A DNA stretch of 64,000 bases from an uncultured Atopobiaceae bacterium (GTDB lineage Bacteria > Actinomycetota > Coriobacteriia > Coriobacteriales > Atopobiaceae), in the NCBI GenBank assembly GCA_944321515.1, contig CALULO010000001.1:1-64000 (forward strand), written 5' to 3'. Positions within the stretch are counted from its first letter, which is position 1. The number at the start of each line of letters is the position of its first letter. The position numbers were made by a program, and so were the translations under genes. The notes under the pieces are model-generated. The model was not told the DNA's origin. It ran no database searches and saw only the letters and a program-made list of their open reading frames with translations. Of this stretch, positions 1 through 64,000 are shown in pieces.

Positions 1-2
1 CA

Positions 3-308
3 GTTCCAGATCGTTGTTTTCGCCCGCTGAGCTGGGCCTATGCCGGAATCTCTCCCACAGAAACCACCGAAGAGCCAGAAAACGGCGAGGTCATCGAGGC
101 GCGAGGCTCGCTCGCGCAGGTCGAGGAGGAGCTTGCCGGCGCCCCCATCATTCGCGTTGCCAAGAGCTGCATCGCCAATATGGACAAAATCACCCTTGTG
201 CGCTCTCAGGACCTCCAGATGGTCAATGGTGAGTGCGTGCACGTCTCGCGGACACGCAAACGGGAGGTCATGGACACGGTCACGGACTACCTTGGAGGTC
301 GTCGGTGA
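3..308 (+). CDS. LytTR-family response regulator, 3' part only
   Basis: The reading frame enters from the left edge and stops at 306-308, so only the last 101 residues are in the window. The visible part is a LytTR DNA-binding domain: an IIRVAKSCIANMDKI segment matches the conserved 'F.RvhrSylvNl..I' strand, and VHVSRTRKREVMDTV matches the 'ipvSRr....l' end. LytTR regulators of the AgrA type bind promoter DNA after phosphorylation by a partner kinase. That partner follows immediately: its GTG start overlaps this stop by 4 bp. The receiver domain, if present, lies outside the window. Family call is firm; the regulated genes are unknown. Confidence 0.8.
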   Translation, partial: VPDRCFRPLSWAYAGISPTETTEEPENGEVIEARGSLAQVEEELAGAPIIRVAKSCIANMDKITLVRSQDLQMVNGECVHVSRTRKREVMDTVTDYLGGRR

Positions 309-1639
309 CACCGGTCCGGGAGTTCCTCAACACCTGGTGGTCGCTCGAGCCGATGGCGCAGCTCCTTATCCCCATCGTCCTTCTCGCCTATCGGTTACCG
401 CGCCGCCCCCACTTCATCGCTCGAGGGGCCCTTGTGCTCGCCGGGCTCCTTGCCCTGGCGGTCGTACCCTTGGCGGCCAAGCTGGTAACCGGCCTCGACA
501 CCATCCAGACCTTCATCGTCTTCAGTGCGCTGCTCGCCGTGTTCGTCGGTGCGATTCTCTTCGTCTTCGACGTGCGCCCGTGGACCGCCCTGTTCTGCGC
601 CACGGCGGGCTACACGCTTCAGAACATCGCAAGCGGAACCTCGCTCCTCCTCCAGATGCTCATCACTAGGCGTGCAAGCGCCTCACTCACCGAGCCTCTG
701 GGCACCCTTGTCTCCATCGGCGTTCCCCTGCTCGTCTATGGGGTTGGCTACCTCGCCTTCGTGAGAAGGGTCAACGTCAAGGGGCTCCTCGACGTCGAGA
801 ACCGCCTCATGCTGCTCATGTTCGCAATCGTTGTCATCGCCGTCATCGGACTCGACATCCTCATCAAGGGACTCGTCTTCTACGGGGTCCCGTTTCGCTT
901 CCTTGTCCTGCTGAGGCTCGTCCACCCGATGGTCTGCGTGTTCGTCCTCTTCTCAGAGTACGAGCTCCTCTATGCTAAACACGCCGACGAGGAGCGTGCC
1001 GAGACGGAGCGCCTGCTCGCGGAACGCGAACGGCAGTATCGACTCTCAAGGGAGAACATCGAGGCCATCAACATCAAGTGCCACGACATCCGTCACCAAA
1101 TTCGTCACCTCGCCGATGAGGGGACGGTGGTCGACGGGGCGGTCCTCGCTGACATCGCCCGCGAGGTTAACGTGTACGACTCGGTAGTGGAGACGGGAAA
1201 CGAGGCCCTCGACACGATCCTCACCGAGAAGAGCCTCACCTGCTCGAGCGAGAACATCGTCTTCACGGTCATGGCCGAAGGCGCCGCGCTCGGTTTCATG
1301 GCCCCCGCCGACATCTACGCTTTCTTTGGGAACGCGCTCGACAACGCCATCGAAGCGGTCCGAGGCGTCGAAGACGAAGAGCGCCGCGCAATCACCCTCT
1401 CGGTCCGACGGAGGCAGAGGATGGTGGCGATAAGCGTGGAGAACTACTGCGTCGGCAATCGCAGCTTCGTGGACGGGCTCCCCAAGACCACCAAGTCCGA
1501 CGAGCTCAACCACGGGTTTGGCATGCGCTCGATGCGCTCGATCGCCACGCGCTATGGGGGCTCGCTCCATACGGGAATCGAAGGCGGGGTCTTCTACCTC
1601 AACGCACTTCTCGCCATGCCCGACGAGCATGAGGGCTAG
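305..1639 (+). CDS. GHKL-type sensor histidine kinase (AgrC-like)
   Basis: I place the start at GTG 305, which overlaps the LytTR stop (GTGA) and has a GGAGG ribosome site at 295-299; an in-frame ATG-type start at 233 would lie inside the regulator gene. The 444-residue product has about six hydrophobic segments in its first 220 residues. A coiled stretch follows, then the phospho-acceptor region INIKCHDIRHQIRHL (His in HDIRHQ). Last comes a GHKL ATPase domain with an N box (FFGNALDNAIEAV) and a G box (HGFGMRSM). This layout is that of AgrC-like peptide sensors. No agrB/agrD-like gene is visible, so the signal is unknown. The 3' end overlaps the convergent lipoprotein gene by 4 bp. Confidence 0.85.
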   Translation: MTPVREFLNTWWSLEPMAQLLIPIVLLAYRLPRRPHFIARGALVLAGLLALAVVPLAAKLVTGLDTIQTFIVFSALLAVFVGAILFVFDVRPWTALFCATAGYTLQNIASGTSLLLQMLITRRASASLTEPLGTLVSIGVPLLVYGVGYLAFVRRVNVKGLLDVENRLMLLMFAIVVIAVIGLDILIKGLVFYGVPFRFLVLLRLVHPMVCVFVLFSEYELLYAKHADEERAETERLLAERERQYRLSRENIEAINIKCHDIRHQIRHLADEGTVVDGAVLADIAREVNVYDSVVETGNEALDTILTEKSLTCSSENIVFTVMAEGAALGFMAPADIYAFFGNALDNAIEAVRGVEDEERRAITLSVRRRQRMVAISVENYCVGNRSFVDGLPKTTKSDELNHGFGMRSMRSIATRYGGSLHTGIEGGVFYLNALLAMPDEHEG

Positions 1640-2085
1640 CCGAGGTAGTCGAACTCCATCGTTTCGTAGCCATGGACCCCGAAGTCAGAGGCCTTCCCCT
1701 CAAGACGGTTCCCGTCAATAATCTGCAGCTCAACCTCAGATGAACCCAGATGAAGAACGACCGTATCGCCCGAGCTCACCCAAGTTCCGCACTCAGACAG
1801 AAGGTCGGGGTGGGCCTCAAGAGGCTTGACAGTGCAGGTACCATCCCCAATAAGGGTCATGTCAAGCATCGGCTCGACGCCTCCAGCGCTTCCGTACACC
1901 GTGTCCTTGGTGTAGGTAACCGCCCCACGCCATGCGCCCTCCCAACCCTCTGGAGTCTGGGGCGCCTCATCACTGACGCCATCCACGCTCGGGCCGGGGC
2001 CGGAGCAGGCCGTCGAGGCAGCACCGCTCGCAAGCAAAACCACCGTGAGCAGTATTCGCAGGCAGAACGTCCTTCTCGCCATCAT
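1636..2085 (-). CDS. Small lipoprotein of unknown function
   Basis: The start is placed at ATG 2085 (a second ATG follows at 2082), behind a purine-rich GGGGATTGGGGAC. Upstream in-frame codons to 2151 would add a leader with no signal-peptide character. The first ~30 residues are a positively charged n-region (MMARR), a hydrophobic core and a lipobox-like ASTAC, so the mature protein probably begins at Cys and is lipid-anchored outside the membrane. The remaining ~120 residues are acidic and soluble, with GTCTVKPL and [14 protein letters not shown] stretches suggesting a small beta-rich domain. I do not recognise a family. It is convergent with the kinase gene. Confidence 0.6.
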
Positions 2086-2164
2086 CTTGTCCCCAATCCC
2101 CGCTTCATGAGGCTCCTCTCGTTTCAATGGGGAGAAAGGATACCTCACCATTGCACCCCTTCTC

Positions 2165-2170
2165 TATAAT
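2165..2170 (+). promoter_or_regulatory. Putative -10 box of the DUF711 gene
   Basis: A perfect TATAAT lies 37 bp upstream of the chosen GTG start. No good -35 hexamer is seen 16-18 bp further up, so this rests on the -10 alone. Confidence 0.4.
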
Positions 2171-2207
2171 GGACGCTTGCAGCCGCCCGCGTGAGAAAGG
2201 TGCAACC

Positions 2208-3572
2208 GTGGACATCACCCCGCAGGAAGTAGCCGAGACCCTCTCCATGGTCTCCGAGCAGAACCTCGACCTCCGCACCATCACGATGGGCATCTCGCTC
2301 GCGGGCTGCTCGGACGAGGACATGAACCGCATGTGCGACAAGGTGTATGACCGCATCACGCACACGGCTGAGCACCTCGTCGAGACTGCCGACGACCTCC
2401 AGTCCGAGTACGGCATTCCCATCGCCAACAAGCGCGTCTCGGTGACCCCGATCGCGCAGATCGCGGCGGGCTGCCCCAACGAGGACCTCTCCCCCATCGC
2501 GCACGCCATGGACCGCGCCGCTGAGACGCTCGGCATCGACTTCATGGGCGGCTTCTCCGCACTGGTCCAGAAGGGCATGGGCAACGCCGACCGCCGCCTC
2601 ATCGCGTCGGTCCCCGAGGCGCTCGCCACCACCGAGCGCGTGTGCTCCTCGCTCAACATCGCCTCTACGCGCGCAGGCATCAACATGGATGCAGTCCTGC
2701 TCTCCGCAGAGACGATCCTCGAGTGCGCGCGCCGCACCGTCGACATCGACTGCTACGGCGCCGCCAAGTTCGTCGTCTTTGCCAACATGGTCGAGGACTC
2801 CCCGTTCATGGCCGGCGCGGTCCACGGCACGGGTGAGGCGGACGCCGTCATCAACGTGGGCGTCTCTGGCCCCGGCGTCATGGCCGCCGCGCTTGCCGAG
2901 CTCCCCGAGTCCGCGAGCCTCATGGACGTCGCCGAGAAGATCAAGCAGACCGCCTTCAAGATCACGCGCGCCGGCGAGCTCATGAGCCGTGAGGCGAGCC
3001 GCCGCCTTGGCGTCGAGAAGGGCATCGTCGACCTCTCCCTGGCACCGACGCCGGCAGCCGGAGACTCCGTCGCCAAGATCCTCGAGATCATCGGCGTCGG
3101 CGAGTGCGGCGGCCCCGGTACCACCTGTGCGCTGGCGCTTCTCAACGACGCGGTCAAGAAGGGCGGCGTCATGGCGAGCTCGAGCGTGGGCGGCCTCTCC
3201 GGCGCCTTCATCCCCGTCTCGGAGGACGCCGGGATGATTCGCGCCGCCGTGGACGGCGCGCTCTCCATCGAAAAGCTCGAGGCCATGACCTGCGTGTGCT
3301 CCGTGGGCCTCGACATGATCGCCGTACCCGGGGACACCTCCGTGGAGGCCATCGCCGGCATCATCGCAGACGAGATGGCCATCGGAGTCATCAACACCAA
3401 GACCACGGCGGTGCGCCTCATCCCGGCCATCGGCAAGGCGGAAGGCGACATGCTGGAGTTCGGCGGGCTCTTTGGGTCGGCGCCGGTCATGCCAGTCAAC
3501 AAGTTTGCCGGCACGGTGCTTGCACACCGCGGCGGACGTTTCCCCGCCCCGCTCAACAGCCTGAAGAACTAG
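2208..3572 (+). CDS. DUF711 / UPF0210 (PFL) family protein
   Basis: The 454-residue product matches the UPF0210 family in length and content: [13 protein letters not shown] near the N-terminus, [21 protein letters not shown], and glycine-rich [19 protein letters not shown] chose GTG 2208, which has GAGAAAGG 7 bp upstream; the ATG at 2127 would include the promoter region. The family is related to anaerobic ribonucleotide-reductase/PFL-like folds but has no settled reaction. In many bacteria it sits beside a small ACT protein (UPF0237); none is adjacent here. It appears to be a single-gene transcript. Confidence 0.85.
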
Positions 3573-3718
3573 CGAGAGGGACGGGCGGAGCGCGAGTCCC
3601 GACGACCGGGGCGGCAATTGCCGTCGCGGCCCCACGGGAGCTCGCACCAGCACGAAAGTCATACAATAGTCGGGTCGCTCCTCGCGCCCGTACTCGTCGC
3701 CCGTGCTTCGGAGGCCCC

Positions 3719-3973
3719 ATGGACATCCTGTCTATCGTGCTCGGCGTCCTTTCCCTTGTTACCGCCTTCACGCCCTTTATCTGGCTGCAGGTCGTGGGTG
3801 GCTTTGTGGGCATTGCGGGTGTCGTGCTGGCAAGACGTGCCAAGAAGGCCGACTATCGCAAGGACCTCACCACTGCCATCGGCATGCTCTGCTCCATCAC
3901 CGGCGTCGTTCTGTGCTTTGCGGCCCCGGTCCTCTCCGTGCTGAGCAACATCGCGCTGCTTCTCATGCGATAG
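3719..3973 (+). CDS. Small two-helix membrane protein
   Basis: An 84-residue ORF begins at ATG 3719 with GGAGG at 3710-3714. It contains two long hydrophobic stretches (residues ~3-38 and ~52-82) separated by a basic loop ARRAKKADYRKD. This is the shape of DUF4190-like small membrane proteins, but I cannot assign a function. It is flanked by non-coding DNA on both sides and is probably monocistronic. Confidence 0.6.
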   Translation: MDILSIVLGVLSLVTAFTPFIWLQVVGGFVGIAGVVLARRAKKADYRKDLTTAIGMLCSITGVVLCFAAPVLSVLSNIALLLMR

Positions 3974-4050
3974 CCGACACCGCACCTCCAAAAAGGGCCG
4001 CCCTTACGCGCCGAACCACCCTCCACCCACTTGTGCTGTTCCCATATTTT

Positions 4051-4064
4051 GTTAGTATACTAAC
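4051..4064 (+). promoter_or_regulatory. Palindromic operator of the MarR/YczE operon
   Basis: GTTAGTATACTAAC is a perfect 14-bp palindrome 36 bp upstream of the MarR start. It contains a TATACT that could be the -10 box (4056-4061), with TTGTGC at 4031-4036 as a weak -35. A MarR dimer bound here would block RNA polymerase, so autoregulation is likely. The palindrome is seen directly; its use is inferred. Confidence 0.65.
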
Positions 4065-4099
4065 TGTTGCCATCCAAACAACCTAATTGGAGGGACCTC

Positions 4100-4543
4100 G
4101 TGGAGGTCGACACCATCCACCACCAGCTGCTTGTTGCATTTGGCCGGTCCAACCACGCGATGATCTCCAGGACCCGCGAGTTTGGCCTCATGCCCGGTCA
4201 GCCCAAGGTGCTCGAGTACGTAGCCGAACACGAGGGGTGCCTGCAGCGCGACATCGCACGGGCCTGCGCGATGGACCGCGCCACGGTCACCGGCGTGCTG
4301 GGACGCATGGAAGAGGCCGGGCTCGTGGAGCGTCGCCCCAAGGCGGGTGACCGACGTGCGCTTGAGGTCCATCTCACCGATTCGGGCTGGGCGGAGGCCG
4401 AGCATGTGGCGTGCTGTGGCGCCGAGGTTGACGCGGTAGCACACCGGGGCATGACGGCAGAGGAGCGCGAAGAGCTTTCCCGGCTGTTGGCCCGTGTTAT
4501 TGAGAACTTCGAGGAAGCAGAAAGGGAGAGCGTGCATGAGTGA
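4100..4543 (+). CDS. MarR-family transcriptional regulator
   Basis: The start is GTG 4100, preceded at 4089-4094 by GGAGGG. The 147-residue protein has the MarR winged helix: LQRDIARACAMDRATVTGVLGRMEEAGLVERRPKAGDRRALEVHLTDSG is read as recognition helix plus wing, with the typical DRRA wing tip. The last 8 bp overlap the start of the YczE-like membrane gene, so the two are translationally coupled. A perfect palindrome at the promoter is the likely operator. The inducer is unknown; the coupled membrane protein suggests a small-molecule transport or export role. Confidence 0.85.
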   Translation: MEVDTIHHQLLVAFGRSNHAMISRTREFGLMPGQPKVLEYVAEHEGCLQRDIARACAMDRATVTGVLGRMEEAGLVERRPKAGDRRALEVHLTDSGWAEAEHVACCGAEVDAVAHRGMTAEEREELSRLLARVIENFEEAERESVHE

Positions 4544-5300
4544 GCTGGTCGTTAAGTCAAGCCTTGCCGGAGCGGGGGAAAACGAGGGCGGAGAGATGAG
4601 CGGGGCTCGCCGAGCGCTCGTCCTTCGCTATCTCTGCTTTGTGGCCGGGCTTCTCATCAACTCATTCGGAGTGGCCTTCATCACCAAGGCGGCTCTCGGC
4701 ACCTCCCCCATCTCCAGCATTCCCTACGTCCTCGACCTTCGCTTCGAGCCGACCTTTGGCGAGTTCACCTTTGTGCTCAACATGGTCTACATCGTGGCAC
4801 AGGTGGCTTTGCTGCGCCGAGACTTCAAGCCCGTGCAGATTTTGCAGGTGGTCGCCAACCTCATCTTCAGCGCCTTCATTGACGTGAGCATGGGCCTGCT
4901 CTGGTGGCTGAACCCGCAGGGACTGCCCACGGAGGTCCTCTCCCTCGCAGTGGGCTGCGTCATCCTTGCCTTTGGAATCGCCGTGGAAGTGGCACCCAAC
5001 GTCATCGTGGTCCCCGGCGAGGGCATCGTGCGCGCCATCGCCTCTACGCTGCACCGCCCCTTTGGCACCTGCAAGCTCTGCTTTGACACCACCCTCGTGG
5101 TGATCGCCTGCGGCCTCTCGTTCGCCTTCTTCGGCTACCTCAACGGACTTGGCGCCGGCACCATCGTCTCCGCGCTCGCCGTGGGCCCCATCTGCAACCT
5201 CATCAACGCGCACGTCCCGCTCATCGACGCCATACGCAGCCTGCGCAATGACAAGGACGACAGCGACGTCTCCCCGAGCCCGGTGCCCGCCGAAGCGTAA
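4536..5300 (+). CDS. YczE/YyaS/YitT-family membrane protein
   Basis: A 254-residue integral membrane protein starts at ATG 4536, inside the end of the MarR gene. About five or six hydrophobic segments are visible, beginning YLCFVAGLLINSFGVAFITKAALGTSPI. The GTSPISSIPYVL motif and later PNVIVVPGEGIVRAI are typical of the YczE/YitT group, whose substrate is not known. The first ~25 residues are a hydrophilic extension and the C-terminus is acidic (KDDSDVSPS). Coupling to a MarR gene suggests it is the regulated target. A strong hairpin terminator follows. Confidence 0.75.
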   Translation: MSELVVKSSLAGAGENEGGEMSGARRALVLRYLCFVAGLLINSFGVAFITKAALGTSPISSIPYVLDLRFEPTFGEFTFVLNMVYIVAQVALLRRDFKPVQILQVVANLIFSAFIDVSMGLLWWLNPQGLPTEVLSLAVGCVILAFGIAVEVAPNVIVVPGEGIVRAIASTLHRPFGTCKLCFDTTLVVIACGLSFAFFGYLNGLGAGTIVSALAVGPICNLINAHVPLIDAIRSLRNDKDDSDVSPSPVPAEA

Positions 5301-5323
5301 GCCACATAAGCCACACCGAAAAC

Positions 5324-5360
5324 GATGGGGGGCGCAGGCACATCGCCTACGCCCCCCCAT
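5324..5360. terminator. Bidirectional hairpin terminator
   Basis: Two 16-nt arms (5324-5339 and 5345-5360) pair with a single mismatch around a 5-nt loop; the outer part is a run of G pairing with a run of C. A T-containing tail is present on both sides (GTTTCT to the right, CGTTTTCG on the minus strand). It sits between the convergent YczE-like and YeiH-like genes and can serve both. Confidence 0.75.
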
Positions 5361-5381
5361 CAAGTTTCTGCTCCGACGCCC

Positions 5382-6416
5382 CTACCAAATGCCAAGCACG
5401 TGCTGCATCCCAAGGCTTACGCAAGCGATGGCAACCCAGCAGCAGAAGCCCATGAGGATGGGCTTGCCGCCCGTGCGCACCAGCTTGACGATGTCCGTGT
5501 TGAGGCCGATGGCCGCCATCGCCATGACGATGAAGAACTTGGAGAGCTCCTTGATGGGCGCCGTCACCGCGGAGGGCAGGGCGAACACCGTGGTGATTAC
5601 GCTCGCCAGCACAAAGAACACGATGAACATGGGGAACGCCCGACGCAGGCTGAAGGTGCTCTGGCCCTCGCCGCCCGCCTTGCGCTCCTTGCGGACGCCC
5701 CAGAGCGCAAGCACCAGCGTGATGGGGATGATGGCCAGCGTGCGCGTGAGCTTGACGATGGTGGCCGCGTCAAGCGTGTTGGCGCCCGGGTGCATGCCGT
5801 CCCAGGCGGCCGCGGCGGCCGTAACGGAGGACGTGTCGTTGACCGCGGTGCCCGCGAAGAGGCCGAAGCCCTGGTTGGTGAGGCCGAGCATGCCGCCGAG
5901 CGTGGGGAACACGAGGGCAGCGATCACGTTGAAGAGGAAGATGACGCTGATGGCCTGGGCCACCTCCTCGTCGTCCGCCTTGATGACGGGCGCGGTGGCC
6001 GCGATGGCCGAGCCGCCGCAGATCGAGGAGCCCACGCCGACGAGCGTTGAGATCTTCCCGGGGATCTTGAGCACGCGGCACAGCACGTAGGACACCACCA
6101 GCGAGGTGGTGATCGTCGAGACGATGATGGGAAGCGACGTGGCGCCCACCTGAGCGATCTGCGAGAGGTTGAGGCCGAAGCCCAGCAGGATTACCGCCCA
6201 CTGAAGCACCTTCTTGGACGTGAACTTCACACCCGGGTCCAGGGCGGAAGTGTCACGCCCGCGCAGCACCACGGCGAGCACCATGCCAATAAGGATGGCG
6301 AAGACCGGTCCCCCCACGACCTCCAGCTGCTTTCCAAGCAGCCAGGCCGGCACGGAAATGACCAGCGCAAGCAGCACGCCCTTCCACATCTTCCCGAAAT
6401 CCTTGATAAGCTCCAC
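5382..6416 (-). CDS. YeiH-family (UPF0324) putative sulfate/anion exporter
   Basis: A 344-residue protein with about ten hydrophobic segments. The glycine-rich [21 protein letters not shown] and the [22 protein letters not shown] segments are hallmarks of the UPF0324/YeiH family. It is transcribed away from a LysR-type gene, the same arrangement as yeiE-yeiH in enterobacteria. That supports control by the neighbour, with sulfite or sulfate as a possible signal in the characterised cases. Direct substrate evidence is not in the sequence. Confidence 0.85.
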
Positions 6417-6491
6417 GCCTCCACCCTTCTTTTGGTTATTCAGCCAGATGTAAAGTTACTCCCTGTGGTTATAATCTTTTATCGATAGTTG

Positions 6492-6507
6492 CTTATAGTC
6501 TTATAAG
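6492..6507 (+). promoter_or_regulatory. LysR-type operator in the divergent yeiH/lysR promoter
   Basis: CTTATA-4 bp-TATAAG is a perfect interrupted inverted repeat fitting the T-N11-A style of LysR boxes. It lies in a 127-bp AT-rich divergent region in an otherwise GC-rich genome. A TATAAT at 6520-6525 can act as -10 for the LysR gene. Confidence 0.6.
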
Positions 6508-6543
6508 TATTTTTTTGCATATAATCTGGCGAGAGGAACCAGC

Positions 6544-7458
6544 ATGCTCGACTATCGCACGCACACGTTTCTCACGGTCTGCCGCACCGGCAGCTTCACC
6601 CGGGCCGCGACGGAGCTGCGCGTCACCCAGCCAGCTGTCTCCCAGCACGTGCGCCAGCTTGAGCGCCACTACGGGCAGCCTCTCTTCGAGAAGACCGGGC
6701 GTGGCGTTGAGCCCACGGCGGCGGGGCGAATCCTCTACCGTGCGCTCTCCACGATGGAGGATGACGAGCGGCGCCTGTGCACCGAGCTTGCCGCGCTGCG
6801 AGAGGAGGCGCCGACCGTCCCGCTGCGCCTAGGGTGCACGCGAACCATCGCCGACTATGTGGCACCGCGCCTGCTGGCAAGCCACCTGCGGCGTCACCCC
6901 GAGGAGCGTGTCTTCATGCGCACAGGCAACACCCAAGAGCTCGTAGAGCTCATCGAACAAGGGGAGATTGACTTTGCGCTGGTCGAAGGCTCGTTTGACC
7001 ACAGGTCCTTTGAGAGCGAGACCCTCTCGCGCGAGCGCTACGTGGCAGTAGCCGCCTCCGGAGAGCGGCCGAGCTCAGTAACGGGCCTCTTGGACCGCCG
7101 CCTCATCCTGCGCGAGCCCGGCTCGGGCACGCGAGAGATTCTGGAGCGCTACCTCGCCACGCGTGACCTAACGGTGACGGACTTCGCCGGGGTGATTGAG
7201 CTCTCCAGCATTCCCGCCATCAAGGCGTGCGTGGCGGCTGGCACCGGAGTGAGCTTCCTCTACAAGGCGGCGGTCGAGCGCGAGCTTGCCGACGGCTCGC
7301 TCTCTGACGTGACGCCAGATGACCTCGCGATTGAGCACGACTTCTCTCTCATCTGGCAGCGCGACAGCCGCTACGGCAGGCGCTACCGCGCGCTCCTCCG
7401 CGAGTGGAGGGGCGGGGACGCCGGAATCGGGAGGAAGCAGGACGAAGGCGCCGCATAG
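6544..7458 (+). CDS. LysR-family transcriptional regulator (YeiE-like by context)
   Basis: A 304-residue protein starts at ATG 6544 with GAGAGG upstream. Residues 1-60 form the LysR helix-turn-helix (FLTVCRTGSFTRAATELRVTQPAVSQHVRQLE). The rest is a periplasmic-binding-protein-like effector domain containing the common RLILREPGSGTREILE strand-helix. Divergence from the YeiH-like exporter gene and a LysR box between them argue that it regulates that gene and itself. The effector is not determinable here. It converges on rsmJ with 20 bp between stops. Confidence 0.85.
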   Translation: MLDYRTHTFLTVCRTGSFTRAATELRVTQPAVSQHVRQLERHYGQPLFEKTGRGVEPTAAGRILYRALSTMEDDERRLCTELAALREEAPTVPLRLGCTRTIADYVAPRLLASHLRRHPEERVFMRTGNTQELVELIEQGEIDFALVEGSFDHRSFESETLSRERYVAVAASGERPSSVTGLLDRRLILREPGSGTREILERYLATRDLTVTDFAGVIELSSIPAIKACVAAGTGVSFLYKAAVERELADGSLSDVTPDDLAIEHDFSLIWQRDSRYGRRYRALLREWRGGDAGIGRKQDEGAA

Positions 7459-7478
7459 GCTGCTACGCCACAGTCCCG

Positions 7479-8231
7479 TCAGCCATTCTCGCCCCTCGGG
7501 GGCACGAGCACGTCATAGCGGACCGCCTTCCCGGACACTGAGTGGCTCGGGCGCGCGCCCGCGAGCCAGGGGCCCTTGGGCGGGCGCTTGACCACCACCT
7601 TGCGAGGTGCGGCGGCAAGAGCTGCGTCAAGCAGCTCCTGTTCGTCGTCGCAGGGACTCTCCAGGTGATGCAGGAGCTGGAACTTCTTCTTGACCGCGGC
7701 GCTCTTGGTGCGGCCGGGAAACATCGGGTCGAGGAAGACCACGTCGGGACGCCAGCCAAGCGAGCGCAGTCCCTCAACGCTGTCCCCCTCGACAAGCGTC
7801 ATGCGAGAGACCGGGTCGGCAAGCACGTCATCACGAAGCGCGCGCTCAAGGGAGTCGCGCAGGAGGGCGGCAATCACGGGATCGCGCTCGAAGAGGGTGA
7901 CCGAGAAGCCCGCGGCCGCAAGCAGAAGGGCGTCCTCGCCAAGTCCCGCCGTGGCATCGACCGCGGTGAGGGGACCGTCCGCCCCACGTATGCGAGCCGC
8001 GCGGACAAGGAGCTCTCGGCCGAGCCTGTCGGGGCGGAGACGCGGCTTCATCTTCGTAAGGTCGGCGCGCAAGACCATTCCGTCGCCAACAAGCGCAAGC
8101 CCGCCGTCGTCCTCCCTGAGCTCAAGGCCGGAGGCGGCAAGTGGGACGGTGGCCCCGGAGGCTTCTGTCCCACACGCCGGTGGGACAGAAGCCTCCGGGG
8201 CCACCGTCCCATCCGTCAGATCTCGTCTCAT
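7479..8231 (-). CDS. rsmJ: 16S rRNA m2G methyltransferase RsmJ-like
   Basis: The class I SAM-methyltransferase domain is clear: VDATAGLGEDALLLA (SAM motif I), LFERDPVIAALL (acidic ribose-binding strand), VVFLDPMFPGRTKSAAVKKKFQLL and RKVVVKRP. These match RsmJ (YhiQ), which methylates guanine in the 3' domain of 16S rRNA. I use ATG 8231 with GGGAGGG upstream. The first ~35 residues are unusual because they are encoded by a 31-bp perfect inverted repeat; recognisable similarity begins at LELRED, residue ~36. E. coli RsmJ has a different N-terminal segment there, so the element may have replaced or extended the native start. Confidence 0.85.
   Translation of the reverse strand: MRRDLTDGTVAPEASVPPACGTEASGATVPLAASGLELREDDGGLALVGDGMVLRADLTKMKPRLRPDRLGRELLVRAARIRGADGPLTAVDATAGLGEDALLLAAAGFSVTLFERDPVIAALLRDSLERALRDDVLADPVSRMTLVEGDSVEGLRSLGWRPDVVFLDPMFPGRTKSAAVKKKFQLLHHLESPCDDEQELLDAALAAAPRKVVVKRPPKGPWLAGARPSHSVSGKAVRYDVLVPPRGENG
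8143..8210. repeat. 31-bp perfect inverted repeat inside the rsmJ 5' coding end
   Basis: Arms at 8143-8173 and 8180-8210 are exact reverse complements, separated by 6 bp. The repeat is in frame and encodes the N-terminal DGTVAPEASVP-type peptide of RsmJ. There is no T-run, so it is not an ordinary terminator. It looks like a palindromic insertion element tolerated in a coding sequence. Confidence 0.85.
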
Positions 8232-8358
8232 GGCCCTCCCCTCGAAGCGTGCGTTTCCCCAATGTAACCCACGCACGCTCAAGAGGGGGTCGCGGCGCGC
8301 GATGACGCGCGTTGTTCTAGCATGTTCAGGCGACAGACGCCAAGAGGACGGGGGAGCA

Positions 8359-9036
8359 ATGCAGCAGGACGGGGCGGCAAGACGGGGCAAGGTGCCCGTC
8401 AGACTCGGGATGGCGGTCATATGTGCGGGCGGCTTCATGGACGCCTACTCGTATCTCCTCCACGGGAAGGTGTTTGCCACGGGCCAGACCGGCAACATCG
8501 TCCTTCTCAGCCTGAACCTCGCCCAGGGGTCCTGGCCTGGGGTGCTGCACTACCTCGTGTCGATCCTGGCCTTCGTCACCGGCATCATGCTCTCGAAGTT
8601 CGTGCTGGTGAGCGTTCACAAGGGGAACTCGCGCCACATGCAGCGCACCGTGGCAATCTTCGAGGCGCTCGCCTTCGTCGTCATCGCCCTGCTCCCCCCA
8701 GGCGTGCCCGACCTTCTTGTCAACGTGACCATCTCGTTCTGCGCCGCGCTCTCCTTTGAGAACTTCCGCACCTTCGGGACCAAGTCGGTCTACTCGAGCG
8801 TCTTCTGCACCGGCAACCTCCGGTCGCTGGGCGAGACCCTGTACGACGGCCTCTTCACAGGCAACCGCCACGAGCTGCACCGCTCCATGCGCTACGCCGC
8901 GCTCATCCTCTCGTTCTGCTGCGGGGCGGTTGTCTGCAAGCTGCTCATCGATGTGGTCGGCCAGCTTGCGTGCCTCTCCATCAGCATACTGTTCCTGCTG
9001 GCAACCCGCTTCATCTCTGACCCTGACGAGGAGTAG
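8359..9036 (+). CDS. DUF1275 (YoaK-like) membrane protein
   Basis: A 225-residue protein starts at ATG 8359 with GGGGGA upstream. Six hydrophobic segments are visible. GGFMDAYSYLLHGKVFATGQTGNIVLL is split across the first two helices and is the signature of DUF1275, in which G-x-x-D-A and F-x-x-x-x-T-G-N are conserved. Function in the family is unknown. Its 3' flank has been invaded by an IS3-family element only 24 bp past the stop. Confidence 0.8.
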   Translation: MQQDGAARRGKVPVRLGMAVICAGGFMDAYSYLLHGKVFATGQTGNIVLLSLNLAQGSWPGVLHYLVSILAFVTGIMLSKFVLVSVHKGNSRHMQRTVAIFEALAFVVIALLPPGVPDLLVNVTISFCAALSFENFRTFGTKSVYSSVFCTGNLRSLGETLYDGLFTGNRHELHRSMRYAALILSFCCGAVVCKLLIDVVGQLACLSISILFLLATRFISDPDEE

Positions 9037-9118
9037 CAGGAGGGGGCGGGACCCCCGGGTTGAACTGCCTCCCATTTCTTGGACATGGAAATAGAGGTCC
9101 GAGAGATGGGAGGCTTTC

Positions 9119-9580
9119 ATGTCCATCGACCTGCGGTGCAGGCACGACCGGAGGCTCAGGGAGCTCGCCGCGGAGCTGTTCGAGCGGGGGCTCGGCTATA
9201 GGTCCGCCGCGCGCGAGCTGGGCATCCCCGCCAAGGCCGTGAGAAAATGGGAGCAGACGTACCGCGCTACCGGGAGGGACTGCCTGCTGAACATGGGGAA
9301 GACGCAAGCGAGATACGGCTTCGAGACGAAGGTCTCCGCAGCCAGCGCCGTCGTCGACGACGGCATGCCGAAGCCCGAGGCGATGCGGCGCTTCGGGATC
9401 GCCAGCTCGAGCCCGCTCGACCGTTGGTGCCGCCCCTACCGCGAGGGCGGCGCCGAGGCGCTCAGGCCGAAGCCGAAGGGCAGGCCGCGCAAGGAGGCGG
9501 CGCCCATGACCCGCGAGCAGGAGCTCGAGCGCGAGGTCGGGAGGCTCGAGGCCGAGGTGGCGTACCTAAAAAATCGATAG
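9119..9580 (+). CDS. IS3-family transposase OrfA
   Basis: A 153-residue protein with an N-terminal helix-turn-helix (LFERGLGYRSAARELGIPAKAVRKWEQTYRATG) and a second one at ~60-100. A C-terminal leucine-zipper-like stretch ends in EVAYLK. This is the DNA-binding half of an IS3 transposase. It ends at a tract of six A residues (9568-9573), the site where IS3 elements normally shift frame into OrfB. Confidence 0.85.
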   Translation: MSIDLRCRHDRRLRELAAELFERGLGYRSAARELGIPAKAVRKWEQTYRATGRDCLLNMGKTQARYGFETKVSAASAVVDDGMPKPEAMRRFGIASSSPLDRWCRPYREGGAEALRPKPKGRPRKEAAPMTREQELEREVGRLEAEVAYLKNR

Positions 9581-10472
9581 CCCCGAAGGCGGAGCTGCGC
9601 CCCCGAGCCGGGAGAAGGCCCTAGCGGTCGCCGAGCTTTCAGGGCAGCACGACCTCGCCGACCTGCTGGGGGCCGCCGGCCTCGCCAGGTCCACGTACTA
9701 CTACGCCCTCTCGCACCCCAAGGCCCCCACCAGGCCGGAGCTGCGCGGCAGGGTGGCGGAGATCTTCGGCGGGCTCCCCAACGGCGTCGGCCACCGGCAG
9801 ATAGCCATGGAGCTGCGCGCCGTGGACGGCGCGCGCATCGCGGACAAGACGGTGCTCAAGATGATGCGCGAGATGGGCCTCAGTTGCGGCATACGCCGCG
9901 AAACCGGCTACCATAGATACGGCTCGTACAGGGGGAAGGTCGGCGAGGCCTTCGAGAACGTGCTCGGCCGCGACTTCTCCGCCGACGGCCCGTGGCAGAA
10001 GATGGGCACCGACGTCACCGAGTTCAAGCTCTCGTTCGGCAGGGCCTACCTCGCCCCGGTCTACGACTTCGGCAGCAAGGAGATCGTGGCGCACTCCATC
10101 TCCCGGCATCCCGACCTCGCCCAGCAGGAGGAGATGCTCATGGCGGCCAAGCCCGGCTGGGCGCGCCCGGTCCCGCACTCGGACATGGGCTGGCAGTACC
10201 AGCACGCGACCTACGTCAGAGCCCTCGCCGACAACGGCTTCACCCAGAGCATGTCGAGGAAGGGCAACTGCATCGACAACGGAGCCACCGAGCGGGTCTT
10301 CGGGCACCTGAAGGACGAGTTCTTCCGGGGGCGCGACTGGGACACGTTCGAGTCGTTCAAGGCCGACCTCGAGGCGTACATCCGCCACTGGAACAACACG
10401 AGGAGGCAGGTCAGGCTGAAGGGCCTGACCCCGGTGGAGTTCCGGGAGCAGGCCCTTCGGGAAGCCGCCTAG
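9570..10472 (+). CDS. IS3-family transposase OrfB (DDE catalytic part, needs frameshift)
   Basis: The open frame starts at the A-tract and has no ATG, GTG or TTG before the conserved STYYYAL region, so it must be reached by frameshifting from OrfA. DDE residues are visible: GTDVTEF, the SDMGWQYQ aspartate and NGATERVFGHLKDE. Going from OrfA to OrfB here needs a +1 shift (or loss of one A), whereas the usual IS3 signal gives -1. The -1 frame stops at 9624. Either the shift is unusual or the tract carries an extra base by mutation or sequencing error. Confidence 0.8.
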   Translation, partial: KIDSPEGGAAPPSREKALAVAELSGQHDLADLLGAAGLARSTYYYALSHPKAPTRPELRGRVAEIFGGLPNGVGHRQIAMELRAVDGARIADKTVLKMMREMGLSCGIRRETGYHRYGSYRGKVGEAFENVLGRDFSADGPWQKMGTDVTEFKLSFGRAYLAPVYDFGSKEIVAHSISRHPDLAQQEEMLMAAKPGWARPVPHSDMGWQYQHATYVRALADNGFTQSMSRKGNCIDNGATERVFGHLKDEFFRGRDWDTFESFKADLEAYIRHWNNTRRQVRLKGLTPVEFREQALREAA

Positions 10473-10556
10473 CGGTTATGATTTATGGCGTCCAAGTTTT
10501 GGGGTGCAGTTCAAGATGGCTCCGGCCCCCCTTCTGAAATCCCGCCGCAAGTCTCC

Positions 10557-12209
10557 CTACGAGGAGGCCTTCGGGCCCTTCTCGTGCGAGATCGTCTTGA
10601 TGGCCGGGGTGGTGGCGAGGCCGAGCAGGACGATCACGGCGCCCGCCGCGTAGGCGACGCGGACCGAGTCATAGCGGGCCTGCGCCTCAATCTTGACCAG
10701 CGCCTCACGCTCGGCGTCGGTCATCGAGATGCCAGAGATCTGCTCCTCGAAGACCTTGTCGCTGCCAAGGTCAATGCTCAGCGTCGCAATCTGGCTGTCC
10801 ACCTGCGACGAGATTGCGGAGTCGGCAGCGGCGCCGGAACGGACGGCGTTGGTGATGCCCAGCAGGAGAATCGCGCCAAGCAGCGCTACGCCCATGGCCT
10901 GGCCGACGTTGCGCATGGTGCTCTGGATGCCGCCGGACTGGGAGGCGTCACGCTCGGGGAGGGCGAGCGCGACGACGTTGCTCGCGTGAGACGAGACGGA
11001 GCCGGCGCCGACACCTGCCATGAACGCGCCGAGGTAGACGGCAACGGGGCTAGAACCCTCGGGCGTTACGGAGATCGCCATGATCGCCAGGGCCACGGCC
11101 ATCGCGACATAGCCGAACTGGATGACGTGGCGCGGGTTGGCCTTGGGGGCGAGCTTGGGGATGCCGAGCGCGAGTGCAAAGGTGGGCACGCCAGTCACGA
11201 TTGAGATGGTCCCGACCGCGACGGGCGACCAGTTGGAGACGAGCTGGAGATATGGCGCCATGAGGATGGACTGCGCCCCCATGAAGAAGAACATGAGCGC
11301 GTTGGCAACGAGGCCGGCAAGCACCTGGGGCGTCCTCAGGAAGGACTGCGGCAGCAGCGCGACCCCGTTTTTCTGTTCGACGCGCTTCTCGACCGGGACA
11401 AGCGCGACGAGGATGAGGAGGCCTACGACGGCCACGGGGAGGGCGGGAGAGATCCCGAAGACCTTGAACGGGCATCCGGAGAGCGGCTCGATAAGGCCCC
11501 AGGAGGAGATGCTCGAGATGCCGATGAGGAACATGAAGAGGCCCGCCGCCGCAAGGACGACCCCGGCGCCGTCAAACTTGAGCTTGTCGCCGGACTGCTC
11601 AATCTTGGGCAGGCTGAAGGACACCAGGAAGACCACGAGGAAGTAGGCCGCAAGGACGAGGAAGGTCACGTGCATGCCTGCGACCTCCATGACGATGCCT
11701 AGGGCAAGCGGGAGCAGCGCCGAGAGCCCGGACGCGGCCCCGATGCAGCCAAAGGCGACCATCCTGTTGCGCCCCTGGTAGAGCAGGGGTATGAGGCCCA
11801 GCACGGACGGGATCATGAAGCTGGCGCCAAATCCGACGAGGACACGGCCCACCCAGATGAAGACGGTCATGCTGGGCGCAAGGGCAAGGGCCACCTCGCC
11901 GGCGGCGCACAGCAGAATACCTGCCCGGAACGTCTTCTTCCAGCCAATGATCGTCCCCATGAGGCCGCCGGCAATCATGAAGGCCCCGCCGACGAGCGGG
12001 TAGACCATGTTCGCAAGCTGGATCTCAGAGGTGGTCGCGCCAAGGTCCTGCGTCAGGGCCGTGGCCGAAAGGGAGAGGGCGCCGCTGTCGCCCGTGGCCC
12101 CCATCTGGGCGAGGATGAGGATGATGATTGGTATAACGAGGAATTTCTCGGCACCTGTGGGAGGGGCGCTTGCGTGCCGAGCCCCTGTGGGCGTTGCGGT
12201 CTTAGCCAT
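10557..12209 (-). CDS. MFS drug/organic-compound exporter, DHA2 (14-TM) type
   Basis: A 550-residue protein with about 14 hydrophobic segments. Visible are the DHA2-type LANMVYPLVGGAFMIAGG, FIWVGRVLVGFGAS (motif C-like region) and a long loop near the C-terminus. AAGGAAG lies before the ATG at 12209. It starts 47 bp after the stop of the bile-salt-hydrolase-type gene on the same strand and is probably co-transcribed with it. Efflux of bile acids or of the amidase products is a reasonable inference, not shown by the sequence. Confidence 0.8.
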   Translation of the reverse strand: MAKTATPTGARHASAPPTGAEKFLVIPIIILILAQMGATGDSGALSLSATALTQDLGATTSEIQLANMVYPLVGGAFMIAGGLMGTIIGWKKTFRAGILLCAAGEVALALAPSMTVFIWVGRVLVGFGASFMIPSVLGLIPLLYQGRNRMVAFGCIGAASGLSALLPLALGIVMEVAGMHVTFLVLAAYFLVVFLVSFSLPKIEQSGDKLKFDGAGVVLAAAGLFMFLIGISSISSWGLIEPLSGCPFKVFGISPALPVAVVGLLILVALVPVEKRVEQKNGVALLPQSFLRTPQVLAGLVANALMFFFMGAQSILMAPYLQLVSNWSPVAVGTISIVTGVPTFALALGIPKLAPKANPRHVIQFGYVAMAVALAIMAISVTPEGSSPVAVYLGAFMAGVGAGSVSSHASNVVALALPERDASQSGGIQSTMRNVGQAMGVALLGAILLLGITNAVRSGAAADSAISSQVDSQIATLSIDLGSDKVFEEQISGISMTDAEREALVKIEAQARYDSVRVAYAAGAVIVLLGLATTPAIKTISHEKGPKASS

Positions 12210-12256
12210 CGTTCTTCCTTAGTCGAGTAGTTCGGGGGATAGGGGTTCCAAGACGC

Positions 12257-13222
12257 CTAGGCAGCAGGCTGGACAAAGACCGGCTCGGTCCCCGAGAGGT
12301 CAACGGACGAGAGCGGGTAGGCGCGAATCTGCGGATCGTCATAGGTGCCGTGGTAGTAGGTCATCGTCGAGGGGGAGAAGCAGCTCGTGTAGAGGGTCTT
12401 CTCGAACGACCCGTCCGCCATCTTTGCACAGCCGTCCGGCACCGCGACGGACCCGAGGGTCCTGTACAGGCGCGTGACGTTGGACGCCTCGTCGTTCTGA
12501 ACGGGATAGTGACTGTTCACAAAGGCGACCTTGACGAACCGCGCGGGACCGCTGTAGTCCCCGGGGACGCCCTGCATGCCCATGCCCGAGCCAAACGGCG
12601 CGAGACCGGCGGAACCCCAGGAGACCTGGCCGGGCTCGGCGTCAGTCAGCGTGAGGTAGTTGCGCAGGTTGGTCCGCTGCCAGCCGAAGTCCGGCTCGTT
12701 GGTAAGCACGTCGGCGTCGTCCTCCCAGACGCGCAGCCCGTCGGACAGGCACTCGACGACTATGCTCCCAGCGGCGTCACCGATGAGCCAGTGAAGGTTT
12801 GCGACAGGAAGCTGCTCGTTGACGGGCTTTGCCACCACGGTCACGTTCGAGAGCGCCTCACGCACCTCGTCGACGCTCGAGAAGTTCCGCGCGACCCAGA
12901 ACGGGAACTCGTAGGCCGCGACGTTGACCGCCCCCTCCTTGCCCTCCTTGGCATAGCTGGCGCTCTGGGGGAAGTTGAGCCCCGCGACCGCGAGCCCGGC
13001 ATCGTTGCCGCAGTCGAAGTAGAGGGGAATCCCGGCGACGACGATGCCCATCCCCATGACGGTGTGGCCATCCTTCGGGTCGCCGGGTCTCTCGAAGGCC
13101 GCGGGGACCTTCGCTGCGGGCGGCGTGACGACGACGCGCTCGCCGTACCCCTGTGTCCAGTCCAGGTTCCTCCCGAAGTACATCTTCCCGGAGCCGTCAG
13201 TGAAGCGGATGCCCGTGCACAT
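12257..13222 (-). CDS. Choloylglycine hydrolase family amidase (probable bile salt hydrolase)
   Basis: The 321-residue protein begins Met-Cys; Cys2 is the N-terminal nucleophile of this Ntn-hydrolase family after Met removal. Other catalytic or binding residues fall at the expected places: Arg18 and Asp21 in GRNLDW, Asn83 in GLNFPQ, Asn175 in VLTNEPDF and Arg228 in GPARFV. GVPGDYSGPARF is typical of bile salt hydrolases. No signal peptide, so the enzyme is cytoplasmic and would hydrolyse imported conjugated bile salts. AAAGGAGG precedes the ATG. Penicillin V acylase activity is the alternative within the family. It heads an operon with an MFS exporter. Confidence 0.85.
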   Translation of the reverse strand: MCTGIRFTDGSGKMYFGRNLDWTQGYGERVVVTPPAAKVPAAFERPGDPKDGHTVMGMGIVVAGIPLYFDCGNDAGLAVAGLNFPQSASYAKEGKEGAVNVAAYEFPFWVARNFSSVDEVREALSNVTVVAKPVNEQLPVANLHWLIGDAAGSIVVECLSDGLRVWEDDADVLTNEPDFGWQRTNLRNYLTLTDAEPGQVSWGSAGLAPFGSGMGMQGVPGDYSGPARFVKVAFVNSHYPVQNDEASNVTRLYRTLGSVAVPDGCAKMADGSFEKTLYTSCFSPSTMTYYHGTYDDPQIRAYPLSSVDLSGTEPVFVQPAA

Positions 13223-13397
13223 GGGACCTCCTTTCCGCCCAAGCCATCCGGCCCGAGCACGAAACGGAAAATGTTACCCCCCCCTGATGTTTTCTATACG
13301 CCTTTGAACGACCTGCGATGGTCTTTGATTTGTTTGTGGTTATTTTTTTCGGCGAACAAGGTTCTTCTCGCCCCTTGCGCGGTGCACGCAGCAGCCA

Positions 13398-14018
13398 TTG
13401 GACGTGCTTGTTTTCACACGGAGCGTGTCGAGTGAGCCACGACAAGCAATCCGGCGCAGGAGACCGCCAACCAAGCACGGGGGTGGGAAAACATACCCCC
13501 TCCCATTTTTCTACGAAAGCAGGCCGAGACACAACGAACTGGGCGTCAGCCGCTCCACCTTCTACCTGCACTACGGCACGATCGGCGACCTTCTCGACGA
13601 GTGCCTAGACGCCATCATGGAGCGTTTCCTCTCCTACTTCGAGAACGTCCGCCCCGCCCCGACGGAGGCCGGGTCGGGGCGGGCGCCCCAGGATCTGGTA
13701 ATGACGACGCCGGAGTTCCTAGTCCCCTACCTTACCTTTGTGCGCGAGAACCTCCCGGTGTTCCGCGCGGCGGTCGAGCGGCCGGGCGCCATGGGGACCG
13801 AGGGCAACCTCGCCAGGCTTCTCGAGCACGTTGTCGACCCCGTCCTCGAGCGCTTCTCGATCCCCGAGCGGGACCGACGCTACTACGCCCTCTACCACCT
13901 CAGCGGCATCAACGCGGTCGTGAGCGAGTGGGTGGGCAGGGGCTGTGCCGACGACGTCCGCCACGTCGCCGACATCATCTCGTCCTGCTCGCTGCCACGC
14001 GAAATGCGAGGCAAGTGA
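13398..14018 (+). pseudogene. TetR-family regulator with missing or degraded N-terminus
   Basis: From about base 13530 the frame reads HNELGVSRSTFYLHYGTIGDLLDEC, the second half of a TetR helix-turn-helix, followed by a ~150-residue ligand-binding domain ending at 14018. The ~30 residues that should precede it (first helices of the DNA-binding domain) are absent. The frame upstream is low in TetR character, and the only starts are a TTG at 13398 and nearby GTG codons without a ribosome site. It is likely a 5'-truncated gene. It lies beside the bile salt hydrolase/MFS operon and is oriented away from it, which makes it the probable former repressor. Confidence 0.65.
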
Positions 14019-14022
14019 GCCC

Positions 14023-16176
14023 CTACTTCGGCTCAACCATCGTCAGAGAGATCTTCCCGCGGTCGCGGTCGACGCGCTCGACCCACACCTTCACGGTGTC
14101 GCCCACGGCGACCACGTCGCTTGGGTGCTTGACGAAGCGCCTCGACATCTTCGAGACGTGGACGAGGCCGTCCTGGTGGACGCCCACGTCCACGAACGCG
14201 CCGAAGTCCACGACGTTGCGCACGGTACCGGCGAGCTCCATGCCGGGCTGCAGGTCGTCGATGGAGAGCGCGGCGCGGCTGAACACCACCTCCGGAGCGT
14301 CATCACGAGGATCGCGGCCCGGCTTCTCGAGCTCCGACAGGATGTCGAGCAGCGTCATGAGGCCACAGCCGAGCTCGCCGGCAAGCGCCGCCGGGTTGCC
14401 AACGCGCTTCGCGATGTCCGGGATGCCCCCGCGCGAGAGGTCGGCCGCCGTCACGCCCGCGCGCTTGAGCACGTCGCGTGCCACCGCATAGCTCTCCGGG
14501 TGCACGCTCGTCGCGTCAAGTGGGTTGTCCCCGCCCGTGATACGCAGGAATCCCGCCGCGTTCTGGAAGGCCTTGGGGCCGAGCTTGGGCACGTCCTTGA
14601 GCTGGCGACGGTCGGTGAAGGCCCCGTGCTCCTCGCGGTATGCCACGATGTTGCGCGCCACGGCGGGCGTGATGCCGGAGACGTAGCCGAGCAGGCTCGC
14701 GCTTGCGGTGTTGGCGTCAACGCCCACGCGGTTGACCACGTCCTCGACCACGTTGCCGAGCGCATGGGCGAGCTCGGTCTGGTCGAGGTCATGCTGGTAC
14801 TGCCCCACGCCGATGGACTGCGGCGGAATCTTGACGAGCTCGGCCAGCGGGTCCTGCAGGCGGCGACCCAGGCTCATGGCGCCGCGCGTGGTCACGTCCA
14901 GGTCCGGGTACTCCTGGCTGGCGAGCTCGGAGGCCGAGTAGACCGAGGCCCCCGCCTCGTTGACGATGGTATAGCGCAGGTCGGGCGCCTGCTCGGCAAT
15001 GAACTCGGAGACCACCTCCTCCGTCTCGCGGCTCGCCGTCCCGTTGCCGATCACGATGGTGTTTATCGCGTACTTGCCGGCGAGGCGCGCAAGCTCGCGC
15101 TTGGTGCCCGCGACGTCGTGACGCGGCTTGGTGGGATAGACCACGCCGTGATCCAGCAGCTTGCCCGTCTCGTCCAGCACCGCGACCTTGCAGCCGGTGC
15201 GATACCCCGGGTCCAGCGCGATGATCCGCGCTCCGCGCACCGGGCGGGCCGAGAGCAGGCTCTCTAGGTTCTTGGCAAAGACCTTGATGGCGTCGGTCTG
15301 CGCGCGGACGGTGAGCTTGGCGCGCAGCTCGCGCTCAAGCGAGGGGGCCATGAGGCGCTTGTAGCCATCCGCGACGGCGGCGTCCAGAATGGGCGCAAAC
15401 GGGCCCTGCCGGCGCGGCCAACGGCCCCCAAGACGCGCGACGGCCGCCTCCACGTCCACTCGGACGCGCACGCGGAGCTTCTCCTCGCGCTCGCCGCGGT
15501 CGATGGCGAGCACGCGGTGGTTGGGGATCTTTCGCGCGGGCTCGGAGAAGTCGTAGTAGGGCTCGTACGGGGTCTTCTCGCCGGCGTTTACGGCCTCGGA
15601 GACAATGTCGGCCGTGTTCTCCGTGAAGGCGCGCATGTCGGCGACGTTCTCTGCGTCCTCGGCCACCGTCTCCGCGACGATGTCCTGGGCGCCGGCGAGC
15701 GCCCGCTCCGGCGTTTCAAACCCAGCCTCCGCGTTGACGTAGGGCGTGGCGGCGTCAAGCGGCGTGGCGGCGCCCTTGGGCGTGACCTGCATGATGATCA
15801 TGTTGGCGAGCGGCTCGAGCCCTGCCTCGCGAGCCTTCTGCGCGCGGGTCAGGCGCTTTTTGCGGTAGGGCTTGTAGAGGTCCTCCACGCGCTGGAGCTG
15901 CGTGGCCTCCCTGATCTGTGCCTCGAGCTCCGGCGTGAGCTTTCCCTGCGCGTCGATGAGCAGGATGACGTCGGACTTGCGCTGCTCAAGGTTGCGCAGG
16001 TAGGACAGGCGCTCGTCCAACGCGCGCAGGGCCACGTCGTCCATGCCGCCCGTGACCTCCTTGCGGTAGCGGGCGATGAACGGGATGGTGTTGCCCTCGT
16101 CGATGAGCTTGACGGCGGCCTCGACGGCCTCGCGCTTGAGGCCGAGCTCCTCGGCCAGTGCGGCAATGATGTCCAT
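14023..16176 (-). CDS. tex: Tex-like RNA-binding transcription accessory protein
   Basis: The start is taken as ATG 16176 (MDIIAALAEELGLK), removing 23 upstream codons; the purine box GAGGGAG is ~13 bp away. The order is as in Tex: N-terminal helices with IPFIARYRKEVTGGMDD, a YqgF/RNase H-like core with IALDPGYRTGCKVAVLDETG, tandem helix-hairpin-helix (ASSLLGYVSGITPAVA, KLGPKAFQNAAGFLRI) and a C-terminal S1 domain (GMELAGTVRNVVDFGAFVDVGVHQDGLVHVS). At 717 residues it is a usual Tex length. Tex binds nucleic acid and affects transcription; precise targets are unclear. Convergent with the TetR remnant (4-bp gap). Confidence 0.9.
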   Translation of the reverse strand: MDIIAALAEELGLKREAVEAAVKLIDEGNTIPFIARYRKEVTGGMDDVALRALDERLSYLRNLEQRKSDVILLIDAQGKLTPELEAQIREATQLQRVEDLYKPYRKKRLTRAQKAREAGLEPLANMIIMQVTPKGAATPLDAATPYVNAEAGFETPERALAGAQDIVAETVAEDAENVADMRAFTENTADIVSEAVNAGEKTPYEPYYDFSEPARKIPNHRVLAIDRGEREEKLRVRVRVDVEAAVARLGGRWPRRQGPFAPILDAAVADGYKRLMAPSLERELRAKLTVRAQTDAIKVFAKNLESLLSARPVRGARIIALDPGYRTGCKVAVLDETGKLLDHGVVYPTKPRHDVAGTKRELARLAGKYAINTIVIGNGTASRETEEVVSEFIAEQAPDLRYTIVNEAGASVYSASELASQEYPDLDVTTRGAMSLGRRLQDPLAELVKIPPQSIGVGQYQHDLDQTELAHALGNVVEDVVNRVGVDANTASASLLGYVSGITPAVARNIVAYREEHGAFTDRRQLKDVPKLGPKAFQNAAGFLRITGGDNPLDATSVHPESYAVARDVLKRAGVTAADLSRGGIPDIAKRVGNPAALAGELGCGLMTLLDILSELEKPGRDPRDDAPEVVFSRAALSIDDLQPGMELAGTVRNVVDFGAFVDVGVHQDGLVHVSKMSRRFVKHPSDVVAVGDTVKVWVERVDRDRGKISLTMVEPK

Positions 16177-16364
16177 GTGCGGTAGTGGCTCCCTCGGTTG
16201 GGTGCAGGAGTGGATAAGGATAGCCGTGTCGGCCGCCCGGGGCAAAGCCGCTGGCAGGGGGCGGGAGCGGCGCGCCGCGGTGGGGACGCGGGTGCGCTGG
16301 CGAGGACGTGCCTGCCGCTCGGCGGACGTGTCCTCATTCGCAGGGTACTTCTCGCCACTGAGCG

Positions 16365-16525
16365 CAAGTGCGTTCCCGCCCGTGGCAACGCCCGCGGCAA
16401 GTGCGTTCCTGTCCGCGGCATAACCCCGCTAAGTGCGTCCCCGCAACTAGAAAAACGCGCCCAGTGCATTGCCCCGGAATACACTTGTGGCAAATTCACC
16501 TGTGGCAAGGGGATGCACTTACGAC
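16365..16525. repeat. Intergenic repeat cluster, copy A (AAGTGCGTTCC motif)
   Basis: This otherwise gene-free stretch (16177-16632) carries AAGTGCGTTCC or AAGTGCGTCCC three times. It ends in a block GAAAAACGCGCC(C)AGTGCATT...AATACACTT. The same block recurs on the other side of the SLC13 gene (copy B), where its hairpin is perfect. Here the inverted repeat is degenerate. Confidence 0.7.
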
Positions 16526-16632
16526 AGGAAGTTGGGGCCCATCGCCCAAGCCGCGCGGGCCCCGCGCCAACCAGGCCCGGCCAGCTTCGACCCGCCCCCG
16601 GCTCGATTCGCGCCGGCCCGACCGGCGCCAAA

Positions 16633-17826
16633 CTATCCCACCAGCAGGTGCAGCCCCAGCAGCACGGCGAGGAACACCACGTTCCAAAGGGTGAACTGGG
16701 CGAAATAGCGCCCCTTTGCGTGGGGCAGCACAAGCGCAAGCTGCTTGTACGAGATGAGGCTCGCCATGGAGGCGATAAGCGTGCCCAGGCCACCCAGGTT
16801 GGTGCCCACAATGAGCGCCGGCCAGTTGGACGTGAAGCCCGAGAGCAGGATGGCCGCGGGCACGTTGGAGAGCACCTGGCTCGCGATGACGGACACGGCA
16901 AGCTCGTGGCCCGTGACCATCTGCGCAATAAACTCGTCGACCACCTGGATGCGCCCCATGTTGCCCACGAAGACAAAGAACGCGACAAAGGTGACAAGCA
17001 GCGCATAGTCGACGTTCGCCAGCGCCTTGCGGTCGACGACAATCCCCACCACCAGCGCGGCCACAACCGTCACCTGGAACGGCAGGACGTGCGCCACCGA
17101 GAGCAGCGCGCACGCAAACACGGCAAGCCATGGCAGCATGCGGATTAGGGCGACGTGCTCGGGGGCGTCGGCCGACGCGCCCGCGCCCTTGGCCTCTGCA
17201 ACCTGTACGCCCGCGGCCAGCGACCCAGCATCCCGCGCGCCCGCGCCATGCACCCCAGACCGGCCAAAGAGCCAGACCACCAGCGCAAGCAGAACGAGCG
17301 CCCCCAGCGTGTAGGGCAGCATGAGCAGCAGGAACTCGCCCATGCCCATGTGGGAGATCGAGTAGAGATACAGGTTCTGGGGGTTTCCTACCGGGGTGAA
17401 CATGCTGCCCAGGTTTGCGGCTATGGTCATCATGACCACCGTGAAGCACGTCAGGCGCTCGGAGCCCAGCGCGCCCAGCGCCAGCAGGCCGAGCGGCACA
17501 AACGTTACGAGCGCCACGTCGTTGGTGATGAGCATGCTGGAAAAGAACGTGAGCAGGGAGAGGGCGAGGCAGAGCCGCCTCGGCCCCCTGGCCACCGAAA
17601 GCAGGCGACGACACGCAGCGGCAAATACCCCCAGCCGCGTGAGACCCGCCATGACGGTCATGAGGCTGAACAGCATGCCAATGGTGCGCAGGTCAACGTA
17701 GCCGAGATAGCCGGCGTCGGGCGGAACGGCCACACACGAGGCAAGCGCCAGCACAACGGCTATGACGAGCACGGAGTCCTTGTGCACAAGCTCAACGACG
17801 CCCGGACGGCGGAACATCGAGGTCAT
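16633..17826 (-). CDS. SLC13/ArsB-NhaD-type anion permease
   Basis: A 397-residue protein with about ten hydrophobic segments, ATG at 17826 behind GGGAGA. SSMLITNDVALVTFVPL, MMTIAANLGSMFTPVGNPQNLYLY and NVPAAILLSGFTSNW are the paired re-entrant motifs of the ion transporter (citrate transporter-like) superfamily. GNPQN with a preceding TND is characteristic. The substrate could be a carboxylate, sulfate or arsenite; no adjacent ars gene supports arsenite. A hydrophilic, Ala/Gly-rich insertion (residues ~190-220) lies in the central loop. The gene is flanked by two copies of an intergenic repeat. Confidence 0.75.
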   Translation of the reverse strand: MTSMFRRPGVVELVHKDSVLVIAVVLALASCVAVPPDAGYLGYVDLRTIGMLFSLMTVMAGLTRLGVFAAACRRLLSVARGPRRLCLALSLLTFFSSMLITNDVALVTFVPLGLLALGALGSERLTCFTVVMMTIAANLGSMFTPVGNPQNLYLYSISHMGMGEFLLLMLPYTLGALVLLALVVWLFGRSGVHGAGARDAGSLAAGVQVAEAKGAGASADAPEHVALIRMLPWLAVFACALLSVAHVLPFQVTVVAALVVGIVVDRKALANVDYALLVTFVAFFVFVGNMGRIQVVDEFIAQMVTGHELAVSVIASQVLSNVPAAILLSGFTSNWPALIVGTNLGGLGTLIASMASLISYKQLALVLPHAKGRYFAQFTLWNVVFLAVLLGLHLLVG

Positions 17827-17954
17827 ATGATCTCCCGGTGGGATTTGGTTTAAATGGCTGTCAAACGCAGAAGTATACGTCTCCCGGGATCAAGAGAAGC
17901 GGCGAGAAGAACGCCGTCGCGAAGACACGTTCCCGCCCTCGCCCCCGCTCCCCG

Positions 17955-18060
17955 CCCCCCGCAAGTGCGTTCCCATGCGCGACATACTCCCCACGAGTGC
18001 GTTCCCGCAGCGAGAAAAACGCGCCAAGTGCATTGCTCCAGAATGCACTTGGCGCCGCGG
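17955..18060. repeat. Intergenic repeat cluster, copy B with perfect 14-bp-arm hairpin
   Basis: Two AAGTGCGTTCC-like motifs (near 17960 and 17992) are followed by GAGAAAAACGCGCC. A perfect inverted repeat comes next: arms 18021-18034 and 18042-18055, loop 7 bp. The order of elements and orientation match copy A at 16365-16525. There is no T-run that would make it a standard terminator. Confidence 0.75.
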
Positions 18061-18125
18061 CAGCAGGACGGCGGCGACGGCAAGACGGTAGGGAGGCGAG
18101 GTGCGACGGGGCGGCAGCGAAGCCG

Positions 18126-18743
18126 TTACGGGGTAAACCGGCGTACCGAGAAGTGCTGCGGGCACTCATCCCGCTCGCCCTCGGCAGGCAGATCGAACGT
18201 GCCCTCCCGCAAAAGGGTCCAGCCCGAGCGCCCCAGGTAGGCGGGCCACTCCCCGTTGTCGGACATGTGCACGAGCGTCACCGGGCGGGCGGCCTCGCGC
18301 TCAAGCTTGTCGAGGAAGGCCCGCAGCACCGGCGTGTCAAACGGGTTGAACAGGTAGAAGCACGAGTAGGGCTCAAGCGGCAGGTCCAGCACGCTGCCGC
18401 AGACCACGTGGATGTTTTCGTAGTGCGCGGACCACGCGGCCGCCCGTGCGGCGAGCCGGGCATCCAGTTCCACGCCGGTCACCTGCCCCGGCAGCCCCGC
18501 CCACACGGCATACGCGAGCACGCGGCCCGTTCCGCACCCCACGTCAAGTACGTGATCGGCCTCGGTAAGGCCCAGGCCGCCGAGAAGGTCCTCAAGCACG
18601 AAGTACGGCGTGGGCGTTGGGTCGTGGGCGCCCTCGGCGGCATGGGAGTTCTTCTCGCCGGGGACGAGGGAGCAGCCGCAGACGGCAAGGTCTCGCTGAA
18701 CGTCCGGCTGGCTGCCCACAATATCTCCCGAGCGATGCACCAC
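18126..18743 (-). CDS. Class I SAM-dependent methyltransferase
   Basis: The start chosen is GTG 18743, with GGAAGGGG 4-5 bp upstream; the frame stays open further upstream only through a tandem repeat with no coding character. The ~205-residue protein has HVLDVGCGTGRVLAYAV (SAM motif I), VTGVELDARLAARA (motif II acidic residue) and IHVVCGSVLDLPLEPYSCFYLFNPFD. The latter, with its NPF loop, recalls N- or protein-methyltransferases, but the substrate cannot be named. It lies alone between repeat-rich DNA on both sides. Confidence 0.7.
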   Translation of the reverse strand: MVHRSGDIVGSQPDVQRDLAVCGCSLVPGEKNSHAAEGAHDPTPTPYFVLEDLLGGLGLTEADHVLDVGCGTGRVLAYAVWAGLPGQVTGVELDARLAARAAAWSAHYENIHVVCGSVLDLPLEPYSCFYLFNPFDTPVLRAFLDKLEREAARPVTLVHMSDNGEWPAYLGRSGWTLLREGTFDLPAEGERDECPQHFSVRRFTP

Positions 18744-18790
18744 GCGACCCCTTCCAATCGGCTGGCCATTGACTAACGTATCATGCCACT

Positions 18791-18840
18791 CGCCATCCCG
18801 CCGGCGCTCGCCATCCCGCCGGCGCTCGCCATCCCGCCGG
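18791..18840. repeat. 18-bp tandem repeat, 2.8 copies
   Basis: The unit CGCCATCCCGCCGGCGCT occurs at 18791 and 18809 and partly at 18827, just upstream of the methyltransferase start and 11 bp past the next gene's stop. Confidence 0.8.
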
Positions 18841-18850
18841 GAAGATTGGT

Positions 18851-20023
18851 CTATTCGGCCGTGGGCCTTGCGTCGATGTCCGCCCCGCTGCGCGCGCATA
18901 GGGACCGCCAGCGCCGCTCCGCCATGAGCCGGTAGGCAAAGCGCGGAATCACGGGCTCGCACGCGATGCAACCCGCATCCTCGCGGGAGACAACCGCCGT
19001 CGCCAGCCGTCCAATGCCCGGTGCGAGGTGCCTGCGAAACAGGCTGCCCGCAGGACGGTCGCTCGTGGGCACGATCATTCCACCGGCGCCGACCATGAGC
19101 CCGCCGCCCCACACCAGCCCACGGGCTGCGCAGAAGTTCTCCAGGACGGAGAATGACGGAGCAATCTGCTCCGACTCATAGAATCCCAGGTTCGAGAGGG
19201 CGTACACGAGCGTGCCCGGTTCAAGTTCGGCGCGGTCGAGCCAGTCAACCAGGTTGGAGGGGAGCGCGTCGACGTACAACGGGTACCCAATGACCACGCG
19301 GCCCGCCCGGGCGACCTCGTCCCCAGCCCCCATGCCCGGGCGGGGGCACGAAACCGTTCCGGTGACCGTGTCTCCCTTCTCGAGCAGCGCGTCGGAGAGC
19401 TCGCTCAGCAGGATCTTCGTGGCGCTCCGCTCCCCCTTGGGGCTCGCGTTCACAAGGACTAGCCCGTCCGACGCAGCGGCGGCCGAGGGTCTGACGCGTG
19501 GGGCGTCCGACGCGCAGGGAGCCGACTCCCTTTCAAGCACGCCCTCCGGCCCCGCCGGAAACCACACATCCTCAAGCCGCATCCCGAGGTTGCAGGCGTT
19601 CGCCCCGGCGATTACGGAGAGCGTCTCTCGCTCGGCCGCGGTCGACGGGCCGTAGAGGCAGACGCGAAGGCGGATCGTCCTGTCGTAGCGCAGGCGATGG
19701 TGCATCTCGCCGCCAAGCATCCTGAAACACGGGTGCACGTAGGGGATGCAGCGGTCGATGATCGCCTTCACGGTCCGGCTGTACCCGCCGTAGGCGCAGC
19801 GCGACACAACCTGGAGCTCATCGGTCCGGGCGAGCGTCTCCCCCAGACGCTGCAGCCCGTCCCTGAGCACGCACGTCCCCGGCGTCTTGGTCCAGCAGCC
19901 GAAGCACCCCACGCAGCTGCGAGAGGGTTCCACCTCCTCCGGCCCCACGATCACGTCGAAGCCCTTGTCGATTCCCAGCCGGGCAAGCTCCGCACGGTCA
20001 AGGTCGGTAAAAAGCGTCTTCAT
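18851..20023 (-). CDS. Double flavodoxin-fold NAD(P)H-dependent FMN reductase-like protein
   Basis: A 390-residue protein from ATG 20023. The N-terminal half carries SCVGCFGCWTKTPGTCVLRD, the Cys-containing loop of iron-sulfur-flavoprotein-like NADPH-dependent FMN reductases. The second half restarts with LVLVNASPKGERSATKILLSELSDALLEKGD, a typical FMN phosphate-binding loop, then VVIGYPLYVDALPSNLVDWLD. It therefore looks like two flavodoxin domains in one chain, the first with a degenerate flavin loop. A role in electron transfer or quinone/flavin reduction is inferred. The next gene on the same strand (EFR1-like) is also a flavodoxin protein. Confidence 0.7.
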   Translation of the reverse strand: MKTLFTDLDRAELARLGIDKGFDVIVGPEEVEPSRSCVGCFGCWTKTPGTCVLRDGLQRLGETLARTDELQVVSRCAYGGYSRTVKAIIDRCIPYVHPCFRMLGGEMHHRLRYDRTIRLRVCLYGPSTAAERETLSVIAGANACNLGMRLEDVWFPAGPEGVLERESAPCASDAPRVRPSAAAASDGLVLVNASPKGERSATKILLSELSDALLEKGDTVTGTVSCPRPGMGAGDEVARAGRVVIGYPLYVDALPSNLVDWLDRAELEPGTLVYALSNLGFYESEQIAPSFSVLENFCAARGLVWGGGLMVGAGGMIVPTSDRPAGSLFRRHLAPGIGRLATAVVSREDAGCIACEPVIPRFAYRLMAERRWRSLCARSGADIDARPTAE

Positions 20024-20256
20024 GCAACACCCCATCCAATCGCACACCCGAAGCCGCGGCATCCGGTCGATAATCCCGAAGTGTTACTTTTCCAATAGCA
20101 TTTATTCGAGTCGCCAAGACGGACGATTGACGATAAGTACACACGAAGGGTGCGGCGGGGCCGATGCGCCCATAGCCATCACGCCCGTCATGCACGGGAA
20201 TGCGGGCGCGCCAGCAAGGAGAACCCGAGACCCGTGAGCGCTGAAGTGGCGTGCCC

Positions 20257-21009
20257 TCAGTCCCCGAGCTCGGCAAGCAGCGCGTCAAGCGAGTAACGCC
20301 CGCGGCGCTCGGCGCCCTTCCCGTACTGGATGGCGGACCGGGGGCACCCGTTGATGCAGCGCGAGCACATCAGACACGAGGGGGAGCTCCAAACGGGACG
20401 GCCCCCGTCCATCTTGATGGCCCCCGCCGGGCACCGCCGGGCGCACAGCCCGCACCCGTCGCAGGCGCTCGTCACGGCAAACGATGAGGTCCCCCGGCCG
20501 AACTTGTTGAACGCCCGATTCACAACCCCCGACTTGAGCCCCGCAAGGGGCCCAACGTCAACATGGCGGCCGCCGTGACGGGACAGCACCTCCTCGGCAA
20601 TGGCGCGCACCGACTCCCTGGCGCGGGAGAGCTTCTCGAGCGCCGCCGCACGCGACTCGAGCTCGGACCCCATGACGTAGTTGTTGGGCATGGGAATCCC
20701 GTACGCCCCGTCGAGGCGAAAGGCCCGGCCAAGCGCGTCCAGGGCATTCCCGGCCTCCGACCCGTAGGTGCAGACCGCAAAGGCAAAGGCGGGCTCTGGC
20801 GGGTCGAGACGGGCGGCGAGGGCAAGGACGGGCTCGGGGACTCCCCAGGTGTATATGGGGAAGACGAGGCCCACGCGCTCTTCGGACGTGACGTCGGGAG
20901 CCGAGACGAGGCCCGGGCCCGTAACGTCCACGGCCCGGTCGCCCGTTGCCTCGGCAAGCCCCCGCGCGGCCCAAGCGGAGTTCCCCGTTCCCGAGAAGTA
21001 CAAGAACAT
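20257..21009 (-). CDS. EFR1-type flavodoxin-ferredoxin fusion
   Basis: The start is ATG 21009 after AGGGGGTCGGA. Residues 1-150 are a flavodoxin-like domain (FLYFSGTGNSAWAARGLA, the FMN phosphate loop; VFPIYTWGVP). Residues ~180-240 hold two [4Fe-4S] motifs: CDGCGLCARRCP and CLMCSRCINGCP. This arrangement is the EFR1 family of anaerobes, thought to carry electrons between ferredoxin and flavin. The 233 bp between this gene and the double-flavodoxin gene contain nothing recognisable. Confidence 0.85.
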   Translation of the reverse strand: MFLYFSGTGNSAWAARGLAEATGDRAVDVTGPGLVSAPDVTSEERVGLVFPIYTWGVPEPVLALAARLDPPEPAFAFAVCTYGSEAGNALDALGRAFRLDGAYGIPMPNNYVMGSELESRAAALEKLSRARESVRAIAEEVLSRHGGRHVDVGPLAGLKSGVVNRAFNKFGRGTSSFAVTSACDGCGLCARRCPAGAIKMDGGRPVWSSPSCLMCSRCINGCPRSAIQYGKGAERRGRYSLDALLAELGD

Positions 21010-21133
21010 TCCGACCCCCTGCCTTCTGCCGCGCCTTCGCGCGACAGCCGCCTCTCTGTCATCTAACAAGCGTAGGTCACACCCGCCCCTTACGCGCTTC
21101 GCACATCTAGCAAGCGTAGGTCATGCCTGCCCC

Positions 21134-21868
21134 CTACGCGCTCCACTCGAGCAGCCTCCCGAGGAAGTGCTGGAGCTCCGGGGTCCTCGGGTCGGCGAAG
21201 ACTCGCTCGCTTGGCCCGTGCTCCACGAGGCGTCCCCCGCACAGGAAGGCAACCTCGTCACAGGCGCGGCGCGCAAACCCCATCTCGTGAGTGACCGCTA
21301 TGAAGCGAGTGCCCTCGTCCTTCAGGCTGCGGAGAAGATCGAGCACCTCGCAGGTGTACTCGGGGTCGAGGGCCGAGGTGGGCTCGTCGAGCAGCAGCAT
21401 CTTGGGGCGCGGGGCAACCGCCCGGGCTATGGCCACGCGCTGGCGCTGACCGCCGGAGAGCTGCGCCGGGTACTTGTCCGCCTCCTCTCCGAGCCCGAAC
21501 CTCCGCAGGAGCTCGTCGGCGCGAAGCCGCGCCTCGTCCTCCCCCATCCCGTGGACCGCGCGCAGGGGCAGCGCCACGTTCTCCCGGGCGCTCAGATGGT
21601 GGAAGAGGCCCCCGTCCTGAAAGACGAACCCAAGGCTCGAGCGGTAGCGCACGAGGCCCTGCTCGTCATGGGGCACCTCCTCGCCGTCCAGGAGAATCTC
21701 CCCCGCCGTCGGCTGAAGGAGCCCTCCCAGAATGCGCAGGAGCGTCGACTTGCCGCCGCCGGACGGGCCAATGACGGCCAGTGTGGTCACGTCACCCGAG
21801 AAGTCAATGCCCTTGAGCACCGGAACGCCGTCGAAGTTCTTCTCGACGCCTCGCATCTCAATGCGCAT
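21134..21868 (-). CDS. Polar amino acid ABC transporter, ATP-binding protein
   Basis: The start is ATG 21868 with GAGGAGG upstream, overlapping the permease gene by 11 bp. The 244-residue protein shows Walker A IGPSGGGKSTLLR, Q-loop FQDGGLF, signature LSGGQRQRVAIARA, Walker B MLLLDEPTSALDPE and H-loop AVTHEMGFA. FARRACDEVAFLCGGRLVEHGP is typical of GlnQ/HisP ATPases. It is the last gene of a four-gene MarR-SBP-permease-ATPase operon. Confidence 0.9.
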   Translation of the reverse strand: MRIEMRGVEKNFDGVPVLKGIDFSGDVTTLAVIGPSGGGKSTLLRILGGLLQPTAGEILLDGEEVPHDEQGLVRYRSSLGFVFQDGGLFHHLSARENVALPLRAVHGMGEDEARLRADELLRRFGLGEEADKYPAQLSGGQRQRVAIARAVAPRPKMLLLDEPTSALDPEYTCEVLDLLRSLKDEGTRFIAVTHEMGFARRACDEVAFLCGGRLVEHGPSERVFADPRTPELQHFLGRLLEWSA

Positions 21869-22637
21869 AGGTGAGCCTCCTCTCGAAGGCACGGCTCACG
21901 AACATGATGGGGAGCGTCAGGCACAGATAGAGGCCGGCCAGGAAGAGATAGGTCCCGAACAGGTTGAACGTGGTGGCGCTGATCTCGCGCATGGTCTGGG
22001 TAAGCTCAACCACCGCAATCACCGAGAGGAGCGACGAGTCCTTGACGATGCTCGCAAACTGACCGGTGAGCGCCGGGAGCGTCCGCGAGACGAGCTGGGG
22101 CACCACCACGTAGCGCATTGTCTGCGCACGGGTGAACCCGACGGCGCGGGCCGCCTCAAGCTGCCCGGCGTCAAGGGAGCTCAGGCTTCCGCGCACGATC
22201 TCGGCGATGTAGGCCCCCGAGAACACCGACAGGATGACGATGCCCGCAACCAGGCGGTTCTCGACGCCCCAGGCCGTGCCCACCACGTAGAAGAAGAGGT
22301 AGATCTGGGCGAGCAGGGGCGTCCCCCTCACGAGCTTCACGTAGAGGTCGCACAGGTAGCGCACCGGCAGGACGCGGCTGCCCTGGCCGACCGCCACGGG
22401 GAGCCCGATGACGAGGCTCAGAACGAGGCTTCCCGCCGAGATGGCAAGGGTGAGCAGCAGGCCGTCCAGGATGCGTACCTGGAATCTCGCCACGAAGCTG
22501 AAGTCGAGCGCGACCCCCACCATGGCCAGCGAGGCCCAGAAGAACAGGACGACAAGAACGATGACGACGAGATACCAGACGGCCGCCTGAATGGGCCTGG
22601 CGCGCCCGTCGGCATCCGCAAGCAGGGGGTTACGCAT
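21858..22637 (-). CDS. Polar amino acid ABC transporter, permease
   Basis: A 259-residue HisM/GlnP-type permease. After an N-terminal membrane segment comes RFQVRILDGLLLTLAISAGSLVLSLVIGLPVA, then LVRGTPLLAQIYLFFY and the EAA-loop EIVRGSLSSLDAGQLEAARAVGFTRAQTMRYVVVPQ. It overlaps the binding-protein gene by 8 bp and the ATPase gene by 11 bp, so the three are coupled. Confidence 0.9.
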   Translation of the reverse strand: MRNPLLADADGRARPIQAAVWYLVVIVLVVLFFWASLAMVGVALDFSFVARFQVRILDGLLLTLAISAGSLVLSLVIGLPVAVGQGSRVLPVRYLCDLYVKLVRGTPLLAQIYLFFYVVGTAWGVENRLVAGIVILSVFSGAYIAEIVRGSLSSLDAGQLEAARAVGFTRAQTMRYVVVPQLVSRTLPALTGQFASIVKDSSLLSVIAVVELTQTMREISATTFNLFGTYLFLAGLYLCLTLPIMFVSRAFERRLTYAH

Positions 22638-23526
22638 TTGCCTGCTCCTGAGAGTCGTCGAAGTCGAAGAACCAACGGAAGCCGAGCTCCTCGAAGGCAG
22701 TGTGCTCCTCGGAGAGGTACTGATCGGTCAGCCGGTCGAACTCGCCATTTTCCTTGCCCTCGGCGATAAACGCGTTGAGCTCCTCACGCAGGGCGTCGTT
22801 GCCGTTCGCCACGGCGATGCCCCAGTACTCCGGGTCCTGGAAGGGGATGTAGACGGCCGTGGTGGTGTCCGGATTCGCCGCCTGGTTGCGGTAGATGGTG
22901 AGCTGGTCGTAGAGGAAGCCGTCGGCACGTCCCTGCGTGACCTCGGTGACGCAGGCGCTCTCGTCAGTCAGGCGCATGACGGTGGCGGAGGTGAGGTGCT
23001 CGGTTGCATAGACGTCCCCCGTCGAGCCCGTCTTCACCGCGACCGTCTTCCCCTCCTGGTTGAGGTCGTCGATCGAGGCAACGCCCGAGCTGGCGTTTGC
23101 GAGGATGGCGAGCTGCGCGACGGCATAGGGGTCGGTGAAGTCGACCTGCTCCTCGCGCTCGTCGGTAATGGTCATGGAGCTGATCACGCAGTCGGCGGCT
23201 CCCGTCTGGAGCGAGGGGATGAGGCCATCCCAGGCCGTGTTCTCAATCTGGATGTCATACCCGTAGGCCTCGCCGAAGTCCCTCATGAAGGTGACGGAGA
23301 TGCCGGTGGGCTCCCCCTGCTCGTCACGCGTCTCGAACGGCGGGTACGCGAGCTCCATGGCAACCTTGAGCGTCCCCTTGGACGACCCGTCCGACGCGGT
23401 GGCGGCATCCGTCGAATCCCCCGACGAGCACCCCGCAAGCGTCGCGAGCATCCCGCTCGCGGCAAACGTGGCGGCGAGAAGCCCGCGACGGGAGACGGTC
23501 CTACCGATCAGATCTTCACTCATCAT
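22630..23526 (-). CDS. Amino acid ABC transporter substrate-binding lipoprotein
   Basis: I use ATG 23526 (GGGGGAAC upstream). The N-terminus has a twin-arginine-like VSRRGLLAATF, a hydrophobic core and lipobox LAGCSSG, so it is a lipid-anchored extracellular binding protein, possibly Tat-exported. The mature part is a family 3 solute-binding fold: LKVAMELAYPPFETRDEQGEPTGISV, WDGLIPSLQTGAADCVISSMTITDEREEQVDFTDPY. The Asp in VDFTDPY and the residues around SSMTIT contact the amino acid in relatives. The exact amino acid is not predictable. Confidence 0.9.
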   Translation of the reverse strand: MMSEDLIGRTVSRRGLLAATFAASGMLATLAGCSSGDSTDAATASDGSSKGTLKVAMELAYPPFETRDEQGEPTGISVTFMRDFGEAYGYDIQIENTAWDGLIPSLQTGAADCVISSMTITDEREEQVDFTDPYAVAQLAILANASSGVASIDDLNQEGKTVAVKTGSTGDVYATEHLTSATVMRLTDESACVTEVTQGRADGFLYDQLTIYRNQAANPDTTTAVYIPFQDPEYWGIAVANGNDALREELNAFIAEGKENGEFDRLTDQYLSEEHTAFEELGFRWFFDFDDSQEQANA

Positions 23527-23553
23527 TGTTGTTCCCCCTGACCTTGGCATCTG

Positions 23554-24030
23554 TTATCCCCTGGGCGGCTCCGCGGACGTGCCGTCCTCGCGCCGCCCCA
23601 TCGCCGCCGCGAGGTTTCCCCGCATGGCGGCGAGCACGCGCACGCACGCCGACAAGTCCTCGGCGTCCACCCCTTCCTCCCAGCTCCTCCTCAGCTCGTT
23701 CGAGATTTGGCTGAAGGGCTCCCTGAGCCTATGCCCCTCCTCCGTCAGCGACACGACCGTCGAGCGCCTGTCGCGGTCGCTCTTGTGCGTCTCCACAAAG
23801 CCGAGCGCGACGAGCTTGCGCACAAGGGCAGTCACCGTGGACGGGTCTCGCCCGATCGCGCTTGAGAGATCACGCATGCACATGTCTCCTCGCATGAACA
23901 GCTGGGAGAGGACGTCGCCGTGAGTGGGAGAGAGCATCGGGTAGCCGAGGTCGGAGAGCCGCGTCATCAGCAGCTGGTCAACAAGGGAGCGCGTGCGCGA
24001 TATCTCGTGCGCGAGGTCTTTCACGCTCAT
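23554..24030 (-). CDS. MarR-family regulator of the ABC importer operon
   Basis: A 158-residue protein from ATG 24030 (GGGAGGAG upstream). The MarR winged helix is read as MRDLSSAIGRDPSTVTALVRKLVALGFVETHKSDRDRRSTVVSLTEEG, with the DRR wing tip. It is first in the operon, 27 bp before the binding-protein gene. A 32-bp perfect palindrome covers the promoter's -35, so it is probably an autorepressor controlling import of an amino acid. Such a link is unusual for MarR proteins and may reflect an amino-acid-derived effector. Confidence 0.85.
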   Translation of the reverse strand: MSVKDLAHEISRTRSLVDQLLMTRLSDLGYPMLSPTHGDVLSQLFMRGDMCMRDLSSAIGRDPSTVTALVRKLVALGFVETHKSDRDRRSTVVSLTEEGHRLREPFSQISNELRRSWEEGVDAEDLSACVRVLAAMRGNLAAAMGRREDGTSAEPPRG

Positions 24031-24070
24031 GTCCGTCTCCTCCCGGCGCCTGACGTCTCGATTGGCGGTA

Positions 24071-24110
24071 AGTATAGGCGAGAGTTACTTTGACGTCAAA
24101 GTAACTCTCG
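24071..24110 (-). promoter_or_regulatory. Promoter and 32-bp palindromic operator of the MarR-ABC operon
   Basis: On the minus strand TTGACG (24094-24099) and TATACT (24071-24076) are separated by exactly 17 bp, a near-consensus sigma-70-type promoter. Bases 24079-24110 form a perfect palindrome without loop (half-site GTCAAAGTAACTCTCG) that covers the -35 and nearly all of the spacer. Binding there would exclude RNA polymerase. Confidence 0.85.
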
Positions 24111-24468
24111 GGCAAGAAGAACGATCCGGGCGCAAATCGTCGGAGTGCGACTTTCCTACGGGAACGCCCCCTGCGTCGCCTAAAAACGCGGCCCCACATC
24201 CGCGCATCGGCGAAGGCGGGGCTGCAAGAGGACCGATATTGGAGAAGGGCCGGGAGAATACTACTCCCACTCAGTAATCAAATCGTGCACTTCCATAGCC
24301 TCTCGTCTACGTGGTGTATCGGTGTCCCCCTATTCGCCGGAATCTGGCAATTTTCGAGCACTTGAGTTGAACTCAATATGAACTCAACGCCGATGTTCGC
24401 TCGACAGCTTCCGAGCGGCTTGCATTCCCGCCGAGGAGGACGGACGCCTCTGGCAAGACCAAATCCTG
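24111..24468. other. Gene-free stretch between the MarR operon and nitroreductase gene
   Basis: No supported gene. It holds TTGAGTT...AACTCAA (about 24363-24388), an interrupted inverted repeat with an inner GAGTTGAACTC, and a minus-strand 11-codon ORF (24261-24296) that I do not regard as a gene. The rest shows nothing recognisable. Confidence 0.5.
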
Positions 24469-24990
24469 CTAGATGCGCACAACATAGCCGTCCTTGCGCG
24501 GGGCGGCCGCGCCCTCGGGCTGCGCGGCGTATCCCAGGGCGATGGCACCCACACCGCGCAGCGTCTCGGGCAGGCCCCACTCCCTGAGGAGCGCCTTGCC
24601 CTCCGCGCTGTCGAAGACCTCACGCTCGCGGTGGATCCAGCAGCTGGCGAGCCCCAGGGCATGCGCCGCGAGCATGAGGTTCTCCAGCACGCAGGAACCG
24701 TCCTCCACGAAGGTGCCGCGTCCGCCGTCGGCGAGCACGACCACGATGACCGGAGCGCCATAGTACGGGTCGGTGTCCTTTCCCATGACGGCGGCGTTGA
24801 GCTGGCGCAGGCGCTCGCGGGTCTCGGGGTCGGTCACCGCCACGATCACCGGCGACTGGTGGCCGCCGCCGGTGGGCGCGAAGGTGCCCGCCTCGAGCAC
24901 CTGATCGAGCAGCTCCTCCGGCACGGGCTCCGCCGTGTATGATCGCACGCTGCGACGCGTCTTGATGAGGTCGATGAGGTCGTTCGCCAT
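24469..24990 (-). CDS. Nitroreductase-family flavoprotein
   Basis: A 173-residue protein from ATG 24990 (AGAAAGGA upstream). KTRRSVRSYTAEPVPEELLDQVLEAGTFAPTGGGHQ is the N-terminal FMN-binding arginine/serine region, ENLMLAAHALGLASCWI the dimer helix and GVGAIALGYAA the C-terminal strand-loop. These enzymes reduce nitro or quinone compounds with NAD(P)H. The frame is open for another 140 codons upstream but lacks protein character there. Substrate unknown. Confidence 0.85.
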   Translation of the reverse strand: MANDLIDLIKTRRSVRSYTAEPVPEELLDQVLEAGTFAPTGGGHQSPVIVAVTDPETRERLRQLNAAVMGKDTDPYYGAPVIVVVLADGGRGTFVEDGSCVLENLMLAAHALGLASCWIHREREVFDSAEGKALLREWGLPETLRGVGAIALGYAAQPEGAAAPRKDGYVVRI

Positions 24991-25167
24991 GATGTCATGT
25001 CCTTTCTCCCGCTGGCGCTGTCTATATAGAAAGGCCGCCCGTCTGCCAAGGGCAGGCGAGCGGCGAAAAGATGACGGTATCCGGAAAAATCCGCTGCGAT
25101 TTTCGAGACCCATTATGGCCTCAACGTCAGCGCTGTCAAGAGCCGAGGGCGATCCGACCATTCCTGC

Positions 25168-25196
25168 TTGACATTTTCGAAGAACCCTCGACAATT
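25168..25196 (+). promoter_or_regulatory. Probable promoter of the DMT transporter leader
   Basis: TTGACA (25168-25173), a 17-bp spacer and ACAATT (25191-25196). The -35 is a perfect consensus and the -10 is weak. Transcription would begin about 170 bp before the coding start, giving a long leader. Confidence 0.5.
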
Positions 25197-25245
25197 TAGT
25201 CCGTCTAAAATCGTGTGGACTTTTCTGGGCGCAAGCCACCTTTTT

Positions 25246-25283
25246 GCCACGCAGCCGAGCTTCGGTCGCGTGGCCTTTTCTTT
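25246..25283 (+). terminator. Hairpin terminator in the DMT transporter leader
   Basis: GCCACGC (25246-25252) pairs with GCGTGGC (25268-25274) around a loop that itself can fold. CTTTTCTTT follows. It lies between the promoter-like sequence and the gene on the same strand, so it could be an attenuator or the end of a short RNA. It is also preceded by a T-run, so it may work in both directions. Confidence 0.55.
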
Positions 25284-25375
25284 GGGGGCAATCGCCAACC
25301 GCATGGTCTCTCTTCCGAAAGCTCGAAACGTACGAAGCCATGCCCCGCGCGAGGCGGGGCGCGGGGGGAGAGAAC

Positions 25376-26338
25376 ATGGGAAGCGCAATCAATTCGCAAA
25401 CGCCATCTACGGACACCTCGTCTTCGCAGCATCGCCAGGTTACGGCCGCCCTACAGGTATTTGCCGGCGGGGCCTGTTATGGCGCGATGGCAACCACGTA
25501 CAAGCTTGCTTACGCAGCAGGCTTTACCTCCGCGCAGGTGGTGGCGAGCCAGGCGTGGTTCGGCTGCCTGTTCTTCGTACTTGCAACGGCTGTGAAACTG
25601 GCGCGCGGCGGGCGCTTGGTTCGCCTTACGGGCACGCAGGCGCTCAAACTCATGGGGCTTGGCGCCCTAACCTGCACCACTTCGATCCTGTACTGCTACG
25701 CCATGAGCGTGCTCCCCGCACCCGTAGCGCTCACGCTGCTGTTCCAGTTCACCTGGATGGGACTCATCTGGCAGACCATCATAACGCGGCGGGCGCCCAA
25801 GCCCCTCGAAATCGCCTCGGCCGCGGTCATCGTGTTCGGCACCGTGTTCGCAAGCGGCGTCTACAAAACAGGGCTCGCCGGCTACGACCCCGTCGCCCTC
25901 GTCTGTGCCCTCGGAGCGGCTGTGACCTGCTCTCTGTTCGTCACGTTTTCTGGCAAGGTCAAGGTTAGCTGCTCCAACGAGCAGCGAGGCGTCATCGTGT
26001 GCCTCGGCGCGGGCATCATGTCGCTCACTGTGTGTCCCAACTACCTCGTCTCCGGCGTCGTCTTCCAGGGCATCCTGCCCTTTGCCGCCGTAGCGGGATT
26101 CTTCGGCCTCATGTGCCCGGTGCTGCTCTTCGGCCTGGGCTCCCCGCACCTGCCCGCCGGCCTCTCCACCGTCATGGCGGCCGCCGAGCTCCCCGCCGGT
26201 CTCTTTATCGCCATGATCGTGCTCGGCGAGCCCCTCGGCGCCGTCGAATGGCTGGGCGTGGCCGTCATCCTCGCCGGCGTGTGCCTTGCGCAAGTGCCCG
26301 CGCTGAGAGGGGTCCGCTCACAGAGACCGACGGTATAG
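25376..26338 (+). CDS. EamA/DMT-superfamily transporter
   Basis: A 320-residue protein from ATG 25376 with GGGGGAG upstream. Ten hydrophobic segments are visible in two repeats of five: GGACYGAMATTYKLAYAAGFTSAQVV starts the first EamA unit, and LAQVPAL ends the second. The first ~22 residues are hydrophilic and Ser/Thr-rich. Substrate not predictable (metabolite exporter family). Its leader contains a possible attenuator, and a strong hairpin follows the gene. Confidence 0.8.
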   Translation: MGSAINSQTPSTDTSSSQHRQVTAALQVFAGGACYGAMATTYKLAYAAGFTSAQVVASQAWFGCLFFVLATAVKLARGGRLVRLTGTQALKLMGLGALTCTTSILYCYAMSVLPAPVALTLLFQFTWMGLIWQTIITRRAPKPLEIASAAVIVFGTVFASGVYKTGLAGYDPVALVCALGAAVTCSLFVTFSGKVKVSCSNEQRGVIVCLGAGIMSLTVCPNYLVSGVVFQGILPFAAVAGFFGLMCPVLLFGLGSPHLPAGLSTVMAAAELPAGLFIAMIVLGEPLGAVEWLGVAVILAGVCLAQVPALRGVRSQRPTV

Positions 26339-26352
26339 CCATGCCAATGAGA

Positions 26353-26392
26353 CGGCTGCGGCCTCCGAACGTTCGGTCGGATGCCGCAGCCG
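26353..26392 (+). terminator. Hairpin after the DMT transporter gene
   Basis: CGGCTGCGGC (26353-26362) pairs perfectly with GCCGCAGCCG (26383-26392); the loop contains the palindrome CCGAACGTTCGG. There is no strong T-run after it. Confidence 0.55.
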
Positions 26393-26455
26393 GCGGGGAC
26401 AATGTGATTATCTAAGGGGAAAGGGCGGAATCGGAATGCAGGAGGGGCAGGCGCC

Positions 26456-26824
26456 ATGAAGCCGAAGGAGCTCGATCGGGAGTTCTCCGTATGCAAGGTG
26501 GAGGACTACTCGCTGGTAGACCTTGGCGCAGAGTACTGCTTCATCGGCAAGACGGATGAAGAGGACTCCCTGGTATGCGCCACCAGCGATGTCCCGTCGA
26601 ACGTTGTTGAGCGCGACGACGGGTGGAAGGGCTTCCGCATCCAGGGGGTGCTGGACTTCTCCCTCATCGGGATACTGGCCGGCATCGCGGAGATCCTGGC
26701 GGAGAACGGCATCTCGATCTTTGCCATCTCGACCTACAACACCGACTACGTTTTGATGAAGAAGGAGAGCTACCAGAAGGCGCTGGACATTCTCGGGCGC
26801 ACGGGATACGAAATCGTCGAGTGA
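26456..26824 (+). CDS. ACT-domain protein (CASTOR/POLLUX-like small ACT)
   Basis: A 122-residue protein; ATG 26456 follows GGAGGGG. The sequence DDGWKGFRIQGVLDFSLIGILAGIAEILAENGISIFAISTYNTDYVLMK is characteristic of small bacterial proteins with tandem ACT folds related to the amino-acid-sensing ACT domains of CASTOR. No fused enzyme domain is present, so a ligand-sensing or unknown role is likely. It stands alone. Confidence 0.75.
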   Translation: MKPKELDREFSVCKVEDYSLVDLGAEYCFIGKTDEEDSLVCATSDVPSNVVERDDGWKGFRIQGVLDFSLIGILAGIAEILAENGISIFAISTYNTDYVLMKKESYQKALDILGRTGYEIVE

Positions 26825-26982
26825 CGGCACCGCCTTTTGCCGAGCAGTATCGTTGAGGTGCGCTGCTCCTCACGTAGCAAGGCGCGAGGTTTCTCTATGG
26901 CTTTCCCAACCCTTCGAGGAGATTTCGGCGTGCCGCGACGCGCCCGACGGGAGGGCGCTTTTCCAAGTGGTCTTGAGAGGGC

Positions 26983-27123
26983 CTAGGCAGCCAGGTAGGG
27001 GAGCTGGTCGAGCATGATGGCGTAGGCCGCTTTCAGGCGCTCGCGGGCAACTGCCTCGAACGCCTTGTCGTGCCACATGCCGCACCCCCAGCGTTTCTCG
27101 TAGTACCTGCCGAACTCGCCCAT
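26983..27123 (-). CDS. Short ORF of 46 residues, possible gene remnant
   Basis: On the minus strand, ATG 27123 (preceded by a weak GAGG-like site) opens a 46-residue frame beginning MGEFGRYYEKRWGCGMW and ending LDQLPYLAA. Its composition looks protein-like, with regular amphipathic character (EAVARERLKAAYAIMLDQL). I do not recognise the family. DNA just upstream (27124-27285), read in another frame, also looks coding-like (GKDFLARFEVAVACKRF), so this may be the frameshifted tail of a lost gene. The 26825-26982 and 27124-27285 flanks contain no other feature I can support. Confidence 0.3.
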   Translation of the reverse strand: MGEFGRYYEKRWGCGMWHDKAFEAVARERLKAAYAIMLDQLPYLAA

Positions 27124-27285
27124 CGCCTCAATTTGACCGGGCGATGCATGAGGCTATGCATGCCGCCATGGGAAACCGCGAGCCAGCGAATCGCTTGCAC
27201 GCCACGGCGACCTCGAATCGCGCCAGGAAATCCTTCCCCTGGCCAACCAACCCGCCATGATTGCGGGATTGGTAATCGCTCCGGC

Positions 27286-28206
27286 CTATTTTTCGTTGAC
27301 GTTCAGCTCGAGGACGTCCGGGCGTGCGTAATGCCCGACCACGTCATGCTCCATCTTGCAAGATACGGTCAGGCCCATATCGAGCTCCGCGTAAATAATA
27401 GCCTCCTCATCCCAGACCGGTTCCGTCACGTAATGTCCGCGTGGATCGATGATGCAGCTTCCGCCCCTGCAGACATATTCCGGAAACCGCGACGCGACAT
27501 CCCCCTCATGCAGGTCTGAGGGATACGACTCGCGCCTGATGACCATATCAGCGTTAACGAAGAAGCACTTGCCCTCTATCGCTATGTGCTGAATGGTGGC
27601 CTGCCACTCCGGGTTGTCGTTGGTGTTGGGCGAGATGTATATCGTGATGCCCTTTTGGTACAGAGCCACGCGAGCGAGCGGCATGTAGCTTTCCCAGCAA
27701 ATCAAGCTGCCGATCGGCCCCCACGGCGTTGAGGTGACGGGGAAGTACCCCTTGTCGGCATCCCCCCATACAACCCGCTCGGAACCCGTGGGCTTTAATT
27801 TTCTATGCACCTTGCACGATCCGTCCGGCTCAAAAATGGCGTTGCTGTTGTAAAGCGTCCCATTGACGGCGTCCCTCTCGGAAAAGCCGATGCTGATGTA
27901 GGCACCGGTGTTCCGTGCCGCCTCCGCAAGCCGCTGAAACTCCGCTTCCCCCGCAACGACAGAGGCATCGTAGTAACGCTTCCAGTCCTTCCTACCCTCC
28001 TCGCTTCGTCTCCCTATGCTGAAGCCGAAATTCATCCCAACGGGATACCCGGGGATAAAGAGCTCGGGAAAAACGATGAGATTCGGATGATGCGCCGCGG
28101 CCTCGTCGATGCAGCGAAGGGCCTTCTCGAGCGAGGCGCTCTTGTCGAACATCACGGGCTCCGCTTGCACCACTGCGATTCTGCAGATGCTCTCTATGTC
28201 TTTCAT
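27286..28206 (-). CDS. Nitrilase-superfamily carbon-nitrogen hydrolase (true nitrilase branch)
   Basis: A 306-residue protein from ATG 28206. The catalytic triad is visible: Glu48 in VFPELF, Lys in HRKLKPT (~136) and Cys170 in ICWESYMP. The ICWE(N/S)YMP form of the Cys motif is typical of nitrilases acting on nitriles rather than amidases, suggesting conversion of a nitrile to an acid and ammonia. No signal peptide: cytoplasmic. It lies 10 bp downstream of guaA on the same strand and may be transcribed with it, but a functional link is not evident. Confidence 0.85.
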   Translation of the reverse strand: MKDIESICRIAVVQAEPVMFDKSASLEKALRCIDEAAAHHPNLIVFPELFIPGYPVGMNFGFSIGRRSEEGRKDWKRYYDASVVAGEAEFQRLAEAARNTGAYISIGFSERDAVNGTLYNSNAIFEPDGSCKVHRKLKPTGSERVVWGDADKGYFPVTSTPWGPIGSLICWESYMPLARVALYQKGITIYISPNTNDNPEWQATIQHIAIEGKCFFVNADMVIRRESYPSDLHEGDVASRFPEYVCRGGSCIIDPRGHYVTEPVWDEEAIIYAELDMGLTVSCKMEHDVVGHYARPDVLELNVNEK

Positions 28207-28216
28207 GCCAAACGGC

Positions 28217-29806
28217 TTACTCCCACTCGATCGTCGCGGGCGGCTTGGGCGTCACGTCGTATACCACGCGGTTGACGCCGGCCACCTCAGCCACGATGCG
28301 GCTGGAGATCTTCCCGATCACGTCGTAGGGCAGCTTCGCCCAGTCGGCGGTCATGGCGTCGGAGCTCTCCACGGCGCGCACGATCACCGGACGTGCGTAC
28401 GTGCGCTCGTCGCCCATGACGCCCACGGAGCGGATGTCGGGCAGCACGGCAAAGTACTGCCAGCAGCTGTGCTCACTGTTGCGCTCGCCGGTCTCCTGGA
28501 ACAGGCGCTCGTTGTAGGCGTCCAGCTCCTCGCGCACAATCGCGTCTGCGTCCTTCAGGATCGCGAGCTTCTCGCCCGTCACCTCACCGATGATGCGGAT
28601 GGCCAGGCCCGGGCCAGGGAACGGCTGGCGGTAGACCATCTTGTCGGGCAGGCCAAGGGCCACGCCCAGCTCGCGCACCTCGTCCTTGAAGAAGTGGTCA
28701 AGCGGCTCGATGAGGTCAAAGTGGACGCCCTCGGGGAACGGGATCAGGTTGTGGTGGCTCTTGATCGTCGCGGCCTTGCCACCCGTCTTGCGAGCGCCGG
28801 ACTCGATGATGTCGGGATAGATGGTGCCCTGAGCCAGCAGCTCCACGTCGCCGAGCTTCTGCGCCTCGTCAAAGAAGACCTTCCAGAACTCCGTACCGAT
28901 GCGGCGGCGCTTCTCCTCGGGCTCGGTCACGCCGGCCAGCAGCTTGGCGTAGCGCTCCTCGGCGTGCACGTGCACCAGCGGGACCTGGAACTGGTCGCGG
29001 AAGACCTCCTCGACCATCTCCGGCTCGCCCTTGCGCAGCATGCCGTGGTTCACGAAGACGCAGGTCAGCTGGTCGCCCACTGCGCGGTGCACCAGCGCCG
29101 CCACCACGGAGGAGTCAACGCCGCCGGACAGGGCGAGGATGACCTTCTTGTCGCCCACCTGCTCGCGAATCTCGGCGACCTTCTCGTCGACGATGTTGTC
29201 CATGGTCCAGTTGGCCTCGAGCCCGCAGATGCCAAAGAGGAAGTTCTCCAGCAGCTGGCGGCCGTACTCGGTGTGGCGGACCTCCGGGTGGAACTGCGTG
29301 GAGTAGAGGTGGCGCTCCGGGCACTCCATCGAGGCAACGGGGCACACGTCGGTGTGCGAGGTGACCACGAAGCCCTCGGGCGCGCGGGAGACGGCGTCGC
29401 GGTGGCTCATCCAGACGGTCTGCTCGGACGGCGTCTCACCAAAGAGGGCGGAGTCGCCGGCGCGGTGCACCGTGGCGGGGCCGTACTCACCCACCTCGGA
29501 GTGGGCAACCTCGCCACCCAGCGTCACGGCCATGATCTGGTGGCCGTAGCAGAAGCCGAGCACGGGCACGCCCAGCTCGAGGATCTTGGGGTCGATAGAC
29601 GGCGCGTCCTCGGCGTAGACGCTCGCGGGGCCGCCGGAGAGGATGAGCGCGGAGGGCCGCATGGCGGCGAGCTCGTCGGCAGGGATGTCACACGGAACGA
29701 TCTCCGAGTACACGTGCAGGTCGCGTACGCGGCGCGCAATCAGCTGCCCGTACTGGGCACCAAAGTCCAAAACGGCAACGAACTGCTTGGGGCTCGAATC
29801 GCTCAT
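28217..29806 (-). CDS. guaA: GMP synthase (glutamine-hydrolysing)
   Basis: The start is ATG 29806 (GGAGG 4-8 bp upstream), giving 529 residues, close to the family norm. The order is a class I glutamine amidotransferase domain (FGAQYGQLIARRVR; nucleophile Cys86 in GFCYGHQIM), a PP-loop ATP pyrophosphatase domain (ILALSGGVDSSVVAAL) and the C-terminal dimerisation domain ending PPATIEWE. It converts XMP, ATP and glutamine to GMP in the cytoplasm. The nitrilase gene follows after 10 bp. Confidence 0.97.
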   Translation of the reverse strand: MSDSSPKQFVAVLDFGAQYGQLIARRVRDLHVYSEIVPCDIPADELAAMRPSALILSGGPASVYAEDAPSIDPKILELGVPVLGFCYGHQIMAVTLGGEVAHSEVGEYGPATVHRAGDSALFGETPSEQTVWMSHRDAVSRAPEGFVVTSHTDVCPVASMECPERHLYSTQFHPEVRHTEYGRQLLENFLFGICGLEANWTMDNIVDEKVAEIREQVGDKKVILALSGGVDSSVVAALVHRAVGDQLTCVFVNHGMLRKGEPEMVEEVFRDQFQVPLVHVHAEERYAKLLAGVTEPEEKRRRIGTEFWKVFFDEAQKLGDVELLAQGTIYPDIIESGARKTGGKAATIKSHHNLIPFPEGVHFDLIEPLDHFFKDEVRELGVALGLPDKMVYRQPFPGPGLAIRIIGEVTGEKLAILKDADAIVREELDAYNERLFQETGERNSEHSCWQYFAVLPDIRSVGVMGDERTYARPVIVRAVESSDAMTADWAKLPYDVIGKISSRIVAEVAGVNRVVYDVTPKPPATIEWE

Positions 29807-30005
29807 GCATCCTCCGGTCTTCCAGCCGATGTCCGGCTTTGACGATAAAGCCAACTCATTATTGCATTTTCTTGAGATAAGGTGCGTTTTGATGCTCCTT
29901 CATGCGCCCTACACCTCATTTTCGTATCATTTTGCGTCTGAAGCAGCGAACCCAAACGGGGCCTCGGTGCCTCGCCACGAAGAAGGACGACCAGAAGGGG
30001 AACTC

Positions 30006-31541
30006 GTGGCTGACAGAAAGCCCCACAAGCGCATGACCCATGCTGAGCAGATTCGTCGCTCGCAGAGCCGCTACGGCAGCAGTGCCTCAGTCGGTGCGCC
30101 TTCGCACACTCGTGCTGCCTCCGAAACGCCCCGCACTTCTCGCCGGGCGAGCAGCACCTCAAGCCGCCACATCGCCACGCGCGCCGACGGCGTGGACGCC
30201 TACGCCGCGCGACGCAAGAAGAACGGCCGCGGCCGCGTTCTGCGCGGCGTGCTCGTGGCGTTCCTCCTGGTCCTCGTGGGCGTGGGCACTGCGGCGGCGC
30301 TCTACATCACCCAGATCAACAACAACCTGAGCGACGGCGTCTCCGAGGAGCTGCGCCAGCAGCTCGTGTCCGTTGAGCCTCAGCAGCCGTTCTACATGCT
30401 GCTGCTGGGCGTCGACAAGAGCGAGGGACGCGCAGAGGAGTGGGGCGACTCCACGTCGAACTTCCGCGCCGACACCATCATTCTGGCGCGCGTCGACGCG
30501 CCCGCCCAGAAGGTGACCCTCGTCTCCATCCCGCGTGACACCTACGTGGACATGGGCTCGCACGGCAAGGACAAGATCAACGCCGCCTACTCCTACGGCG
30601 GGGCCGCCTACATGGTCGAAGTTGTCTCGGAGTTCGCGGGCGTCGACATCTCGGCCTACGCGGAGATTGACTTCGAGCAGTTCACCTCCATCGTAGACAC
30701 CATCGGGGGCATCGAGGTCACGCTGCCCGTGGACGTGGTGGACGAGGACTACGCAGGCATCAACCTTACCGCGGGCACCCACCAGCTCGACGGCGCCACG
30801 GCACTCGCGCTTGTGCGCACCCGCCACGCCTACGACTCCTACGGCGGGGGCGACTTCTATCGTGCCGCCAACCAGCGCGCGGTCATCGCCGCCATCGTCA
30901 AGAAGATCCTGCAGCAAGACCCGGTGACCATGGCATCCACCGTCTCCAAGCTCGCCGACAGCGTCACCACCACGATGGGCGTCACGGACATCGTGAGCCT
31001 GGCCATGCAGTTCAGAAACCTCGACGTTGACAACGACTTCTACTCGGGACAGACGCCCACGATCTCCGAGTACACGAACAACATCTGGTACGAGATGCCT
31101 GACACCGCCGCGTGGAAGGAAATGATGCAGCGCGTGGATGCCGGCCAGTCCCCCTACTCCGACGCGAGCCAGGACTTCACCTCCGGCGCAACCATCGCCA
31201 TCGGCAACGGCACCTCCATCTCCGACGACGGCAGCACGAGCTCCTCCGGCGAGAAGGCCACGTACTCGGGCTCGGTCCTCGTGCTCAATGGGACGGGCGT
31301 AAGCGGCCTGGCGGCGTCCAAGTCCTCCGACCTCGAGTCCGCGGGCTTCTCGCCCTACGCCGACACCGCCAACTCGTCCAGCCACACCACGAGCATGGTC
31401 TACTACAACGGCAGCGCCCGCAGCTCCGCCGTCGGTGTGGCAGAGACCCTCGGCATCAGCACGGACAACGTCGCCGAGAACACAGAGGGCTACTCCACCC
31501 GTTACGACGTCATCGTCGTGCTTGGCGCCGACCAGGCATAG
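30006..31541 (+). CDS. LytR-CpsA-Psr (LCP) family cell-wall glycopolymer ligase
   Basis: The start is GTG 30006 with AGAAGGGG 5 bp upstream. A ~75-residue basic, Ser/Arg-rich cytoplasmic tail precedes a single membrane helix (VLRGVLVAFLLVLVGVGTAAALYIT). The extracellular LCP domain follows: NFRADTIILARVDAPAQKVTLVSIPRDTYVD, DKINAAYSYGG and ALALVRTRH, containing the conserved Arg and Asp residues that bind polyprenyl phosphate. A C-terminal LytR_C domain (VLVLNGTGVSGLAASKSSDLESAGF) ends the 511-residue protein. LCP enzymes transfer polymers from lipid carriers to peptidoglycan. The long basic tail is a possible target for phosphorylation or protein contacts. Confidence 0.9.
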   Translation: MADRKPHKRMTHAEQIRRSQSRYGSSASVGAPSHTRAASETPRTSRRASSTSSRHIATRADGVDAYAARRKKNGRGRVLRGVLVAFLLVLVGVGTAAALYITQINNNLSDGVSEELRQQLVSVEPQQPFYMLLLGVDKSEGRAEEWGDSTSNFRADTIILARVDAPAQKVTLVSIPRDTYVDMGSHGKDKINAAYSYGGAAYMVEVVSEFAGVDISAYAEIDFEQFTSIVDTIGGIEVTLPVDVVDEDYAGINLTAGTHQLDGATALALVRTRHAYDSYGGGDFYRAANQRAVIAAIVKKILQQDPVTMASTVSKLADSVTTTMGVTDIVSLAMQFRNLDVDNDFYSGQTPTISEYTNNIWYEMPDTAAWKEMMQRVDAGQSPYSDASQDFTSGATIAIGNGTSISDDGSTSSSGEKATYSGSVLVLNGTGVSGLAASKSSDLESAGFSPYADTANSSSHTTSMVYYNGSARSSAVGVAETLGISTDNVAENTEGYSTRYDVIVVLGADQA

Positions 31542-31589
31542 GGGTCGCCGGCCTGCAGCGCAGCCCCGCGACACGGCGAGAAGAACCTG

Positions 31590-31619
31590 CGCCCCGCACG
31601 CCGTATGGCGTGCGGGGCG
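31590..31619 (+). terminator. Hairpin downstream of the LCP gene
   Basis: CGCCCCGCACGCC (31590-31602) pairs perfectly with 31607-31619 around a 4-nt loop. No T-run follows. Position 49 bp after the stop suits a terminator. Confidence 0.6.
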
Positions 31620-31665
31620 TCGTCGTCACTAGAGACAGACGCAAACCGGCATGCGGCGTTCGGGA

Positions 31666-31769
31666 GCTTGGGGAATCGTGACTTGTCGTTGAGAGCCGTC
31701 CGCCGCTTACAGAATTGCTGTCGATGCAGCAAAAGGGCTACCAGCTGCTTAGAGAATCGCGACTGATGC
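31666..31769 (-). repeat. Left half of a degenerate 23-bp motif array (three units)
   Basis: Units begin at 31666, 31705 and 31747 and read GCTT..GGAATCG..., GCTTACAGAATTGC... and GCTTAGAGAATCGCGAC... They end in TGTCG or GATGC. Spacing is 39 and 42 bp. They are the reverse complement of the units in the right half beyond the IS21 element. A weaker fourth unit starts at 34390, exactly 42 bp on when the IS is removed. Confidence 0.7.
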
Positions 31770-31944
31770 GGCAAAGGAGCCGTCGAGTGAGTAGTAACCC
31801 TGTTTGGTAACGCGAGTCAGCAAAAGCTGGTACCGGCGGTCAGCGCCAGCGGTACCGGAAATCGGCTCGAATGGTACCGCCCCCAGAATCCGTGACAGGG
31901 GCGCCCGAAGGGCGGGCGCCGAGACGCGGAAGGGGCTGGTGCCC

Positions 31945-33541
31945 ATGTCCAAGAAGAAAAAGATTCCCCTGATACTCGCGAAGGGGGGTCTCGCAGTCCG
32001 AGGTCGCCGCGGCGCTGCGCGCGAGCAAGCGCGACGTGTCGGCGTGCGCGAGGGCGATCCGCGAGCGCGGCGTCACCTTCGACGACGTCTCCGCGATGAC
32101 CGAGGCCGAGGTCGACGGGATGCTGGCGCCGCCGGCGAGGGAGAAGGCCGAGAGCGCCCACCTCGTCCCCGATATGGCCCCGCTGGTCGAGCGCAAGAAG
32201 CGCAATCGCAAGCTCACGGTCAAGATGTTCTGGATGGAGCACTGCGAGGCCGCCGCGGCCGCAGGGAAATCGGCCTACTCGTACCAGACGTTCTGCGAGA
32301 TGTTCGCCGAGGCGGCGGAGAGGGCCGGGGCCAGGAGGAGGCTCGCCCACGAGCCCGGCGCGAAGGCCTACGTCGACTGGGCGGGCGACACCGCCTCGCT
32401 CACCGACCGGCTCACCGGGGCAAAGACCAAGGTGTACGTGATGGTCGTCGCCCTGCCGTACTCCGACCGCTTCTGGGCGCAGGGCTTCGCGGACATGCGC
32501 CAGCGCTCGTGGCAGGAGGGGCAGGCCCGCGCGTTCGAGGACTTCGGCGGGGTCCCGAGGATGCTCGTGCCGGACAACGCCGCCACGGCGACGGACCGCT
32601 CCTCGGTCTACGTCACGCTGGTGAACGACGAGTACCGGCGCTTCGCCGAGCACTACGGGGCGGCGGTCGTCCCCGCCAGGGTCCGCCGCCCCCGCGACAA
32701 GGCGGTCGCCGAGTCCACGGCCGACCTCGTCGAGAAGTGGATCATCGCCCCCTCCGACGAGATGACATTCTACTCGCTCGAGGAGTTCAACGGGTTCTGC
32801 CTCGAGCGAGTGCGCTGGCTGAACGCCCGCCCGTTCTCCGCGAAGGAGGGGTCGCGCGACTCCGTGTACGAGGACGAGGAGCGCGCGTGCATGCAGCCGC
32901 TGCCCTCCGAGCGCTACGAGATGTGCGAGTGGCGCAGCTGCAAGGTGGCCCCCGACTACCACGTGACCGTGGTCTACATGCGCTACTCCGTCCCGTTCCA
33001 TCTGATCGGCGAGCAGGTCGACGTCAGGCTGTCGGACTCCCGCGTGACCGTCATGTCCGGCGGCGGTGCCGTCGCCGAGCACGCGAGGCTCCGCGGGCGC
33101 AGGGGGCAGTACTCCACGCTCGTCGAGCACATGCCTCCCGCGCACGCCACGATGGACTCGCCCTGGTCGCGCGAGCGCTTCTCGTCGTGGGCGCACCGGA
33201 TAGGGGCCGAGACCGGGGAGGCCGTCGACCGGCTGCTCGACGGCAGGCCCGTCGTCGAGCAGGCCTTCGTGCCGGCGAGGAACATACTCGGGCTGTCGAA
33301 GTCGTACTCGCCGCAGCTGCTCGAGCGGGTGTGCGCCAAATCCAATGCGCTCGGCGCGGTGCCCAGCTACACGGCGCTCAAGAACGCGATCCTCGCGATC
33401 AGGGCCGCCGACGCCGACGAGCGCGCCTCGGGCCGGACGCCCGGGGCGTCGGACGGCGGCGGGCTCGTCGACCGCGCGAAGTCGGCGGGAAGGCTGCGCG
33501 GGGCCGACGCCCACCGGAGGGGAGGCGGTGCGCGATGCTGA
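31945..33541 (+). pseudogene. istA: IS21 transposase IstA, frameshifted near the N-terminus
   Basis: The natural start appears to be ATG 31945 (MSKKKKIPLILAKG), but that frame departs from IstA at a run of six G (31983-31988). With five G the sequence would continue as VSQSEVAAALRASKRDVSACARAIRERG, i.e. the HTH segment. In the present frame IstA is open only from GTG 32036. The rest is intact: DYVDWAGDTASL-type region (AYVDWAGDTA), VPDNAATATDR and the rve-type DDE core. One extra base (real mutation, programmed shift or read error) breaks the N-terminus. The stop overlaps istB. Confidence 0.8.
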
Positions 33542-34290
33542 CCGAGGAGCACTTCGACATGCTCACCAGGTTCAGGGTGAGGGCCATGGGCGACAAGCTG
33601 CGCGAGATGGTCGAGGACGACTCCTACGACTCCTATACCTTCGAGGAGAGGATGGAGATGCTAATCGAGGCCGAGGCGACGGCGAGGCGGGACCGCAAGG
33701 TCGCGAAGCTCGTGCGGGAGGCCCGCTTCAAGCTGCCCTCCGCATGCGTGGAGGACGTCGTCTACCTGAAGGACCGCAAGCTCAGCCGCGACCGGGTGGC
33801 GCGCCTCGCCTCATGCGACTGGGTCGAGGCCTGCGAGACCGTCGTGATCATATCCAAGACCGGCTGCGGCAAGAGCTTCCTCGGGCAGGCGCTCGGCAAC
33901 GCCGCGTGCCGCAGGCTCTTCACCGTGCGCTACGCCCGCCTTGCGGACATCATGGAGGACCTGAACAGGTGCCGTGCGGCGGCCGACGGGAGCTACTACC
34001 AGCACATGGACGCCTACAAGACCGTCCAGCTGCTCATCGTCGACGACTTCATGACCACGCCGATCGCGACGCAGAACGCAGTCGACCTCTTCGAGATCAT
34101 GGGGGCGCGCGAGGGTCGGGCGGCCACGCTCATTGCCTCCCAGCTCGAGCCCAACGAGTGGTACCTGAGGATCGAGGGCGAGCTCATGGCCGACTCAATC
34201 CTGAACAGAGTCGCCACCGGGGCGCGATACGTCGACCTGGACGGCCCGAACATGCGCGAGTACTTCGCGAAGCAAAAGGGCGACCGATAG
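33535..34290 (+). CDS. istB: IS21 helper ATPase IstB
   Basis: A 251-residue protein whose ATG 33535 overlaps the istA stop by 7 bp, with GGAGG upstream. IISKTGCGKSFLGQALG is the Walker A region and LLIVDDFMTTP the Walker B; both are DnaC/IstB-like. IstB is the ATP-dependent target-selection partner of IstA. It appears intact. Confidence 0.92.
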   Translation: MLTEEHFDMLTRFRVRAMGDKLREMVEDDSYDSYTFEERMEMLIEAEATARRDRKVAKLVREARFKLPSACVEDVVYLKDRKLSRDRVARLASCDWVEACETVVIISKTGCGKSFLGQALGNAACRRLFTVRYARLADIMEDLNRCRAAADGSYYQHMDAYKTVQLLIVDDFMTTPIATQNAVDLFEIMGAREGRAATLIASQLEPNEWYLRIEGELMADSILNRVATGARYVDLDGPNMREYFAKQKGDR

Positions 34291-34424
34291 CGGTACCAGG
34301 CCACCATACATCCGGTACCGTCGGCGGCTGACCGGCGGTACCATTCCGGCTGACTGACGTTACCAAAACGGGTTACTACTCAGTCGAGCGCTTAGGAAAT
34401 CACGGGCAGGGTACTTCTCGCCGC

Positions 34425-34571
34425 GCAACGGCCGCGATTTTGAAAGCGCCGGCATCCCAAACCGTGCAACGACCACGATTTTGAAAGCGCCGGCACCTCG
34501 GACAGTGCAACAGTCGCACTATCGTAAGCACCTTGCCGCTCGGAACGCGCATCAGCCGCATTATCGTAAGC
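34425..34571 (+). repeat. Right half of the 23-bp motif array (four units)
   Basis: Units at 34425-34447, 34466-34488, 34507-34529 and 34549-34571 read GCAAC(G/A)..CGC.(A/T)T.T...AAGC. The period is 41, 41 and 42 bp. The ~18-bp spacers partly share GCCGGCA. Orientation is opposite to the left half. No cas gene or AT-rich leader is present, so this is not a CRISPR array. Confidence 0.75.
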
Positions 34572-34582
34572 GGCTTACACCC

Positions 34583-34619
34583 TGTGCCCCGCGCCGCCAA
34601 CGTGACGGCGCGGGGCACA
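34583..34619 (-). terminator. Hairpin at the end of the minus-strand island operon
   Basis: TGTGCCCCGCGCCG (34583-34596) pairs perfectly with 34606-34619 around a 9-nt loop, 24 bp past the stop of the last island gene. No T-run follows on the minus strand. Confidence 0.6.
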
Positions 34620-34642
34620 GCTCTCAAAACAACGAAAACCTG

Positions 34643-35959
34643 CTAGCAGAAGCAGCGCCGGTAGCGTCGGGCCTCGGGGGTTGCCTCCTGCGCCTCGAGC
34701 GCTGCGAGCACCTTGCCAAGCTCCAAGACTTCCCTCCTGCCAACTCCTTGCACATCTCCATGGACCACGGCGTTCCTAAGCCTCCTCACCTCTTTGAAGG
34801 CATTGAGGCACTTTCTGTCCTCCTCTGTCGTGGCGCCGCCGCTCTGCTCCACAGCCGAGTACGCGCTGGAGATGTCGTTAAAGCGGCGAACGAAGCCGGA
34901 TCGATGCTGCCCGTTAGCGTCCGTCACTTCATACCTTCCCACCGCTTGATCCGGACTGTCAGCCGTGTCGATGAGTCGTGCGATGACCTGGGACTTGTAT
35001 CGCTCCCATACAGGCGCAAAGGCGACCTGCGCGGAGAGTGCCTCACGGCAGTACACGACGTCGGAAAAGACGGAGCTCGTTCTGGAAGCTCCGTAGTTGT
35101 TACCGCCCACAGGCTCCCAAGGCTGCTCCCCCTGCATGAGAACGTCCCAGGCGGGGCACCACACCCCGTCCATCTGGAAGCAGAGCCCATATGACCAGTA
35201 CAGGCGCCACATCAGAGCAAGGTTGCCGGACGGGCTCCCGTCGTCGGGGGCGCCCAGAGGGCGGCCGCTCGTTGAGAGGCTCCTCATCAGCGCCTCCCGA
35301 AAGCTATTGACGGGGCCGTGCCCCACGTCCACGTAATTAGAGTGGGAATCGTGACGCTCCGCTTCCGCGTCAAGCGCCTCAAGGCGCGCGTTGGTACGCC
35401 TCTCCTGCTCCTCTCGGCACCTCTTGACGACGTCATGGGGATGAACGAAGGCGCTCGGAGGCCTGTAGTTTTTATTCAGACACAGCTCAAGGGCGTCCCT
35501 CAACGAGCTTATGCTTCCCGCACAGAGTTCGCAGGAGAAGTCGATGATCATGGTGCGAAACACGTCCGAGAGCTTCTCCTTTGCAAGCATCTCCCCTGCA
35601 AGGCTGCGCAGCTCTACGCGTGAGAGGTTTGTGGGGCACACATGCACCACGTCGCACCATACGGGGCCATCGCCATTGAGAATAAGCCCCGCAGAGCGAT
35701 GGAAGACGTGGGCGACGATGAGGAGAACGTCCGTCCCGGCGGCCTCCTCGCTCCACTCGGTGCTCTGGTAGACGCGGCACAGCTCCCTCCACCGCTTATC
35801 GCCATACCCGGCAAGGGGCCTTACCGCCTCCCTAAACTTCGTGTCGCTATAGGGCCCAATTACCACAAGGACGCGGCGGCCGTTCTTAAGGTCTTGCGCA
35901 ACCCTTGTGGCAAAATCATGCAGCGAGGGCACGACCTCAAACGGATTGACCCCCTTCAT
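34643..35959 (-). CDS. Large unknown protein with C-terminal HEPN-like motif
   Basis: A 438-residue protein; its ATG overlaps the upstream STAND gene's stop (ATGA), so it is translated as part of that operon. The N-terminal 110 residues look like a Rossmann-type alpha/beta domain (RRVLVVIGPYSD, GTDVLLIVAHVFH). Near the C-terminus EVRRLRNAVVHGD has the R-x4-H pattern (RNAVVH) of HEPN domains, preceded by a helical region. HEPN proteins are often toxin RNases. If so, this would be the effector of the adjacent ATPase. No signal peptide or membrane segment. Family of the middle part is unknown. Confidence 0.6.
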   Translation of the reverse strand: MKGVNPFEVVPSLHDFATRVAQDLKNGRRVLVVIGPYSDTKFREAVRPLAGYGDKRWRELCRVYQSTEWSEEAAGTDVLLIVAHVFHRSAGLILNGDGPVWCDVVHVCPTNLSRVELRSLAGEMLAKEKLSDVFRTMIIDFSCELCAGSISSLRDALELCLNKNYRPPSAFVHPHDVVKRCREEQERRTNARLEALDAEAERHDSHSNYVDVGHGPVNSFREALMRSLSTSGRPLGAPDDGSPSGNLALMWRLYWSYGLCFQMDGVWCPAWDVLMQGEQPWEPVGGNNYGASRTSSVFSDVVYCREALSAQVAFAPVWERYKSQVIARLIDTADSPDQAVGRYEVTDANGQHRSGFVRRFNDISSAYSAVEQSGGATTEEDRKCLNAFKEVRRLRNAVVHGDVQGVGRREVLELGKVLAALEAQEATPEARRYRRCFC

Positions 35960-38900
35960 CGCCCCTCACCGCCCTCGCAAGAAAGCTTCCTGAGCAGCGC
36001 GTGCATGAACCAGTCGCTTATCCTCAGCTTCCCGTCCTTCTCGCCTGTCTCGGCAAGGCAGGTCGCAGTCATCCACCTGAGAGCTGTCGTAAGCTCCCGC
36101 TCTTGGACGGCTCCGTCCGTCCGCTCTTGGACGCCCCCATCATCAAGAAGGCCCAGCCACTCGTCTACGTCGAGGGCATCGGGAAGCGGATGGTCATCGT
36201 CCCCCGAGGCATAGACGGCCAGACGGCGCCAGGCTCGGGCAAGAATGTCTGCGTCGGGACAAGTCCCGTCGAGGACCCAGGAGAAATCCGGCCCAGAGAG
36301 CGCCCTAGCCGAGAGGTCGCGCAGCGCCCTCTCGAGCGCAAAGGACGAGCGCAGCCCGGAAAGGCCGGAGAGCACCTCCGCCATTGCACCCGCCTGACCT
36401 CCGCACAGGTCACGCACCCGCTCCGCAAGGACCCGCTGAGCGCCCGGGCGCATGACGCCTCCCGTGTTCCGCGAGAACTCCTCGGCATAGCTCCTGGCCC
36501 ATCTGAGGCAGGTGTCCTCGTCCCAGCCGCTCGCGGCAACAACGTCGTCCGCGTACAGGAGCTCGTCGCGCATCTCCCAGAGGGCCCTGGGAGACGCAAG
36601 CAGAACGAAGCGCCCGTCCGCGCAGGGGCTCAACGGGTTCCTGAGAAGCCGCAGGTCATCAACGCTCCATCCCCCCGAGACAACCACCAGCCTGCAGTCG
36701 TCCGTCGCGGTTTTCTCAAGGCGGGCAGGGAGTTCGTCGCCGCTGACAAAATCCACGCCATCTTGGCAGAGCTCTGGAAGCAGCGCCTGGAACCGACTTC
36801 GTATAAGCTCAGAGCCGGCGAGCTGCCCCGCCGCAATCACGCAGTGGCCGTTCATCGAGAGAAGGCCTTTGATCCGACTCACGTCGCATGCTTTCAGCGA
36901 CGAGAAGAGCGGCAGGCCGTCGAACTTCTCGTCAAACACAATGTCGCGCGTTGCACCGACGTCCAGGCGACCCTGCATCTCACGCACGCTGTCAAGCATC
37001 CTTCTGCAGGCGGCGGCAAGCGCCAGGCGTGCCCCCGCCGCATCCTGCCTCCAGCCAACAAGCGCGCGCATGGAGCCGTCGTACAGGGAGACCCGGCCGT
37101 CCAGCACCTTGATGATTCTGAAGCGCCGTAGTTCTTGGATGTCCTGGTCAAGCTCCTTGAGCAGGCGGTCCTCTTGAGGGCTCAGGCCACCCTCAGCACC
37201 GAGCCCGCCCACTTCGATGACCCGATCCCGAATCTCCTCCATGGAGAACGACTCATGCCCCAAGCCCGCCTCGCGGCTGTCGGCTTCAAGAAGCCCGAGC
37301 GCATGAACAAGCACGTCATAGCCAGGGTCAAGCTGAATGGTGAGCTGGAACTTGTCTGTCAGGGCACCCGAGGACTCGCGGAGCGCACGATCAACCTCGG
37401 CGCTGGGGACCTCAATGAAGAAGGCATCCGCGCGTGCGTCAGGTTTTCTCCTGCGCCGCATGTCATAGAGCAGCTGCTCACAGACGATGTTGATGAGGTT
37501 GGGAAGGTAGCAGGATCTGCTGAGCATCTTAAGGATGTCCTCGTCCCGCATGAGGTAGCCCATGGACCGCATCGGCTCCCTCACAAGGCGGAAGGCATCT
37601 TCGTAGGCGCCCTCCTCCCAGAGCGGCCCCACGACGACAGGACCACCGATTTGCCCATAGGTCTGATTCCTCTGGGCCTGTTCGTCCGCAAACCGCATCG
37701 TCTCGTGAAGGCCGCCCATGACCACGTGAAAGCCTGCATTTCGCTGCACGTAGTCCACGAGGCTATTGAATATGGCATTGCGCTGGCCGCCTCGCTGGGC
37801 CGAGTCAAAGCGAAGCAGATCATCAACCTCGTCAATGAGCAGGTAGAATATCCGACCATGCCATCCCGCCGATGCTCCGCTGAGGATGTCCTGCACCTCT
37901 TTGGCGCTCCGAATGTCCGCGAGCTCAGGCAGGTCATCCACAAAGCCCCGGGCAACCACCTGGACCCAGAAGTTGTCGAGGCTCATGCCCATAACACCAT
38001 AGAGGTCCCGATAGGCAACCCTCGTAGTCTGACCATGCCACGCCCTGTCGGGGTTGCAGCGGGCGGCCCGCTCGCGGGCAACGAACTCGCGCAAGATCGA
38101 GGTCTTGCCCATGCGACGGGCACCATAGATGAAGGTCAGTCCCTGAGCCTTTATCCTGTCGAGTATCGCGGCCCTCCCATAAAAGAGGGACGGCTGCAGA
38201 ATGCTCTTGCCCGTGTTGGTGTTTGCCATCACGCTCTTGCTAACGTTGTCCCCGTAAGGAAGGGGCGCGGTAAAGGGCAGCGCACAGCGGAAGAAGGCGG
38301 CAAGACGATCTCTGCGCCAAGCGTCATTCGGCACGCTGGCAAGATAGGCCATCAGGACCTCGTCAAGGAGCAACGCCCCCGACGCCTGCGAGCTGCGGGG
38401 CGTCGTCCATGCGGACATGAGCTCGCGACGCAGGCGCGGCGAGAGCAGCGCACCCTCCGGGGGCAAGTAGACGGCAAGGCGCTTTAGACCCGTATTGCGC
38501 TCAGAGAGCAGCGCCTCCTTGAGCGCCTGGTAGCTCGTGTAGAGCTCCACCTCGTACTCAACCCGCGACTGCTCAGCCGGGGTCTCAGGATCAACCAGCA
38601 CCACGAACTCGCTCAGCGGGCACACGAGCTCGCCGCGGGAGTCCCTCTCCGAGGGGCTGGAGAAGAAGCGCAGGCGCCAGGAGAACACCATCTGGCCTTC
38701 TCGGGTGTCGACAACGAATGGGCTGACCGTGGCATCCGCAAAGCCAAGCGTCTCGAACAGCTTCTGGAACGCAGCGGAAACCTCCTCAAGCTGGACACGA
38801 GCCGCCTCCAGAGAGACGGGCACGCCATCCATCGGGAGTCCCCCGCCTTGCGCCTTGTCGCGTATCCCTCCCACGACGCCAGCGATAGTCTGGTACGTCA

Positions 38901-41181
38901 CTGCAGCGGCTTCCGAGCGCCCTGCGTCATCAGGCTTGGGTAGGTCGGGCAAGAAGGGCATCTGCTCGAAGGAAGTCGTATTGGAGTCGTCAAGCGTCCG
39001 GAAAAGGACGTCCACCACGCCTTGGCTCGACTCGCCAAGGCCATAGAACTCGTCCTCGTAGCTCGCGTCCACTTTGGGCAGAGGCAGGACGTCGTTGTCC
39101 TCCTCATAGTCGGCATAGGCAACGATGCGAGCGAGGTCTCCCTGCTCAACCGCCTCGTTGAGGCGCTCCCTCAGGGCCCCATCAAGGTGCTCCTGCTGAC
39201 CAAGGCGCTCAGCCATGCGACCGACAAACGCCCGAACAAGTCCGCCCACGCGCCGCTCAATGAGAGAAAGGACGCAGTTCGCAAGCACGGCCTTCATATC
39301 GGCGCCCGCCGCCCGCTCCTCCGCCAGGCCCTCAAAGGCGCCCTCGATTTGGGCGAGTGTTGACCCCAGCACAGAGTGGAGTCGCTCGTCTATCACGTTA
39401 AACGTATATGCACGGTCAACGAGCTCACGACAGCCCTCGACCCGCCCGGAGTCGAGCTCGCCCCCGGATGAGAGGTGCACGACCGCTTCCGCAAATGCCG
39501 CACCGTCGACGGTTCTCAGGTCAGGAGGCAGCCCGTCATACGCAGACAAGGGGTCGCGCAAGACGGGAAGCTGGCTCGGAAGGTTGTCGAGCCGGTCGGA
39601 AGCCTGATCGAGCGGCACCGTCCATCCGGCACGCTCCGTCCCCTCGTACCCCCTGACCGCATCCAGGAGGCTCCTACACAAGCCAGCAAAGGCCCCCGCC
39701 GCATCGCCCAGGGCCTGCCCGAAGTGAGCCTGCCCCTCCAGAAGATCGACGTCGTCTGTAAAGTGCGCGTACCTCAGCCACGCCAGCACCGTCCCGGAGT
39801 AGTCAGTCTCCGGATTGTAGAGGTACGTGCCCTCAAGGACACGAAGGAGTGTCGAGAAACCTTCCGCAAGACCAGAGAGCCCGGCCTCGTTGAGCTCCTC
39901 CTCGTCCATCCATCCAAGAAGCGACCGAATGGCACTGACTAGACCCCCAGAAAGACGCAAGGTCAACACGCCCAGCAGCGCCTCGGTCAGAAGAAGCAGC
40001 AGCGGGGAGCCCAGCCGCACCGTCGGAGCAGCATCCTCCACCACCAGTGCCAGCGTTTCGAAGTCGTCAAAGAGCTGATCGGTGGAAACGGTCCCGCTGT
40101 TGACGCCCATCCAGTCGGCGATGACCTCCAGCGCCCAGAAGCGGGCTATAACCGCCGTACGGTCCCCCTCCAGGGAGCGCTCTCGCCGAGGCTCAAGCAG
40201 GCGATAAACCTCCCCCGGCCTTAGCCCGTCCTGCAAGGCGCGTTCCGCGCACGCAATCGTATTGATGAGGCCACGACGTCCGCAGAAGACGTAGCGGTCA
40301 AAGGGTTCCGAGCCTTCGTCATGGACTGTCGGCCAGATCCTTCGAGAGGCAAGGCCAAAGAGCAGAGGGATGTCTCCGGGGAGACCGGTGTCTCGTCCCC
40401 TCTGATACTCCGAGGGATAAAGGGCGCTCAGGCTGTCCTCCACAACTGCAGCACGCCAGCGCTCCTCCCCGTTTTCCGGGCCACTCTCCTTTGCAAACGA
40501 GAAAAGCACGTCGAGCCAGGAGTCATCCACCGAAAGAGGCCTTTGCTCGGGAGCACCGTACGAGAAGACCCTCTCAAGAAGCGATGCCCGCCCTACCGGC
40601 TGTTTGTCCAGCACCGCCGGCTGATTCTCCGGCGCCGCAGGCGGCTCCTCCGCGGCTGGCGGCACCTCGATGATGTGACGGGCACCCGCCCGGCCAAACG
40701 CCACCTCGCCGGTGGAGGAGAGGCTCTTGGCGACCTCCTCCCAACTGCCCCCAAAGTGATCGAGCAGCTGGGTGAGGACCCCGCGCACTTCCCAGCCGCC
40801 AGACTGACCCTCAAGCAGGCCCTCAAGGGAAATCCCGTCAGGCACCTCCGTGTCCTCCGCAAGCAGGCGCAGGGCCTGTGCAAGCCTCTGAAGCATCTTC
40901 CCTGCAGGCTTCTCGCCGCTCTCGTAGCAAAAGAGGGCGACGTCCTTGGCGCTTCTCGCCAGACTGAGAACCTCGTCATCAGACTTCTTTATGAGGTCCT
41001 TTAAGAAGTCACTAAGCCTACACCCGCTCGACCTAGCCTTATGCCAGCAGCTCAGAAAGTACGAGTTCTGCGGAAAAATGTGCGTCAGGCTTGCGAGCAG
41101 CTCAGCCTGGGAGCCGCGGTCGTGTAGGGTATCCCGCAGATCCCAGGCGCACCCCTCGTAGTCGATCGCGTCTTCGGGCAT
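35956..41181 (-). CDS. 1741-residue STAND/Orc1-like ATPase
   Basis: The longest gene of the window. Residues 1-~990 are helical, acidic and leucine-rich without a recognised domain. Around residues 1015-1025 is a Walker A, IYGARRMGKTSIL, and ~1110-1120 a Walker B, FYLLIDEVDDLL. Then come LPNLINIVCEQLLYDMRRR and winged-helix-like segments, as in Orc1/Cdc6-like and STAND NTPases. The last 400 residues include an alpha/beta region (DCRLVVVSGGW, GRFVLLASPRAL) and a helical end. Such proteins couple sensing to oligomerisation or effector release. It is sandwiched between kinase-RyR (4-bp gap) and the HEPN-like gene (4-bp overlap). Confidence 0.75.
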   Translation of the reverse strand: MPEDAIDYEGCAWDLRDTLHDRGSQAELLASLTHIFPQNSYFLSCWHKARSSGCRLSDFLKDLIKKSDDEVLSLARSAKDVALFCYESGEKPAGKMLQRLAQALRLLAEDTEVPDGISLEGLLEGQSGGWEVRGVLTQLLDHFGGSWEEVAKSLSSTGEVAFGRAGARHIIEVPPAAEEPPAAPENQPAVLDKQPVGRASLLERVFSYGAPEQRPLSVDDSWLDVLFSFAKESGPENGEERWRAAVVEDSLSALYPSEYQRGRDTGLPGDIPLLFGLASRRIWPTVHDEGSEPFDRYVFCGRRGLINTIACAERALQDGLRPGEVYRLLEPRRERSLEGDRTAVIARFWALEVIADWMGVNSGTVSTDQLFDDFETLALVVEDAAPTVRLGSPLLLLLTEALLGVLTLRLSGGLVSAIRSLLGWMDEEELNEAGLSGLAEGFSTLLRVLEGTYLYNPETDYSGTVLAWLRYAHFTDDVDLLEGQAHFGQALGDAAGAFAGLCRSLLDAVRGYEGTERAGWTVPLDQASDRLDNLPSQLPVLRDPLSAYDGLPPDLRTVDGAAFAEAVVHLSSGGELDSGRVEGCRELVDRAYTFNVIDERLHSVLGSTLAQIEGAFEGLAEERAAGADMKAVLANCVLSLIERRVGGLVRAFVGRMAERLGQQEHLDGALRERLNEAVEQGDLARIVAYADYEEDNDVLPLPKVDASYEDEFYGLGESSQGVVDVLFRTLDDSNTTSFEQMPFLPDLPKPDDAGRSEAAAVTYQTIAGVVGGIRDKAQGGGLPMDGVPVSLEAARVQLEEVSAAFQKLFETLGFADATVSPFVVDTREGQMVFSWRLRFFSSPSERDSRGELVCPLSEFVVLVDPETPAEQSRVEYEVELYTSYQALKEALLSERNTGLKRLAVYLPPEGALLSPRLRRELMSAWTTPRSSQASGALLLDEVLMAYLASVPNDAWRRDRLAAFFRCALPFTAPLPYGDNVSKSVMANTNTGKSILQPSLFYGRAAILDRIKAQGLTFIYGARRMGKTSILREFVARERAARCNPDRAWHGQTTRVAYRDLYGVMGMSLDNFWVQVVARGFVDDLPELADIRSAKEVQDILSGASAGWHGRIFYLLIDEVDDLLRFDSAQRGGQRNAIFNSLVDYVQRNAGFHVVMGGLHETMRFADEQAQRNQTYGQIGGPVVVGPLWEEGAYEDAFRLVREPMRSMGYLMRDEDILKMLSRSCYLPNLINIVCEQLLYDMRRRRKPDARADAFFIEVPSAEVDRALRESSGALTDKFQLTIQLDPGYDVLVHALGLLEADSREAGLGHESFSMEEIRDRVIEVGGLGAEGGLSPQEDRLLKELDQDIQELRRFRIIKVLDGRVSLYDGSMRALVGWRQDAAGARLALAAACRRMLDSVREMQGRLDVGATRDIVFDEKFDGLPLFSSLKACDVSRIKGLLSMNGHCVIAAGQLAGSELIRSRFQALLPELCQDGVDFVSGDELPARLEKTATDDCRLVVVSGGWSVDDLRLLRNPLSPCADGRFVLLASPRALWEMRDELLYADDVVAASGWDEDTCLRWARSYAEEFSRNTGGVMRPGAQRVLAERVRDLCGGQAGAMAEVLSGLSGLRSSFALERALRDLSARALSGPDFSWVLDGTCPDADILARAWRRLAVYASGDDDHPLPDALDVDEWLGLLDDGGVQERTDGAVQERELTTALRWMTATCLAETGEKDGKLRISDWFMHALLRKLSCEGGEGR

Positions 41182-41185
41182 GGGC

Positions 41186-42712
41186 TTACCTCCGCACCGC
41201 CAGTCCAGCGGACTCCAGAAGACCGATCATCTCCCGTACCGGGTCACGGTCGTACTCCCTAATCTCCTCGCTGAGCTTTTCCCAGGGGACCATGAACGGG
41301 GACTGCTTCTTCTCCTCGTTCTTCACAGGGCCGTAAGTCCAACCGCTACGGTCGCGCTCCTCGAGCCAGCGGGCGTGTTCCTCGCGGGCGAGAAACTCCA
41401 CCTCATCGTCAGAAAGCTTACCCACGCGCTGGCCGTCTTTGCAGTCCTCCTGGCGGACGACCTCGTACCCCAGTAGCCGAACCTTCTCGAGATAGGAGCG
41501 GGCCTGGTCGATGCAGGACTTCTTGTAGTCGTCCGACTGCTCGTCATAGGTCTCGTACTCCAGCGGCTTCCCGTCCCGCAGACGATGCGCCTTGTAGTTC
41601 TCAAAGATGACGCGGACGAGCCTCTCCATAGTACTCTGCTCAAGAATCATCTCGACGCTCCCCTCCAGTCTGATGCGGTCCAGCGCATCCACATATCCGG
41701 CATGCATGCTCTCTCGCCCGGCGATGTCAGTCGCCTGCGAGGAAATGCCCCCATATAAGGCAAAGGCTGTCGGAACCCCCGAAAGACGAGCCTCACGGGT
41801 AACATCCTGCAAGGTAAGCCGACGAGCAAAGACCCCCTCGGGGCTCACCCTCAGCGGGCTTTGCGGGTCATTGAGCACGCGCAGGACGTCGTCATCCGAC
41901 AGCCTTCTCACCGGCACTCCGTTCAGCACCTCCGCCTCAACTACGGCAAGGTAGCCAAGGTCCTGCTCAAGCGGTGTCGGCTCACGCTCAAGCTGGACAA
42001 GCCCGCCCGCACCAAAGAGCCGGTCATAGTACCCGGCGCACTGGACGCGGCCGCGCGGGCTGTCGCTCATGAACTCGAGGTCAAGCAGGGTCGCGCGGAT
42101 GCCGTCGGCGCCCGGCCCCCACCTTCTCACGGCAATGTTTGCAGACCTCAGGTCACGGTGGTAGATGCCCTGCCGCTGAAGGGCATACGCCTGGTTCAGC
42201 ATGTCAAAGAGAATCTTGTGAGCCGTCCGCTCGCCCTCGGGAGTGTCTGGGCTCGGAAGCGCCTCCCCCGCGCACTCGACGCCCCCATCAAAGAACGGCA
42301 CCGGGGCGCCGTCCAGAGCCTCCTCAAGGCTCACGCCCGCGTCCTCCTCAACAAGAAGGGCGAGGCTCGACTCGCCTTCGGCGGCGTCCGGCAACTTCCG
42401 CAGGGCGTCAGCCTCAAGCACGCGCGGGCCCACCCCAGACAAGGCGCCGAGCGCAAGGGCCGCGCGCTCACGGGCGTAGTCAATCTCCGGCCGCTCGCCA
42501 CCAAAGTAGACGGCACAGGCGGGCAGGCGCTGCGAGCGGGCACCCCTCACGCGCTCGTAGACCCCCGGATACACGTACTTGCGGCCAGAGCTCGACCGCG
42601 CCTCCTCCCGAGACGGCAGGGGCTCAGCAAACGAGAAGAACCCACTGTCAAACGAAAGGGCGCTCACGCCGACGCGCACGGGGACGTCACACTCGATGAA
42701 GTCCTCGGTCAT
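41186..42712 (-). CDS. Protein-kinase-fold protein fused to a RyR domain
   Basis: A 508-residue protein. Residues ~60-290 carry a kinase fold: IYHRDLRSANIAV is the catalytic loop (HRD...N) and LLDLEFMSD replaces the usual DFG. I cannot place a clear N-lobe VAIK lysine, so activity may be altered. The C-terminal ~70 residues, VEFLAREEHARWLEERDRSGWTYGPVKNEE...FMVPWEKLSEEIREYDRDPVREMIGLL, match the RyR (ryanodine receptor repeat) domain. The gene overlaps the FHA gene upstream by 4 bp (ATGA). Kinase next to FHA and PP2C suggests a phospho-threonine relay, with RyR as a ligand or partner sensor. Confidence 0.8.
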   Translation of the reverse strand: MTEDFIECDVPVRVGVSALSFDSGFFSFAEPLPSREEARSSSGRKYVYPGVYERVRGARSQRLPACAVYFGGERPEIDYARERAALALGALSGVGPRVLEADALRKLPDAAEGESSLALLVEEDAGVSLEEALDGAPVPFFDGGVECAGEALPSPDTPEGERTAHKILFDMLNQAYALQRQGIYHRDLRSANIAVRRWGPGADGIRATLLDLEFMSDSPRGRVQCAGYYDRLFGAGGLVQLEREPTPLEQDLGYLAVVEAEVLNGVPVRRLSDDDVLRVLNDPQSPLRVSPEGVFARRLTLQDVTREARLSGVPTAFALYGGISSQATDIAGRESMHAGYVDALDRIRLEGSVEMILEQSTMERLVRVIFENYKAHRLRDGKPLEYETYDEQSDDYKKSCIDQARSYLEKVRLLGYEVVRQEDCKDGQRVGKLSDDEVEFLAREEHARWLEERDRSGWTYGPVKNEEKKQSPFMVPWEKLSEEIREYDRDPVREMIGLLESAGLAVRR

Positions 42713-45078
42713 AGCCGGTTCCCCACAATCACCGCAGTCTCACCTGCAAGCCTCACCACGTCGCCACGCTGCAGCCTCACCGCGGGGACAACCTCACGCT
42801 CCTCAGGCATCCAGCTCGCAGCACACAGCTCATCGACCTTCGTTTTCTTGGCGCCCTCAAGAACAAACGCCCTCTGGGAACCTCGCACCACCGCGGTGCC
42901 ATGAAACGATCCGGCATCAGCCAGCCAGAGCTCGCCCCTCTCGAGGTAGAGCACCGCATGACGTCCTGAGACGTCAGGCGCAGGAAGCTCCAGGAAGTGG
43001 CTCCGTGCCTCCTCAGCCATCTGCGAAAAAACAGTATTTGTCTGAGGGGAAGAATTCACCTGAGAAATCAAGTCCTCCAAGCTCAGGCTTTGGATTCCAG
43101 ACTTCTCGCGCTCCGCCGCCCAGTTCTCCCTCAGACGAGAAAAGGCAAGCCTCAACGAGGGATCGTGTGCATGGGCCTCCTCGTACTTGCCCTCAAGCCC
43201 GTCCAGGAGAAGATCGATGGGCGAGCGGTCGCCCTTGGCGTCTCCCGCGTCACGATTGCACAGATTGAACAAATTTTCGAAGTACTCCTCCGCCACGCGA
43301 ACAAACCGACGGAGGACGTCTCCCCAGATGCTCGGAGGGCGCACGTCCCGATGTCGCCGCGCCTCCGCCTCCATCTGCTTCCGCTCCTCCGCAGAGATGT
43401 CCGCCTCCGCAATCCGCGCGCATTCCTTCTCGTAGTCAGACTCTCTCTGCGCCCTCCACTCCCGCTCGAGGATGTAGCGCACCTTTTCAAGAGCGGAACG
43501 GAGCGCCTTGTCAGTCTTTTTGAGATACGACGACACGCTCCCGTCACAGGGCGCGTCGAAGCAGCTCGCAAGTTCCCCTGCAATAGACCTCTGGAGAAGT
43601 CCCGCAACATCAAGACCTCCAGAACGAATCGATCGAAGAGTCGAGTAGCCAGGCGTCGTGCTCCCGACGGGAGCGAGCCATCGCCTGCTTGTTTCGGCGT
43701 TGGGACGATAGCCCTCCGCGTGCCTGCACAGACGGTAGAGGAGACCGCCCGAATTCTCTGGATCGAGCATGAGACGGCCAAACTCGTTTTGGAAGGCGAC
43801 CAGCGCTCTGTTCACACGCTGCGCGCAGGACCTCCAGTACCCGTCATCATACTCGCGCCCCAGCACATAAAGGACGCCGTCAGAAACGGCTGCCCTAAGG
43901 TCAAGCCGCTGAGACGGCAGATCCTCGCCCCCCACAACAACCCCCAGAGGAACGACGCCCGAGCCCCTGCCCAGCACGCTCCCCTCCAGCGTCAGCTCGT
44001 CCTGCATGAGCTCGTCAGCCGTTGACGGGTTGGCGCGCTCACCGAACCCCCTCTCCAGAGCCGGCTTAAGGCCTACAAAGGTCGCGCGCAGAATCATGCC
44101 TATAAGGTCGGCACGGTGGGCCGCCCATTCTGGTGCGGCCCAGTCGCCCTCAAGGCTCTTCTCGAAGAGCTCCCGGACGCTTGGCGTGTCCTCATTTTTA
44201 TTACCCTCGTCATAGGCCGACTCTATGTCGCCCGCGTCCTTTTTGCACTGATCAAAGAGGCCAAGGGCGGTCTCCTTGAACTCGTCGGCAAGCTCGCGGG
44301 CATAGGACGAGTCTTCCGATCCTGCAGCCGAGCAGATTCGCTCCACGAGAGTCCTGACGGAGTGCTTTTTCTCAGATGGAGCGGACCAGAAGTCGATGTT
44401 GTAGAGGTTAAGGGGAAGCCCCTGCTCAAGCGGGGAGGCGTAGCGACACTGGATGTAGACCCAGATGGGCAGCAGCACCCGATGGCAGTCCAAGAGATAC
44501 AGCTCGTCGACCACCTCGCCAAAATGCTGTCGGGCAGTCGCGTTCTCCCCGTTCCCCAGATCCCGGTAGAAGGCAACCTCATCGAGCATGCGAGCAGCAG
44601 ACTGTCCCAGTGCCTCGGGAAGGGACTCGTTGGATTCCTTGAGGCTTAGTGCCTTCCTCAAGCCCCCGTCAACATTCTTTGTGGGAGGGAACACCCATTC
44701 CTCAAAGAACCTTTTACGAGCCTTGTCATTGTTGGTGACACGTATCCGGCCTCGCTGATCCCGCCCCGCATTCTTAGTGTGCGCGCGCGTCTTTTGAGCA
44801 TCGTCAAAGAGTCCTGCATAGAGCTTCCTGCGCGTTTCAAGCTCCTCTTCCGCGCCCGCGTCAAGCCTTTTGGAGCTGAGAAGCCAGTGGCTGGCCCGGC
44901 TCGCATAGCACGTGAAGTAGTTCCCGTTGGTCAGGAGCTGGTTTGCCACGGCACCAGGCTCGCTGACGCTGATTCCCGTCAGTTTCCAAGGGTTCGTCTC
45001 GCCCTCGTAACGTTCTTTGAGGTAGCCGCGCAGCACAGCGGACGCCACATTGAAGACGACATGGTCGTTGCTAGGCAT
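42709..45078 (-). CDS. Large helical protein with C-terminal FHA-like domain
   Basis: A 789-residue protein from ATG 45078 (GAGGAAGGGG upstream). Most of it is helical with charged segments and no family I recognise. The last ~85 residues read RHAVLYLERGELWLADAGSFHGTAVVRG ... VRLQRGDVVRLAGETAVIVG, the strand pattern of an FHA domain: GS..GT loop and a final gDvv.l. FHA domains bind phosphothreonine. With a kinase immediately downstream (4-bp overlap) and a PP2C upstream (40-bp gap), it is the likely scaffold or readout of that phosphorylation. Confidence 0.7.
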   Translation of the reverse strand: MPSNDHVVFNVASAVLRGYLKERYEGETNPWKLTGISVSEPGAVANQLLTNGNYFTCYASRASHWLLSSKRLDAGAEEELETRRKLYAGLFDDAQKTRAHTKNAGRDQRGRIRVTNNDKARKRFFEEWVFPPTKNVDGGLRKALSLKESNESLPEALGQSAARMLDEVAFYRDLGNGENATARQHFGEVVDELYLLDCHRVLLPIWVYIQCRYASPLEQGLPLNLYNIDFWSAPSEKKHSVRTLVERICSAAGSEDSSYARELADEFKETALGLFDQCKKDAGDIESAYDEGNKNEDTPSVRELFEKSLEGDWAAPEWAAHRADLIGMILRATFVGLKPALERGFGERANPSTADELMQDELTLEGSVLGRGSGVVPLGVVVGGEDLPSQRLDLRAAVSDGVLYVLGREYDDGYWRSCAQRVNRALVAFQNEFGRLMLDPENSGGLLYRLCRHAEGYRPNAETSRRWLAPVGSTTPGYSTLRSIRSGGLDVAGLLQRSIAGELASCFDAPCDGSVSSYLKKTDKALRSALEKVRYILEREWRAQRESDYEKECARIAEADISAEERKQMEAEARRHRDVRPPSIWGDVLRRFVRVAEEYFENLFNLCNRDAGDAKGDRSPIDLLLDGLEGKYEEAHAHDPSLRLAFSRLRENWAAEREKSGIQSLSLEDLISQVNSSPQTNTVFSQMAEEARSHFLELPAPDVSGRHAVLYLERGELWLADAGSFHGTAVVRGSQRAFVLEGAKKTKVDELCAASWMPEEREVVPAVRLQRGDVVRLAGETAVIVGNRL

Positions 45079-45118
45079 GGTGCCCCTTCCTCCGCAGTTA
45101 CCCCACTGTAGGGCGGCG

Positions 45119-45820
45119 TCACGTCACGCAGCGCCCGCTTTCGGCAAATGGTCGACACAACGTAACGGTCACGTCATCGGGAGATGCGCACTGACGCGCC
45201 AACGCAACAAGACGCTCGGCAGCAGCGTCGAGGAAGGGTATCCCGAGCACCGTCTCCGCAACCTCCCTGACGCTGACATACCGCCACAGCCCGTCCGAGC
45301 AGACAAGAAGAACGCGCGACACAAGGCACGCCGGCGCAATCCTTCGGGCACGCGGACGCCCAAGACCGCCGTCGCCCAGATAGCGACCGCCCCGCAGAGG
45401 CGCCTGGCACACCTCCTCGATGCCCTCCTCGCCCACCAGGAACGCCCGCACGTCGCCAAGAAGCGCAATCACGCATCCCCCGTCTCCGCCAAACGAGCAG
45501 GCGCACCCCATGGCGCCCCCAAAGGCGTGGAGCACCTCGCTCCTGAGGACGCGCAGGTCATCCCCTGCCTCCCGCAGGGCCTCGGCCGGGTCGGCGCCCC
45601 GCTCGATGAGCCTCTGGACGCGGTTGGCGGCCAGCTCGGCAAAGACCTCGCCGGCCTCCCCGCCGCCAACGCCGTCCATCAGGCAAAACCCCTCCCTTCC
45701 CAGCCTGAAGCGGTCCTCGTTGAGCGGGCGGCGTGCCCCCTGGCACGACGCGCCAGCCACCTCGAAGCCGCGGGCACGGCACGCCCGCAGCTCGGTGCCG
45801 GTCCCAAGCGCCTGAGCCAT
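45119..45820 (-). CDS. PP2C-family Ser/Thr phosphatase (first copy)
   Basis: The start is ATG 45820 with GGGGGTGG upstream (a GTG at 45829 would be too close to it). Metal-binding signature residues are present: NEDRF, LMDGVGGGEAGE, GDVRAF, LLVCSDGLW and DDVTV. The 233-residue protein is a minimal cytosolic PP2C without membrane segment. It lies 12 bp after the CbbX-like ATPase gene. It probably reverses phosphorylation by the island's kinases. Confidence 0.85.
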   Translation of the reverse strand: MAQALGTGTELRACRARGFEVAGASCQGARRPLNEDRFRLGREGFCLMDGVGGGEAGEVFAELAANRVQRLIERGADPAEALREAGDDLRVLRSEVLHAFGGAMGCACSFGGDGGCVIALLGDVRAFLVGEEGIEEVCQAPLRGGRYLGDGGLGRPRARRIAPACLVSRVLLVCSDGLWRYVSVREVAETVLGIPFLDAAAERLVALARQCASPDDVTVTLCRPFAESGRCVT

Positions 45821-45832
45821 CGCAACCACCCC

Positions 45833-47005
45833 CTAGAAGCCCGCACGGGGGCGGGCAGGGGCCGTGATACACTGGGGCAGCGCGCGCTCGAGGTCCTCCT
45901 CGCGGAGGACGGCCTCGTCGCGCACCCACGACGCCTCGACCACGGCGTGGTCGACCAGCCGGCGCACCGACCGGGCGTTGGAGAAGCCCGCGGAGCCCTG
46001 AAGGCGCCTCATGGCCCCCGGCAGGGCGTCGACGCACGCGGTGGTGAAGCCGCGCTCGGCCGCCATGTGACAGAAGATCTGCACGAGCTGGTCCACGGTG
46101 TAGTCCGGGAACTCGACCCAGTAGCCAAAGCGGTCCCGCAGGCCGGGGTTGAGGTCGAGGGTGCGCTCCATCTCGCGACGGTAGCCGGCTACGACGCAGA
46201 TGACCTCGTCGCGAAGGCGGTCAAGCTGCTCGGTCAGCGTGTCGACGGCCTCGTTGGCGTAGCCCCCCTCGTTCTGGCTGAGCGCGTAGAACTCGTCGAT
46301 GAACAGCATCCCGCCACGGGCGGAGGAGACGATCTGCTTGACGCGGGAGCTGGTCTGCCCCACGTACTGGGCAACGAGGTCGTTGCCGCCCACGCACACC
46401 ATCTTGTGCGTGCCGTCGGTGACGCCCGTGCGGTCCAGGTAGGACACAAAGCGGCTCGCGACCTCGGTCTTGCCGGTCCCGGGGTTTCCCTCAAAGACGA
46501 AGTGCAGGCACTCCACGGCACGGCGGCCGTGCTTGGCCACCGCCGCGGAGAGTTTCATGAGCATCAGGCGCTGCTCCTCCATGCCCACGAGACCGTCAAA
46601 GACGCTCTCGGCGCCCTCCGCACGCACGGGCACGGCGCCGGAGCCCGCCAGGTCGGCGGCGCTCACCACGGGGACCTCCTCCTGCGCGAGCTCGCGCAGG
46701 AGGTCGAAGTGCTCGACCGGCAGCTCGCGCACGTTGACCTTCGCCAGGCTCTCCGCCTCGTAGGGAGTCCACCTCTTGACGGCATCCGAAACCGACTTCG
46801 GGTCGCCGAACAGCCATGCGTCGCGAAACGCCCCGACAAACGGAACCAGCCAGCGGCCCTCGCGGCCGGGGCGAGCGCCGAAGAACTTGAGCCTCATGCT
46901 CGCGGCCTCAAACTCCTGCAGCAGGCCGAGGCGGGCGGCAACCTCGCCCCAGTCGGGCTCCCCGAGCTCGCTGACAACGATGCGCCCCCGAAAATACTCG
47001 TTCAT
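45833..47005 (-). CDS. CbbX/CfxQ-like AAA+ ATPase (first paralogue)
   Basis: The start is ATG 47005 (CAGGAGG upstream), not the ORF opening at 47092, which would cover the palindrome promoter. The 390-residue protein has an unknown ~130-residue N-terminal domain, then an AAA+ core: FEGNPGTGKTEVASRF (Walker A), GGMLFIDEFYALSQNEGGY (Walker B), RDEVICVVAGYRREMERTLDLNPGLRDRF (sensor 1 and arginine finger region). FSNARSVRRLVDHAVVEAS is the CbbX-type lid. These are type VII secretion EccA/CbbX relatives that remodel protein complexes. A paralogue lies at 62547-63713. Confidence 0.85.
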   Translation of the reverse strand: MNEYFRGRIVVSELGEPDWGEVAARLGLLQEFEAASMRLKFFGARPGREGRWLVPFVGAFRDAWLFGDPKSVSDAVKRWTPYEAESLAKVNVRELPVEHFDLLRELAQEEVPVVSAADLAGSGAVPVRAEGAESVFDGLVGMEEQRLMLMKLSAAVAKHGRRAVECLHFVFEGNPGTGKTEVASRFVSYLDRTGVTDGTHKMVCVGGNDLVAQYVGQTSSRVKQIVSSARGGMLFIDEFYALSQNEGGYANEAVDTLTEQLDRLRDEVICVVAGYRREMERTLDLNPGLRDRFGYWVEFPDYTVDQLVQIFCHMAAERGFTTACVDALPGAMRRLQGSAGFSNARSVRRLVDHAVVEASWVRDEAVLREEDLERALPQCITAPARPRAGF

Positions 47006-47042
47006 GGCTACCTCCTGGCTGGCTCTCTGTTGGACAGCGCCC

Positions 47043-47077
47043 ATTAGAGACCCCATCCGAAGGCCGTGTTGTACAAC
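47043..47077 (-). promoter_or_regulatory. Island operator/promoter 1: GTTGTACAAC-N19-TCTAAT
   Basis: Perfect palindrome at 47068-47077, then exactly 19 bp and TCTAAT (47043-47048), 38 bp before the CbbX-like start codon. It lies in the 83-bp gap between the transglutaminase-like and CbbX-like genes. Confidence 0.8.
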
Positions 47078-47088
47078 GTCGCTCACAC

Positions 47089-48126
47089 TCATGAGAGGAC
47101 CTCCAGCCCAAAGACCCCGGTGTCGAAGTTGGGGTAGAGCGCATAGGCGTGACCGGCAAGCGCCCTGCTTCCCTCTAGCACCCGCTCGACGGCGTCGAGA
47201 AGAACCTCATGGTCGTCAGCGACAACCGGCAGGAGGAACTCCAGCGCGCCCGCGCGCTCCAGGGCCGTGTCGACAATCCGAACGAGACGGGAGGCGGAGG
47301 AGGCCACCAGACCGAGGCGCGCGTAGTAGCCCGGTGCTCCCCCGCACACCGGCAGGGGCTCCCCGGCGTCACGCCGGTGGGTTTTAGCGAGCGCAGCGTC
47401 AGACAGACAGAGGTAGTCATGCCGGACGGCCCCGTGGGAGATCGTGGCGTCAAAGGTCACGTCCACGTTCGCCCAGACAGTCTCCCACCCCGCCCCCTCG
47501 ACCTCGACGACGTTCCAGGCGTGCGGGCCGCCCTTCTCGTCCCCGTCACCAAGGGCCTCGCCCACCACCACGCCGCAGCGCACGCCGCAACGGTCGCAGA
47601 GGAACTTCAGGGCCTTGGCCGCGCCCTCGCAGACGCCCACCCCATAGACCAAGGGGCCCGGGGCCTCGTGCGCGTAGGCACGGTTGCCGTCCGCATAGCG
47701 CAGCCTCCCCGCCAGCCAGTCATGCGCCGCAAGGACCCTGCCGTAGCGGTCCAGCCCAGAGACGTCACCCAGAAAGAGGTCCGCGGAGCGCTCCATCTGG
47801 TCGAGCAGCGAGGCAGCCCCTCCCGCCCCGAGCCGATACGTCGGTCGCAGGGCAACGCCGTGCGGGCGCAGGCGGCTCCCCCGGAAGGTCACGGTTGTCC
47901 CGCCCACGTAGAAGAGCTCGGGGATGTCCCTCCTCATGCGGTCGGCAAGCTCCGCCGCAAACTCGACGCTCGTTCCCGAGGGCAGGGGCACGCAGTCCCA
48001 AAGGGCGAGAAGCCCCTCAAGCGCAGCCTCGTAGACCTCCACGTCCTCCGGACACAGGGAGAGCTCGTAGGGGCGGTAGCGCTCGGGGGAAACGTGCGCC
48101 GCCACGCAGGCGCCCGTGGCGGCCAT
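47089..48126 (-). CDS. Transglutaminase-like cysteine protease-fold protein
   Basis: The start is ATG 48126, in a TGATG overlap with the gene before it. The 345-residue protein shows the transglutaminase-core triad in order: Cys in YGVGVCEGAAKALKFLC, His in GGPHAWNVVEV and Asp in WANVDVTFDA. This fold occurs in peptidases and peptidoglycan-related enzymes. No signal peptide, so it probably acts on cytoplasmic proteins, possibly members of this system. The N-terminal ~100 residues are unassigned. It ends the kinase-triad operon, 12 bp before the next promoter palindrome. Confidence 0.75.
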   Translation of the reverse strand: MAATGACVAAHVSPERYRPYELSLCPEDVEVYEAALEGLLALWDCVPLPSGTSVEFAAELADRMRRDIPELFYVGGTTVTFRGSRLRPHGVALRPTYRLGAGGAASLLDQMERSADLFLGDVSGLDRYGRVLAAHDWLAGRLRYADGNRAYAHEAPGPLVYGVGVCEGAAKALKFLCDRCGVRCGVVVGEALGDGDEKGGPHAWNVVEVEGAGWETVWANVDVTFDATISHGAVRHDYLCLSDAALAKTHRRDAGEPLPVCGGAPGYYARLGLVASSASRLVRIVDTALERAGALEFLLPVVADDHEVLLDAVERVLEGSRALAGHAYALYPNFDTGVFGLEVLS

Positions 48127-49385
48127 CACGCCACGCTCCCCACGCACACGCCCGACTCGCCGCGCTCGAGAACCAAGAACTCCCCGACGCCCAGAGAGCG
48201 CAGCTCCTCCGGCCTCACCACGCGCTCCCTGCGCGTCGAGCACGTCACGCTCCGCGCGCCCGGCACGCCGCCCGAAAGCCCCCAAAACGACCCCTCCCGC
48301 GCCTCCGACACGGAGACGTCGATCTTCTCGTACTCCCCAAGCAGCTCGGAGACGGCGTCGGACGACGCGTGCCCCTGCGCAAAGGAGATCAGCCGGTCAG
48401 CCGAGGCCGCCCAGCGGCGAAGCTGCTCCGTCCCGGAGAAGAACTCAAGCGCGTCGTCGCAGGAGATCACCCAGCGGGCCGCGGGGAAGCCGCGCAGCAG
48501 CTCCCCCAGCCTCTCCCAGCGGCCGAGCGAACGCGCGCGCACCATGACGGTGAGCGCAACCCCCCGTCTCAGGCAGAACTCGATCTCGGAGAACGCAAGC
48601 GAGCAGATCGCGACGTTGCCACCAGACGCCACGTCGAGCACCGTCACCCCGCCGCGCCGGACCGTATCGACTATCGAGCAGGACGATGACGTGACGCCCG
48701 CCCCCGCAAGCAGCCTTCCCTCGGCGACCGCCTCGCGGAAGAACCCCTGAATCGCCGCCCTGCAGGAGGGCGAGACGTCAAGACGCGCCCGCAGGTCAGA
48801 CGCCTCGGCGGCATCCACCCGTCCCGCGCTCTCCAGCCGGTCTATCACCTCGTGCATCCGGGAGTGTGGGCACCCGTCCATCATGCGGACCGACACGGGA
48901 AGCCTCTTGAGGGCAAGCACCTGCGCCAGGGCCTCGAGATAGGGGCCCGCGCCCTCCGCGTCGTCCCGGCACAGCGAGACCGCGCCCTCCATGAGCTCGG
49001 CCGCGTCGTGGGCGTCCCTGCGCGCGAGCGGTTCGTATCTATGCGAGTAGGCGTCAAGCACCTCGACGGGGCCGACGCCCATGCGGGAGAGCGCTCGCCC
49101 CAGCCCCGCCACGCCCTCGCTGATGACGACCACGGGCATCCCCTGCGCAAGGGACTCGCGCGCGGCCCCCGCCAGCGCCTCCTCGCTCGCAGAGTCGGGT
49201 GCCCCCAGCAGAAGGGCGCGCGAGGCCCCGCGCAGGAGGCGCCTCGCCTCAACGGGGGCGATTCGCACAAGGGAGCGCGCGGCGGCGTTCTCGCGCTCCG
49301 CACGACGCGTGGTCGCGTCCTTTGTCAGCAGGTCGCGCACGCGCTCACCCAGCGTGATGCACCGACTCTTGACGTCCCCCACCAT
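48126..49385 (-). CDS. Unknown 419-residue protein coupled to the VirD4-like ATPase
   Basis: The ATG at 49385 shares its A with the TGA of the ATPase gene, and the stop overlaps the transglutaminase-like start in the same way, so all three are coupled. Two alpha/beta regions are visible (ALLLGAPDS...PVVVISEG; GVTVLDVASGGNVAICSLAFSEIEFCLRRG). The second resembles the C-terminal half of VirD4/HerA-type ATPases, but no Walker A is seen. It may be a catalytically inactive partner. I do not recognise the family. Confidence 0.55.
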   Translation of the reverse strand: MVGDVKSRCITLGERVRDLLTKDATTRRAERENAAARSLVRIAPVEARRLLRGASRALLLGAPDSASEEALAGAARESLAQGMPVVVISEGVAGLGRALSRMGVGPVEVLDAYSHRYEPLARRDAHDAAELMEGAVSLCRDDAEGAGPYLEALAQVLALKRLPVSVRMMDGCPHSRMHEVIDRLESAGRVDAAEASDLRARLDVSPSCRAAIQGFFREAVAEGRLLAGAGVTSSSCSIVDTVRRGGVTVLDVASGGNVAICSLAFSEIEFCLRRGVALTVMVRARSLGRWERLGELLRGFPAARWVISCDDALEFFSGTEQLRRWAASADRLISFAQGHASSDAVSELLGEYEKIDVSVSEAREGSFWGLSGGVPGARSVTCSTRRERVVRPEELRSLGVGEFLVLERGESGVCVGSVA

Positions 49386-50671
49386 CACCGATACCTCCCA
49401 AAGCAAAACCTCAACGGACCGCGGAACGGCTGGAGCACAAACGCCTCTCCCCTTCCCAGGGAGGCGAGGTCCCAGTCCTCGATGACGCTTCCCGGTCGCG
49501 TCTCAAAGCGAGCCTTCCCGTCGCCGGACAGGTACGAGAGCTCCGCAAGGGCCGACCCGCACCGCTCCCGCACCACGGCGCGCGTCGCCTCGTCGCTGGG
49601 CCTGAAGCACACGAGCGTCTGGAAGCCCGAGACGAGCGCCGCAGCCGCGTCACGGCCGTAGGCGTCAAAGAGCTGCTCGACGCTCTGCACGGCCGCAACC
49701 ACCTTGACGCCCTGGCTGCGCCCGAAGGAGAGCGCGTTCTCCAGGAAGAGCAGGTGCGGAAGCATGGCCAGCTCGTCGATGACCACGTACGTGTTCGAGG
49801 CCGGCCGCCGGCCGGCCAGCGCCTCCTTGAGAAACGCGTCGACGATCACCTGGTAGGCAGGGGTGGCGGCGCGCGTGATGTCGTACTCGACGAACAGCGC
49901 GCCAACGCCGCGCCGCAGGAACTGCCGGGAGGAGAAGGCGCCTCGGCCGCCGAACCCGCCCGCAAAGAGCCCCGCCACGGCCTCCTGGAGCTCCGCCAGC
50001 ACGCCAAGGGCCTGCTCGGAGGAGCCGTCCCCCAGGTACTTGAGCGAGCCGGCAAGACGGGGCAGCGGGCTCAGCAACGCGCGCAGGCTCTGCGTCGTGG
50101 CCCCCAGCAGGAGGTCGCGCAGGGCACGGTTGTTGAGGCTCTGCTCCCTGAAGTTCTTGTCGCCTGCCGCACAGAGGCACGCGGCGGCCATCACGTCGGC
50201 AAAGAGGTCGCGGGCTGCCTTGGGAAAGAACGGGCTCGAGGAGCGCTCCACGGCCTCGGCAAAGACCACCTGCGCGACCTCGCGTGCGTTGGCGGCGACG
50301 TGCTCCTCGTCCCACCCGTCGGCGACCACGTCCCCAAAGACGTTCCAGGACTGCGCGCCGCCCGGCAGCACGACGTCGGTCGCCGGGTCGGCGAGCCCAA
50401 GGAAGTCGCCTTTGGGGTCAAACACGCACATCGTGTCACCCGGGCGCATCGTGGCCTTGATCTGGCGGAGAGCCTCAGAGAGCACGTTGGTCTTGCCCGT
50501 GCCCGAGGGGCCAAGAAGGAGCAGATGGGTTGCCAGGTCACCGCGAGAAAGGCCCAGGCACGCAGGCTTCCCCACAGCCGTCCCCTGCAGGCACACCACG
50601 GCGTCCGCGCAGGCGGACGGGGCTGCGCCCCGCCAGTCGGCGCCCTCGATCACGTGCGTCCTTACGCCCAT
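49385..50671 (-). CDS. VirD4/TraG-like P-loop ATPase (HerA-FtsK superfamily)
   Basis: Walker A LLLGPSGTGKTNVLSEAL lies near residue 55; FDPKGDFLGL follows, as in conjugative coupling proteins. NTYVVIDELAMLPHLLFLENALSFGRSQGVKVVAAVQSVEQLFDAYG is Walker B plus sensor; ALVSGFQTLVCFRPSDEAT matches the TraG/TraD C-terminal region. There is no N-terminal membrane segment, unlike true VirD4. Start uncertain: ATG 50671 has GGGAGG 10 bp upstream, and ATGs at 50689 and 50701 are alternatives overlapping the previous gene. No relaxase or type IV secretion gene is near, so a role outside conjugation is likely. Confidence 0.75.
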   Translation of the reverse strand: MGVRTHVIEGADWRGAAPSACADAVVCLQGTAVGKPACLGLSRGDLATHLLLLGPSGTGKTNVLSEALRQIKATMRPGDTMCVFDPKGDFLGLADPATDVVLPGGAQSWNVFGDVVADGWDEEHVAANAREVAQVVFAEAVERSSSPFFPKAARDLFADVMAAACLCAAGDKNFREQSLNNRALRDLLLGATTQSLRALLSPLPRLAGSLKYLGDGSSEQALGVLAELQEAVAGLFAGGFGGRGAFSSRQFLRRGVGALFVEYDITRAATPAYQVIVDAFLKEALAGRRPASNTYVVIDELAMLPHLLFLENALSFGRSQGVKVVAAVQSVEQLFDAYGRDAAAALVSGFQTLVCFRPSDEATRAVVRERCGSALAELSYLSGDGKARFETRPGSVIEDWDLASLGRGEAFVLQPFRGPLRFCFGRYR

Positions 50672-50694
50672 TTCAGTCTCGCCTCCCATGCGTC

Positions 50695-51396
50695 TCACCA
50701 TCTCCTCCTGATACCGCCCTGGCCGCCTCCGTGCCTCTGGCCTTCGGCGGCCTTCTGGTCCTGCCGCCGTTCGACCTGCGGGCCCCATGTGAGGCCCCCG
50801 TTGTCCGCCGCCTGCTGGAAGGCTCTTCTCGCCTGCTCGAGGGCCTCGGCCGAGTTGACGTCGGCGCCAAGGCGCTCGAGCTCCGCACGGGCGGAAAGCG
50901 CCTGCCGCTCGTCCCGCAGCCGCTCGAGGCGCTCGCTGGCAAACCTCCGGGCGTCGGACTCCACGGGCTGCTCGTAGTAGGCGCGCGGGTTCTGCCAGAA
51001 GCTCACGTAGCCACCGGGCCGCAGGTTCTTGGCCCAGGCGCGCGCCTGCCCCTCGTCGTCGTGCGCGAGGCGGCCCTCTACAACGTCGCGCTGCTGGGCG
51101 TGACGGCCCTCGTGCAGAATCGCCTCCGCCAGGGCGTCCGGGTTGTCCCCGTAGCGCGAGCCCGGCGCGAGCTGCGACGCGTTGACGTAGATCGTCTGCG
51201 CCGACGGGTCGTAGCAGCCCAGCTCGATCCCGTCCGTACCCGTGTAGAGCCAGGAGCTCGTGACAGGACGGGGCAGCCGGCCCTGCTCGCGCGCGGCACG
51301 GTCCTCGAGCGCCTGGAGCACCTCCAGGCGCCCCTCCTCGCCAAGCGTCGACCACTGCCCGGGCTCAAGCGAGCGCACCGCCTGCTCGTAGGTCAT
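50695..51396 (-). CDS. HExxH-containing protein, putative zincin metalloprotease
   Basis: A 233-residue protein from ATG 51396. AEAILHEGRHAQQRDVVEG contains HEGRH, matching HExxH, followed ~50 residues later by ESDARRFASERL, where a third metal ligand (Glu/Asp) could lie. TSSWLYTGTDGIELGCYDPSAQTIYVN precedes it, suggesting a zincin-like core. The C-terminus is Gln/Gly/Arg-rich and low in complexity (GQRHGGGQGGIRRRW). Similar HExxH domains accompany toxin and plasmid genes. Function is inferred from the motif only. Confidence 0.55.
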   Translation of the reverse strand: MTYEQAVRSLEPGQWSTLGEEGRLEVLQALEDRAAREQGRLPRPVTSSWLYTGTDGIELGCYDPSAQTIYVNASQLAPGSRYGDNPDALAEAILHEGRHAQQRDVVEGRLAHDDEGQARAWAKNLRPGGYVSFWQNPRAYYEQPVESDARRFASERLERLRDERQALSARAELERLGADVNSAEALEQARRAFQQAADNGGLTWGPQVERRQDQKAAEGQRHGGGQGGIRRRW

Positions 51397-51407
51397 CGCG
51401 CACCCCC

Positions 51408-51734
51408 CTACATCCGCACCGCGAGCGCGCGGGCCGCGGTCGCAGGATCGCAGCGGTGCCAGTCGATGAAGACGAGCGCCGCCGGGTAGGGCATGCCCCG
51501 CGTCATGAGGCCACGCGCGTCGAAGGGAGCGCGCCCGACGTTTGCCGTGTCTCGCCGGTCGCGCACCCAGCGCCGCACCGCCTCGTCGAGGTCGGCATGG
51601 TCCGCCGCCGAGAAGTGCAGCAGGTCGTGCGCTGTCACCTCGGCCGCCGCGGGCGGGTAGTCGTACTCGCCCCTCAGGATCTGCGCGATGGCGCGCTCGC
51701 TCGGCGTGTCGGCGCCCTGGTTCTTCTCGCTCAT
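51408..51734 (-). CDS. Small soluble protein of unknown function
   Basis: A 108-residue ORF from ATG 51734 behind GGAAGGGAG, 11 bp before the HExxH gene and 38 bp after the kinase gene on the same strand. It is acidic and rich in Ala, Asp and Arg, with AHDLLHFSAADHADLDEAVRRWVRDRRD forming probable helices. No motif is recognised. Position and spacing suggest it is a structural partner within the operon. Confidence 0.6.
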   Translation of the reverse strand: MSEKNQGADTPSERAIAQILRGEYDYPPAAAEVTAHDLLHFSAADHADLDEAVRRWVRDRRDTANVGRAPFDARGLMTRGMPYPAALVFIDWHRCDPATAARALAVRM

Positions 51735-51772
51735 GACGTGCTCCCTTCCTCCCGCGCGGGATTCGCGGTTTG

Positions 51773-53305
51773 CTAGTCGCCGCACAGGACGGCGAGGATG
51801 AACAGGACGAGGGCGATCATGACCGCGGCCATGAGCAGGGCCGCGGCCACTCCCACCACGGCGATACCGCCGGCGGAGGCCGCGGCCGCCAGCGCGTAGC
51901 TGCGCGGCTCATCCACCTGGTCGCACGTCACGCAGTTGAACCCGTAGACGCACGCCCCCGCCACGGCCCCGGCGGCAAACAGGAGCTGCAGCCACACGGG
52001 ATACCCCAGGCCAAGCAGCCCGCCCACGCCCGAGCACACGGGGAGCAGGACGCCCAGCAGGGCAAAGACCACCAGGCCAATGCCCACCGCCGCGGCCCAG
52101 AACGCCGGGGGCAGGCCCTCGCCGGGCTTCGGCGCGGGCGCCGGGGCCGGGGCGGGGGCCGGGCTCGAGCTGAACGTGAAGGCCGGCGCCGGGGCGGGGG
52201 CCGGCGCGGGCGCGGGGCGCGGGGCAGGCGGCACTGGCAGCGGCGCCGGGGTCGCCGTCCTGGCCACGGCGGCCGCGTGGCGACGGTCGGCCGCGCAGTA
52301 GGGGCAGGAGCCGTCGCCCTTCCAGTAGGTGTGGCGCCGCTCGCGGGAGCACGTGACGAGCTCGCCCTTGTAGCGCGCGAGCGCATACCTCCACTCCTCG
52401 GGGCTCGGCCGCGCCGCGGGGTCGGCGTTGCCGGCCACGAACGCGCGACGGAACAGGTCGGTGAGGTAGGGCGGCAGAGACGAGACCTCCGGCACGCCGG
52501 GCCTGGTCTGGACGCCGGGAACCTTGATGAAGAAGGGGGTCTCCCCGCGCTCGACGCGCTTGGTCCAGCCAACCGCGGCCGGAACCGAGCCGTTCTGGGA
52601 GGGCACGGGCACGCAGGCAAAGGGGTGCTCGCCGTTCATGAGGAGGCGGAAGACGTGCACTGCGAGGGCATGGTTGTCGATCGCGGGCGTGAAGACATCC
52701 TCCGGGCAGCCGGCGTAGCCGTCCGGCCCGCTCCCGGTGCGAATGGCCTCGGGGGCGGCAACGTCGTTGGCAAAGCGGTCCCCGCGGAAGAGGCGGCCGC
52801 CGGAGCGCACGCAGAACGAGTCGGCGTCCATGAGGGCGGCGCGGCGCGTGCCGCGCACCATGGCGACGTTGTTCTCATTGAAGTCGCCGATGACCTGGCC
52901 GAGCCCGTGGAGGACGCAGACCACGTTGGCAAGGTCAATGAGGAAGTCGACCTTCTCGGCCTGCGTGACGTCAAGCTCGTCCGGCGCGGGGTACTCGTGG
53001 AGCTCCGCCAGGGTGTACTCCACGCTCACGCGGCGCATCCCGAAGCCCACGAAGTCCCTCCTCGCGGGGTCGGCATAGAGCGCCGACATGGGCCAGGCCA
53101 CGCCGCTCAGCTCGGGGCGAGCCGCGACCTGCGGTCCCATGGCCACCATTACCTCGATCTTCTCGCGGTGGCTCTCCGCGTCAGAGTGGTAGAGCTTGGC
53201 CACGCGCCCCGGGTAGCCGACGATGTCGCAGATGCGGCCCTCGCTACCCCTGTGCCCGGTCTCGGTGAGCTCGAGCTTGGTCCCAGACTCGTCGTAGACA
53301 ATCAT
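51773..53305 (-). CDS. YegI-like protein kinase with zinc ribbon and membrane tail
   Basis: A 510-residue protein from ATG 53305 (GAGGAAAGGGG upstream). Residues 1-~290 are a kinase domain of the YegI type: RVAKLYH (ATP-binding Lys), VIGDFNENNVAMV (catalytic loop with GD in place of HRD) and LMDADSFCV (DFG equivalent). A zinc-ribbon-like CSRERRHTYWKGDGSCPYC follows. Then comes a ~70-residue Pro/Ala repeat linker (PAPAPAPAP) and about three to four hydrophobic helices. With the preceding PP2C and VWA genes it forms the same triad as E. coli yegL-yegK-yegI. Confidence 0.85.
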   Translation of the reverse strand: MIVYDESGTKLELTETGHRGSEGRICDIVGYPGRVAKLYHSDAESHREKIEVMVAMGPQVAARPELSGVAWPMSALYADPARRDFVGFGMRRVSVEYTLAELHEYPAPDELDVTQAEKVDFLIDLANVVCVLHGLGQVIGDFNENNVAMVRGTRRAALMDADSFCVRSGGRLFRGDRFANDVAAPEAIRTGSGPDGYAGCPEDVFTPAIDNHALAVHVFRLLMNGEHPFACVPVPSQNGSVPAAVGWTKRVERGETPFFIKVPGVQTRPGVPEVSSLPPYLTDLFRRAFVAGNADPAARPSPEEWRYALARYKGELVTCSRERRHTYWKGDGSCPYCAADRRHAAAVARTATPAPLPVPPAPRPAPAPAPAPAPAFTFSSSPAPAPAPAPAPKPGEGLPPAFWAAAVGIGLVVFALLGVLLPVCSGVGGLLGLGYPVWLQLLFAAGAVAGACVYGFNCVTCDQVDEPRSYALAAAASAGGIAVVGVAAALLMAAVMIALVLFILAVLCGD

Positions 53306-54245
53306 CGCGGTGCCCCTTTCCTCTCATCAGGCGTCTGAGTTGCAGCATGAGCCTGCGTCTGTGCGGGCGTTGTACAACGTGCGGCGGTGCGGCCTCCCGC
53401 GCACCCGTGCCGTAGAGCGCCGCGCGCGCCTCGGCATAGAGCCGTTCCCAGTCCGGCTCGGCATAGTAGGACTCGTTCTGAAGCGCAGGCAGCGCGGCGT
53501 CGTCAAACACAACCTGGACGGTCTTGTCGTCGTCGATGTGCTCCACGGGATAGGCGGACAGATAGGCGGCAAGCTCCTCGCCCAGCTCCGCAAGGCGCCC
53601 TGCGTCATCAGGGCGCGGGTGCAGGAACATCCGGGCCTTGGAGCGGTCAAGGGGGTCGGCGCCGCGCGCCGCCAGGACCGGCGGCGCGATCATGCCCTCG
53701 AGCACGCCGTCGGTGCACAAAAGCGCCGTCGAGACGCCCTCGAGCGCGCCGAACTCCCAACGGTCCTCGAAGCACAGCGGGAACACCCGGCCCTCCTCGT
53801 CTCGCTGCATCCTCGTCACAAGCCGGTAGGTGCCGTCGGCCATGCCCGCCACGAGCCCCGAATCCCCGGACTGCCCCCAGAGCATCCGCCCTCCCGAGAG
53901 GACGGCAAGGGTCAGCGTGGCGTCAAACTCCCCGAGCGGCTCCCCCATCCGCCGGGCGCGTGCGGCCACGGCGTCCCACGCGGCACGAAAGGCGCCGCGC
54001 AGGCAGGCGAGGCCATCCCTGCCGGAGGGACGGGCGGGAAGGTGGTCACGGCAGTACGCGACCGCCGCCTCGGAGGCGACCGCGCTCCCCACCTCCGAGA
54101 GGCGCTCGCTGCCCAGGCCGTCGGAGACCGCCGCCACGGCAAGGGAGCCGTCCTCGGAGACCCAGGAGGCGCGGGCGTCCTGACAGGGACGTCCCGCCTC
54201 AAGATGGCGGGGGCCCGCGACGCAGGCACCGTAGACGTGCATCAT
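53244..54245 (-). CDS. PP2C-family phosphatase (YegK-like)
   Basis: The start is ATG 54245 with GAGAGGAG upstream. The 333-residue protein carries CQDARASW, AVAAVSDGLGSERLSEVGS, GQSGDSGLV, ALLCTDGVLEGM and HIDDDKTVQVVF, the metal-ligand motifs of the divergent PP2C_2 type. The C-terminal ~60 residues are Arg-rich and run 62 bp past the start of the kinase gene; the island palindrome is embedded in this tail (encoding HVVQR). It is the phosphatase of the VWA-PP2C-kinase triad. Confidence 0.8.
   Translation of the reverse strand: MMHVYGACVAGPRHLEAGRPCQDARASWVSEDGSLAVAAVSDGLGSERLSEVGSAVASEAAVAYCRDHLPARPSGRDGLACLRGAFRAAWDAVAARARRMGEPLGEFDATLTLAVLSGGRMLWGQSGDSGLVAGMADGTYRLVTRMQRDEEGRVFPLCFEDRWEFGALEGVSTALLCTDGVLEGMIAPPVLAARGADPLDRSKARMFLHPRPDDAGRLAELGEELAAYLSAYPVEHIDDDKTVQVVFDDAALPALQNESYYAEPDWERLYAEARAALYGTGAREAAPPHVVQRPHRRRLMLQLRRLMRGKGHRDDCLRRVWDQARAHRDRAQG
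53344..53378 (-). promoter_or_regulatory. Island operator/promoter 2: GTTGTACAAC-N19-CATGCT, inside the PP2C gene
   Basis: Perfect palindrome at 53369-53378 followed after 19 bp by CATGCT (53344-53349), 38 bp before the kinase start. The whole element lies within the last codons of the upstream PP2C gene. Confidence 0.75.
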
Positions 54246-54294
54246 CTCAGCTCCTCTCCCCCGGGCGGCGCGCGCCGCCCGGGGCCGGTTGCGT

Positions 54295-55023
54295 CTAGTC
54301 CTCTGAGAGCCAGTAGTCCAGCGGCTTCAGGGTGACGTTGCTCTCCTCGGTGCCCACCGGGGTGTCCACGTGAATGACCCCTCCCGGCGCGGCGACGCTT
54401 GCCGCCTTCACACTGTTGGCCGCGAAGTCGAAGAAGTCGTTGAAGTTGTAGTCGCCGTTGGTCACCTCGAAGCACCAGCGGCCGTTGGCCCGGTTGAGCT
54501 GTGCGGCCGTCGCGCGGTCGTAGGCCCCGAAGCCCAGGAAGAAGAGCTTCAGCTTCTTCTCCTCGATGCGCCTGTTGGCGAGCTCGGCCGCCTCGTTCAC
54601 GTTGCCGGTCACGGTGTCGTAGCCGTCCGTCATGAGGATGAGGTAGGGCTTGCGCTCGACGATGCCCTGCTGGGCATAGACGAGGCTGCGCTCGCGGATC
54701 TTCTGGATGCCCGTGAGCACGGCGCCGTTGAGGTCGGTGCAGCCGCCGCACGTGAGCTCGTAGTTCCCCATGTCCTTGATCGGGCACCAGTCCTGAATGA
54801 CCCGGACCGTGTCGTCGAAGGCGAGGACGCACACGTCCACGCTCTTGGCCGCAACGGGGTCTTCACAGACCACGCTCCTGAAGTTGTTGAGGTTGGCGTT
54901 GATGTTGCGGATGGCCTCCCCGGCAACGGAGCCGGACGTGTCGACCGCAATGACCACGGACATGTGATCCTTGTCAACGGCGACGGGAGGCTTGCTGGCA
55001 AAGCGCGGGGACTCGGCGATCAT
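54295..55023 (-). CDS. VWA-domain protein (TerY/YegL-like)
   Basis: The start is ATG 55023 (GAGAGGAG upstream). The 242-residue protein is essentially one von Willebrand factor A domain with a complete MIDAS: DTSGS in AVDTSGSVAG, Thr in GGCTDLNGAV and Asp in LMTDGYDT. FFLGFGAYDRATAAQLN and CFEVTNGDYNFNDFFDF are typical of TerY/YegL proteins. In the triad it is thought to present or sense partner proteins in a metal- and phosphorylation-dependent way. No signal peptide. Confidence 0.88.
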   Translation of the reverse strand: MIAESPRFASKPPVAVDKDHMSVVIAVDTSGSVAGEAIRNINANLNNFRSVVCEDPVAAKSVDVCVLAFDDTVRVIQDWCPIKDMGNYELTCGGCTDLNGAVLTGIQKIRERSLVYAQQGIVERKPYLILMTDGYDTVTGNVNEAAELANRRIEEKKLKLFFLGFGAYDRATAAQLNRANGRWCFEVTNGDYNFNDFFDFAANSVKAASVAAPGGVIHVDTPVGTEESNVTLKPLDYWLSED

Positions 55024-55071
55024 GGTTGCTCTCCTCTCTGGGTCCGACACCGTGTCGGGCCCGCTGAGACC

Positions 55072-55106
55072 AACATGTCACGTCCCCGGAGACGACGTTG
55101 TACAAC
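55072..55106 (-). promoter_or_regulatory. Island operator/promoter 3: GTTGTACAAC-N19-CATGTT
   Basis: Palindrome at 55097-55106, 19-bp spacer, CATGTT at 55072-55077, 49 bp before the VWA start. It sits between the divergent VWA and FtsW-like genes. On the plus strand no -10-like hexamer follows at the same distance. Confidence 0.75.
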
Positions 55107-55170
55107 ACGCGCCCGGCGCATGGCCGACCTTGGAAGCCACCTCATAAAGACCAGCCCAAGGGAGAAGAAC

Positions 55171-56403
55171 ATGGACGTCCGCGCGCTTGTCCTTGCCTAT
55201 GCCGTAGCGGGAATCGCCTCGTGCATACTTGCTGTTGCGCGGCGTGCCCGTGCTTCGCTCGCCTGCGCCTCGGCGGGCTCGGCGTGCCTTGGCGCGTTGG
55301 GCCTTGCGGTCGCGGGCTGGGCGGGGGCAGCGGGCTGCCTTGCGCTTGCGGCGATAGTCGCCATCTGGCTGGCGACCGACCAGCGCCACGGGACGGGCGC
55401 GCCGTCAGGACCGCTTGCGACCCTTCTGGCAACGGGGCTCTACCTCTGCGGCGCCGCGGGCAACGGCGAGGGGGCCGTGGTCGCGCTTGTCTGCGCGCTC
55501 GCCGCGTGGGTGCTTGGGTCCCACGCCGCCCAGCTGATGGACGCATATGACATGGCCGTCCTCTCGCTGGCACTTCTCGCCCTCGGGCTGCTCGACGGGA
55601 GCGGCGTCATCCACGCCGGCGCCGTGGCGCTCGACGTGGCCTCGCTCGCCTGCCCGCCGCTTGCCGTCACCCTTGCCGGAGCACTCGGGTCGCACGGGGA
55701 GAGGCGCCGTGAGCTGCCTCTGGCGCTTCTCTCCGCCGTGGGCGCCCTGCTGTGCGTCGAGGCCTATGCGGAGCTGTGCGCGCTTGCGCTGGCAGGGGTG
55801 ACGTTCCTCGTTGCCGGCTCCGCCCGCCGCGGCCGAGCGGCGCTGTGCGCGGGGGCTCTTGTGGCGCTTGCGTGGGCAGTCTGCCTCGCCCTCTCGGTGC
55901 CTCAGCTCCGCGGGTGGCTCGGCGCCTGGGATGACCCCTACGGCGCGGGCTACCAGCTTGCGCTCTTCCGGGAGGTGCTTGCGGAGGCGGCCCCGCTCGG
56001 CACGGGAGACGTCTCCGCGCTTGCGCTCTCAATCCCCCGCGCGACAGACACCTACGTCCTGGCCCAGGCCGCCTCGGCGCTCGGCTGGGTTGGGATTGCC
56101 CTGCCGATCGTCTGCGCGATTAGCGCCGTTGCCGCAAGCCTCCGCTCGTGCGCGGGCGCCCACGCCCGCCGCGCCATGACCGCGCTGCTTGCGACGTTCG
56201 CGCTGTTCGCGATGGTAAACGTGGCCTACGTGTTCCACCTCGCGCCGGTGCCCTCGCTGCCGTTCCCGCTGCTCTCGGCGGGTTTCGGCCAGCTCGTCTC
56301 CTTTGCCGGAGCCGGCGGCGCGCTTGCCCGCCTCAGCGCCGGCGAGAAGAACGTGAGCGCCTATCTCATGACCGAGTCGACTGATACCTTGAAGTCAGGG
56401 TAG
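55171..56403 (+). CDS. Divergent FtsW/RodA-like polytopic membrane protein
   Basis: A 410-residue protein from ATG 55171 with AAGGGAGAAGAAC upstream; about ten hydrophobic segments. The C-terminal third has the layout of FtsW/RodA/SpoVE: GAGYQLALFREVLAEAAPLGTGD, IPRATDTYVLAQAASALGWVGIALPIV and VPSLPFPLLSAGFGQLVSFAGAGGALARL. The family consensus (e.g. the GGS loop) is altered. SEDS proteins polymerise peptidoglycan; this one may be a specialised or inactive relative. It is the only plus-strand gene in the island, and its last 43 bp overlap the 3' end of the convergent NACHT-type gene. Confidence 0.65.
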   Translation: MDVRALVLAYAVAGIASCILAVARRARASLACASAGSACLGALGLAVAGWAGAAGCLALAAIVAIWLATDQRHGTGAPSGPLATLLATGLYLCGAAGNGEGAVVALVCALAAWVLGSHAAQLMDAYDMAVLSLALLALGLLDGSGVIHAGAVALDVASLACPPLAVTLAGALGSHGERRRELPLALLSAVGALLCVEAYAELCALALAGVTFLVAGSARRGRAALCAGALVALAWAVCLALSVPQLRGWLGAWDDPYGAGYQLALFREVLAEAAPLGTGDVSALALSIPRATDTYVLAQAASALGWVGIALPIVCAISAVAASLRSCAGAHARRAMTALLATFALFAMVNVAYVFHLAPVPSLPFPLLSAGFGQLVSFAGAGGALARLSAGEKNVSAYLMTESTDTLKSG

Positions 56404-59400
56404 AGCTCTCGCCCGACCTTCTGAAGCGATTGCGCCAGATGTTGAGCTTCCGCGTTTCTTTCGTCATCCGTCATCGTCTTTGCGGCAATGCGTTGGTATG
56501 CGACTGCGGAGAGCCGGCAAAGCATGACGCCCCATTCGAGCAGCTTCCGCTCCTTGGAATGCGAGCAACAACGGGCGGAGCACATCCAGAGGCCCTGAAG
56601 GAGCCGGTGCGCCCCGTCATTGTCCCCAAGCAGCGAGGCAGCACCCACCCCTTCATCAAACAGGATGGAAAGGGCCTCAGCGCACTCTTTGTTGCTCGTT
56701 GCCATCACCTCGATTCGCTCTCCCGTGCACAGACACGCACTCGCGTGCAGCCACGGATCATAGAGCGAAGACCCGCGCTCCTTGAGGGCACGGCAGCAGT
56801 CGAGCGACCGACGGAAGAGCTCGAGCTCCCGCCTCACGAGACCACAGCAGTGCTTCCGCAGCTCGAGGTACCTCGACGCAAGCAGGGCACAGTCCTGCGC
56901 ACCACGAGAGAGCTCCTCTTCCGTCGGGGAGGCGCTACCGCTTAGGGACAGCACACTCGCACGCAACGAGCGAAGGTCCCTGATTAACGAGAGCTGGCTT
57001 TTCCACGCCGCGCTGTTTCCGACAATGGCTCCCGCAGGGGAGGCGAGCCTGTTTTCCAGGGAGCGCTCAAGCCGCGAGAGTATTTCGTCGCTCACCTGGT
57101 AGTTTCCAATGCTCTCCTCGTATGCGGCATACGACCAGTCTGTCCTGTCAAGCTCCGCGCGCCGGCGCTCGTCGTTGTCAACCTTGAGCGCGGCGACACG
57201 TTCCTGGCTATAGGCCCGAGCCACGACCGTCTCAGACAGCCCCGCCTCCGCCATGACCTGAGCCATTGAAACGCCATTGATGGCAAGGCCGCAGCTATCA
57301 TCTATCGCCTTTTGTGCAAGGCGCTCGATGGTCCTGCGCCCCTCCCCCTCAGGGAGCGGGCGTGCCTGCAGGACTCGCAGGTCGCTTATAAGCTCCCTGT
57401 CGCGCTCCATGGAGCTGAGGAAATCGGGCCAGAGGGAGGTGATTCTGACAAGACACGAAAGGGACTCGTAGGCACAGCGCACCGCCTCAGCGTCGGACTC
57501 GCTGATTTTCAGGGATGCCCCGGCCATGCCCCAGGCTGACATGGCATGCGAGAGCTGATTGGCATCCAAGTCCTCCATCTTCTGGTCATCAAGCAGCGCA
57601 ACCATCCGGCCGCAAACCGGACTCGCAGCCTCCTTGTCCCCGACCATAAGAAGGAGCTGAAGCAGGCTGATGTAGCCGGCAAGAAGGTCGCCCCAGCTCC
57701 CCGAGGCCTTGAGGCCCTTGTTGCGAGCCGCTCTGTATACCCGCTCCGAGGACTCTATGTAGCGCTCGTAGCATGCGCGTGCATCGTCATAGCGTGACTG
57801 GGAGAGATGCAGGTGGCCCAGGTCAAGGCCAAGGCGCCGGTTGAGGTCAACGGCGTAGCCCATCCGACCACCCATGCTCGTCAAGTCAAGGCCGGCGAGA
57901 AGTTCCTCGGCACGGGCAAGGTATGTACTGGCTTGGCTCCGCTCCTCCTCCTTTCCCGTCATACCAGCCACCCCGTCGCCAAGTCTCCCCAGCTCAATGA
58001 GGACAGTCGCCCTGACTACCTTGTCAAGGTCAGACCCAGTTCCCTGTTCCCCCAGCACCCGAGCTATCTCCGAAAACAGCGAGAGGCGCCACTCATCAGA
58101 AAGGGCATATGTCTCCGGGTGCGAGAAGAGCCCCACGCGGTCGAACGCAAGCACAAACCAGTACCACTCCCCATCTCCGCGGCCCTGCATGGCGCGCACG
58201 GCACGGCAGAGGAAGGTCCTCTCAAAAGGAAGCGACGCCTCCTGCACGCAGGCGCCCGCCAGGCCACCTACGAGGGAGAAGCCCAGGGGGACAAGTTGCT
58301 CTGAAAGCCCCGCGAGAACCCCTTCCTGGCAGAGAAGCCCCGCCGCGCCAGCCGCGTCGTCCGCCAGGCAGAGGTGGTGCATGACCTCGCCGTCAACAAA
58401 CGCGTCTCTGACATCGGCCGAATAGACAAGGTAGCGGTACCCAGGAAGCGGGTCTCCCGTAAATCGGGCGCGGCTAAGCAGGTAAGGGGCCACGAGTTCG
58501 CGGTTCGCCCTCAGCAGCTCGTCACGGTGGCGGTGCCAGATCATCCGACGGAAGCTCTGGTGGGCAAAGTCCCACTCCATGCGGCCACGCTGTATGAAGT
58601 CCTCGGAGAGCACCTGGCGGAACCACGCGAAGACCGCTGGGTCGAACCTTGCTCCCAAGCTGCCGGAGAGGTCCTCGACGCGAAGACCCCACCGGCTCGC
58701 CGCGATGGCCAACAGAAAGAATGGGAAGACCTTAAGCCCCGTCACCTCCATAGCGTCGCACACGAGCACCTCGTACATGCCCTCGCAGTCAGCTGGAAGC
58801 GTCATGACAATGGAGCGCATGACCACAATCTGTGCCTGAATGGGGGATAACCCATACTCACGCTGGGTTCGATCGATTGCCCGATAGTCCTTCTTGCCAA
58901 GCATGAGCAGGTGACGCACAACCAGCGAGACGTAGAGCGGGTTGATGCCGCCGGTCTCACCTGCCTTTGCAAGTAGGTCATCCACGACCGCACCAGGGAG
59001 TGCCCCCTTGTGGTTTCTTGTGCAGACAGCATCCACAAGCTGCCGCGCGTCCTTCTCGCCAAACGAAGGAAGGGGCCAGGAGGAGCCTCGGACATGGCTG
59101 AGGGCCGTTGCATAGTCTCCGGGAAGCGACGTGCAGACGATGTGGCAGCCTCGCGGCAGATTATGGCCAGCCCAGTTGAAGGTTCCTTCCGCAGCGTCCG
59201 CAAGCTGGTCGACGGCATCCACGAGCAGCGTGACCGGCCCCTCTTTGAGGCGCTCCTCAAGAGCGGCGTGCAGCACGCTTACGAGCTGGGCATACGTGAG
59301 GTCATAGAGGCCCTCCGGCACCGCATCCGGCGAGCTGAGCGACCAGACGAGGTAGCGCAGCAGGCCGGGCAGGTCGGAGACCTCGGGGCCAAGCCCGCAG

Positions 59401-60260
59401 AAGGCCACGACAACGGTGCCCATACCCGCAAGCTGCGTCGCGAGCCGCGCGACCAGAGCCGTCTTTCCAGCTCCCGCCTCCGCCTGGACAAGCAGCAGGC
59501 CCGCGTCATCGCGCGCGCAATACGAGGCGAGCGAGGACACGACCTCCTCGCGCCCCACGAAGGAGGCCGAGAGGCGGTACGCCTGGGCCACCTGGCGGGC
59601 ACGCTCTGCCTCAAGCGGGTGGAGGCGCTCGACCGGCGGCTCACCGAGCTCCTCGCGCACGCGGCGCTCGAGCGCCGTGACAACCTGCTCGCAGAACGCA
59701 TCGAGGTCGTAGGAGCCGTCCCGCTCAACGTGGACGCTGTACTCGAGAATCGCATCGGGATAGTCTGCCTTGAGGCGTGCGCGAAGGGCGGAGAGCTGGC
59801 CCGCATGCGTGGGGTCCAAGAACACCTTCCGCTGCGCGGGACTCAGGCTCGAGGGGTTGTCGATAGTCCTGAGACAGCAGACCAGCCGCTGGGCGCAACG
59901 GGAGTCTGCAAGCGCGTGATCTATCTCCTGCTCGGTCACGCTTGTACTCGAGCCCTCAGGAACGTACCCGTACCGATCTCCCAGGAGCAGCACGAAGAAG
60001 GGCTCGCAGCGGTCAATCTCCCCCAGGCAGACCTCGAGGACCTTGGCGTCCTGCTCTTCCTCGGAGACCGCGCTCGTGTCCACGCCCCAGCGCAGGTCAA
60101 CGAGGTCGGCAGCGATGCCGTACGGCCGCACGAACTCGCGAAGGCGCGGGAGCACCAAATCGCGCAGCACGTCGCGCTCGTCCTGCATGTCGCGGAAGGT
60201 GCTTGAGACGAAGAGGGAGATGTCCTTGGGAACCTGACTTCCTGCCAGCATGGCGTCCAT
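56361..60260 (-). CDS. DUF4062-NACHT/STAND-type protein with helical repeat tail
   Basis: The start is ATG 60260 (GGAGG 5 bp upstream). Of 1299 residues, 1-~110 are a DUF4062 domain (ISLFVSSTFRDMQDERDVLRDLVLPRL, FFVLLLGDRYGYVP). About 240-500 are a P-loop NTPase: FVGREEVVSSL, AEAGAGKTALVARL (Walker A, ~262) and VTLLVDAVDQLADAAEG (Walker B, ~347). The remaining ~750 residues are helical, with TPR-like stretches such as YDDARACYERYIESSERVYRAARN. This domain order is found in bacterial NLR-like conflict proteins and in TEP1/NPHP3-type eukaryotic proteins. It follows the small zinc-ribbon gene on the same strand. Confidence 0.85.
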   Translation of the reverse strand: MDAMLAGSQVPKDISLFVSSTFRDMQDERDVLRDLVLPRLREFVRPYGIAADLVDLRWGVDTSAVSEEEQDAKVLEVCLGEIDRCEPFFVLLLGDRYGYVPEGSSTSVTEQEIDHALADSRCAQRLVCCLRTIDNPSSLSPAQRKVFLDPTHAGQLSALRARLKADYPDAILEYSVHVERDGSYDLDAFCEQVVTALERRVREELGEPPVERLHPLEAERARQVAQAYRLSASFVGREEVVSSLASYCARDDAGLLLVQAEAGAGKTALVARLATQLAGMGTVVVAFCGLGPEVSDLPGLLRYLVWSLSSPDAVPEGLYDLTYAQLVSVLHAALEERLKEGPVTLLVDAVDQLADAAEGTFNWAGHNLPRGCHIVCTSLPGDYATALSHVRGSSWPLPSFGEKDARQLVDAVCTRNHKGALPGAVVDDLLAKAGETGGINPLYVSLVVRHLLMLGKKDYRAIDRTQREYGLSPIQAQIVVMRSIVMTLPADCEGMYEVLVCDAMEVTGLKVFPFFLLAIAASRWGLRVEDLSGSLGARFDPAVFAWFRQVLSEDFIQRGRMEWDFAHQSFRRMIWHRHRDELLRANRELVAPYLLSRARFTGDPLPGYRYLVYSADVRDAFVDGEVMHHLCLADDAAGAAGLLCQEGVLAGLSEQLVPLGFSLVGGLAGACVQEASLPFERTFLCRAVRAMQGRGDGEWYWFVLAFDRVGLFSHPETYALSDEWRLSLFSEIARVLGEQGTGSDLDKVVRATVLIELGRLGDGVAGMTGKEEERSQASTYLARAEELLAGLDLTSMGGRMGYAVDLNRRLGLDLGHLHLSQSRYDDARACYERYIESSERVYRAARNKGLKASGSWGDLLAGYISLLQLLLMVGDKEAASPVCGRMVALLDDQKMEDLDANQLSHAMSAWGMAGASLKISESDAEAVRCAYESLSCLVRITSLWPDFLSSMERDRELISDLRVLQARPLPEGEGRRTIERLAQKAIDDSCGLAINGVSMAQVMAEAGLSETVVARAYSQERVAALKVDNDERRRAELDRTDWSYAAYEESIGNYQVSDEILSRLERSLENRLASPAGAIVGNSAAWKSQLSLIRDLRSLRASVLSLSGSASPTEEELSRGAQDCALLASRYLELRKHCCGLVRRELELFRRSLDCCRALKERGSSLYDPWLHASACLCTGERIEVMATSNKECAEALSILFDEGVGAASLLGDNDGAHRLLQGLWMCSARCCSHSKERKLLEWGVMLCRLSAVAYQRIAAKTMTDDERNAEAQHLAQSLQKVGRELYPDFKVSVDSVMR

Positions 60261-60398
60261 AGCAGCCTCCAAGCGTCAACGTCGCCGCGTTGCGGCCAGT
60301 CTAACGCGCGGCAGCTGCCCCGGCCACGGGATTCCGGGGCCGGGGCGCCCCTTGCCGCAGGCGGGGGCGAGGCAGCAGGCCCCGCCCCCGCCCGGCGG

Positions 60399-60524
60399 CT
60401 AACTGATTTCCCCGCAGCAGGGGCACTCGCCGCTGTCCGGCCAGTCGCTGCCGCGGTAGCCGCAGTAGGGGCAGGTCCTGACGTCGCGGCGCCAGCTGCG
60501 GAAGTACTTGGTGAGGAAGCTCAT
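60399..60524 (-). CDS. 41-residue zinc-ribbon miniprotein
   Basis: An ideal AAAGGAGACATC ribosome site precedes ATG 60524. The protein has two CxxC pairs, CPYCGYRGSDWPDSGECPCC, forming a complete zinc ribbon after a short basic N-terminus (SFLTKYFRSWRRDVR). It is the first gene after palindrome 4 and precedes the DUF4062-NACHT gene by 138 bp of GC-rich, hairpin-prone DNA. It may be a small regulator or subunit, related in style to the zinc ribbon in the island's kinase. Confidence 0.75.
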   Translation of the reverse strand: MSFLTKYFRSWRRDVRTCPYCGYRGSDWPDSGECPCCGEIS

Positions 60525-60590
60525 GATGTCTCCTTTCGTCTGCGGCCCCAGCGGACCGCTCCCGCGGCCCCCGATGGGCCGCCTGACACC

Positions 60591-60625
60591 TTTGTAGAGG
60601 ACGGCCGTGGCCCGCGTTGTACAAC
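60591..60625 (-). promoter_or_regulatory. Island operator/promoter 4: GTTGTACAAC-N19-TACAAA
   Basis: Here the palindrome extends to a perfect 20 bp (60611-60630, CCCGC flanks). TACAAA lies at 60591-60596 after 19 bp, 67 bp before the zinc-ribbon start. The following GGTGTCAGGC resembles the sequence after site 5. Confidence 0.8.
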
Positions 60626-60641
60626 GCGGGCGCGCCCACCC

Positions 60642-61445
60642 TCACAAATGAGTAACCCATCTCACCACCAGAAGGGCGGCCATGAAGGCACCCGTAAACA
60701 CGACGAGCGACCAAAAGCAGCCGAGCCTGGTCTTGTCCGAAGCCCACCAGATGAAGGCGGGGAGCATGAAGATGCTCGCGCTTGCCACCATGAGGCAGAC
60801 GCCAACGGAGACGTCGCCCGCGGTTGCCTCGGACGCCATGAGCGCGCCGCAGATGACGACCGGCACCACCAGGTCAAGAAAGAGGATGAGCGCAAGGAGG
60901 GGAACCCACCTCGTGGCGGCGTCGCGCTTCTGGGCGGCGACGGTGCGCTGCTGGGCAACGAGCGTGTGGTTCTTCTCGTAGTCCTTCACGAAGCTTTCGG
61001 AGACGTAGTCGCCCCATTCGCACTGGTCAAGGCACGCCTTGCTCAGCTCCGCAAAGCGGTCCCACGCGGGATTCGGCACCGAGCCGGCAAGCGCGCGTGC
61101 CTGGGCGAGCTTCGCGCGCGCATCGTCGTGATAGGCGCGCGCCATGCGCTCCCCCTTGGGGTCACTCAGACCGTGCGTCCCGGCACGCTCGTCGAGCTCG
61201 TCGGCCTTCCGGCCGGAAAACGAGCGCGCGCAGAGCGCGAACATCTCACTGACGACGCCCTTCTCGCGGGCGATCTCCGCCGCCTGGCGCTCGCCGCGGC
61301 TCTCGTAAAGGCGGCGAGCCCGCTCGTAGAGCTCGGCCGCCTCGTCCGCCTTGTCAGCCCACGCGGGGTCTTCGTCACAGAGGTTGTACACGCAGCAGTC
61401 AAGCAGATCGTCCGCGCGACGCTCGTTCTTCTCGGCATCTCCCAT
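60642..61445 (-). CDS. Unknown protein with helical domain and C-terminal membrane helices
   Basis: The start is ATG 61445 (CAGGGAGG upstream). Residues 1-~175 of 267 are charged and helical (ADEAAELYERARRLYESRGERQAAEIARE). Three hydrophobic helices follow from ~180 to the end. It resembles membrane-anchored adaptor proteins but has no known domain. It has its own palindrome promoter. Confidence 0.6.
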   Translation of the reverse strand: MGDAEKNERRADDLLDCCVYNLCDEDPAWADKADEAAELYERARRLYESRGERQAAEIAREKGVVSEMFALCARSFSGRKADELDERAGTHGLSDPKGERMARAYHDDARAKLAQARALAGSVPNPAWDRFAELSKACLDQCEWGDYVSESFVKDYEKNHTLVAQQRTVAAQKRDAATRWVPLLALILFLDLVVPVVICGALMASEATAGDVSVGVCLMVASASIFMLPAFIWWASDKTRLGCFWSLVVFTGAFMAALLVVRWVTHL

Positions 61446-61484
61446 GCGTGCCTCCCTGGTCGTCTCGTCAAGTTGCCTGAGACG

Positions 61485-61519
61485 TTTGTACGGCACGCCG
61501 CGGGGAGGCGTTGTACAAC
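61485..61519 (-). promoter_or_regulatory. Island operator/promoter 5: GTTGTACAAC-N19-TACAAA
   Basis: Palindrome at 61510-61519, TACAAA at 61485-61490, 39 bp before the membrane-protein start. The -10-like hexamer is identical to that of site 4, and both continue with a GT(C/G)TCAGGC element. Confidence 0.8.
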
Positions 61520-61520
61520 G

Positions 61521-61560
61521 GCGGGATCAGGCGGGATCAGGCGGGATCAGGCGGGATCAG
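61521..61560. repeat. Four exact tandem copies of a 10-bp unit
   Basis: GCGGGATCAG is repeated four times without change, directly beside palindrome 5. The last copy contains the stop codon (TGA on the minus strand, 61557-61559) of the BspA-type gene. Confidence 0.9.
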
Positions 61561-62522
61561 CCCACGTGCACCCCCGCGCCGCTGAGGAAGAGCTCGGTCA
61601 GCTCCTCGGGAGCCATGCCAAGGCCGCCGGTGCCCCTGAACATGTTCCTGGTCTGCCTGGCCTCGTGCACCGTGCCGGGACGCGCGCCCGGGAGGCTGAG
61701 GGAGCGGAGCGAGGAGCAGTCCGCGAACATGAAGGCAAAGGCTTCGGCGCTCGAGAGGTCAAAGCCGGAGAGGTCGAGCCCCTGGAGGGAGGAGCAGCCC
61801 CAGAACAGGTTGCTCATGTCCGTGACCTGCGAGGTGTTGAGACCGGAGAGGTTGATGCCTTGCAGGGAGGAGCACCCGTTGAGCATGTTGGCCATGTTCG
61901 TGACCCGCGCGGTGTCAAAGCCTGAAAGGTCCAACTCCCTGAGGGCCCGGCACTGGGCAAACATGTTGCGCATGTCCATGACCCGCGCGGTATCAAAGTT
62001 CGAAATGTCGAGCTCGGCGATGGCCTCGCAGTCGCAGAACAGGCCGTTCATGTCCTCGACCAAGGACGTGTCAAAGCCAGAGAGGTCCAGCTCTCTCAGG
62101 GATTGGCAGAGCATGAAGGTGTCGACCATGCTCCGCACGTGCGAGGTGTCCAGGAGGCCGAGCCCGCGAATCTCCGTCAGGCTCAGGCAGTCTGCAAACC
62201 AGCCGTCAAGGGTCTCGGGCGCCACGGGGCTCGCAAACACCGCGATCAGGACGTCCTGCCACGGCACGTCATGGGACATCGTGACCAACCCGTACTCGTC
62301 CGGCTCGGAGAACCGGCGGGGATACCCTTCAGCCGGCACCTCGATGTCATCCCCGGCAAGAGACAGCCGGCAGGTGTGCCCGAACGCGTCAATCGTGCGC
62401 AGGTCGCAGTCCTCGAGGCACGCCCCCAGCACCACGACGTCCTTCCAGTTGTCGGTCAGGGGGTCGAGGTCCTCGTCGTAGAGCTTGTAGGTCCGGGCAT
62501 ACGCCCTTGTCGTCTCCCCCAC
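61557..62522 (-). CDS. Intracellular BspA-type (DUF285) leucine-rich repeat protein
   Basis: A 321-residue protein 24 bp after the CbbX-like gene. From residue ~110 it shows eight or so DUF285/BspA repeats of the form 'LRELDLSGFDTSLVEDMNGLF.C', e.g. SLQGINLSGLNTSQVTDMSNLFWGC. The N-terminal ~100 residues are a separate domain. BspA proteins are normally secreted adhesins, but no signal peptide, membrane anchor or sortase motif is present, so it probably works in the cytoplasm as a sensor or scaffold of this system. Confidence 0.8.
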   Translation of the reverse strand: MGETTRAYARTYKLYDEDLDPLTDNWKDVVVLGACLEDCDLRTIDAFGHTCRLSLAGDDIEVPAEGYPRRFSEPDEYGLVTMSHDVPWQDVLIAVFASPVAPETLDGWFADCLSLTEIRGLGLLDTSHVRSMVDTFMLCQSLRELDLSGFDTSLVEDMNGLFCDCEAIAELDISNFDTARVMDMRNMFAQCRALRELDLSGFDTARVTNMANMLNGCSSLQGINLSGLNTSQVTDMSNLFWGCSSLQGLDLSGFDLSSAEAFAFMFADCSSLRSLSLPGARPGTVHEARQTRNMFRGTGGLGMAPEELTELFLSGAGVHVG

Positions 62523-62546
62523 GGCAGCCTCCCGTCTTGATGCCTG

Positions 62547-63713
62547 CTAGAACCCCATCCGAGCCCTGCCCTCCGTCACGCACTGTGGCAGCGCGGCGAG
62601 AAGGTCCTTGCTGGTGATCGTTGCCTCGTCATGGTCGCAGGACGCCTCGACCACCGCGTGGTCCACAAGGCGGCGGACCGAGCGCGCGTTGGAGAAGTCC
62701 TTCGACCTCTTGAGCCTCTCAAGGGCGCGCCGCATCTCGTCCTCGTCGCACGAGACGGAAAACCCGCGCCTCTCCGCAATCAGGTGGAAGATGCTGCAGA
62801 GCTCCTCCGTCGTGAAGTCGGGAAACTCGATGCGGTACCCAAAGCGGTCGCGCAGACCCGGGTTGAGGTCAAGCGTTCGGTCGACCTCCTTGGGGTAGCC
62901 CGCCACCACGCAGACGAGCTGGTCCCGGAGCGCGTCGAGCCGGTCAGTCAGAACGTCAAGGGCCTCCTGGCCGTAGCCCCCGGCATGGGAGACGCTCAGG
63001 CCATAGAACTCGTCAATGAAGAGCATCCCGCCCACGGCCGAGTCGATGATCTTCCTGACCTTGTTGCCGGTCTGCCCCACGTAGTCAGCCACGAGCCCGT
63101 TGCCGCTGACCTTCACGAACTTGTGCGTCCCGTCGGTGACGCCCAGGCCGTCCAGATAGGTGACAAGCCGACTTGCAAGCTCGCTCTTGCCGGTGCCCGG
63201 ACGGCCCACAAAGACGAAGTGGAAGCAGTCCACCGCCGAGCGCCCGTGCTTCGCCACGGTCTTGGAGAGCTTGATGAGCGTCTCCTTCTGCCGGTCCATG
63301 CCCACCAGGCCGTCAAAGACGCGCTCGGGGTCGGCAGGTGCGGCGGGCGCGGGCTCCTGGTCCACGGCGCCCAGGTCCGTGGCGCTGGCCTCGGGGGCAC
63401 CGGCCTCCGCAAGCTGCAGGAGCACGGAGAGGTCGTCGACGGGGACCGTCTGGATGTCCACCCGGTCCACGTCGAGCACCTCATAGGGGGTCCACTTCTG
63501 CAGGACCATGTCCACGGCGCCGGGATACGTCGAGTTCTCCGCCGAGAAGAACGGGACCACCCAGGCACCCTCCTCGGTCCGCTCCGCACGCAGGAAGCAC
63601 ACGTTTGCGTCACCCAGGTGCTGAGCAAAGCGCAGGCGCGCCGCGACCTCATCCCAGTTGGGCTCCGCGCCCTCGGCGACCTTGATGTGACCGTGCTTGA
63701 AACCGATCTTCAT
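62547..63713 (-). CDS. CbbX/CfxQ-like AAA+ ATPase (second paralogue)
   Basis: The start is ATG 63713 (GGGAGG upstream); the longer frame to 63848 would run through the palindrome. The 388-residue protein is collinear with the copy at 45833-47005: a related N-terminal domain (WTPYEVLDVDRVDI against WTPYEAESLAKVNV), Walker A VGRPGTGKSELASRL, Walker B GGMLFIDEFYGLSVSHAGGY and VVAGYPKEVDRTLDLNPGLRDRFGYRIEFPDF. It heads a two-gene unit with the BspA-type gene. A duplicated ATPase at both ends of the island suggests two related assemblies. Confidence 0.85.
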   Translation of the reverse strand: MKIGFKHGHIKVAEGAEPNWDEVAARLRFAQHLGDANVCFLRAERTEEGAWVVPFFSAENSTYPGAVDMVLQKWTPYEVLDVDRVDIQTVPVDDLSVLLQLAEAGAPEASATDLGAVDQEPAPAAPADPERVFDGLVGMDRQKETLIKLSKTVAKHGRSAVDCFHFVFVGRPGTGKSELASRLVTYLDGLGVTDGTHKFVKVSGNGLVADYVGQTGNKVRKIIDSAVGGMLFIDEFYGLSVSHAGGYGQEALDVLTDRLDALRDQLVCVVAGYPKEVDRTLDLNPGLRDRFGYRIEFPDFTTEELCSIFHLIAERRGFSVSCDEDEMRRALERLKRSKDFSNARSVRRLVDHAVVEASCDHDEATITSKDLLAALPQCVTEGRARMGF

Positions 63714-63760
63714 TCCCGACCTCCCGCGCTCGACGTCCCGCTGCGTCCTCGGTGGCCAGG

Positions 63761-63795
63761 ACAATACTAGCGCCGGGCACGGCGCGTTGTACAAC
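63761..63795 (-). promoter_or_regulatory. Island operator/promoter 6: GTTGTACAAC-N19-TATTGT
   Basis: Palindrome at 63786-63795, TATTGT at 63761-63766 after 19 bp, 47 bp before the second CbbX-like start. An overlapping TAGTAT sits three bases earlier. Confidence 0.8.
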
Positions 63796-63860
63796 GTGCC
63801 CGCCGGTGGCTTCCGGAGGCAGGGCCGGTGGGCGACGCACAGTCGCACGTGCTTCTCGCC

Positions 63861-63895
63861 GTTCTTCTCGCCATGCCCGGCTGGGCGAGAAGAAC
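63861..63895 (-). terminator. Hairpin of GTTCTTCTCGCC/GGCGAGAAGAAC
   Basis: Perfect 12-bp arms (63861-63872 and 63884-63895) with an 11-nt loop, 37 bp past the stop of the partial gene at the right edge. No T-run on the minus strand. The same arm sequence recurs singly in other intergenic places. Confidence 0.55.
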
Positions 63896-63932
63896 GTAGC
63901 GGCTTGCGGAGGCTCGCGCGCGGGGAACCAAG

Positions 63933-64000
63933 CTAGGCGCCCGAGCAGCGCCTCTGCGCGGAGAGGAGCTTCTGCCGCGCCCCCTCGTCACTAAGCCTCT
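63933..64000 (-). CDS. C-terminal end of a gene entering from the right edge
   Basis: On the minus strand a frame runs from the edge to TAG at 63933-63935, giving RLSDEGARQKLLSAQRRCSGA. The residue mix looks coding, and a hairpin follows, but 21 residues are too few to name a family. Confidence 0.35.
   Translation of the reverse strand, partial: RLSDEGARQKLLSAQRRCSGA

Follow-up and report, generated by a model that had tools for sequence, protein, structure and literature searches.

The array described here is one member of a dispersed family of bipartite repeat arrays that is restricted to a single genus of the Atopobiaceae. It lies in a 64,000-nt stretch of DNA (the window) of a 1.96-Mb Thermophilibacter/Olsenella genome (Atopobiaceae, Coriobacteriia; the host genome below), between the 3' end of a LytR-CpsA-Psr (LCP) family gene and the 3' end of a gene for a 438-aa protein. 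Its 23-bp units form two inverted halves, and the distance between such halves is locked to the helical repeat of DNA across the family. The whole is best explained, with a probability that we put at about 0.45, as a family of phased, protein-bound arrays that would act as chromosome-organising hubs.

Units and geometry of the array in the window

The units were scored with a matrix trained only on 270 units from other species. Exactly seven units exceeded 8 bits in the 64-kb window (15.6-32.6 bits), three on the minus strand and four on the plus strand; in twenty 64-kb Markov surrogates scored with the same matrix the top scores were 7.5-16.5 bits. The features are as follows.

29643..31541, plus strand: LCP gene, left neighbour (PF03816, 2e-42; PF13399), ending toward the array; start codon approximate
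31666..31688, minus strand: degenerate outermost left unit, -2.4 bits in the given register
31705..31727, minus strand: 23-bp unit GCATCGACAGCAATTCTGTAAGC, 24.0 bits
31747..31769, minus strand: 23-bp unit GCATCAGTCGCGATTCTCTAAGC, 29.8 bits
31788..34382, plus strand: IS21-family element with terminal repeats TGAGTAGTAACC/GGTTACTACTCA
32036..33541, plus strand: IstA-type transposase (rve, Mu-transpos_C_2)
33535..34290, plus strand: IstB ATPase (PF01695, 2.7e-42)
34390..34412, minus strand: innermost left unit ACCCTGCCCGTGATTTCCTAAGC, 15.6 bits, 42 bp from the 31747 unit without the IS
34411..34421, minus strand: array centre GCGAGAAGTAC, a variant of the genus-wide motif GCGAGAAGNAC
34425..34447, plus strand: 23-bp unit GCAACGGCCGCGATTTTGAAAGC, 32.6 bits
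34466..34488, plus strand: 23-bp unit GCAACGACCACGATTTTGAAAGC, 31.0 bits, a tandem copy of the 34425 unit (83% over 41 bp)
34507..34529, plus strand: 23-bp unit GCAACAGTCGCACTATCGTAAGC, 25.3 bits
34549..34571, plus strand: 23-bp unit GCATCAGCCGCATTATCGTAAGC, 25.3 bits
34643..35959, minus strand: 438-aa protein, right neighbour and first island gene; no Pfam match

An earlier sequence-only reading of this DNA had counted about eight degenerate 23-bp motifs. Seven of these are borne out by the matrix from other species, whereas the eighth, at 31666, is a decayed copy in which the AAGC/ATTC half is intact and a 3-bp shift accounts for the odd 39-bp step. The unit at 34390, which that reading had called weak, is a good one, and the 41-42 bp period that it gave for the right half was confirmed. 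The halves turn around ACTTCTCGCCGC, between 34390(-) and 34425(+), which are 35 bp apart start to start. The unit consensus, GCAACNNCCNCNATTTCNTAAGC, is asymmetric.

The left half is split by the IS21-family element, whose 6-bp target duplication GTCGAG is found at 31782-31787 and 34383-34388. The statement of the sequence-only reading that removing the element restores the 42-bp step holds: with the IS and one duplication taken out, 34390-31747-2601 gives 42 bp. The corresponding empty site is present in Olsenella profusa An794 (G029, locus L090), where the array is uninterrupted and carries a single GTCGAG. Another array of the family (L101:11070-12411 in G018) is apparently split as well, with an rve (IS3-type) transposase at 11127-12356 between the units at 11070 and 12389.

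A family of arrays restricted to one genus

The first genome-wide search used a one-mismatch pattern and revealed unit clusters at many loci of the host genome, with minus units on the left and plus units on the right; the later search used a 65-bp two-unit model and gave about 14 arrays, including those at C5:42.4 kb and C12:5.1 kb. The genome-wide enrichment of the motif that was to be checked is thus real. Matches to the two-unit model occur in 20 of 31 genomes of the genus at E<=0.01, some with more than 40 two-unit matches, and at 1e-4 in 9 of 13 genus members included in the order-wide comparison; none of 184 genomes from other genera of the order matches it, and the plasmid, phage and viral collections and contigs gave no array match. 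Each side holds 2-6 units (mostly exactly 2+2 in Thermophilibacter gallinarum-type genomes), and the units share about 64-71% identity.

Two further elements of about 100 bp (L012:4993-5091 and L103:3603-3702) have a single inward-facing unit pair around a CTACCTG...CAGGTAG hairpin; they lie in two species beside different genes. Autoregulation of a binder gene at these pairs was considered and rejected since the neighbours differ.

The units are phased along the DNA helix

Of 261 same-strand steps shorter than 70 bp, 250 measure 41 or 42 bp. The gap between the last minus unit and the first plus unit climbs a ladder of 35 (one 38), 45/46, 55/56, 77, 86/87, 97, 108/109, 118/119, 128-130 and 139/140 bp, with one outlier at 170. 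These gaps are phase-locked at 10.5 bp (Rayleigh R=0.93, n=57 arrays; R drops to 0.49 for a period of 11 bp and to 0.43 for one of 10 bp), and the 35 gaps that remain without the 35s and 45s still give R=0.89 at 10.5 bp. With a few orthologous pairs among the 57 arrays, the nominal p of about 1e-22 overstates the significance, yet the 10.5-bp ladder is plain by eye all the same. Such phasing is expected of proteins that sit on one face of double-stranded DNA, and it is not expected for RNA loops or neutral repeats; it points to a protein assembly at these sites. The four-turn phasing proposed from the one locus is thus supported far more strongly than a single locus could show, and the accompanying proposal of a multi-site protein-binding or DNA-folding array gains support from it. 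We regard a protein-bound phased array as very likely.

Units and spacing are constrained while arrays grow by duplication

In the orthologous arrays of G004 and G025 the units are 95-96% conserved vs 80-92% for the spacers, and between the host genome and An794 the values are 65-75% vs 48-72%. In most pairs there are almost no indels inside orthologous arrays, and indels are present in the flanks. Adjacent spacers are more similar to each other than random ones (0.42 vs 0.32) and some neighbours are clearly tandem copies, so that arrays lengthen when a 41-42-bp step is duplicated in tandem; non-adjacent spacers are random relative to one another. This pattern indicates that after duplication the spacers drift while motif and spacing are held.

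Gain and loss of arrays between species

Arrays come and go between species, and some members of the genus have no array of the window type; the role of the arrays is therefore not essential in this form. Eleven array loci of An794 were followed into the host genome. Ten of them are empty there, the site being recognised by the same two neighbours or by the left-hand gene. At the purD locus the array occurs only in the host genome among the relatives found, with an intergenic region too divergent for exact borders.

Presence and absence between the same conserved genes, together with a copy number that varies widely among genomes and an LCP/438-aa gap of 91-195 bp where two species (G020 and G002) lack this array, is what a non-autonomous MITE-like element would produce if its ends carried several sites for a transposase binding in trans. 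Tn7- and Mu-type transposon ends do carry several transposase sites of about 22 bp per side in inverted orientation, and the arrays resemble them in this. The arrays differ from such ends in having no target duplication, 2-6 units per side, no transposase and a cargo-free centre of 12-117 bp. Over the 57 arrays there was no excess of target-site duplications of lengths 2-12 compared with permuted flanks. Recent copies within a genome are missing too: the best within-genome full-length pairs are about 70% identical, and the best non-orthologous pairs about 65-75%. The variable unit number, the lack of any transposase family recurring beside arrays and the lack of matches in plasmids, phages or viral contigs also count against a MITE-like origin, which we consider unlikely. 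An active MITE was rejected, given that neither target duplications nor near-identical copies were found, and a phage or plasmid origin was rejected for want of any match in the plasmid, phage and viral collections.

The LCP locus and the neighbouring island

The sequence-only reading had also named, as an alternative, a boundary element separating the LCP gene from the adjoining island. This was not upheld: in both G020 and G002 the gene of the 438-aa homologue is the direct, convergent neighbour of LCP, 91 and ~195 bp away (also given as 90-195), with this array absent and the same next genes following (1741-aa and 508-aa homologues). Most arrays elsewhere lie between ordinary genes in conserved order; an island-border element was rejected as the general meaning for this reason and because the island sits by the LCP gene without this array in these two species. 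As island genes stand beside the LCP gene without this array in G020 and G002, the island is probably old at this locus and the array would be the later arrival between the two genes.

A weaker link between arrays and island does remain. In the host genome the island carries a second array at its other end (C1:71.07-71.34 kb, locus L009). An794 has no island, and its one array at this locus joins the left half of the first array, as far as ACTTCTCGCCGCGC, to the right half of the second array, taken from its second plus unit onward, the join being at the centre. Around this join ~0.3 kb on the left and ~0.8 kb on the right are ~99% identical to the host genome, with ~90% identity further out. 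This ~1.1-kb tract (L090:3793-4865, matching the window and L009) within ~90% surroundings suggests a recent short exchange between the species that carried the island-less form.

A junction exactly at the centre of a chimeric array, the high identity around it, an island held between two arrays, and a single gene flanked by two arrays at C1:185-187 kb where G015 has one array would all suit att-like recombination or integration sites at which islands enter and leave. However, most arrays lie between conserved neighbours without cargo, no recombinase recurs beside them among the sampled neighbours, and the island occurs beside LCP without this array in two species, so deletion between two arrays explains An794. 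We therefore find att-like sites improbable; deletion of the island by recombination between the two arrays fits An794 best, and a dedicated recombination system is possible, though not required for it.

The island itself (34643-64000 and on to C1:71 kb) encodes the 1741-aa protein, which has a weak AAA ATPase match, as well as a RyR-domain protein, AAA proteins, a TrwB/TraG-like coupling protein and, at its far end, a TIR-domain protein. PADLOC named no system for the first four island proteins, and the island may hold an undescribed defence system. The gene alone between two arrays (L010:5298-6389; C1:185.3-186.4 kb) encodes 363 aa without a Pfam match and is absent from the G015 counterpart; a paralogue lies near the second array (L009:8728-9741).

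Array centres and dialects

The motif GCGAGAAGNAC occurs 10 times per kb in array centres vs 1.8 in the 150-bp flanks (~5.6x). Arrays with long centres often hold a second motif, with GAAAYCSCAGTTG as its exact form. By count GAAAYCSCAGTTG is not over-represented: the genus yields 25 matches, spread over 15 genomes, and the reversed pattern 19. Yet 19 of the 25 matches lie between inverted repeats scoring >=13.5, a score reached by 0.5% of random positions and by 4% of positions 3' of purD. At several of these loci the inverted repeats are unlike the window unit: L156 has GCAAAACTCTCGTTCGTGATGAA twice on each side of GAAAYCSCAGTTG with a 40-bp period, L158 (also L028) has arms of the TTTGGCCTCTCAGTCCATGCG type, and L143, the LCP locus of G002, has AATAACGGACATTATGACGATTGC arms. 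One orthologous locus in three species (L144, L150 and L151) has three different arm sequences. The same architecture with other unit sequences is seen by eye in L152 and L158. The differing arms may be read, from few examples, as dialects of one architecture, perhaps with a common origin.

The self-complementarity of the inverted halves, and the single-arm relatives L144, L150 and L151 in which both arms have changed together around a constant centre, could also come from pairing of the halves in a transcribed hairpin RNA or a DNA cruciform. In the arrays, mirrored spacers resemble each other about as much as random ones do (0.327 vs 0.319), and mirrored units are hardly closer to each other than non-mirrored ones (0.671 vs 0.650). 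A 10.5-bp ladder of loop lengths is not expected of a hairpin RNA, and Rfam 15 has no match at the arrays, its one hit, to the L31-Coriobacteria leader, lying in L018 but not within the array. Paired halves thus have little probability, and RNA or cruciform was rejected for the array type on the lack of mirrored covariation and of an Rfam match.

A separate short motif, GCGAGAAGAAC (GGCGAGAAGNACC in its wider form), has 317 copies in the host genome vs 5 for the reversed pattern, and 27-559 in each of the 31 genus genomes; none of 29 genomes from other genera has more than 23. In the window it is at 13361, 17902, 18648, 31576, 51720, 56342, 63861 and 63885. It is strand-symmetric, lies in genes and between them, and in places two copies form an inverted hairpin (63861-/63885+; L017:5964-/5982+). 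The motif resembles DNA uptake sequences; we know of no such sequence described for Actinomycetota.

Arrays are indifferent to the neighbouring genes

The flanking genes have mixed functions (purD, RNase J, malic enzyme, L31, FKBP, TIR, LCP). Their orientations, which rest on crude codon-usage gene calls, are evenly spread (++ 14, -+ 14, -- 13, +- 12), there is no 5'/3' bias (55/51), and among the sampled neighbours no gene family, transposase or recombinase recurs. A role as operator, insulator or terminator of adjacent genes, which might explain why some arrays begin less than 30 bp from a gene end, is very improbable given these mixed functions and the lack of any preference in orientation or 5'/3' distance, on which a promoter or terminator role was rejected. 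Arrays found between genes of any function and orientation suggest hubs that would act at the DNA level, rather than promoters, terminators or RNAs.

Comparison with known systems

The centromere sopC (parS_F) of the F plasmid consists of twelve 43-bp tandem repeats with ten 16-bp inverted-repeat ParB sites (PMC6238139). The likeness lies in tandem steps of about four turns, each pairing a conserved site, putatively protein-bound in the arrays, with a spacer that is less conserved; here the step is 41-42 bp in nearly all cases and the site is asymmetric. While sopC is a single direct array of palindromic sites beside sopAB on a plasmid, the arrays have asymmetric sites, two inverted halves and some 14 copies on one chromosome. 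A single ParB is present in each of the host, An794 and T. gallinarum genomes, just as in array-poor ones, and no parAB genes were found beside arrays among the sampled neighbours; sopC-like partition with its own ParB was rejected, as array-rich genomes have no extra ParB.

BIME/REP, BOX and Correia elements are similar in being intergenic, genus-restricted and modular, in having tens of copies, in hosting IS elements and in being gained and lost between relatives. REP units are palindromic, and locking to the helical phase is not known for BIMEs. The arrays differ in their asymmetric units (the consensus is not an imperfect palindrome), their 41-42 bp spacing and the 10.5-bp steps across the centre. 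Neither sopC nor REP-like repeats have asymmetric units, inverted halves and a phase-locked centre. CRISPR arrays share short repeats and spacers of constant length, but in the present arrays the repeats are ~70% alike, the spacers can duplicate with the repeats and the halves are inverted; the Pfam matches of sampled array neighbours include no cas genes. No description of such arrays was found in the literature searched, which took in few subscription papers, and a large ordered protein-DNA assembly of this kind seems not to have been described before.

Proposed mechanism and implications

The sequences show the units and their period, the phase-locking, the family and its distribution, the constraint on units and geometry, and the turnover of arrays between species. 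From these we infer three steps: protein binding, cooperation of the bound molecules and a chromosome-organising role. A putative sequence-specific protein would occupy each 23-bp unit. With same-strand sites every 41-42 bp (4 turns), bound molecules would share the same side of the helix and could touch, and the two inverted sets, being in the same rotational phase across a variable centre, would form one nucleoprotein body, in which the centre may often offer a further site (GCGAGAAGNAC and/or GAAAYCSCAGTTG). Such hubs might serve as looping, anchoring or loading sites. Chromosome organisation appears the most likely use because the arrays are dispersed, gene-indifferent and constrained in geometry, although taken by itself this role stays on the doubtful side.

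It is also possible, and we propose it tentatively, that the dialects belong to a genus-wide recognition system with a conserved GAAAYCSCAGTTG centre and two inverted 23-bp sets whose sequence differs by lineage or within a genome, whereas the 23-bp units, the 40-42-bp period and the inverted halves would stay constant. If true, this would be a DNA-binding system, chromosome-organising or selfish, in which specificity and sites evolve quickly together, as at fast-evolving centromeres, and the dialects would be a natural experiment in the joint change of a binding protein and its dispersed sites. Phase-locking to the helix, seen at dozens of loci and in several species, gives strong evidence, from sequence alone, for a large ordered protein-DNA assembly. 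Identification of the binder would open up a chromosome-organising or selfish system in the Coriobacteriia, a major gut group that is genetically little studied.

Follow-up and report, generated by a model that had tools for sequence, protein, structure and literature searches.

The question raised by this locus is whether the signalling and NTPase genes crowded between 34643 and 63713 of the window (the whole stretch of 64,000 nucleotides that was analysed) form one system, what that system would sense, and how it would act. The first-pass annotation took them for a single undescribed system and suggested regulated suicide or phage defence. The gene types that it listed are present: about 20 genes occupy the interval, all on the minus strand with the exception of the FtsW/RodA-like gene (+), and Pfam supports the labels VWA, PP2C, VirD4, transglutaminase, two AAA, RyR, DUF4062, FtsW and LRR. 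The locus is read here, with slightly less than even confidence, as a hotspot-borne, co-regulated, modular conflict island, most likely anti-phage, in which a TIR protein would signal to an RyR-kinase; phage defence by the island is plausible.

Site, conserved block and operator

The island, whose host is a gut bacterium of the genus Olsenella, is an insert of about 31.5-72.1 kb that runs past the right end of the window. It occupies a hotspot bounded by a lytR-like gene and ychF, which is vacant in 18 of the 28 assessable genomes of the genus, and the presence/absence comparison proposed in the first-pass annotation places the insert outside the core genome. Pfam was run on all island proteins apart from two 41-aa proteins and the product of 71425-72102, and the gene at 42709-45078 (in part) and the TIR gene at 68738-70966 were verified by tblastn. 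The left edge is formed by an IS21-type element (32036..34290, plus strand) with a putative IstA (32036-33541, plus strand, gene call) and an IstB (33535-34290; IstB_IS21, PF01695, 5e-41); according to gene calls and blastp, no homologue of this element adjoins the block in the two other carriers, and the search for attachment repeats at the island ends returned just short shared bits of repeated intergenic sequence (16-base matches).

A block of 14 genes is found at the identical site in two further Olsenella genomes (G002 and G020), with gene order kept in 3/3 carriers at 36-75% identity, while the right half of the island differs between carriers, indicating turnover. The overlapping stops and starts noticed in the first-pass annotation are confirmed, with overlaps of at least 4 bases at 6 of the 13 gene junctions from 34643 to 55023. 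In three other genomes (G005, G011, G030), the hotspot carries the CbbX-LRR pair, a DUF4062 protein and TIR proteins, and the 14-gene block is absent.

The palindrome GTTG-NN-CAAC precedes orthologous genes in each of the three islands, and the sharing of a palindrome, also noticed at first pass, is real. Specifically, GTTGTACAAC has 6 copies in the window, against a chance mean of 0.40 even with one mismatch allowed, and 6 copies were reached by none of 100 shuffles; all five genomic copies of CGTTGTACAACG lie inside the island; and GTTGNNCAAC occurs 7, 6 and 4 times in the three islands, where 0.41, 0.32 and 0.23 sites are expected, and 0, 1 and 0 times in their flanks. The GTTGNNCAAC sites are located 52-98 bp 5' of gene starts and precede the VWA and triad kinase genes in 3/3 islands. 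In the window, the operator copies lie at 47068..47077 (GTTGTACAAC, 63 bp 5' of CbbX 1), 53369..53378 (64 bp 5' of the triad kinase), 55097..55106 (between the VWA and FtsW-like genes), 60616..60625 (92 bp 5' of a 41-aa gene), 61510..61519 (65 bp 5' of a 267-aa gene) and 63786..63795 (73 bp 5' of CbbX 2). Because 25 further stretches gave only stray matches (a single match in each of G007, G213, G245 and the G002 flank, and a pair in G308), and the other scanned hotspot inserts gave none except for G007, the palindrome as an island operator is specific to the three block carriers. A single operator recurs across the island and would mark its regulon.

Unlikely, in comparison, is the reading in which the hotspot piled up unrelated defence modules that share a common type of promoter and have no joint function. 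It draws on the variable right half and on the finding of modules apart, as the triad, the VirD4 pair, the RyR module, the CbbX-LRR pair, the DUF4062 gene and the TIR genes all occur separately as well, at loci of G005, G011, G030, G195, G231, G032, G076 and G007. Against it stand the block order held in all three carriers, the operator, which precedes block and right-half genes alike and is conserved at orthologous sites, and the closeness of triad and RyR module elsewhere: four of the 11 other RyR-kinase loci have triad genes at most about 10 kb away from the module, the complete triad in G219, G238 and G101b and just its VWA and PP2C genes in the stretch of G253. The single, indivisible system claimed at first pass is not supported, and the refuting observation named there, modules carried separately by related genomes, was made in part; what stands is the block as a unit, with a common operator and immune-type domains, built from modules that also occur alone.

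Modules of the island

Three adjacent, co-directional minus-strand genes compose the triad: a VWA (TerY-like) protein (54295..55023; PF00092, 5e-6), a PP2C phosphatase (53244..54245; PF13672, PP2C_2, 1e-26) and a Ser/Thr kinase with zinc-ribbon residues and a hydrophobic C-terminus (51773..53305), recognised by family profile, motifs and homologues. The kinase labels given at first pass hold through relatives, with Pkinase matches in 6/9 members of the triad-kinase family and in 5/11 of the RyR-kinase family (the window's protein not among the latter), and not through the two kinases of the window, neither of which matches any Pfam kinase model. In the triad kinase, the G-loop, K37, D141, N146 and D160/D162 are invariant in 9/9 sequences, the family profile retrieves solved protein kinases (best 1e-6), and C319, H325, C334 and C337 are C-H-C-C zinc-ribbon residues behind the kinase domain, equally invariant in 9/9, with no Pfam zinc-ribbon match in the protein. 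The triad thus has the adjacent VWA, PP2C and Ser/Thr kinase genes of TerY-P systems, the kinase being assigned by family profile and motifs, and, of the zinc ribbon or OB-fold expected at the C-terminus of their kinase, the former. TerY-P is reported active against T7-like phages (PMC7699616); the island differs from it in adding a kinase-RyR/FHA/PP2C module, a VirD4 pair, a transglutaminase and giant ATPase-HEPN genes. In the examined stretches of G032 and G076, the triad occurs without VirD4.

The neighbouring module, also on the minus strand, pairs an active with a degenerate VirD4 protein. The first is a VirD4/TrwB-like ATPase of 428 aa with an intact Walker A motif (49385..50671; PF10412, 1e-31) and, on inspection by eye, no N-terminal membrane segment; the second, P420 (48126..49388), is a paralogue lacking Walker motifs and a predicted pseudo-ATPase, identified by hhalign (probability 97.9, E 6e-13, 335 columns against the VirD4 family), AlphaFold (pLDDT 89) and Foldseek (TrwB, 2e-11). 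They are accompanied by a transglutaminase-fold protein (47089..48129; PF01841, Transglut_core, 7e-8) whose triad Cys, His and also Asp are conserved in the 14 sequences displayed, by a HExxH protein (50695..51396) and by a 108-aa partner (51408..51734), which adjoins the HExxH gene in 10/10 loci matched by its model. In the HExxH protein, the motif and a downstream Glu are invariant in 14/14 aligned sequences, DUF6782 scores below threshold and AlphaFold yields a pLDDT of 85; since its best PDB match (probability 0.85, E 0.46) is insignificant, no specific fold can be given and it is called metallopeptidase-like at most. The locus search behind the neighbourhood models yielded at least 62 loci, at least 54 of them with the VirD4 model, and the neighbour counts are lower bounds as many contigs end early. 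The VirD4 module has no triad nearby in G195 and G231, and in G219 both are present on separate contigs.

Known VirD4-bearing systems fit the island in part. The active copy has the fold and Walker motifs of VirD4/TrwB coupling proteins and HerA-type ATPases but lacks a visible anchor and conjugation genes and is paired with a dead paralogue; as no relaxase or VirB part was found in the Pfam-scanned island proteins, only the ATPase domain (PF10412) of a conjugative coupling system is present, and a conjugative element was rejected. PADLOC recognised no complete defence system among the 10 island proteins scanned; its one strong match was VirD4 as mad8 (6e-16), and MADS was discarded because the other mad profiles were absent from these 10 proteins. 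The kinase-PP2C-vWA theme recalls the GAP1-N2/DO-GTPase systems (PMC7159879), and in one relative (L062) the VirD4-P420-transglutaminase module lies inside a locus of this type; nevertheless, Pfam returned neither GAP1 nor DO-GTPase in the Olsenella island, and this assignment was rejected too. The active/dead VirD4 pair may be a portable engine of several conflict systems.

It is quite improbable that the VirD4/pseudo-VirD4 machine exports or matures anti-bacterial polymorphic toxins, the kinases then serving as its contact or membrane sensors. A Lachnospiraceae locus (L084) speaks for such a role, as its order VirD4-P420-kinase-VWA-PP2C-transglutaminase is followed by SUKH-2 (Syd, 1e-9) and a Tox-HNH-HHH nuclease (6e-45), and so do a Syd cluster in 5 loci and a toxin cluster in L037, L040 and L084; the Pfam-scanned island proteins, however, include no toxin or immunity gene of this kind, no relaxase and no VirB part, and the VirD4 protein has no N-terminal membrane segment by eye.

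Divergent from the VWA gene in each of the three carriers is an FtsW/RodA-like membrane protein (55120 or 55177..56403, plus strand; PF01098, FTSW_RODA, 2e-10). Actinobacteria have a PknB-PP2C-FHA-RodA operon, and FHA, PP2C, kinase and FtsW/RodA-like genes co-occur here, but a cell-envelope or division signalling locus is very hard to reconcile with an FHA gene present in 3 of 31 genus genomes, a location within a hotspot insert and the company of HEPN-like, TIR and DUF4062 genes.

At the left end, the minus strand encodes a 438-aa HEPN-like protein (34643..35959) and a giant P-loop, STAND-like ATPase of 1741 aa (35956..41181). The former, a candidate RNase effector, has an RNxxxH motif near its C-terminus, kept in 3/3 orthologues (RNAVVH, RNNVSH, RNNVSH); it matches no Pfam family and gives a weak PADLOC match to RTasHEPN (0.007), and the HEPN label of the first pass rests on the motif and this match. 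Of the two giant STAND-type ATPases proposed there, the 1741-aa protein stays under every Pfam cut-off (AAA_22 3e-4, AAA_16 4e-4; best AAA_22, 21.5 of 27 bits), with no STAND NTPase domain above it and a match to the Walker-type ATPase 2qen at E 0.045; the orthologues of G002 and G020 have a length of about 2285 aa, and it was found in 4 of 297 genomes of the order, one weakly. The other, a DUF4062-AAA_16-TPR protein in the variable part of the island (56361..60260, minus strand; PF13271 6e-16, PF13191 1e-7), exceeds the AAA_16 cut-off (32.8 against 32.6 bits) and has a sub-cut-off NACHT score, with relatives in G002 and G011.

The remaining genes, on the minus strand unless stated, comprise CbbX/SpoVK-type AAA+ ATPase 1 (45833..47005; PF00004 2e-14; TIGR02881 3e-47, below its cut-off), a type that is a single gene in G002 and a remnant in G020; a 41-aa zinc-ribbon-like protein (60399..60524) with a counterpart in G020 by tblastn; a 267-aa protein without a Pfam family and with a hydrophobic C-terminus (60642..61445); and a DUF285 leucine-rich repeat protein (61557..62522; PF03382, 9e-34) paired with CbbX-type AAA+ ATPase 2 (62547..63713; PF00004, 2e-13), a pair that recurs in G005 and G011. 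The island continues to about 71 kb: a 621-aa protein straddles the window end (63933-65798, minus strand, gene call), and beyond it, on the plus strand, lie a 41-aa zinc ribbon (66145-66270, gene call), a propeller protein (66531-68729, gene call) and a TIR-propeller protein (68738-70966; TIR_2, 8e-15), in which a Glu in SxxCxxE context is visible, presumably the catalytic Glu of a predicted NADase. The first-pass annotation missed this TIR gene just past the window, which may hold the key to the RyR-kinase.

RyR-domain genes beside TIR genes

A kinase-like protein with a C-terminal RyR domain (41186..42712, minus strand) has beside it, at higher coordinates and on the same strand, the genes of a 789-aa protein with a borderline C-terminal FHA (42709..45078; 6e-4, 20.6 against a 20.7-bit cut-off) and of PP2Cb (45119..45829; SpoIIE 1e-3 and PP2C 2e-3, both sub-cut-off); the FHA, second PP2C and HExxH labels of the first pass are among its more weakly supported ones. 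The FHA-like protein is partly shared with RyR-kinase neighbours at other loci, it accompanies the RyR-kinase without the rest of the island in G007, and PP2Cb neighbours the RyR-kinase in 6/11 other loci by model search, the E-values of neighbourhood models referring to small ORF pools. The RyR domain is secure (PF02026, 1e-14, 54.8 bits against a curated cut-off of 27.4). The kinase-like part shows HRDLRxxN and DLE; the lack of the usual beta-3 lysine and of a kinase-model match, and a family profile whose best 60 of 562 PDB matches are all RyR structures, count against the relay proposed below.

Phage RyR proteins bind 2'/3'cADPR via H75, W78, H100 and D117, and RyDEP phage proteins degrade or sponge this TIR-made signal (PMC13232231). 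In the window's protein, H446, W449 and D488 are present and the third position is S471, the numbering being carried over from an equal-length match range to PDB 35tm_A, taken as RyDEP from its name. H446 and W449 are invariant across the 11 full-length RyR-kinases (a set without G216, where the match begins at residue 174, and G232, where it spans 45-468), and EHxxW occurs in 21/21 aligned RyR segments; the pocket as a whole is conserved in part, the H100 equivalent being His in only 5 of the 21 and the D117 equivalent Asn in 9, which speaks against the receptor reading. The island domain thus resembles RyDEP in being PF02026 with the pocket His and Trp, and differs in being host-encoded, fused to a kinase-like region and TIR-linked, with the second His mostly missing.

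The finding that is new here is that RyR-domain genes of Actinomycetota tend to neighbour TIR genes. Within the order, 22 of 34 RyR loci have a TIR gene within 10 kb: a zinc-ribbon-TIR family lies within 10 kb of 18 of 34 RyR-kinase-homologous loci, with 0.26 expected under uniform placement (a figure that belongs to these 18 and not to the mixed count of 22), and a PF13676 TIR within 4 kb of 4 additional loci (G093 sub-cut-off). The genome co-presence of the RyR-kinase homologue and the zinc-ribbon TIR gives a Fisher p of 1e-17, and loci with a nearby TIR, both searches joined, span 14 of 19 genera; related species are included in these counts, which are hence not independent. Outside the order, a TIR lies near 6 of 12 RyR loci against 0.09 expected, likewise under uniform placement, four of the six belonging to one genus. 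There, TIR_2 was absent in the RyR-bearing G377, G417 and G457, and three RyR loci on contigs shorter than 10 kb allowed no neighbourhood call. Since the 8 TIRs used to train the TIR model include G238, G200 and G253, which are three of its 8 strong matches, the linkage rests on the zinc-ribbon-TIR query, taken from G238, itself a RyR locus, and on the PF13676 scan. The latter covered 21 genomes (11 RyR-positive outside the order, G075, and 9 of 15 in-order genomes without a same-contig TIR) and excluded G000 and G020, whose island TIRs were already identified, and G274, G271, G288 and G085, which were checked with the zinc-ribbon-TIR query only.

The linkage has exceptions. No TIR is nearby at 9 of the 34 loci, and the intact TIR genes of the three Olsenella islands are not adjacent to the RyR-kinase, from which 22-26 kb separate them. 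PF13676 has no match anywhere in the genomes G308, G216 and G232; in G270 and G069 a TIR is present on a different contig; and the G271 and G288 loci align to the RyR-kinase in the kinase part only. Conversely, 14 of 32 zinc-ribbon-TIR loci lack an RyR-kinase homologue at a distance of up to 10 kb. Where the linkage holds, the segment preceding RyR varies (kinase-like, TrkA_N, AAA or unassigned) while the TIR gene stays near; an unassigned front part is seen in six RyR proteins (L135-L140), of which L135 and L138 were covered by Pfam.

The proposed relay and its meaning

Because phage RyR proteins bind TIR-made 2'/3'cADPR, the RyR-kinase can be read as a receptor turning a TIR signal into phosphorylation, and the RyR domain on the kinase-like protein probably reads a TIR-made small-molecule alarm, as far as can be judged from sequence. 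The wider idea, that RyR domains of Actinomycetota generally act as receptors of ADP-ribose signals made by TIR proteins and are fused to interchangeable outputs, the island running from TIR through cyclic ADP-ribose to phosphorylation by the RyR-kinase, is tentative and falls just short of an even chance. In Thoeris, the 2'/3'cADPR produced by a TIR protein is destined for an effector. The island shares with it a TIR protein and a gene for a domain that has 2'/3'cADPR-binding relatives in phages; in contrast, its Pfam-scanned proteins contain none of the established Thoeris effector domains (SLOG, for example), the putative receptor being RyR on a kinase-like protein, and elsewhere RyR sits on TrkA_N, AAA or unassigned regions. 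A kinase/phosphatase balance as a phage-triggered switch is shared with the KKP kinase-kinase-phosphatase prophage modules, whose architecture, going by the outline description available, is unlike that of the island (PMC11341870).

Under the proposed relay, the TIR-propeller proteins would sense infection and convert NAD+ into an ADP-ribose-type signal, which would bind to the RyR domain and thereby alter the output of the kinase fused to it; the FHA protein would read the phosphorylation and PP2Cb would reset it. The TerY-P triad may be a second switch, and the RyR relay and the triad would together gate an ATP-driven machine made of the active VirD4-like ATPase, its dead twin and the metallopeptidase-like and transglutaminase-like enzymes, with the giant ATPase and its HEPN-like partner as the likely suicide effector. 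Gene content, hotspot, conserved block, operator, the VirD4/pseudo-VirD4 pair, the TIR-RyR linkage and the conserved His and Trp of the RyR pocket are established from sequence, whereas which signal is made, how the relay is ordered, what acts as effector and that phages are the trigger are inferred.

No paper among the literature matches listed connects the RyR domains of bacteria with kinases or with TIR genes, and an earlier prediction is possible; the word "kinase" has 0 occurrences in the RyDEP main text (PMC13232231), and "RyR" has 0 in PMC8195603 and PMC9503650. If true, the relay would constitute a new branch of TIR immunity, would give host-encoded RyR domains a role in reading TIR signals, and would suggest a reason why phage RyR proteins destroy or sponge those signals. 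Moreover, it would join nucleotide immune signalling to bacterial Ser/Thr phosphorylation and, as a bacterial parallel to the R12 domain of the animal ryanodine receptor, would bear on the origin of the ligand-binding domain of that receptor.

Insertion site, conserved block and candidate operator

The window is the first part of a 348-kb contig in a 1.96-Mb genome, and its island occupies a hotspot between a lytR-like gene (30192-31541), present in 29 of the 31 genus genomes, and ychF, present in all 31, own genome included. In the 28 genomes in which both genes lie on the same contig and the distance is assessable, the gap measures 54-318 bp in 18, 1.2-2.4 kb in three, 4.4-13.6 kb in four and 33-41 kb in three, namely the window genome (G000) and two further Olsenella genomes (G002, G020). 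The gene list that the first-pass annotation gave for 34643-63713 is borne out by gene calls and Pfam, with the labels FHA, HEPN, HExxH, second PP2C and giant ATPase based on weak matches or motifs, and both kinase labels based on families more than on the window proteins alone. Beyond the window, the cluster continues to ~71 kb with genes for a 621-aa protein, a zinc ribbon of 41 aa and two propeller proteins, the second of which carries a TIR domain (TIR_2 8e-15 in Pfam); to the right of these come a 225-aa gene, ychF and then core genes. An IS21-type element (32036-34290) lies directly at the left edge, and in neither G002 nor G020 was a homologue found next to the block. Short repeats (GCTTAG..., CGATTTTGAAAGCGCC) occur in intergenic DNA at both edges (window 34433-34492, genome 71199-71400).

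The three large inserts share 14 genes in identical order, at 36-75% identity: FtsW-like, VWA, PP2C, kinase, small, HExxH, VirD4, P420 (a degenerate VirD4 paralogue), TG, PP2Cb (the second PP2C, 45119-45829), FHA, RyR-kinase, giant ATPase and HEPN-like. CbbX stands outside this block: G000 has two copies, G002 one and G020 a remnant. The FHA gene occurs in 3 of the 31 genus genomes; among the 297 genomes of the order, VirD4 is found in six (E <= 1e-20), the giant ATPase in four, one of them weak, and RyR-kinase matches in 33 (both E <= 1e-10).

The island also carries a shared palindrome. Specifically, GTTGTACAAC has seven copies in the window genome's island, six of them in the window, and none outside the island within the first 120 kb of the contig, and all five genome-wide copies of the 12-base form CGTTGTACAACG are inside the island. 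The G002 island holds six copies of GTTGCGCAAC and the G020 island three, plus one GTTGTGCAAC, so that the centre varies between species and the arms are constant, as expected for a protein-bound operator. Sites of the form GTTGNNCAAC number 7, 6 and 4 in the islands of G000, G002 and G020 vs 0.41, 0.32 and 0.23 expected from base composition, and 0, 1 and 0 in the flanks. The distance from each site to the gene start downstream of it is 52-98 bp, and sites precede VWA and the triad kinase in all three carriers, VirD4 in G002 and G020, and CbbX and the zinc-ribbon genes in G000 and G002; on the gene strand, the TTG of the palindrome could stand at a -35 position, with AT-richer -10-like hexamers further on. 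Both 41-aa zinc-ribbon genes of the window genome (60399-60524 and genome 66145-66270) sit just downstream of a site, and their products have counterparts in G020 and G002.

The contents of the four 4.4-13.6 kb inserts bear on the earlier proposal of one undescribed system. In G011 they comprise TIR, CbbX AAA and LRR proteins, a 692-aa protein that matches no Pfam family and a relative of the DUF4062 protein. G005 has the CbbX-LRR pair together with a 697-aa protein, G030 has a 701-aa protein as well as a zinc-ribbon-TIR-propeller protein, and the genes in G007 include those for a RyR-kinase, its FHA-like partner and a TIR protein. The right half of the proposed system therefore consists of modules that are also found alone at the same site. 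The observation is confirmed and extended, and the proposal of one system is supported in part: we regard the island as a mosaic under common regulation.

The VirD4 pair and the kinase triad

P420 (48126-49388) matches the VirD4 family with an hhalign probability of 97.9 (E 6e-13, 335 columns), and in this alignment it lacks the residues of Walker A and Walker B; Walker A is kept in all six aligned VirD4 sequences. Its AlphaFold model (pLDDT 89, 25 sequences) matches TrwB at 2e-11. A survey of one genome per species (84,980 species) returned at least 62 loci, 54 with the VirD4 model, and among the matches listed for these 54, P420 occurs in 28, HExxH in 16, the small gene in 10, TG in 10 and the complete triad (VWA, PP2C, kinase) in seven: L036, L037, L040, L042, L045 (Olsenella An290), L083 (with weak PP2C and VWA matches, on the opposite strand) and L084. 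In L084 (Lachnospiraceae), the VirD4-P420-triad-TG block is followed by genes for SUKH-2 (Syd) and a Tox-HNH-HHH nuclease (17053-18334), while at L062:5278-17807 the pair lies alongside two DO-GTPases and GAP1-N2, which connects the VirD4-P420 module to GAP1-N2 systems. Kinase-PP2C-vWA genes are described as accompanying such systems in Actinobacteria (Kaur et al., PMC7159879). By the contexts in L084 and L062, this putative engine is portable between conflict systems. By eye, an HSP70-like gene is seen upstream in L062. In L076, L079 and L083 (Clostridia, Lachnospiraceae), HExxH-VirD4-P420 is followed by conserved genes of unassigned function (families c31 and c32) and by a large protein resembling AAA ATPases (c33), which makes a further unassigned cluster.

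The triad VWA and PP2C were identified by Pfam. In the triad kinase, the glycine loop, K37, D141, N146 and D160/D162 are invariant in nine of nine aligned sequences, six of the nine family members have a Pkinase match, and the profile finds solved protein kinases (best 1e-6). Behind the kinase domain, the invariant C319, H325, C334 and C337 form a predicted zinc ribbon. TerY-P triads whose kinase bears a zinc ribbon have been described as phospho-switches that sense metal and are tied to defence (PMC11090510), and TerY-P is reported to act on T7-like phages (PMC7699616).

Linkage of TIR and RyR genes

The most novel part is the linkage of TIR and RyR genes, for which no describing paper was found in the literature searched. 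The zinc-ribbon-TIR-propeller protein occurs in 29 of the 297 order genomes and lies within 10 kb of 18 of 34 loci homologous to the RyR-kinase, vs 0.26 expected under uniform placement; reciprocally, a RyR-kinase homologue lies no more than 10 kb from 18 of the 32 TIR loci, and 21 of the 33 RyR genomes encode the TIR protein anywhere (Fisher p 1e-17). PF13676 TIR lies within 4 kb at four further RyR loci (G280, G245, G077 and, below cut-off, G093), bringing the neighbourhood to 22 of 34 loci and 14 of 19 genera. The three Olsenella islands, also among the 34, have intact TIR genes 22-26 kb off in the same insert, and G002 has a broken TIR piece 15 kb from the RyR-kinase; a zinc-ribbon-TIR remnant lies in this island at G002:C1:126320-126817 (60% identity over 167 aa, one stop). 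Nine of the 34 loci show no TIR nearby, four of them checked by the zinc-ribbon-TIR query only. Among 286 genomes drawn more widely from Actinomycetota, 15 contain PF02026; 11 of these (12 loci) are outside the order, and TIR_2 lies within 10 kb at six of these 12 vs 0.09 expected: G400 (472 bp), G450 (561 bp), G501 (845 bp), G380 (4.3 kb), G346 (7.1 kb) and G324 (7.3 kb), with G346, G380, G400 and G450 belonging to one genus. Of the remaining loci, three are on contigs shorter than 10 kb (G443; G469 twice), and G377, G417 and G457 have no TIR_2 match in the genome.

The RyR-kinase (41186-42712, minus strand) retains the HRD, Asn and Asp motifs and has no lysine at the usual place, so it could be an atypical kinase or signal without catalysis. 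Full-length homologues were retrieved from 11 further loci in 10 genomes (including L098), where neighbours were scored by models. An FHA-like partner adjoins in seven (G219, G238, G101a, G101b, G253, G308, G007), PP2Cb in six (G200, G219, G101b, G280, G245, G308), and triad genes lie within ~10 kb in four, with all three in G219, G238 and G101b and, in the G253 stretch, VWA and PP2C without the kinase. The TIR model matches strongly at eight loci, three of which were part of model training, weakly in G280 and G245, and neither in the G308 stretch nor in four control stretches (VirD4 only, G231 and G195; triad only, G032 and G076). The region before RyR differs, being kinase-like, TrkA_N (G324 and, below cut-off, G400), AAA (G077) or without assigned domain (G201, G082, G236, G283, G239 and G251; Pfam run on two). 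A changing part before RyR, with TIR nearby, is what a domain acting as receptor for a TIR product would show. In L135-L137, L139 and L140, a TIR gene lies near a gene with C-terminal RyR, whose N-terminal region by eye resembles that of the FHA-like neighbours of RyR-kinases. At L150:7947-11933, in a 5.6-Mb actinobacterial genome, a TIR gene with a PknH-like extracellular domain adjoins a RyR gene with a weak TrkA_N match.

Phage RyR proteins (RyDEP) are described as binding 2'/3'cADPR through H75, W78, H100 and D117 (PMC13232231). Judging from the equal-length match range to PDB chain 35tm_A, these would map to H446, W449, S471 and D488 of the window protein. EHxxW is present in all 21 aligned RyR segments; at the H100 position, 5 of them carry His, 13 Ser and 3 Asn, and at the D117 position 12 carry Asp and 9 Asn. 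This variation is a point against a plain copy of the RyDEP site, and with these residues binding would fit better than cleavage. Among phage records, too, 105 contain a RyR-like match (E <= 1e-3).

Proposed mechanism

Going beyond the linkage of TIR and RyR itself, we infer that the TIR-propeller proteins would sense infection and produce a signal to be read by the RyR-kinase, with FHA reading the phosphate and PP2Cb resetting it, and that the triad would provide a second input. The VirD4 pair, with the HExxH and TG enzymes, would be the engine, and the giant ATPase and the HEPN-like protein may carry out execution.
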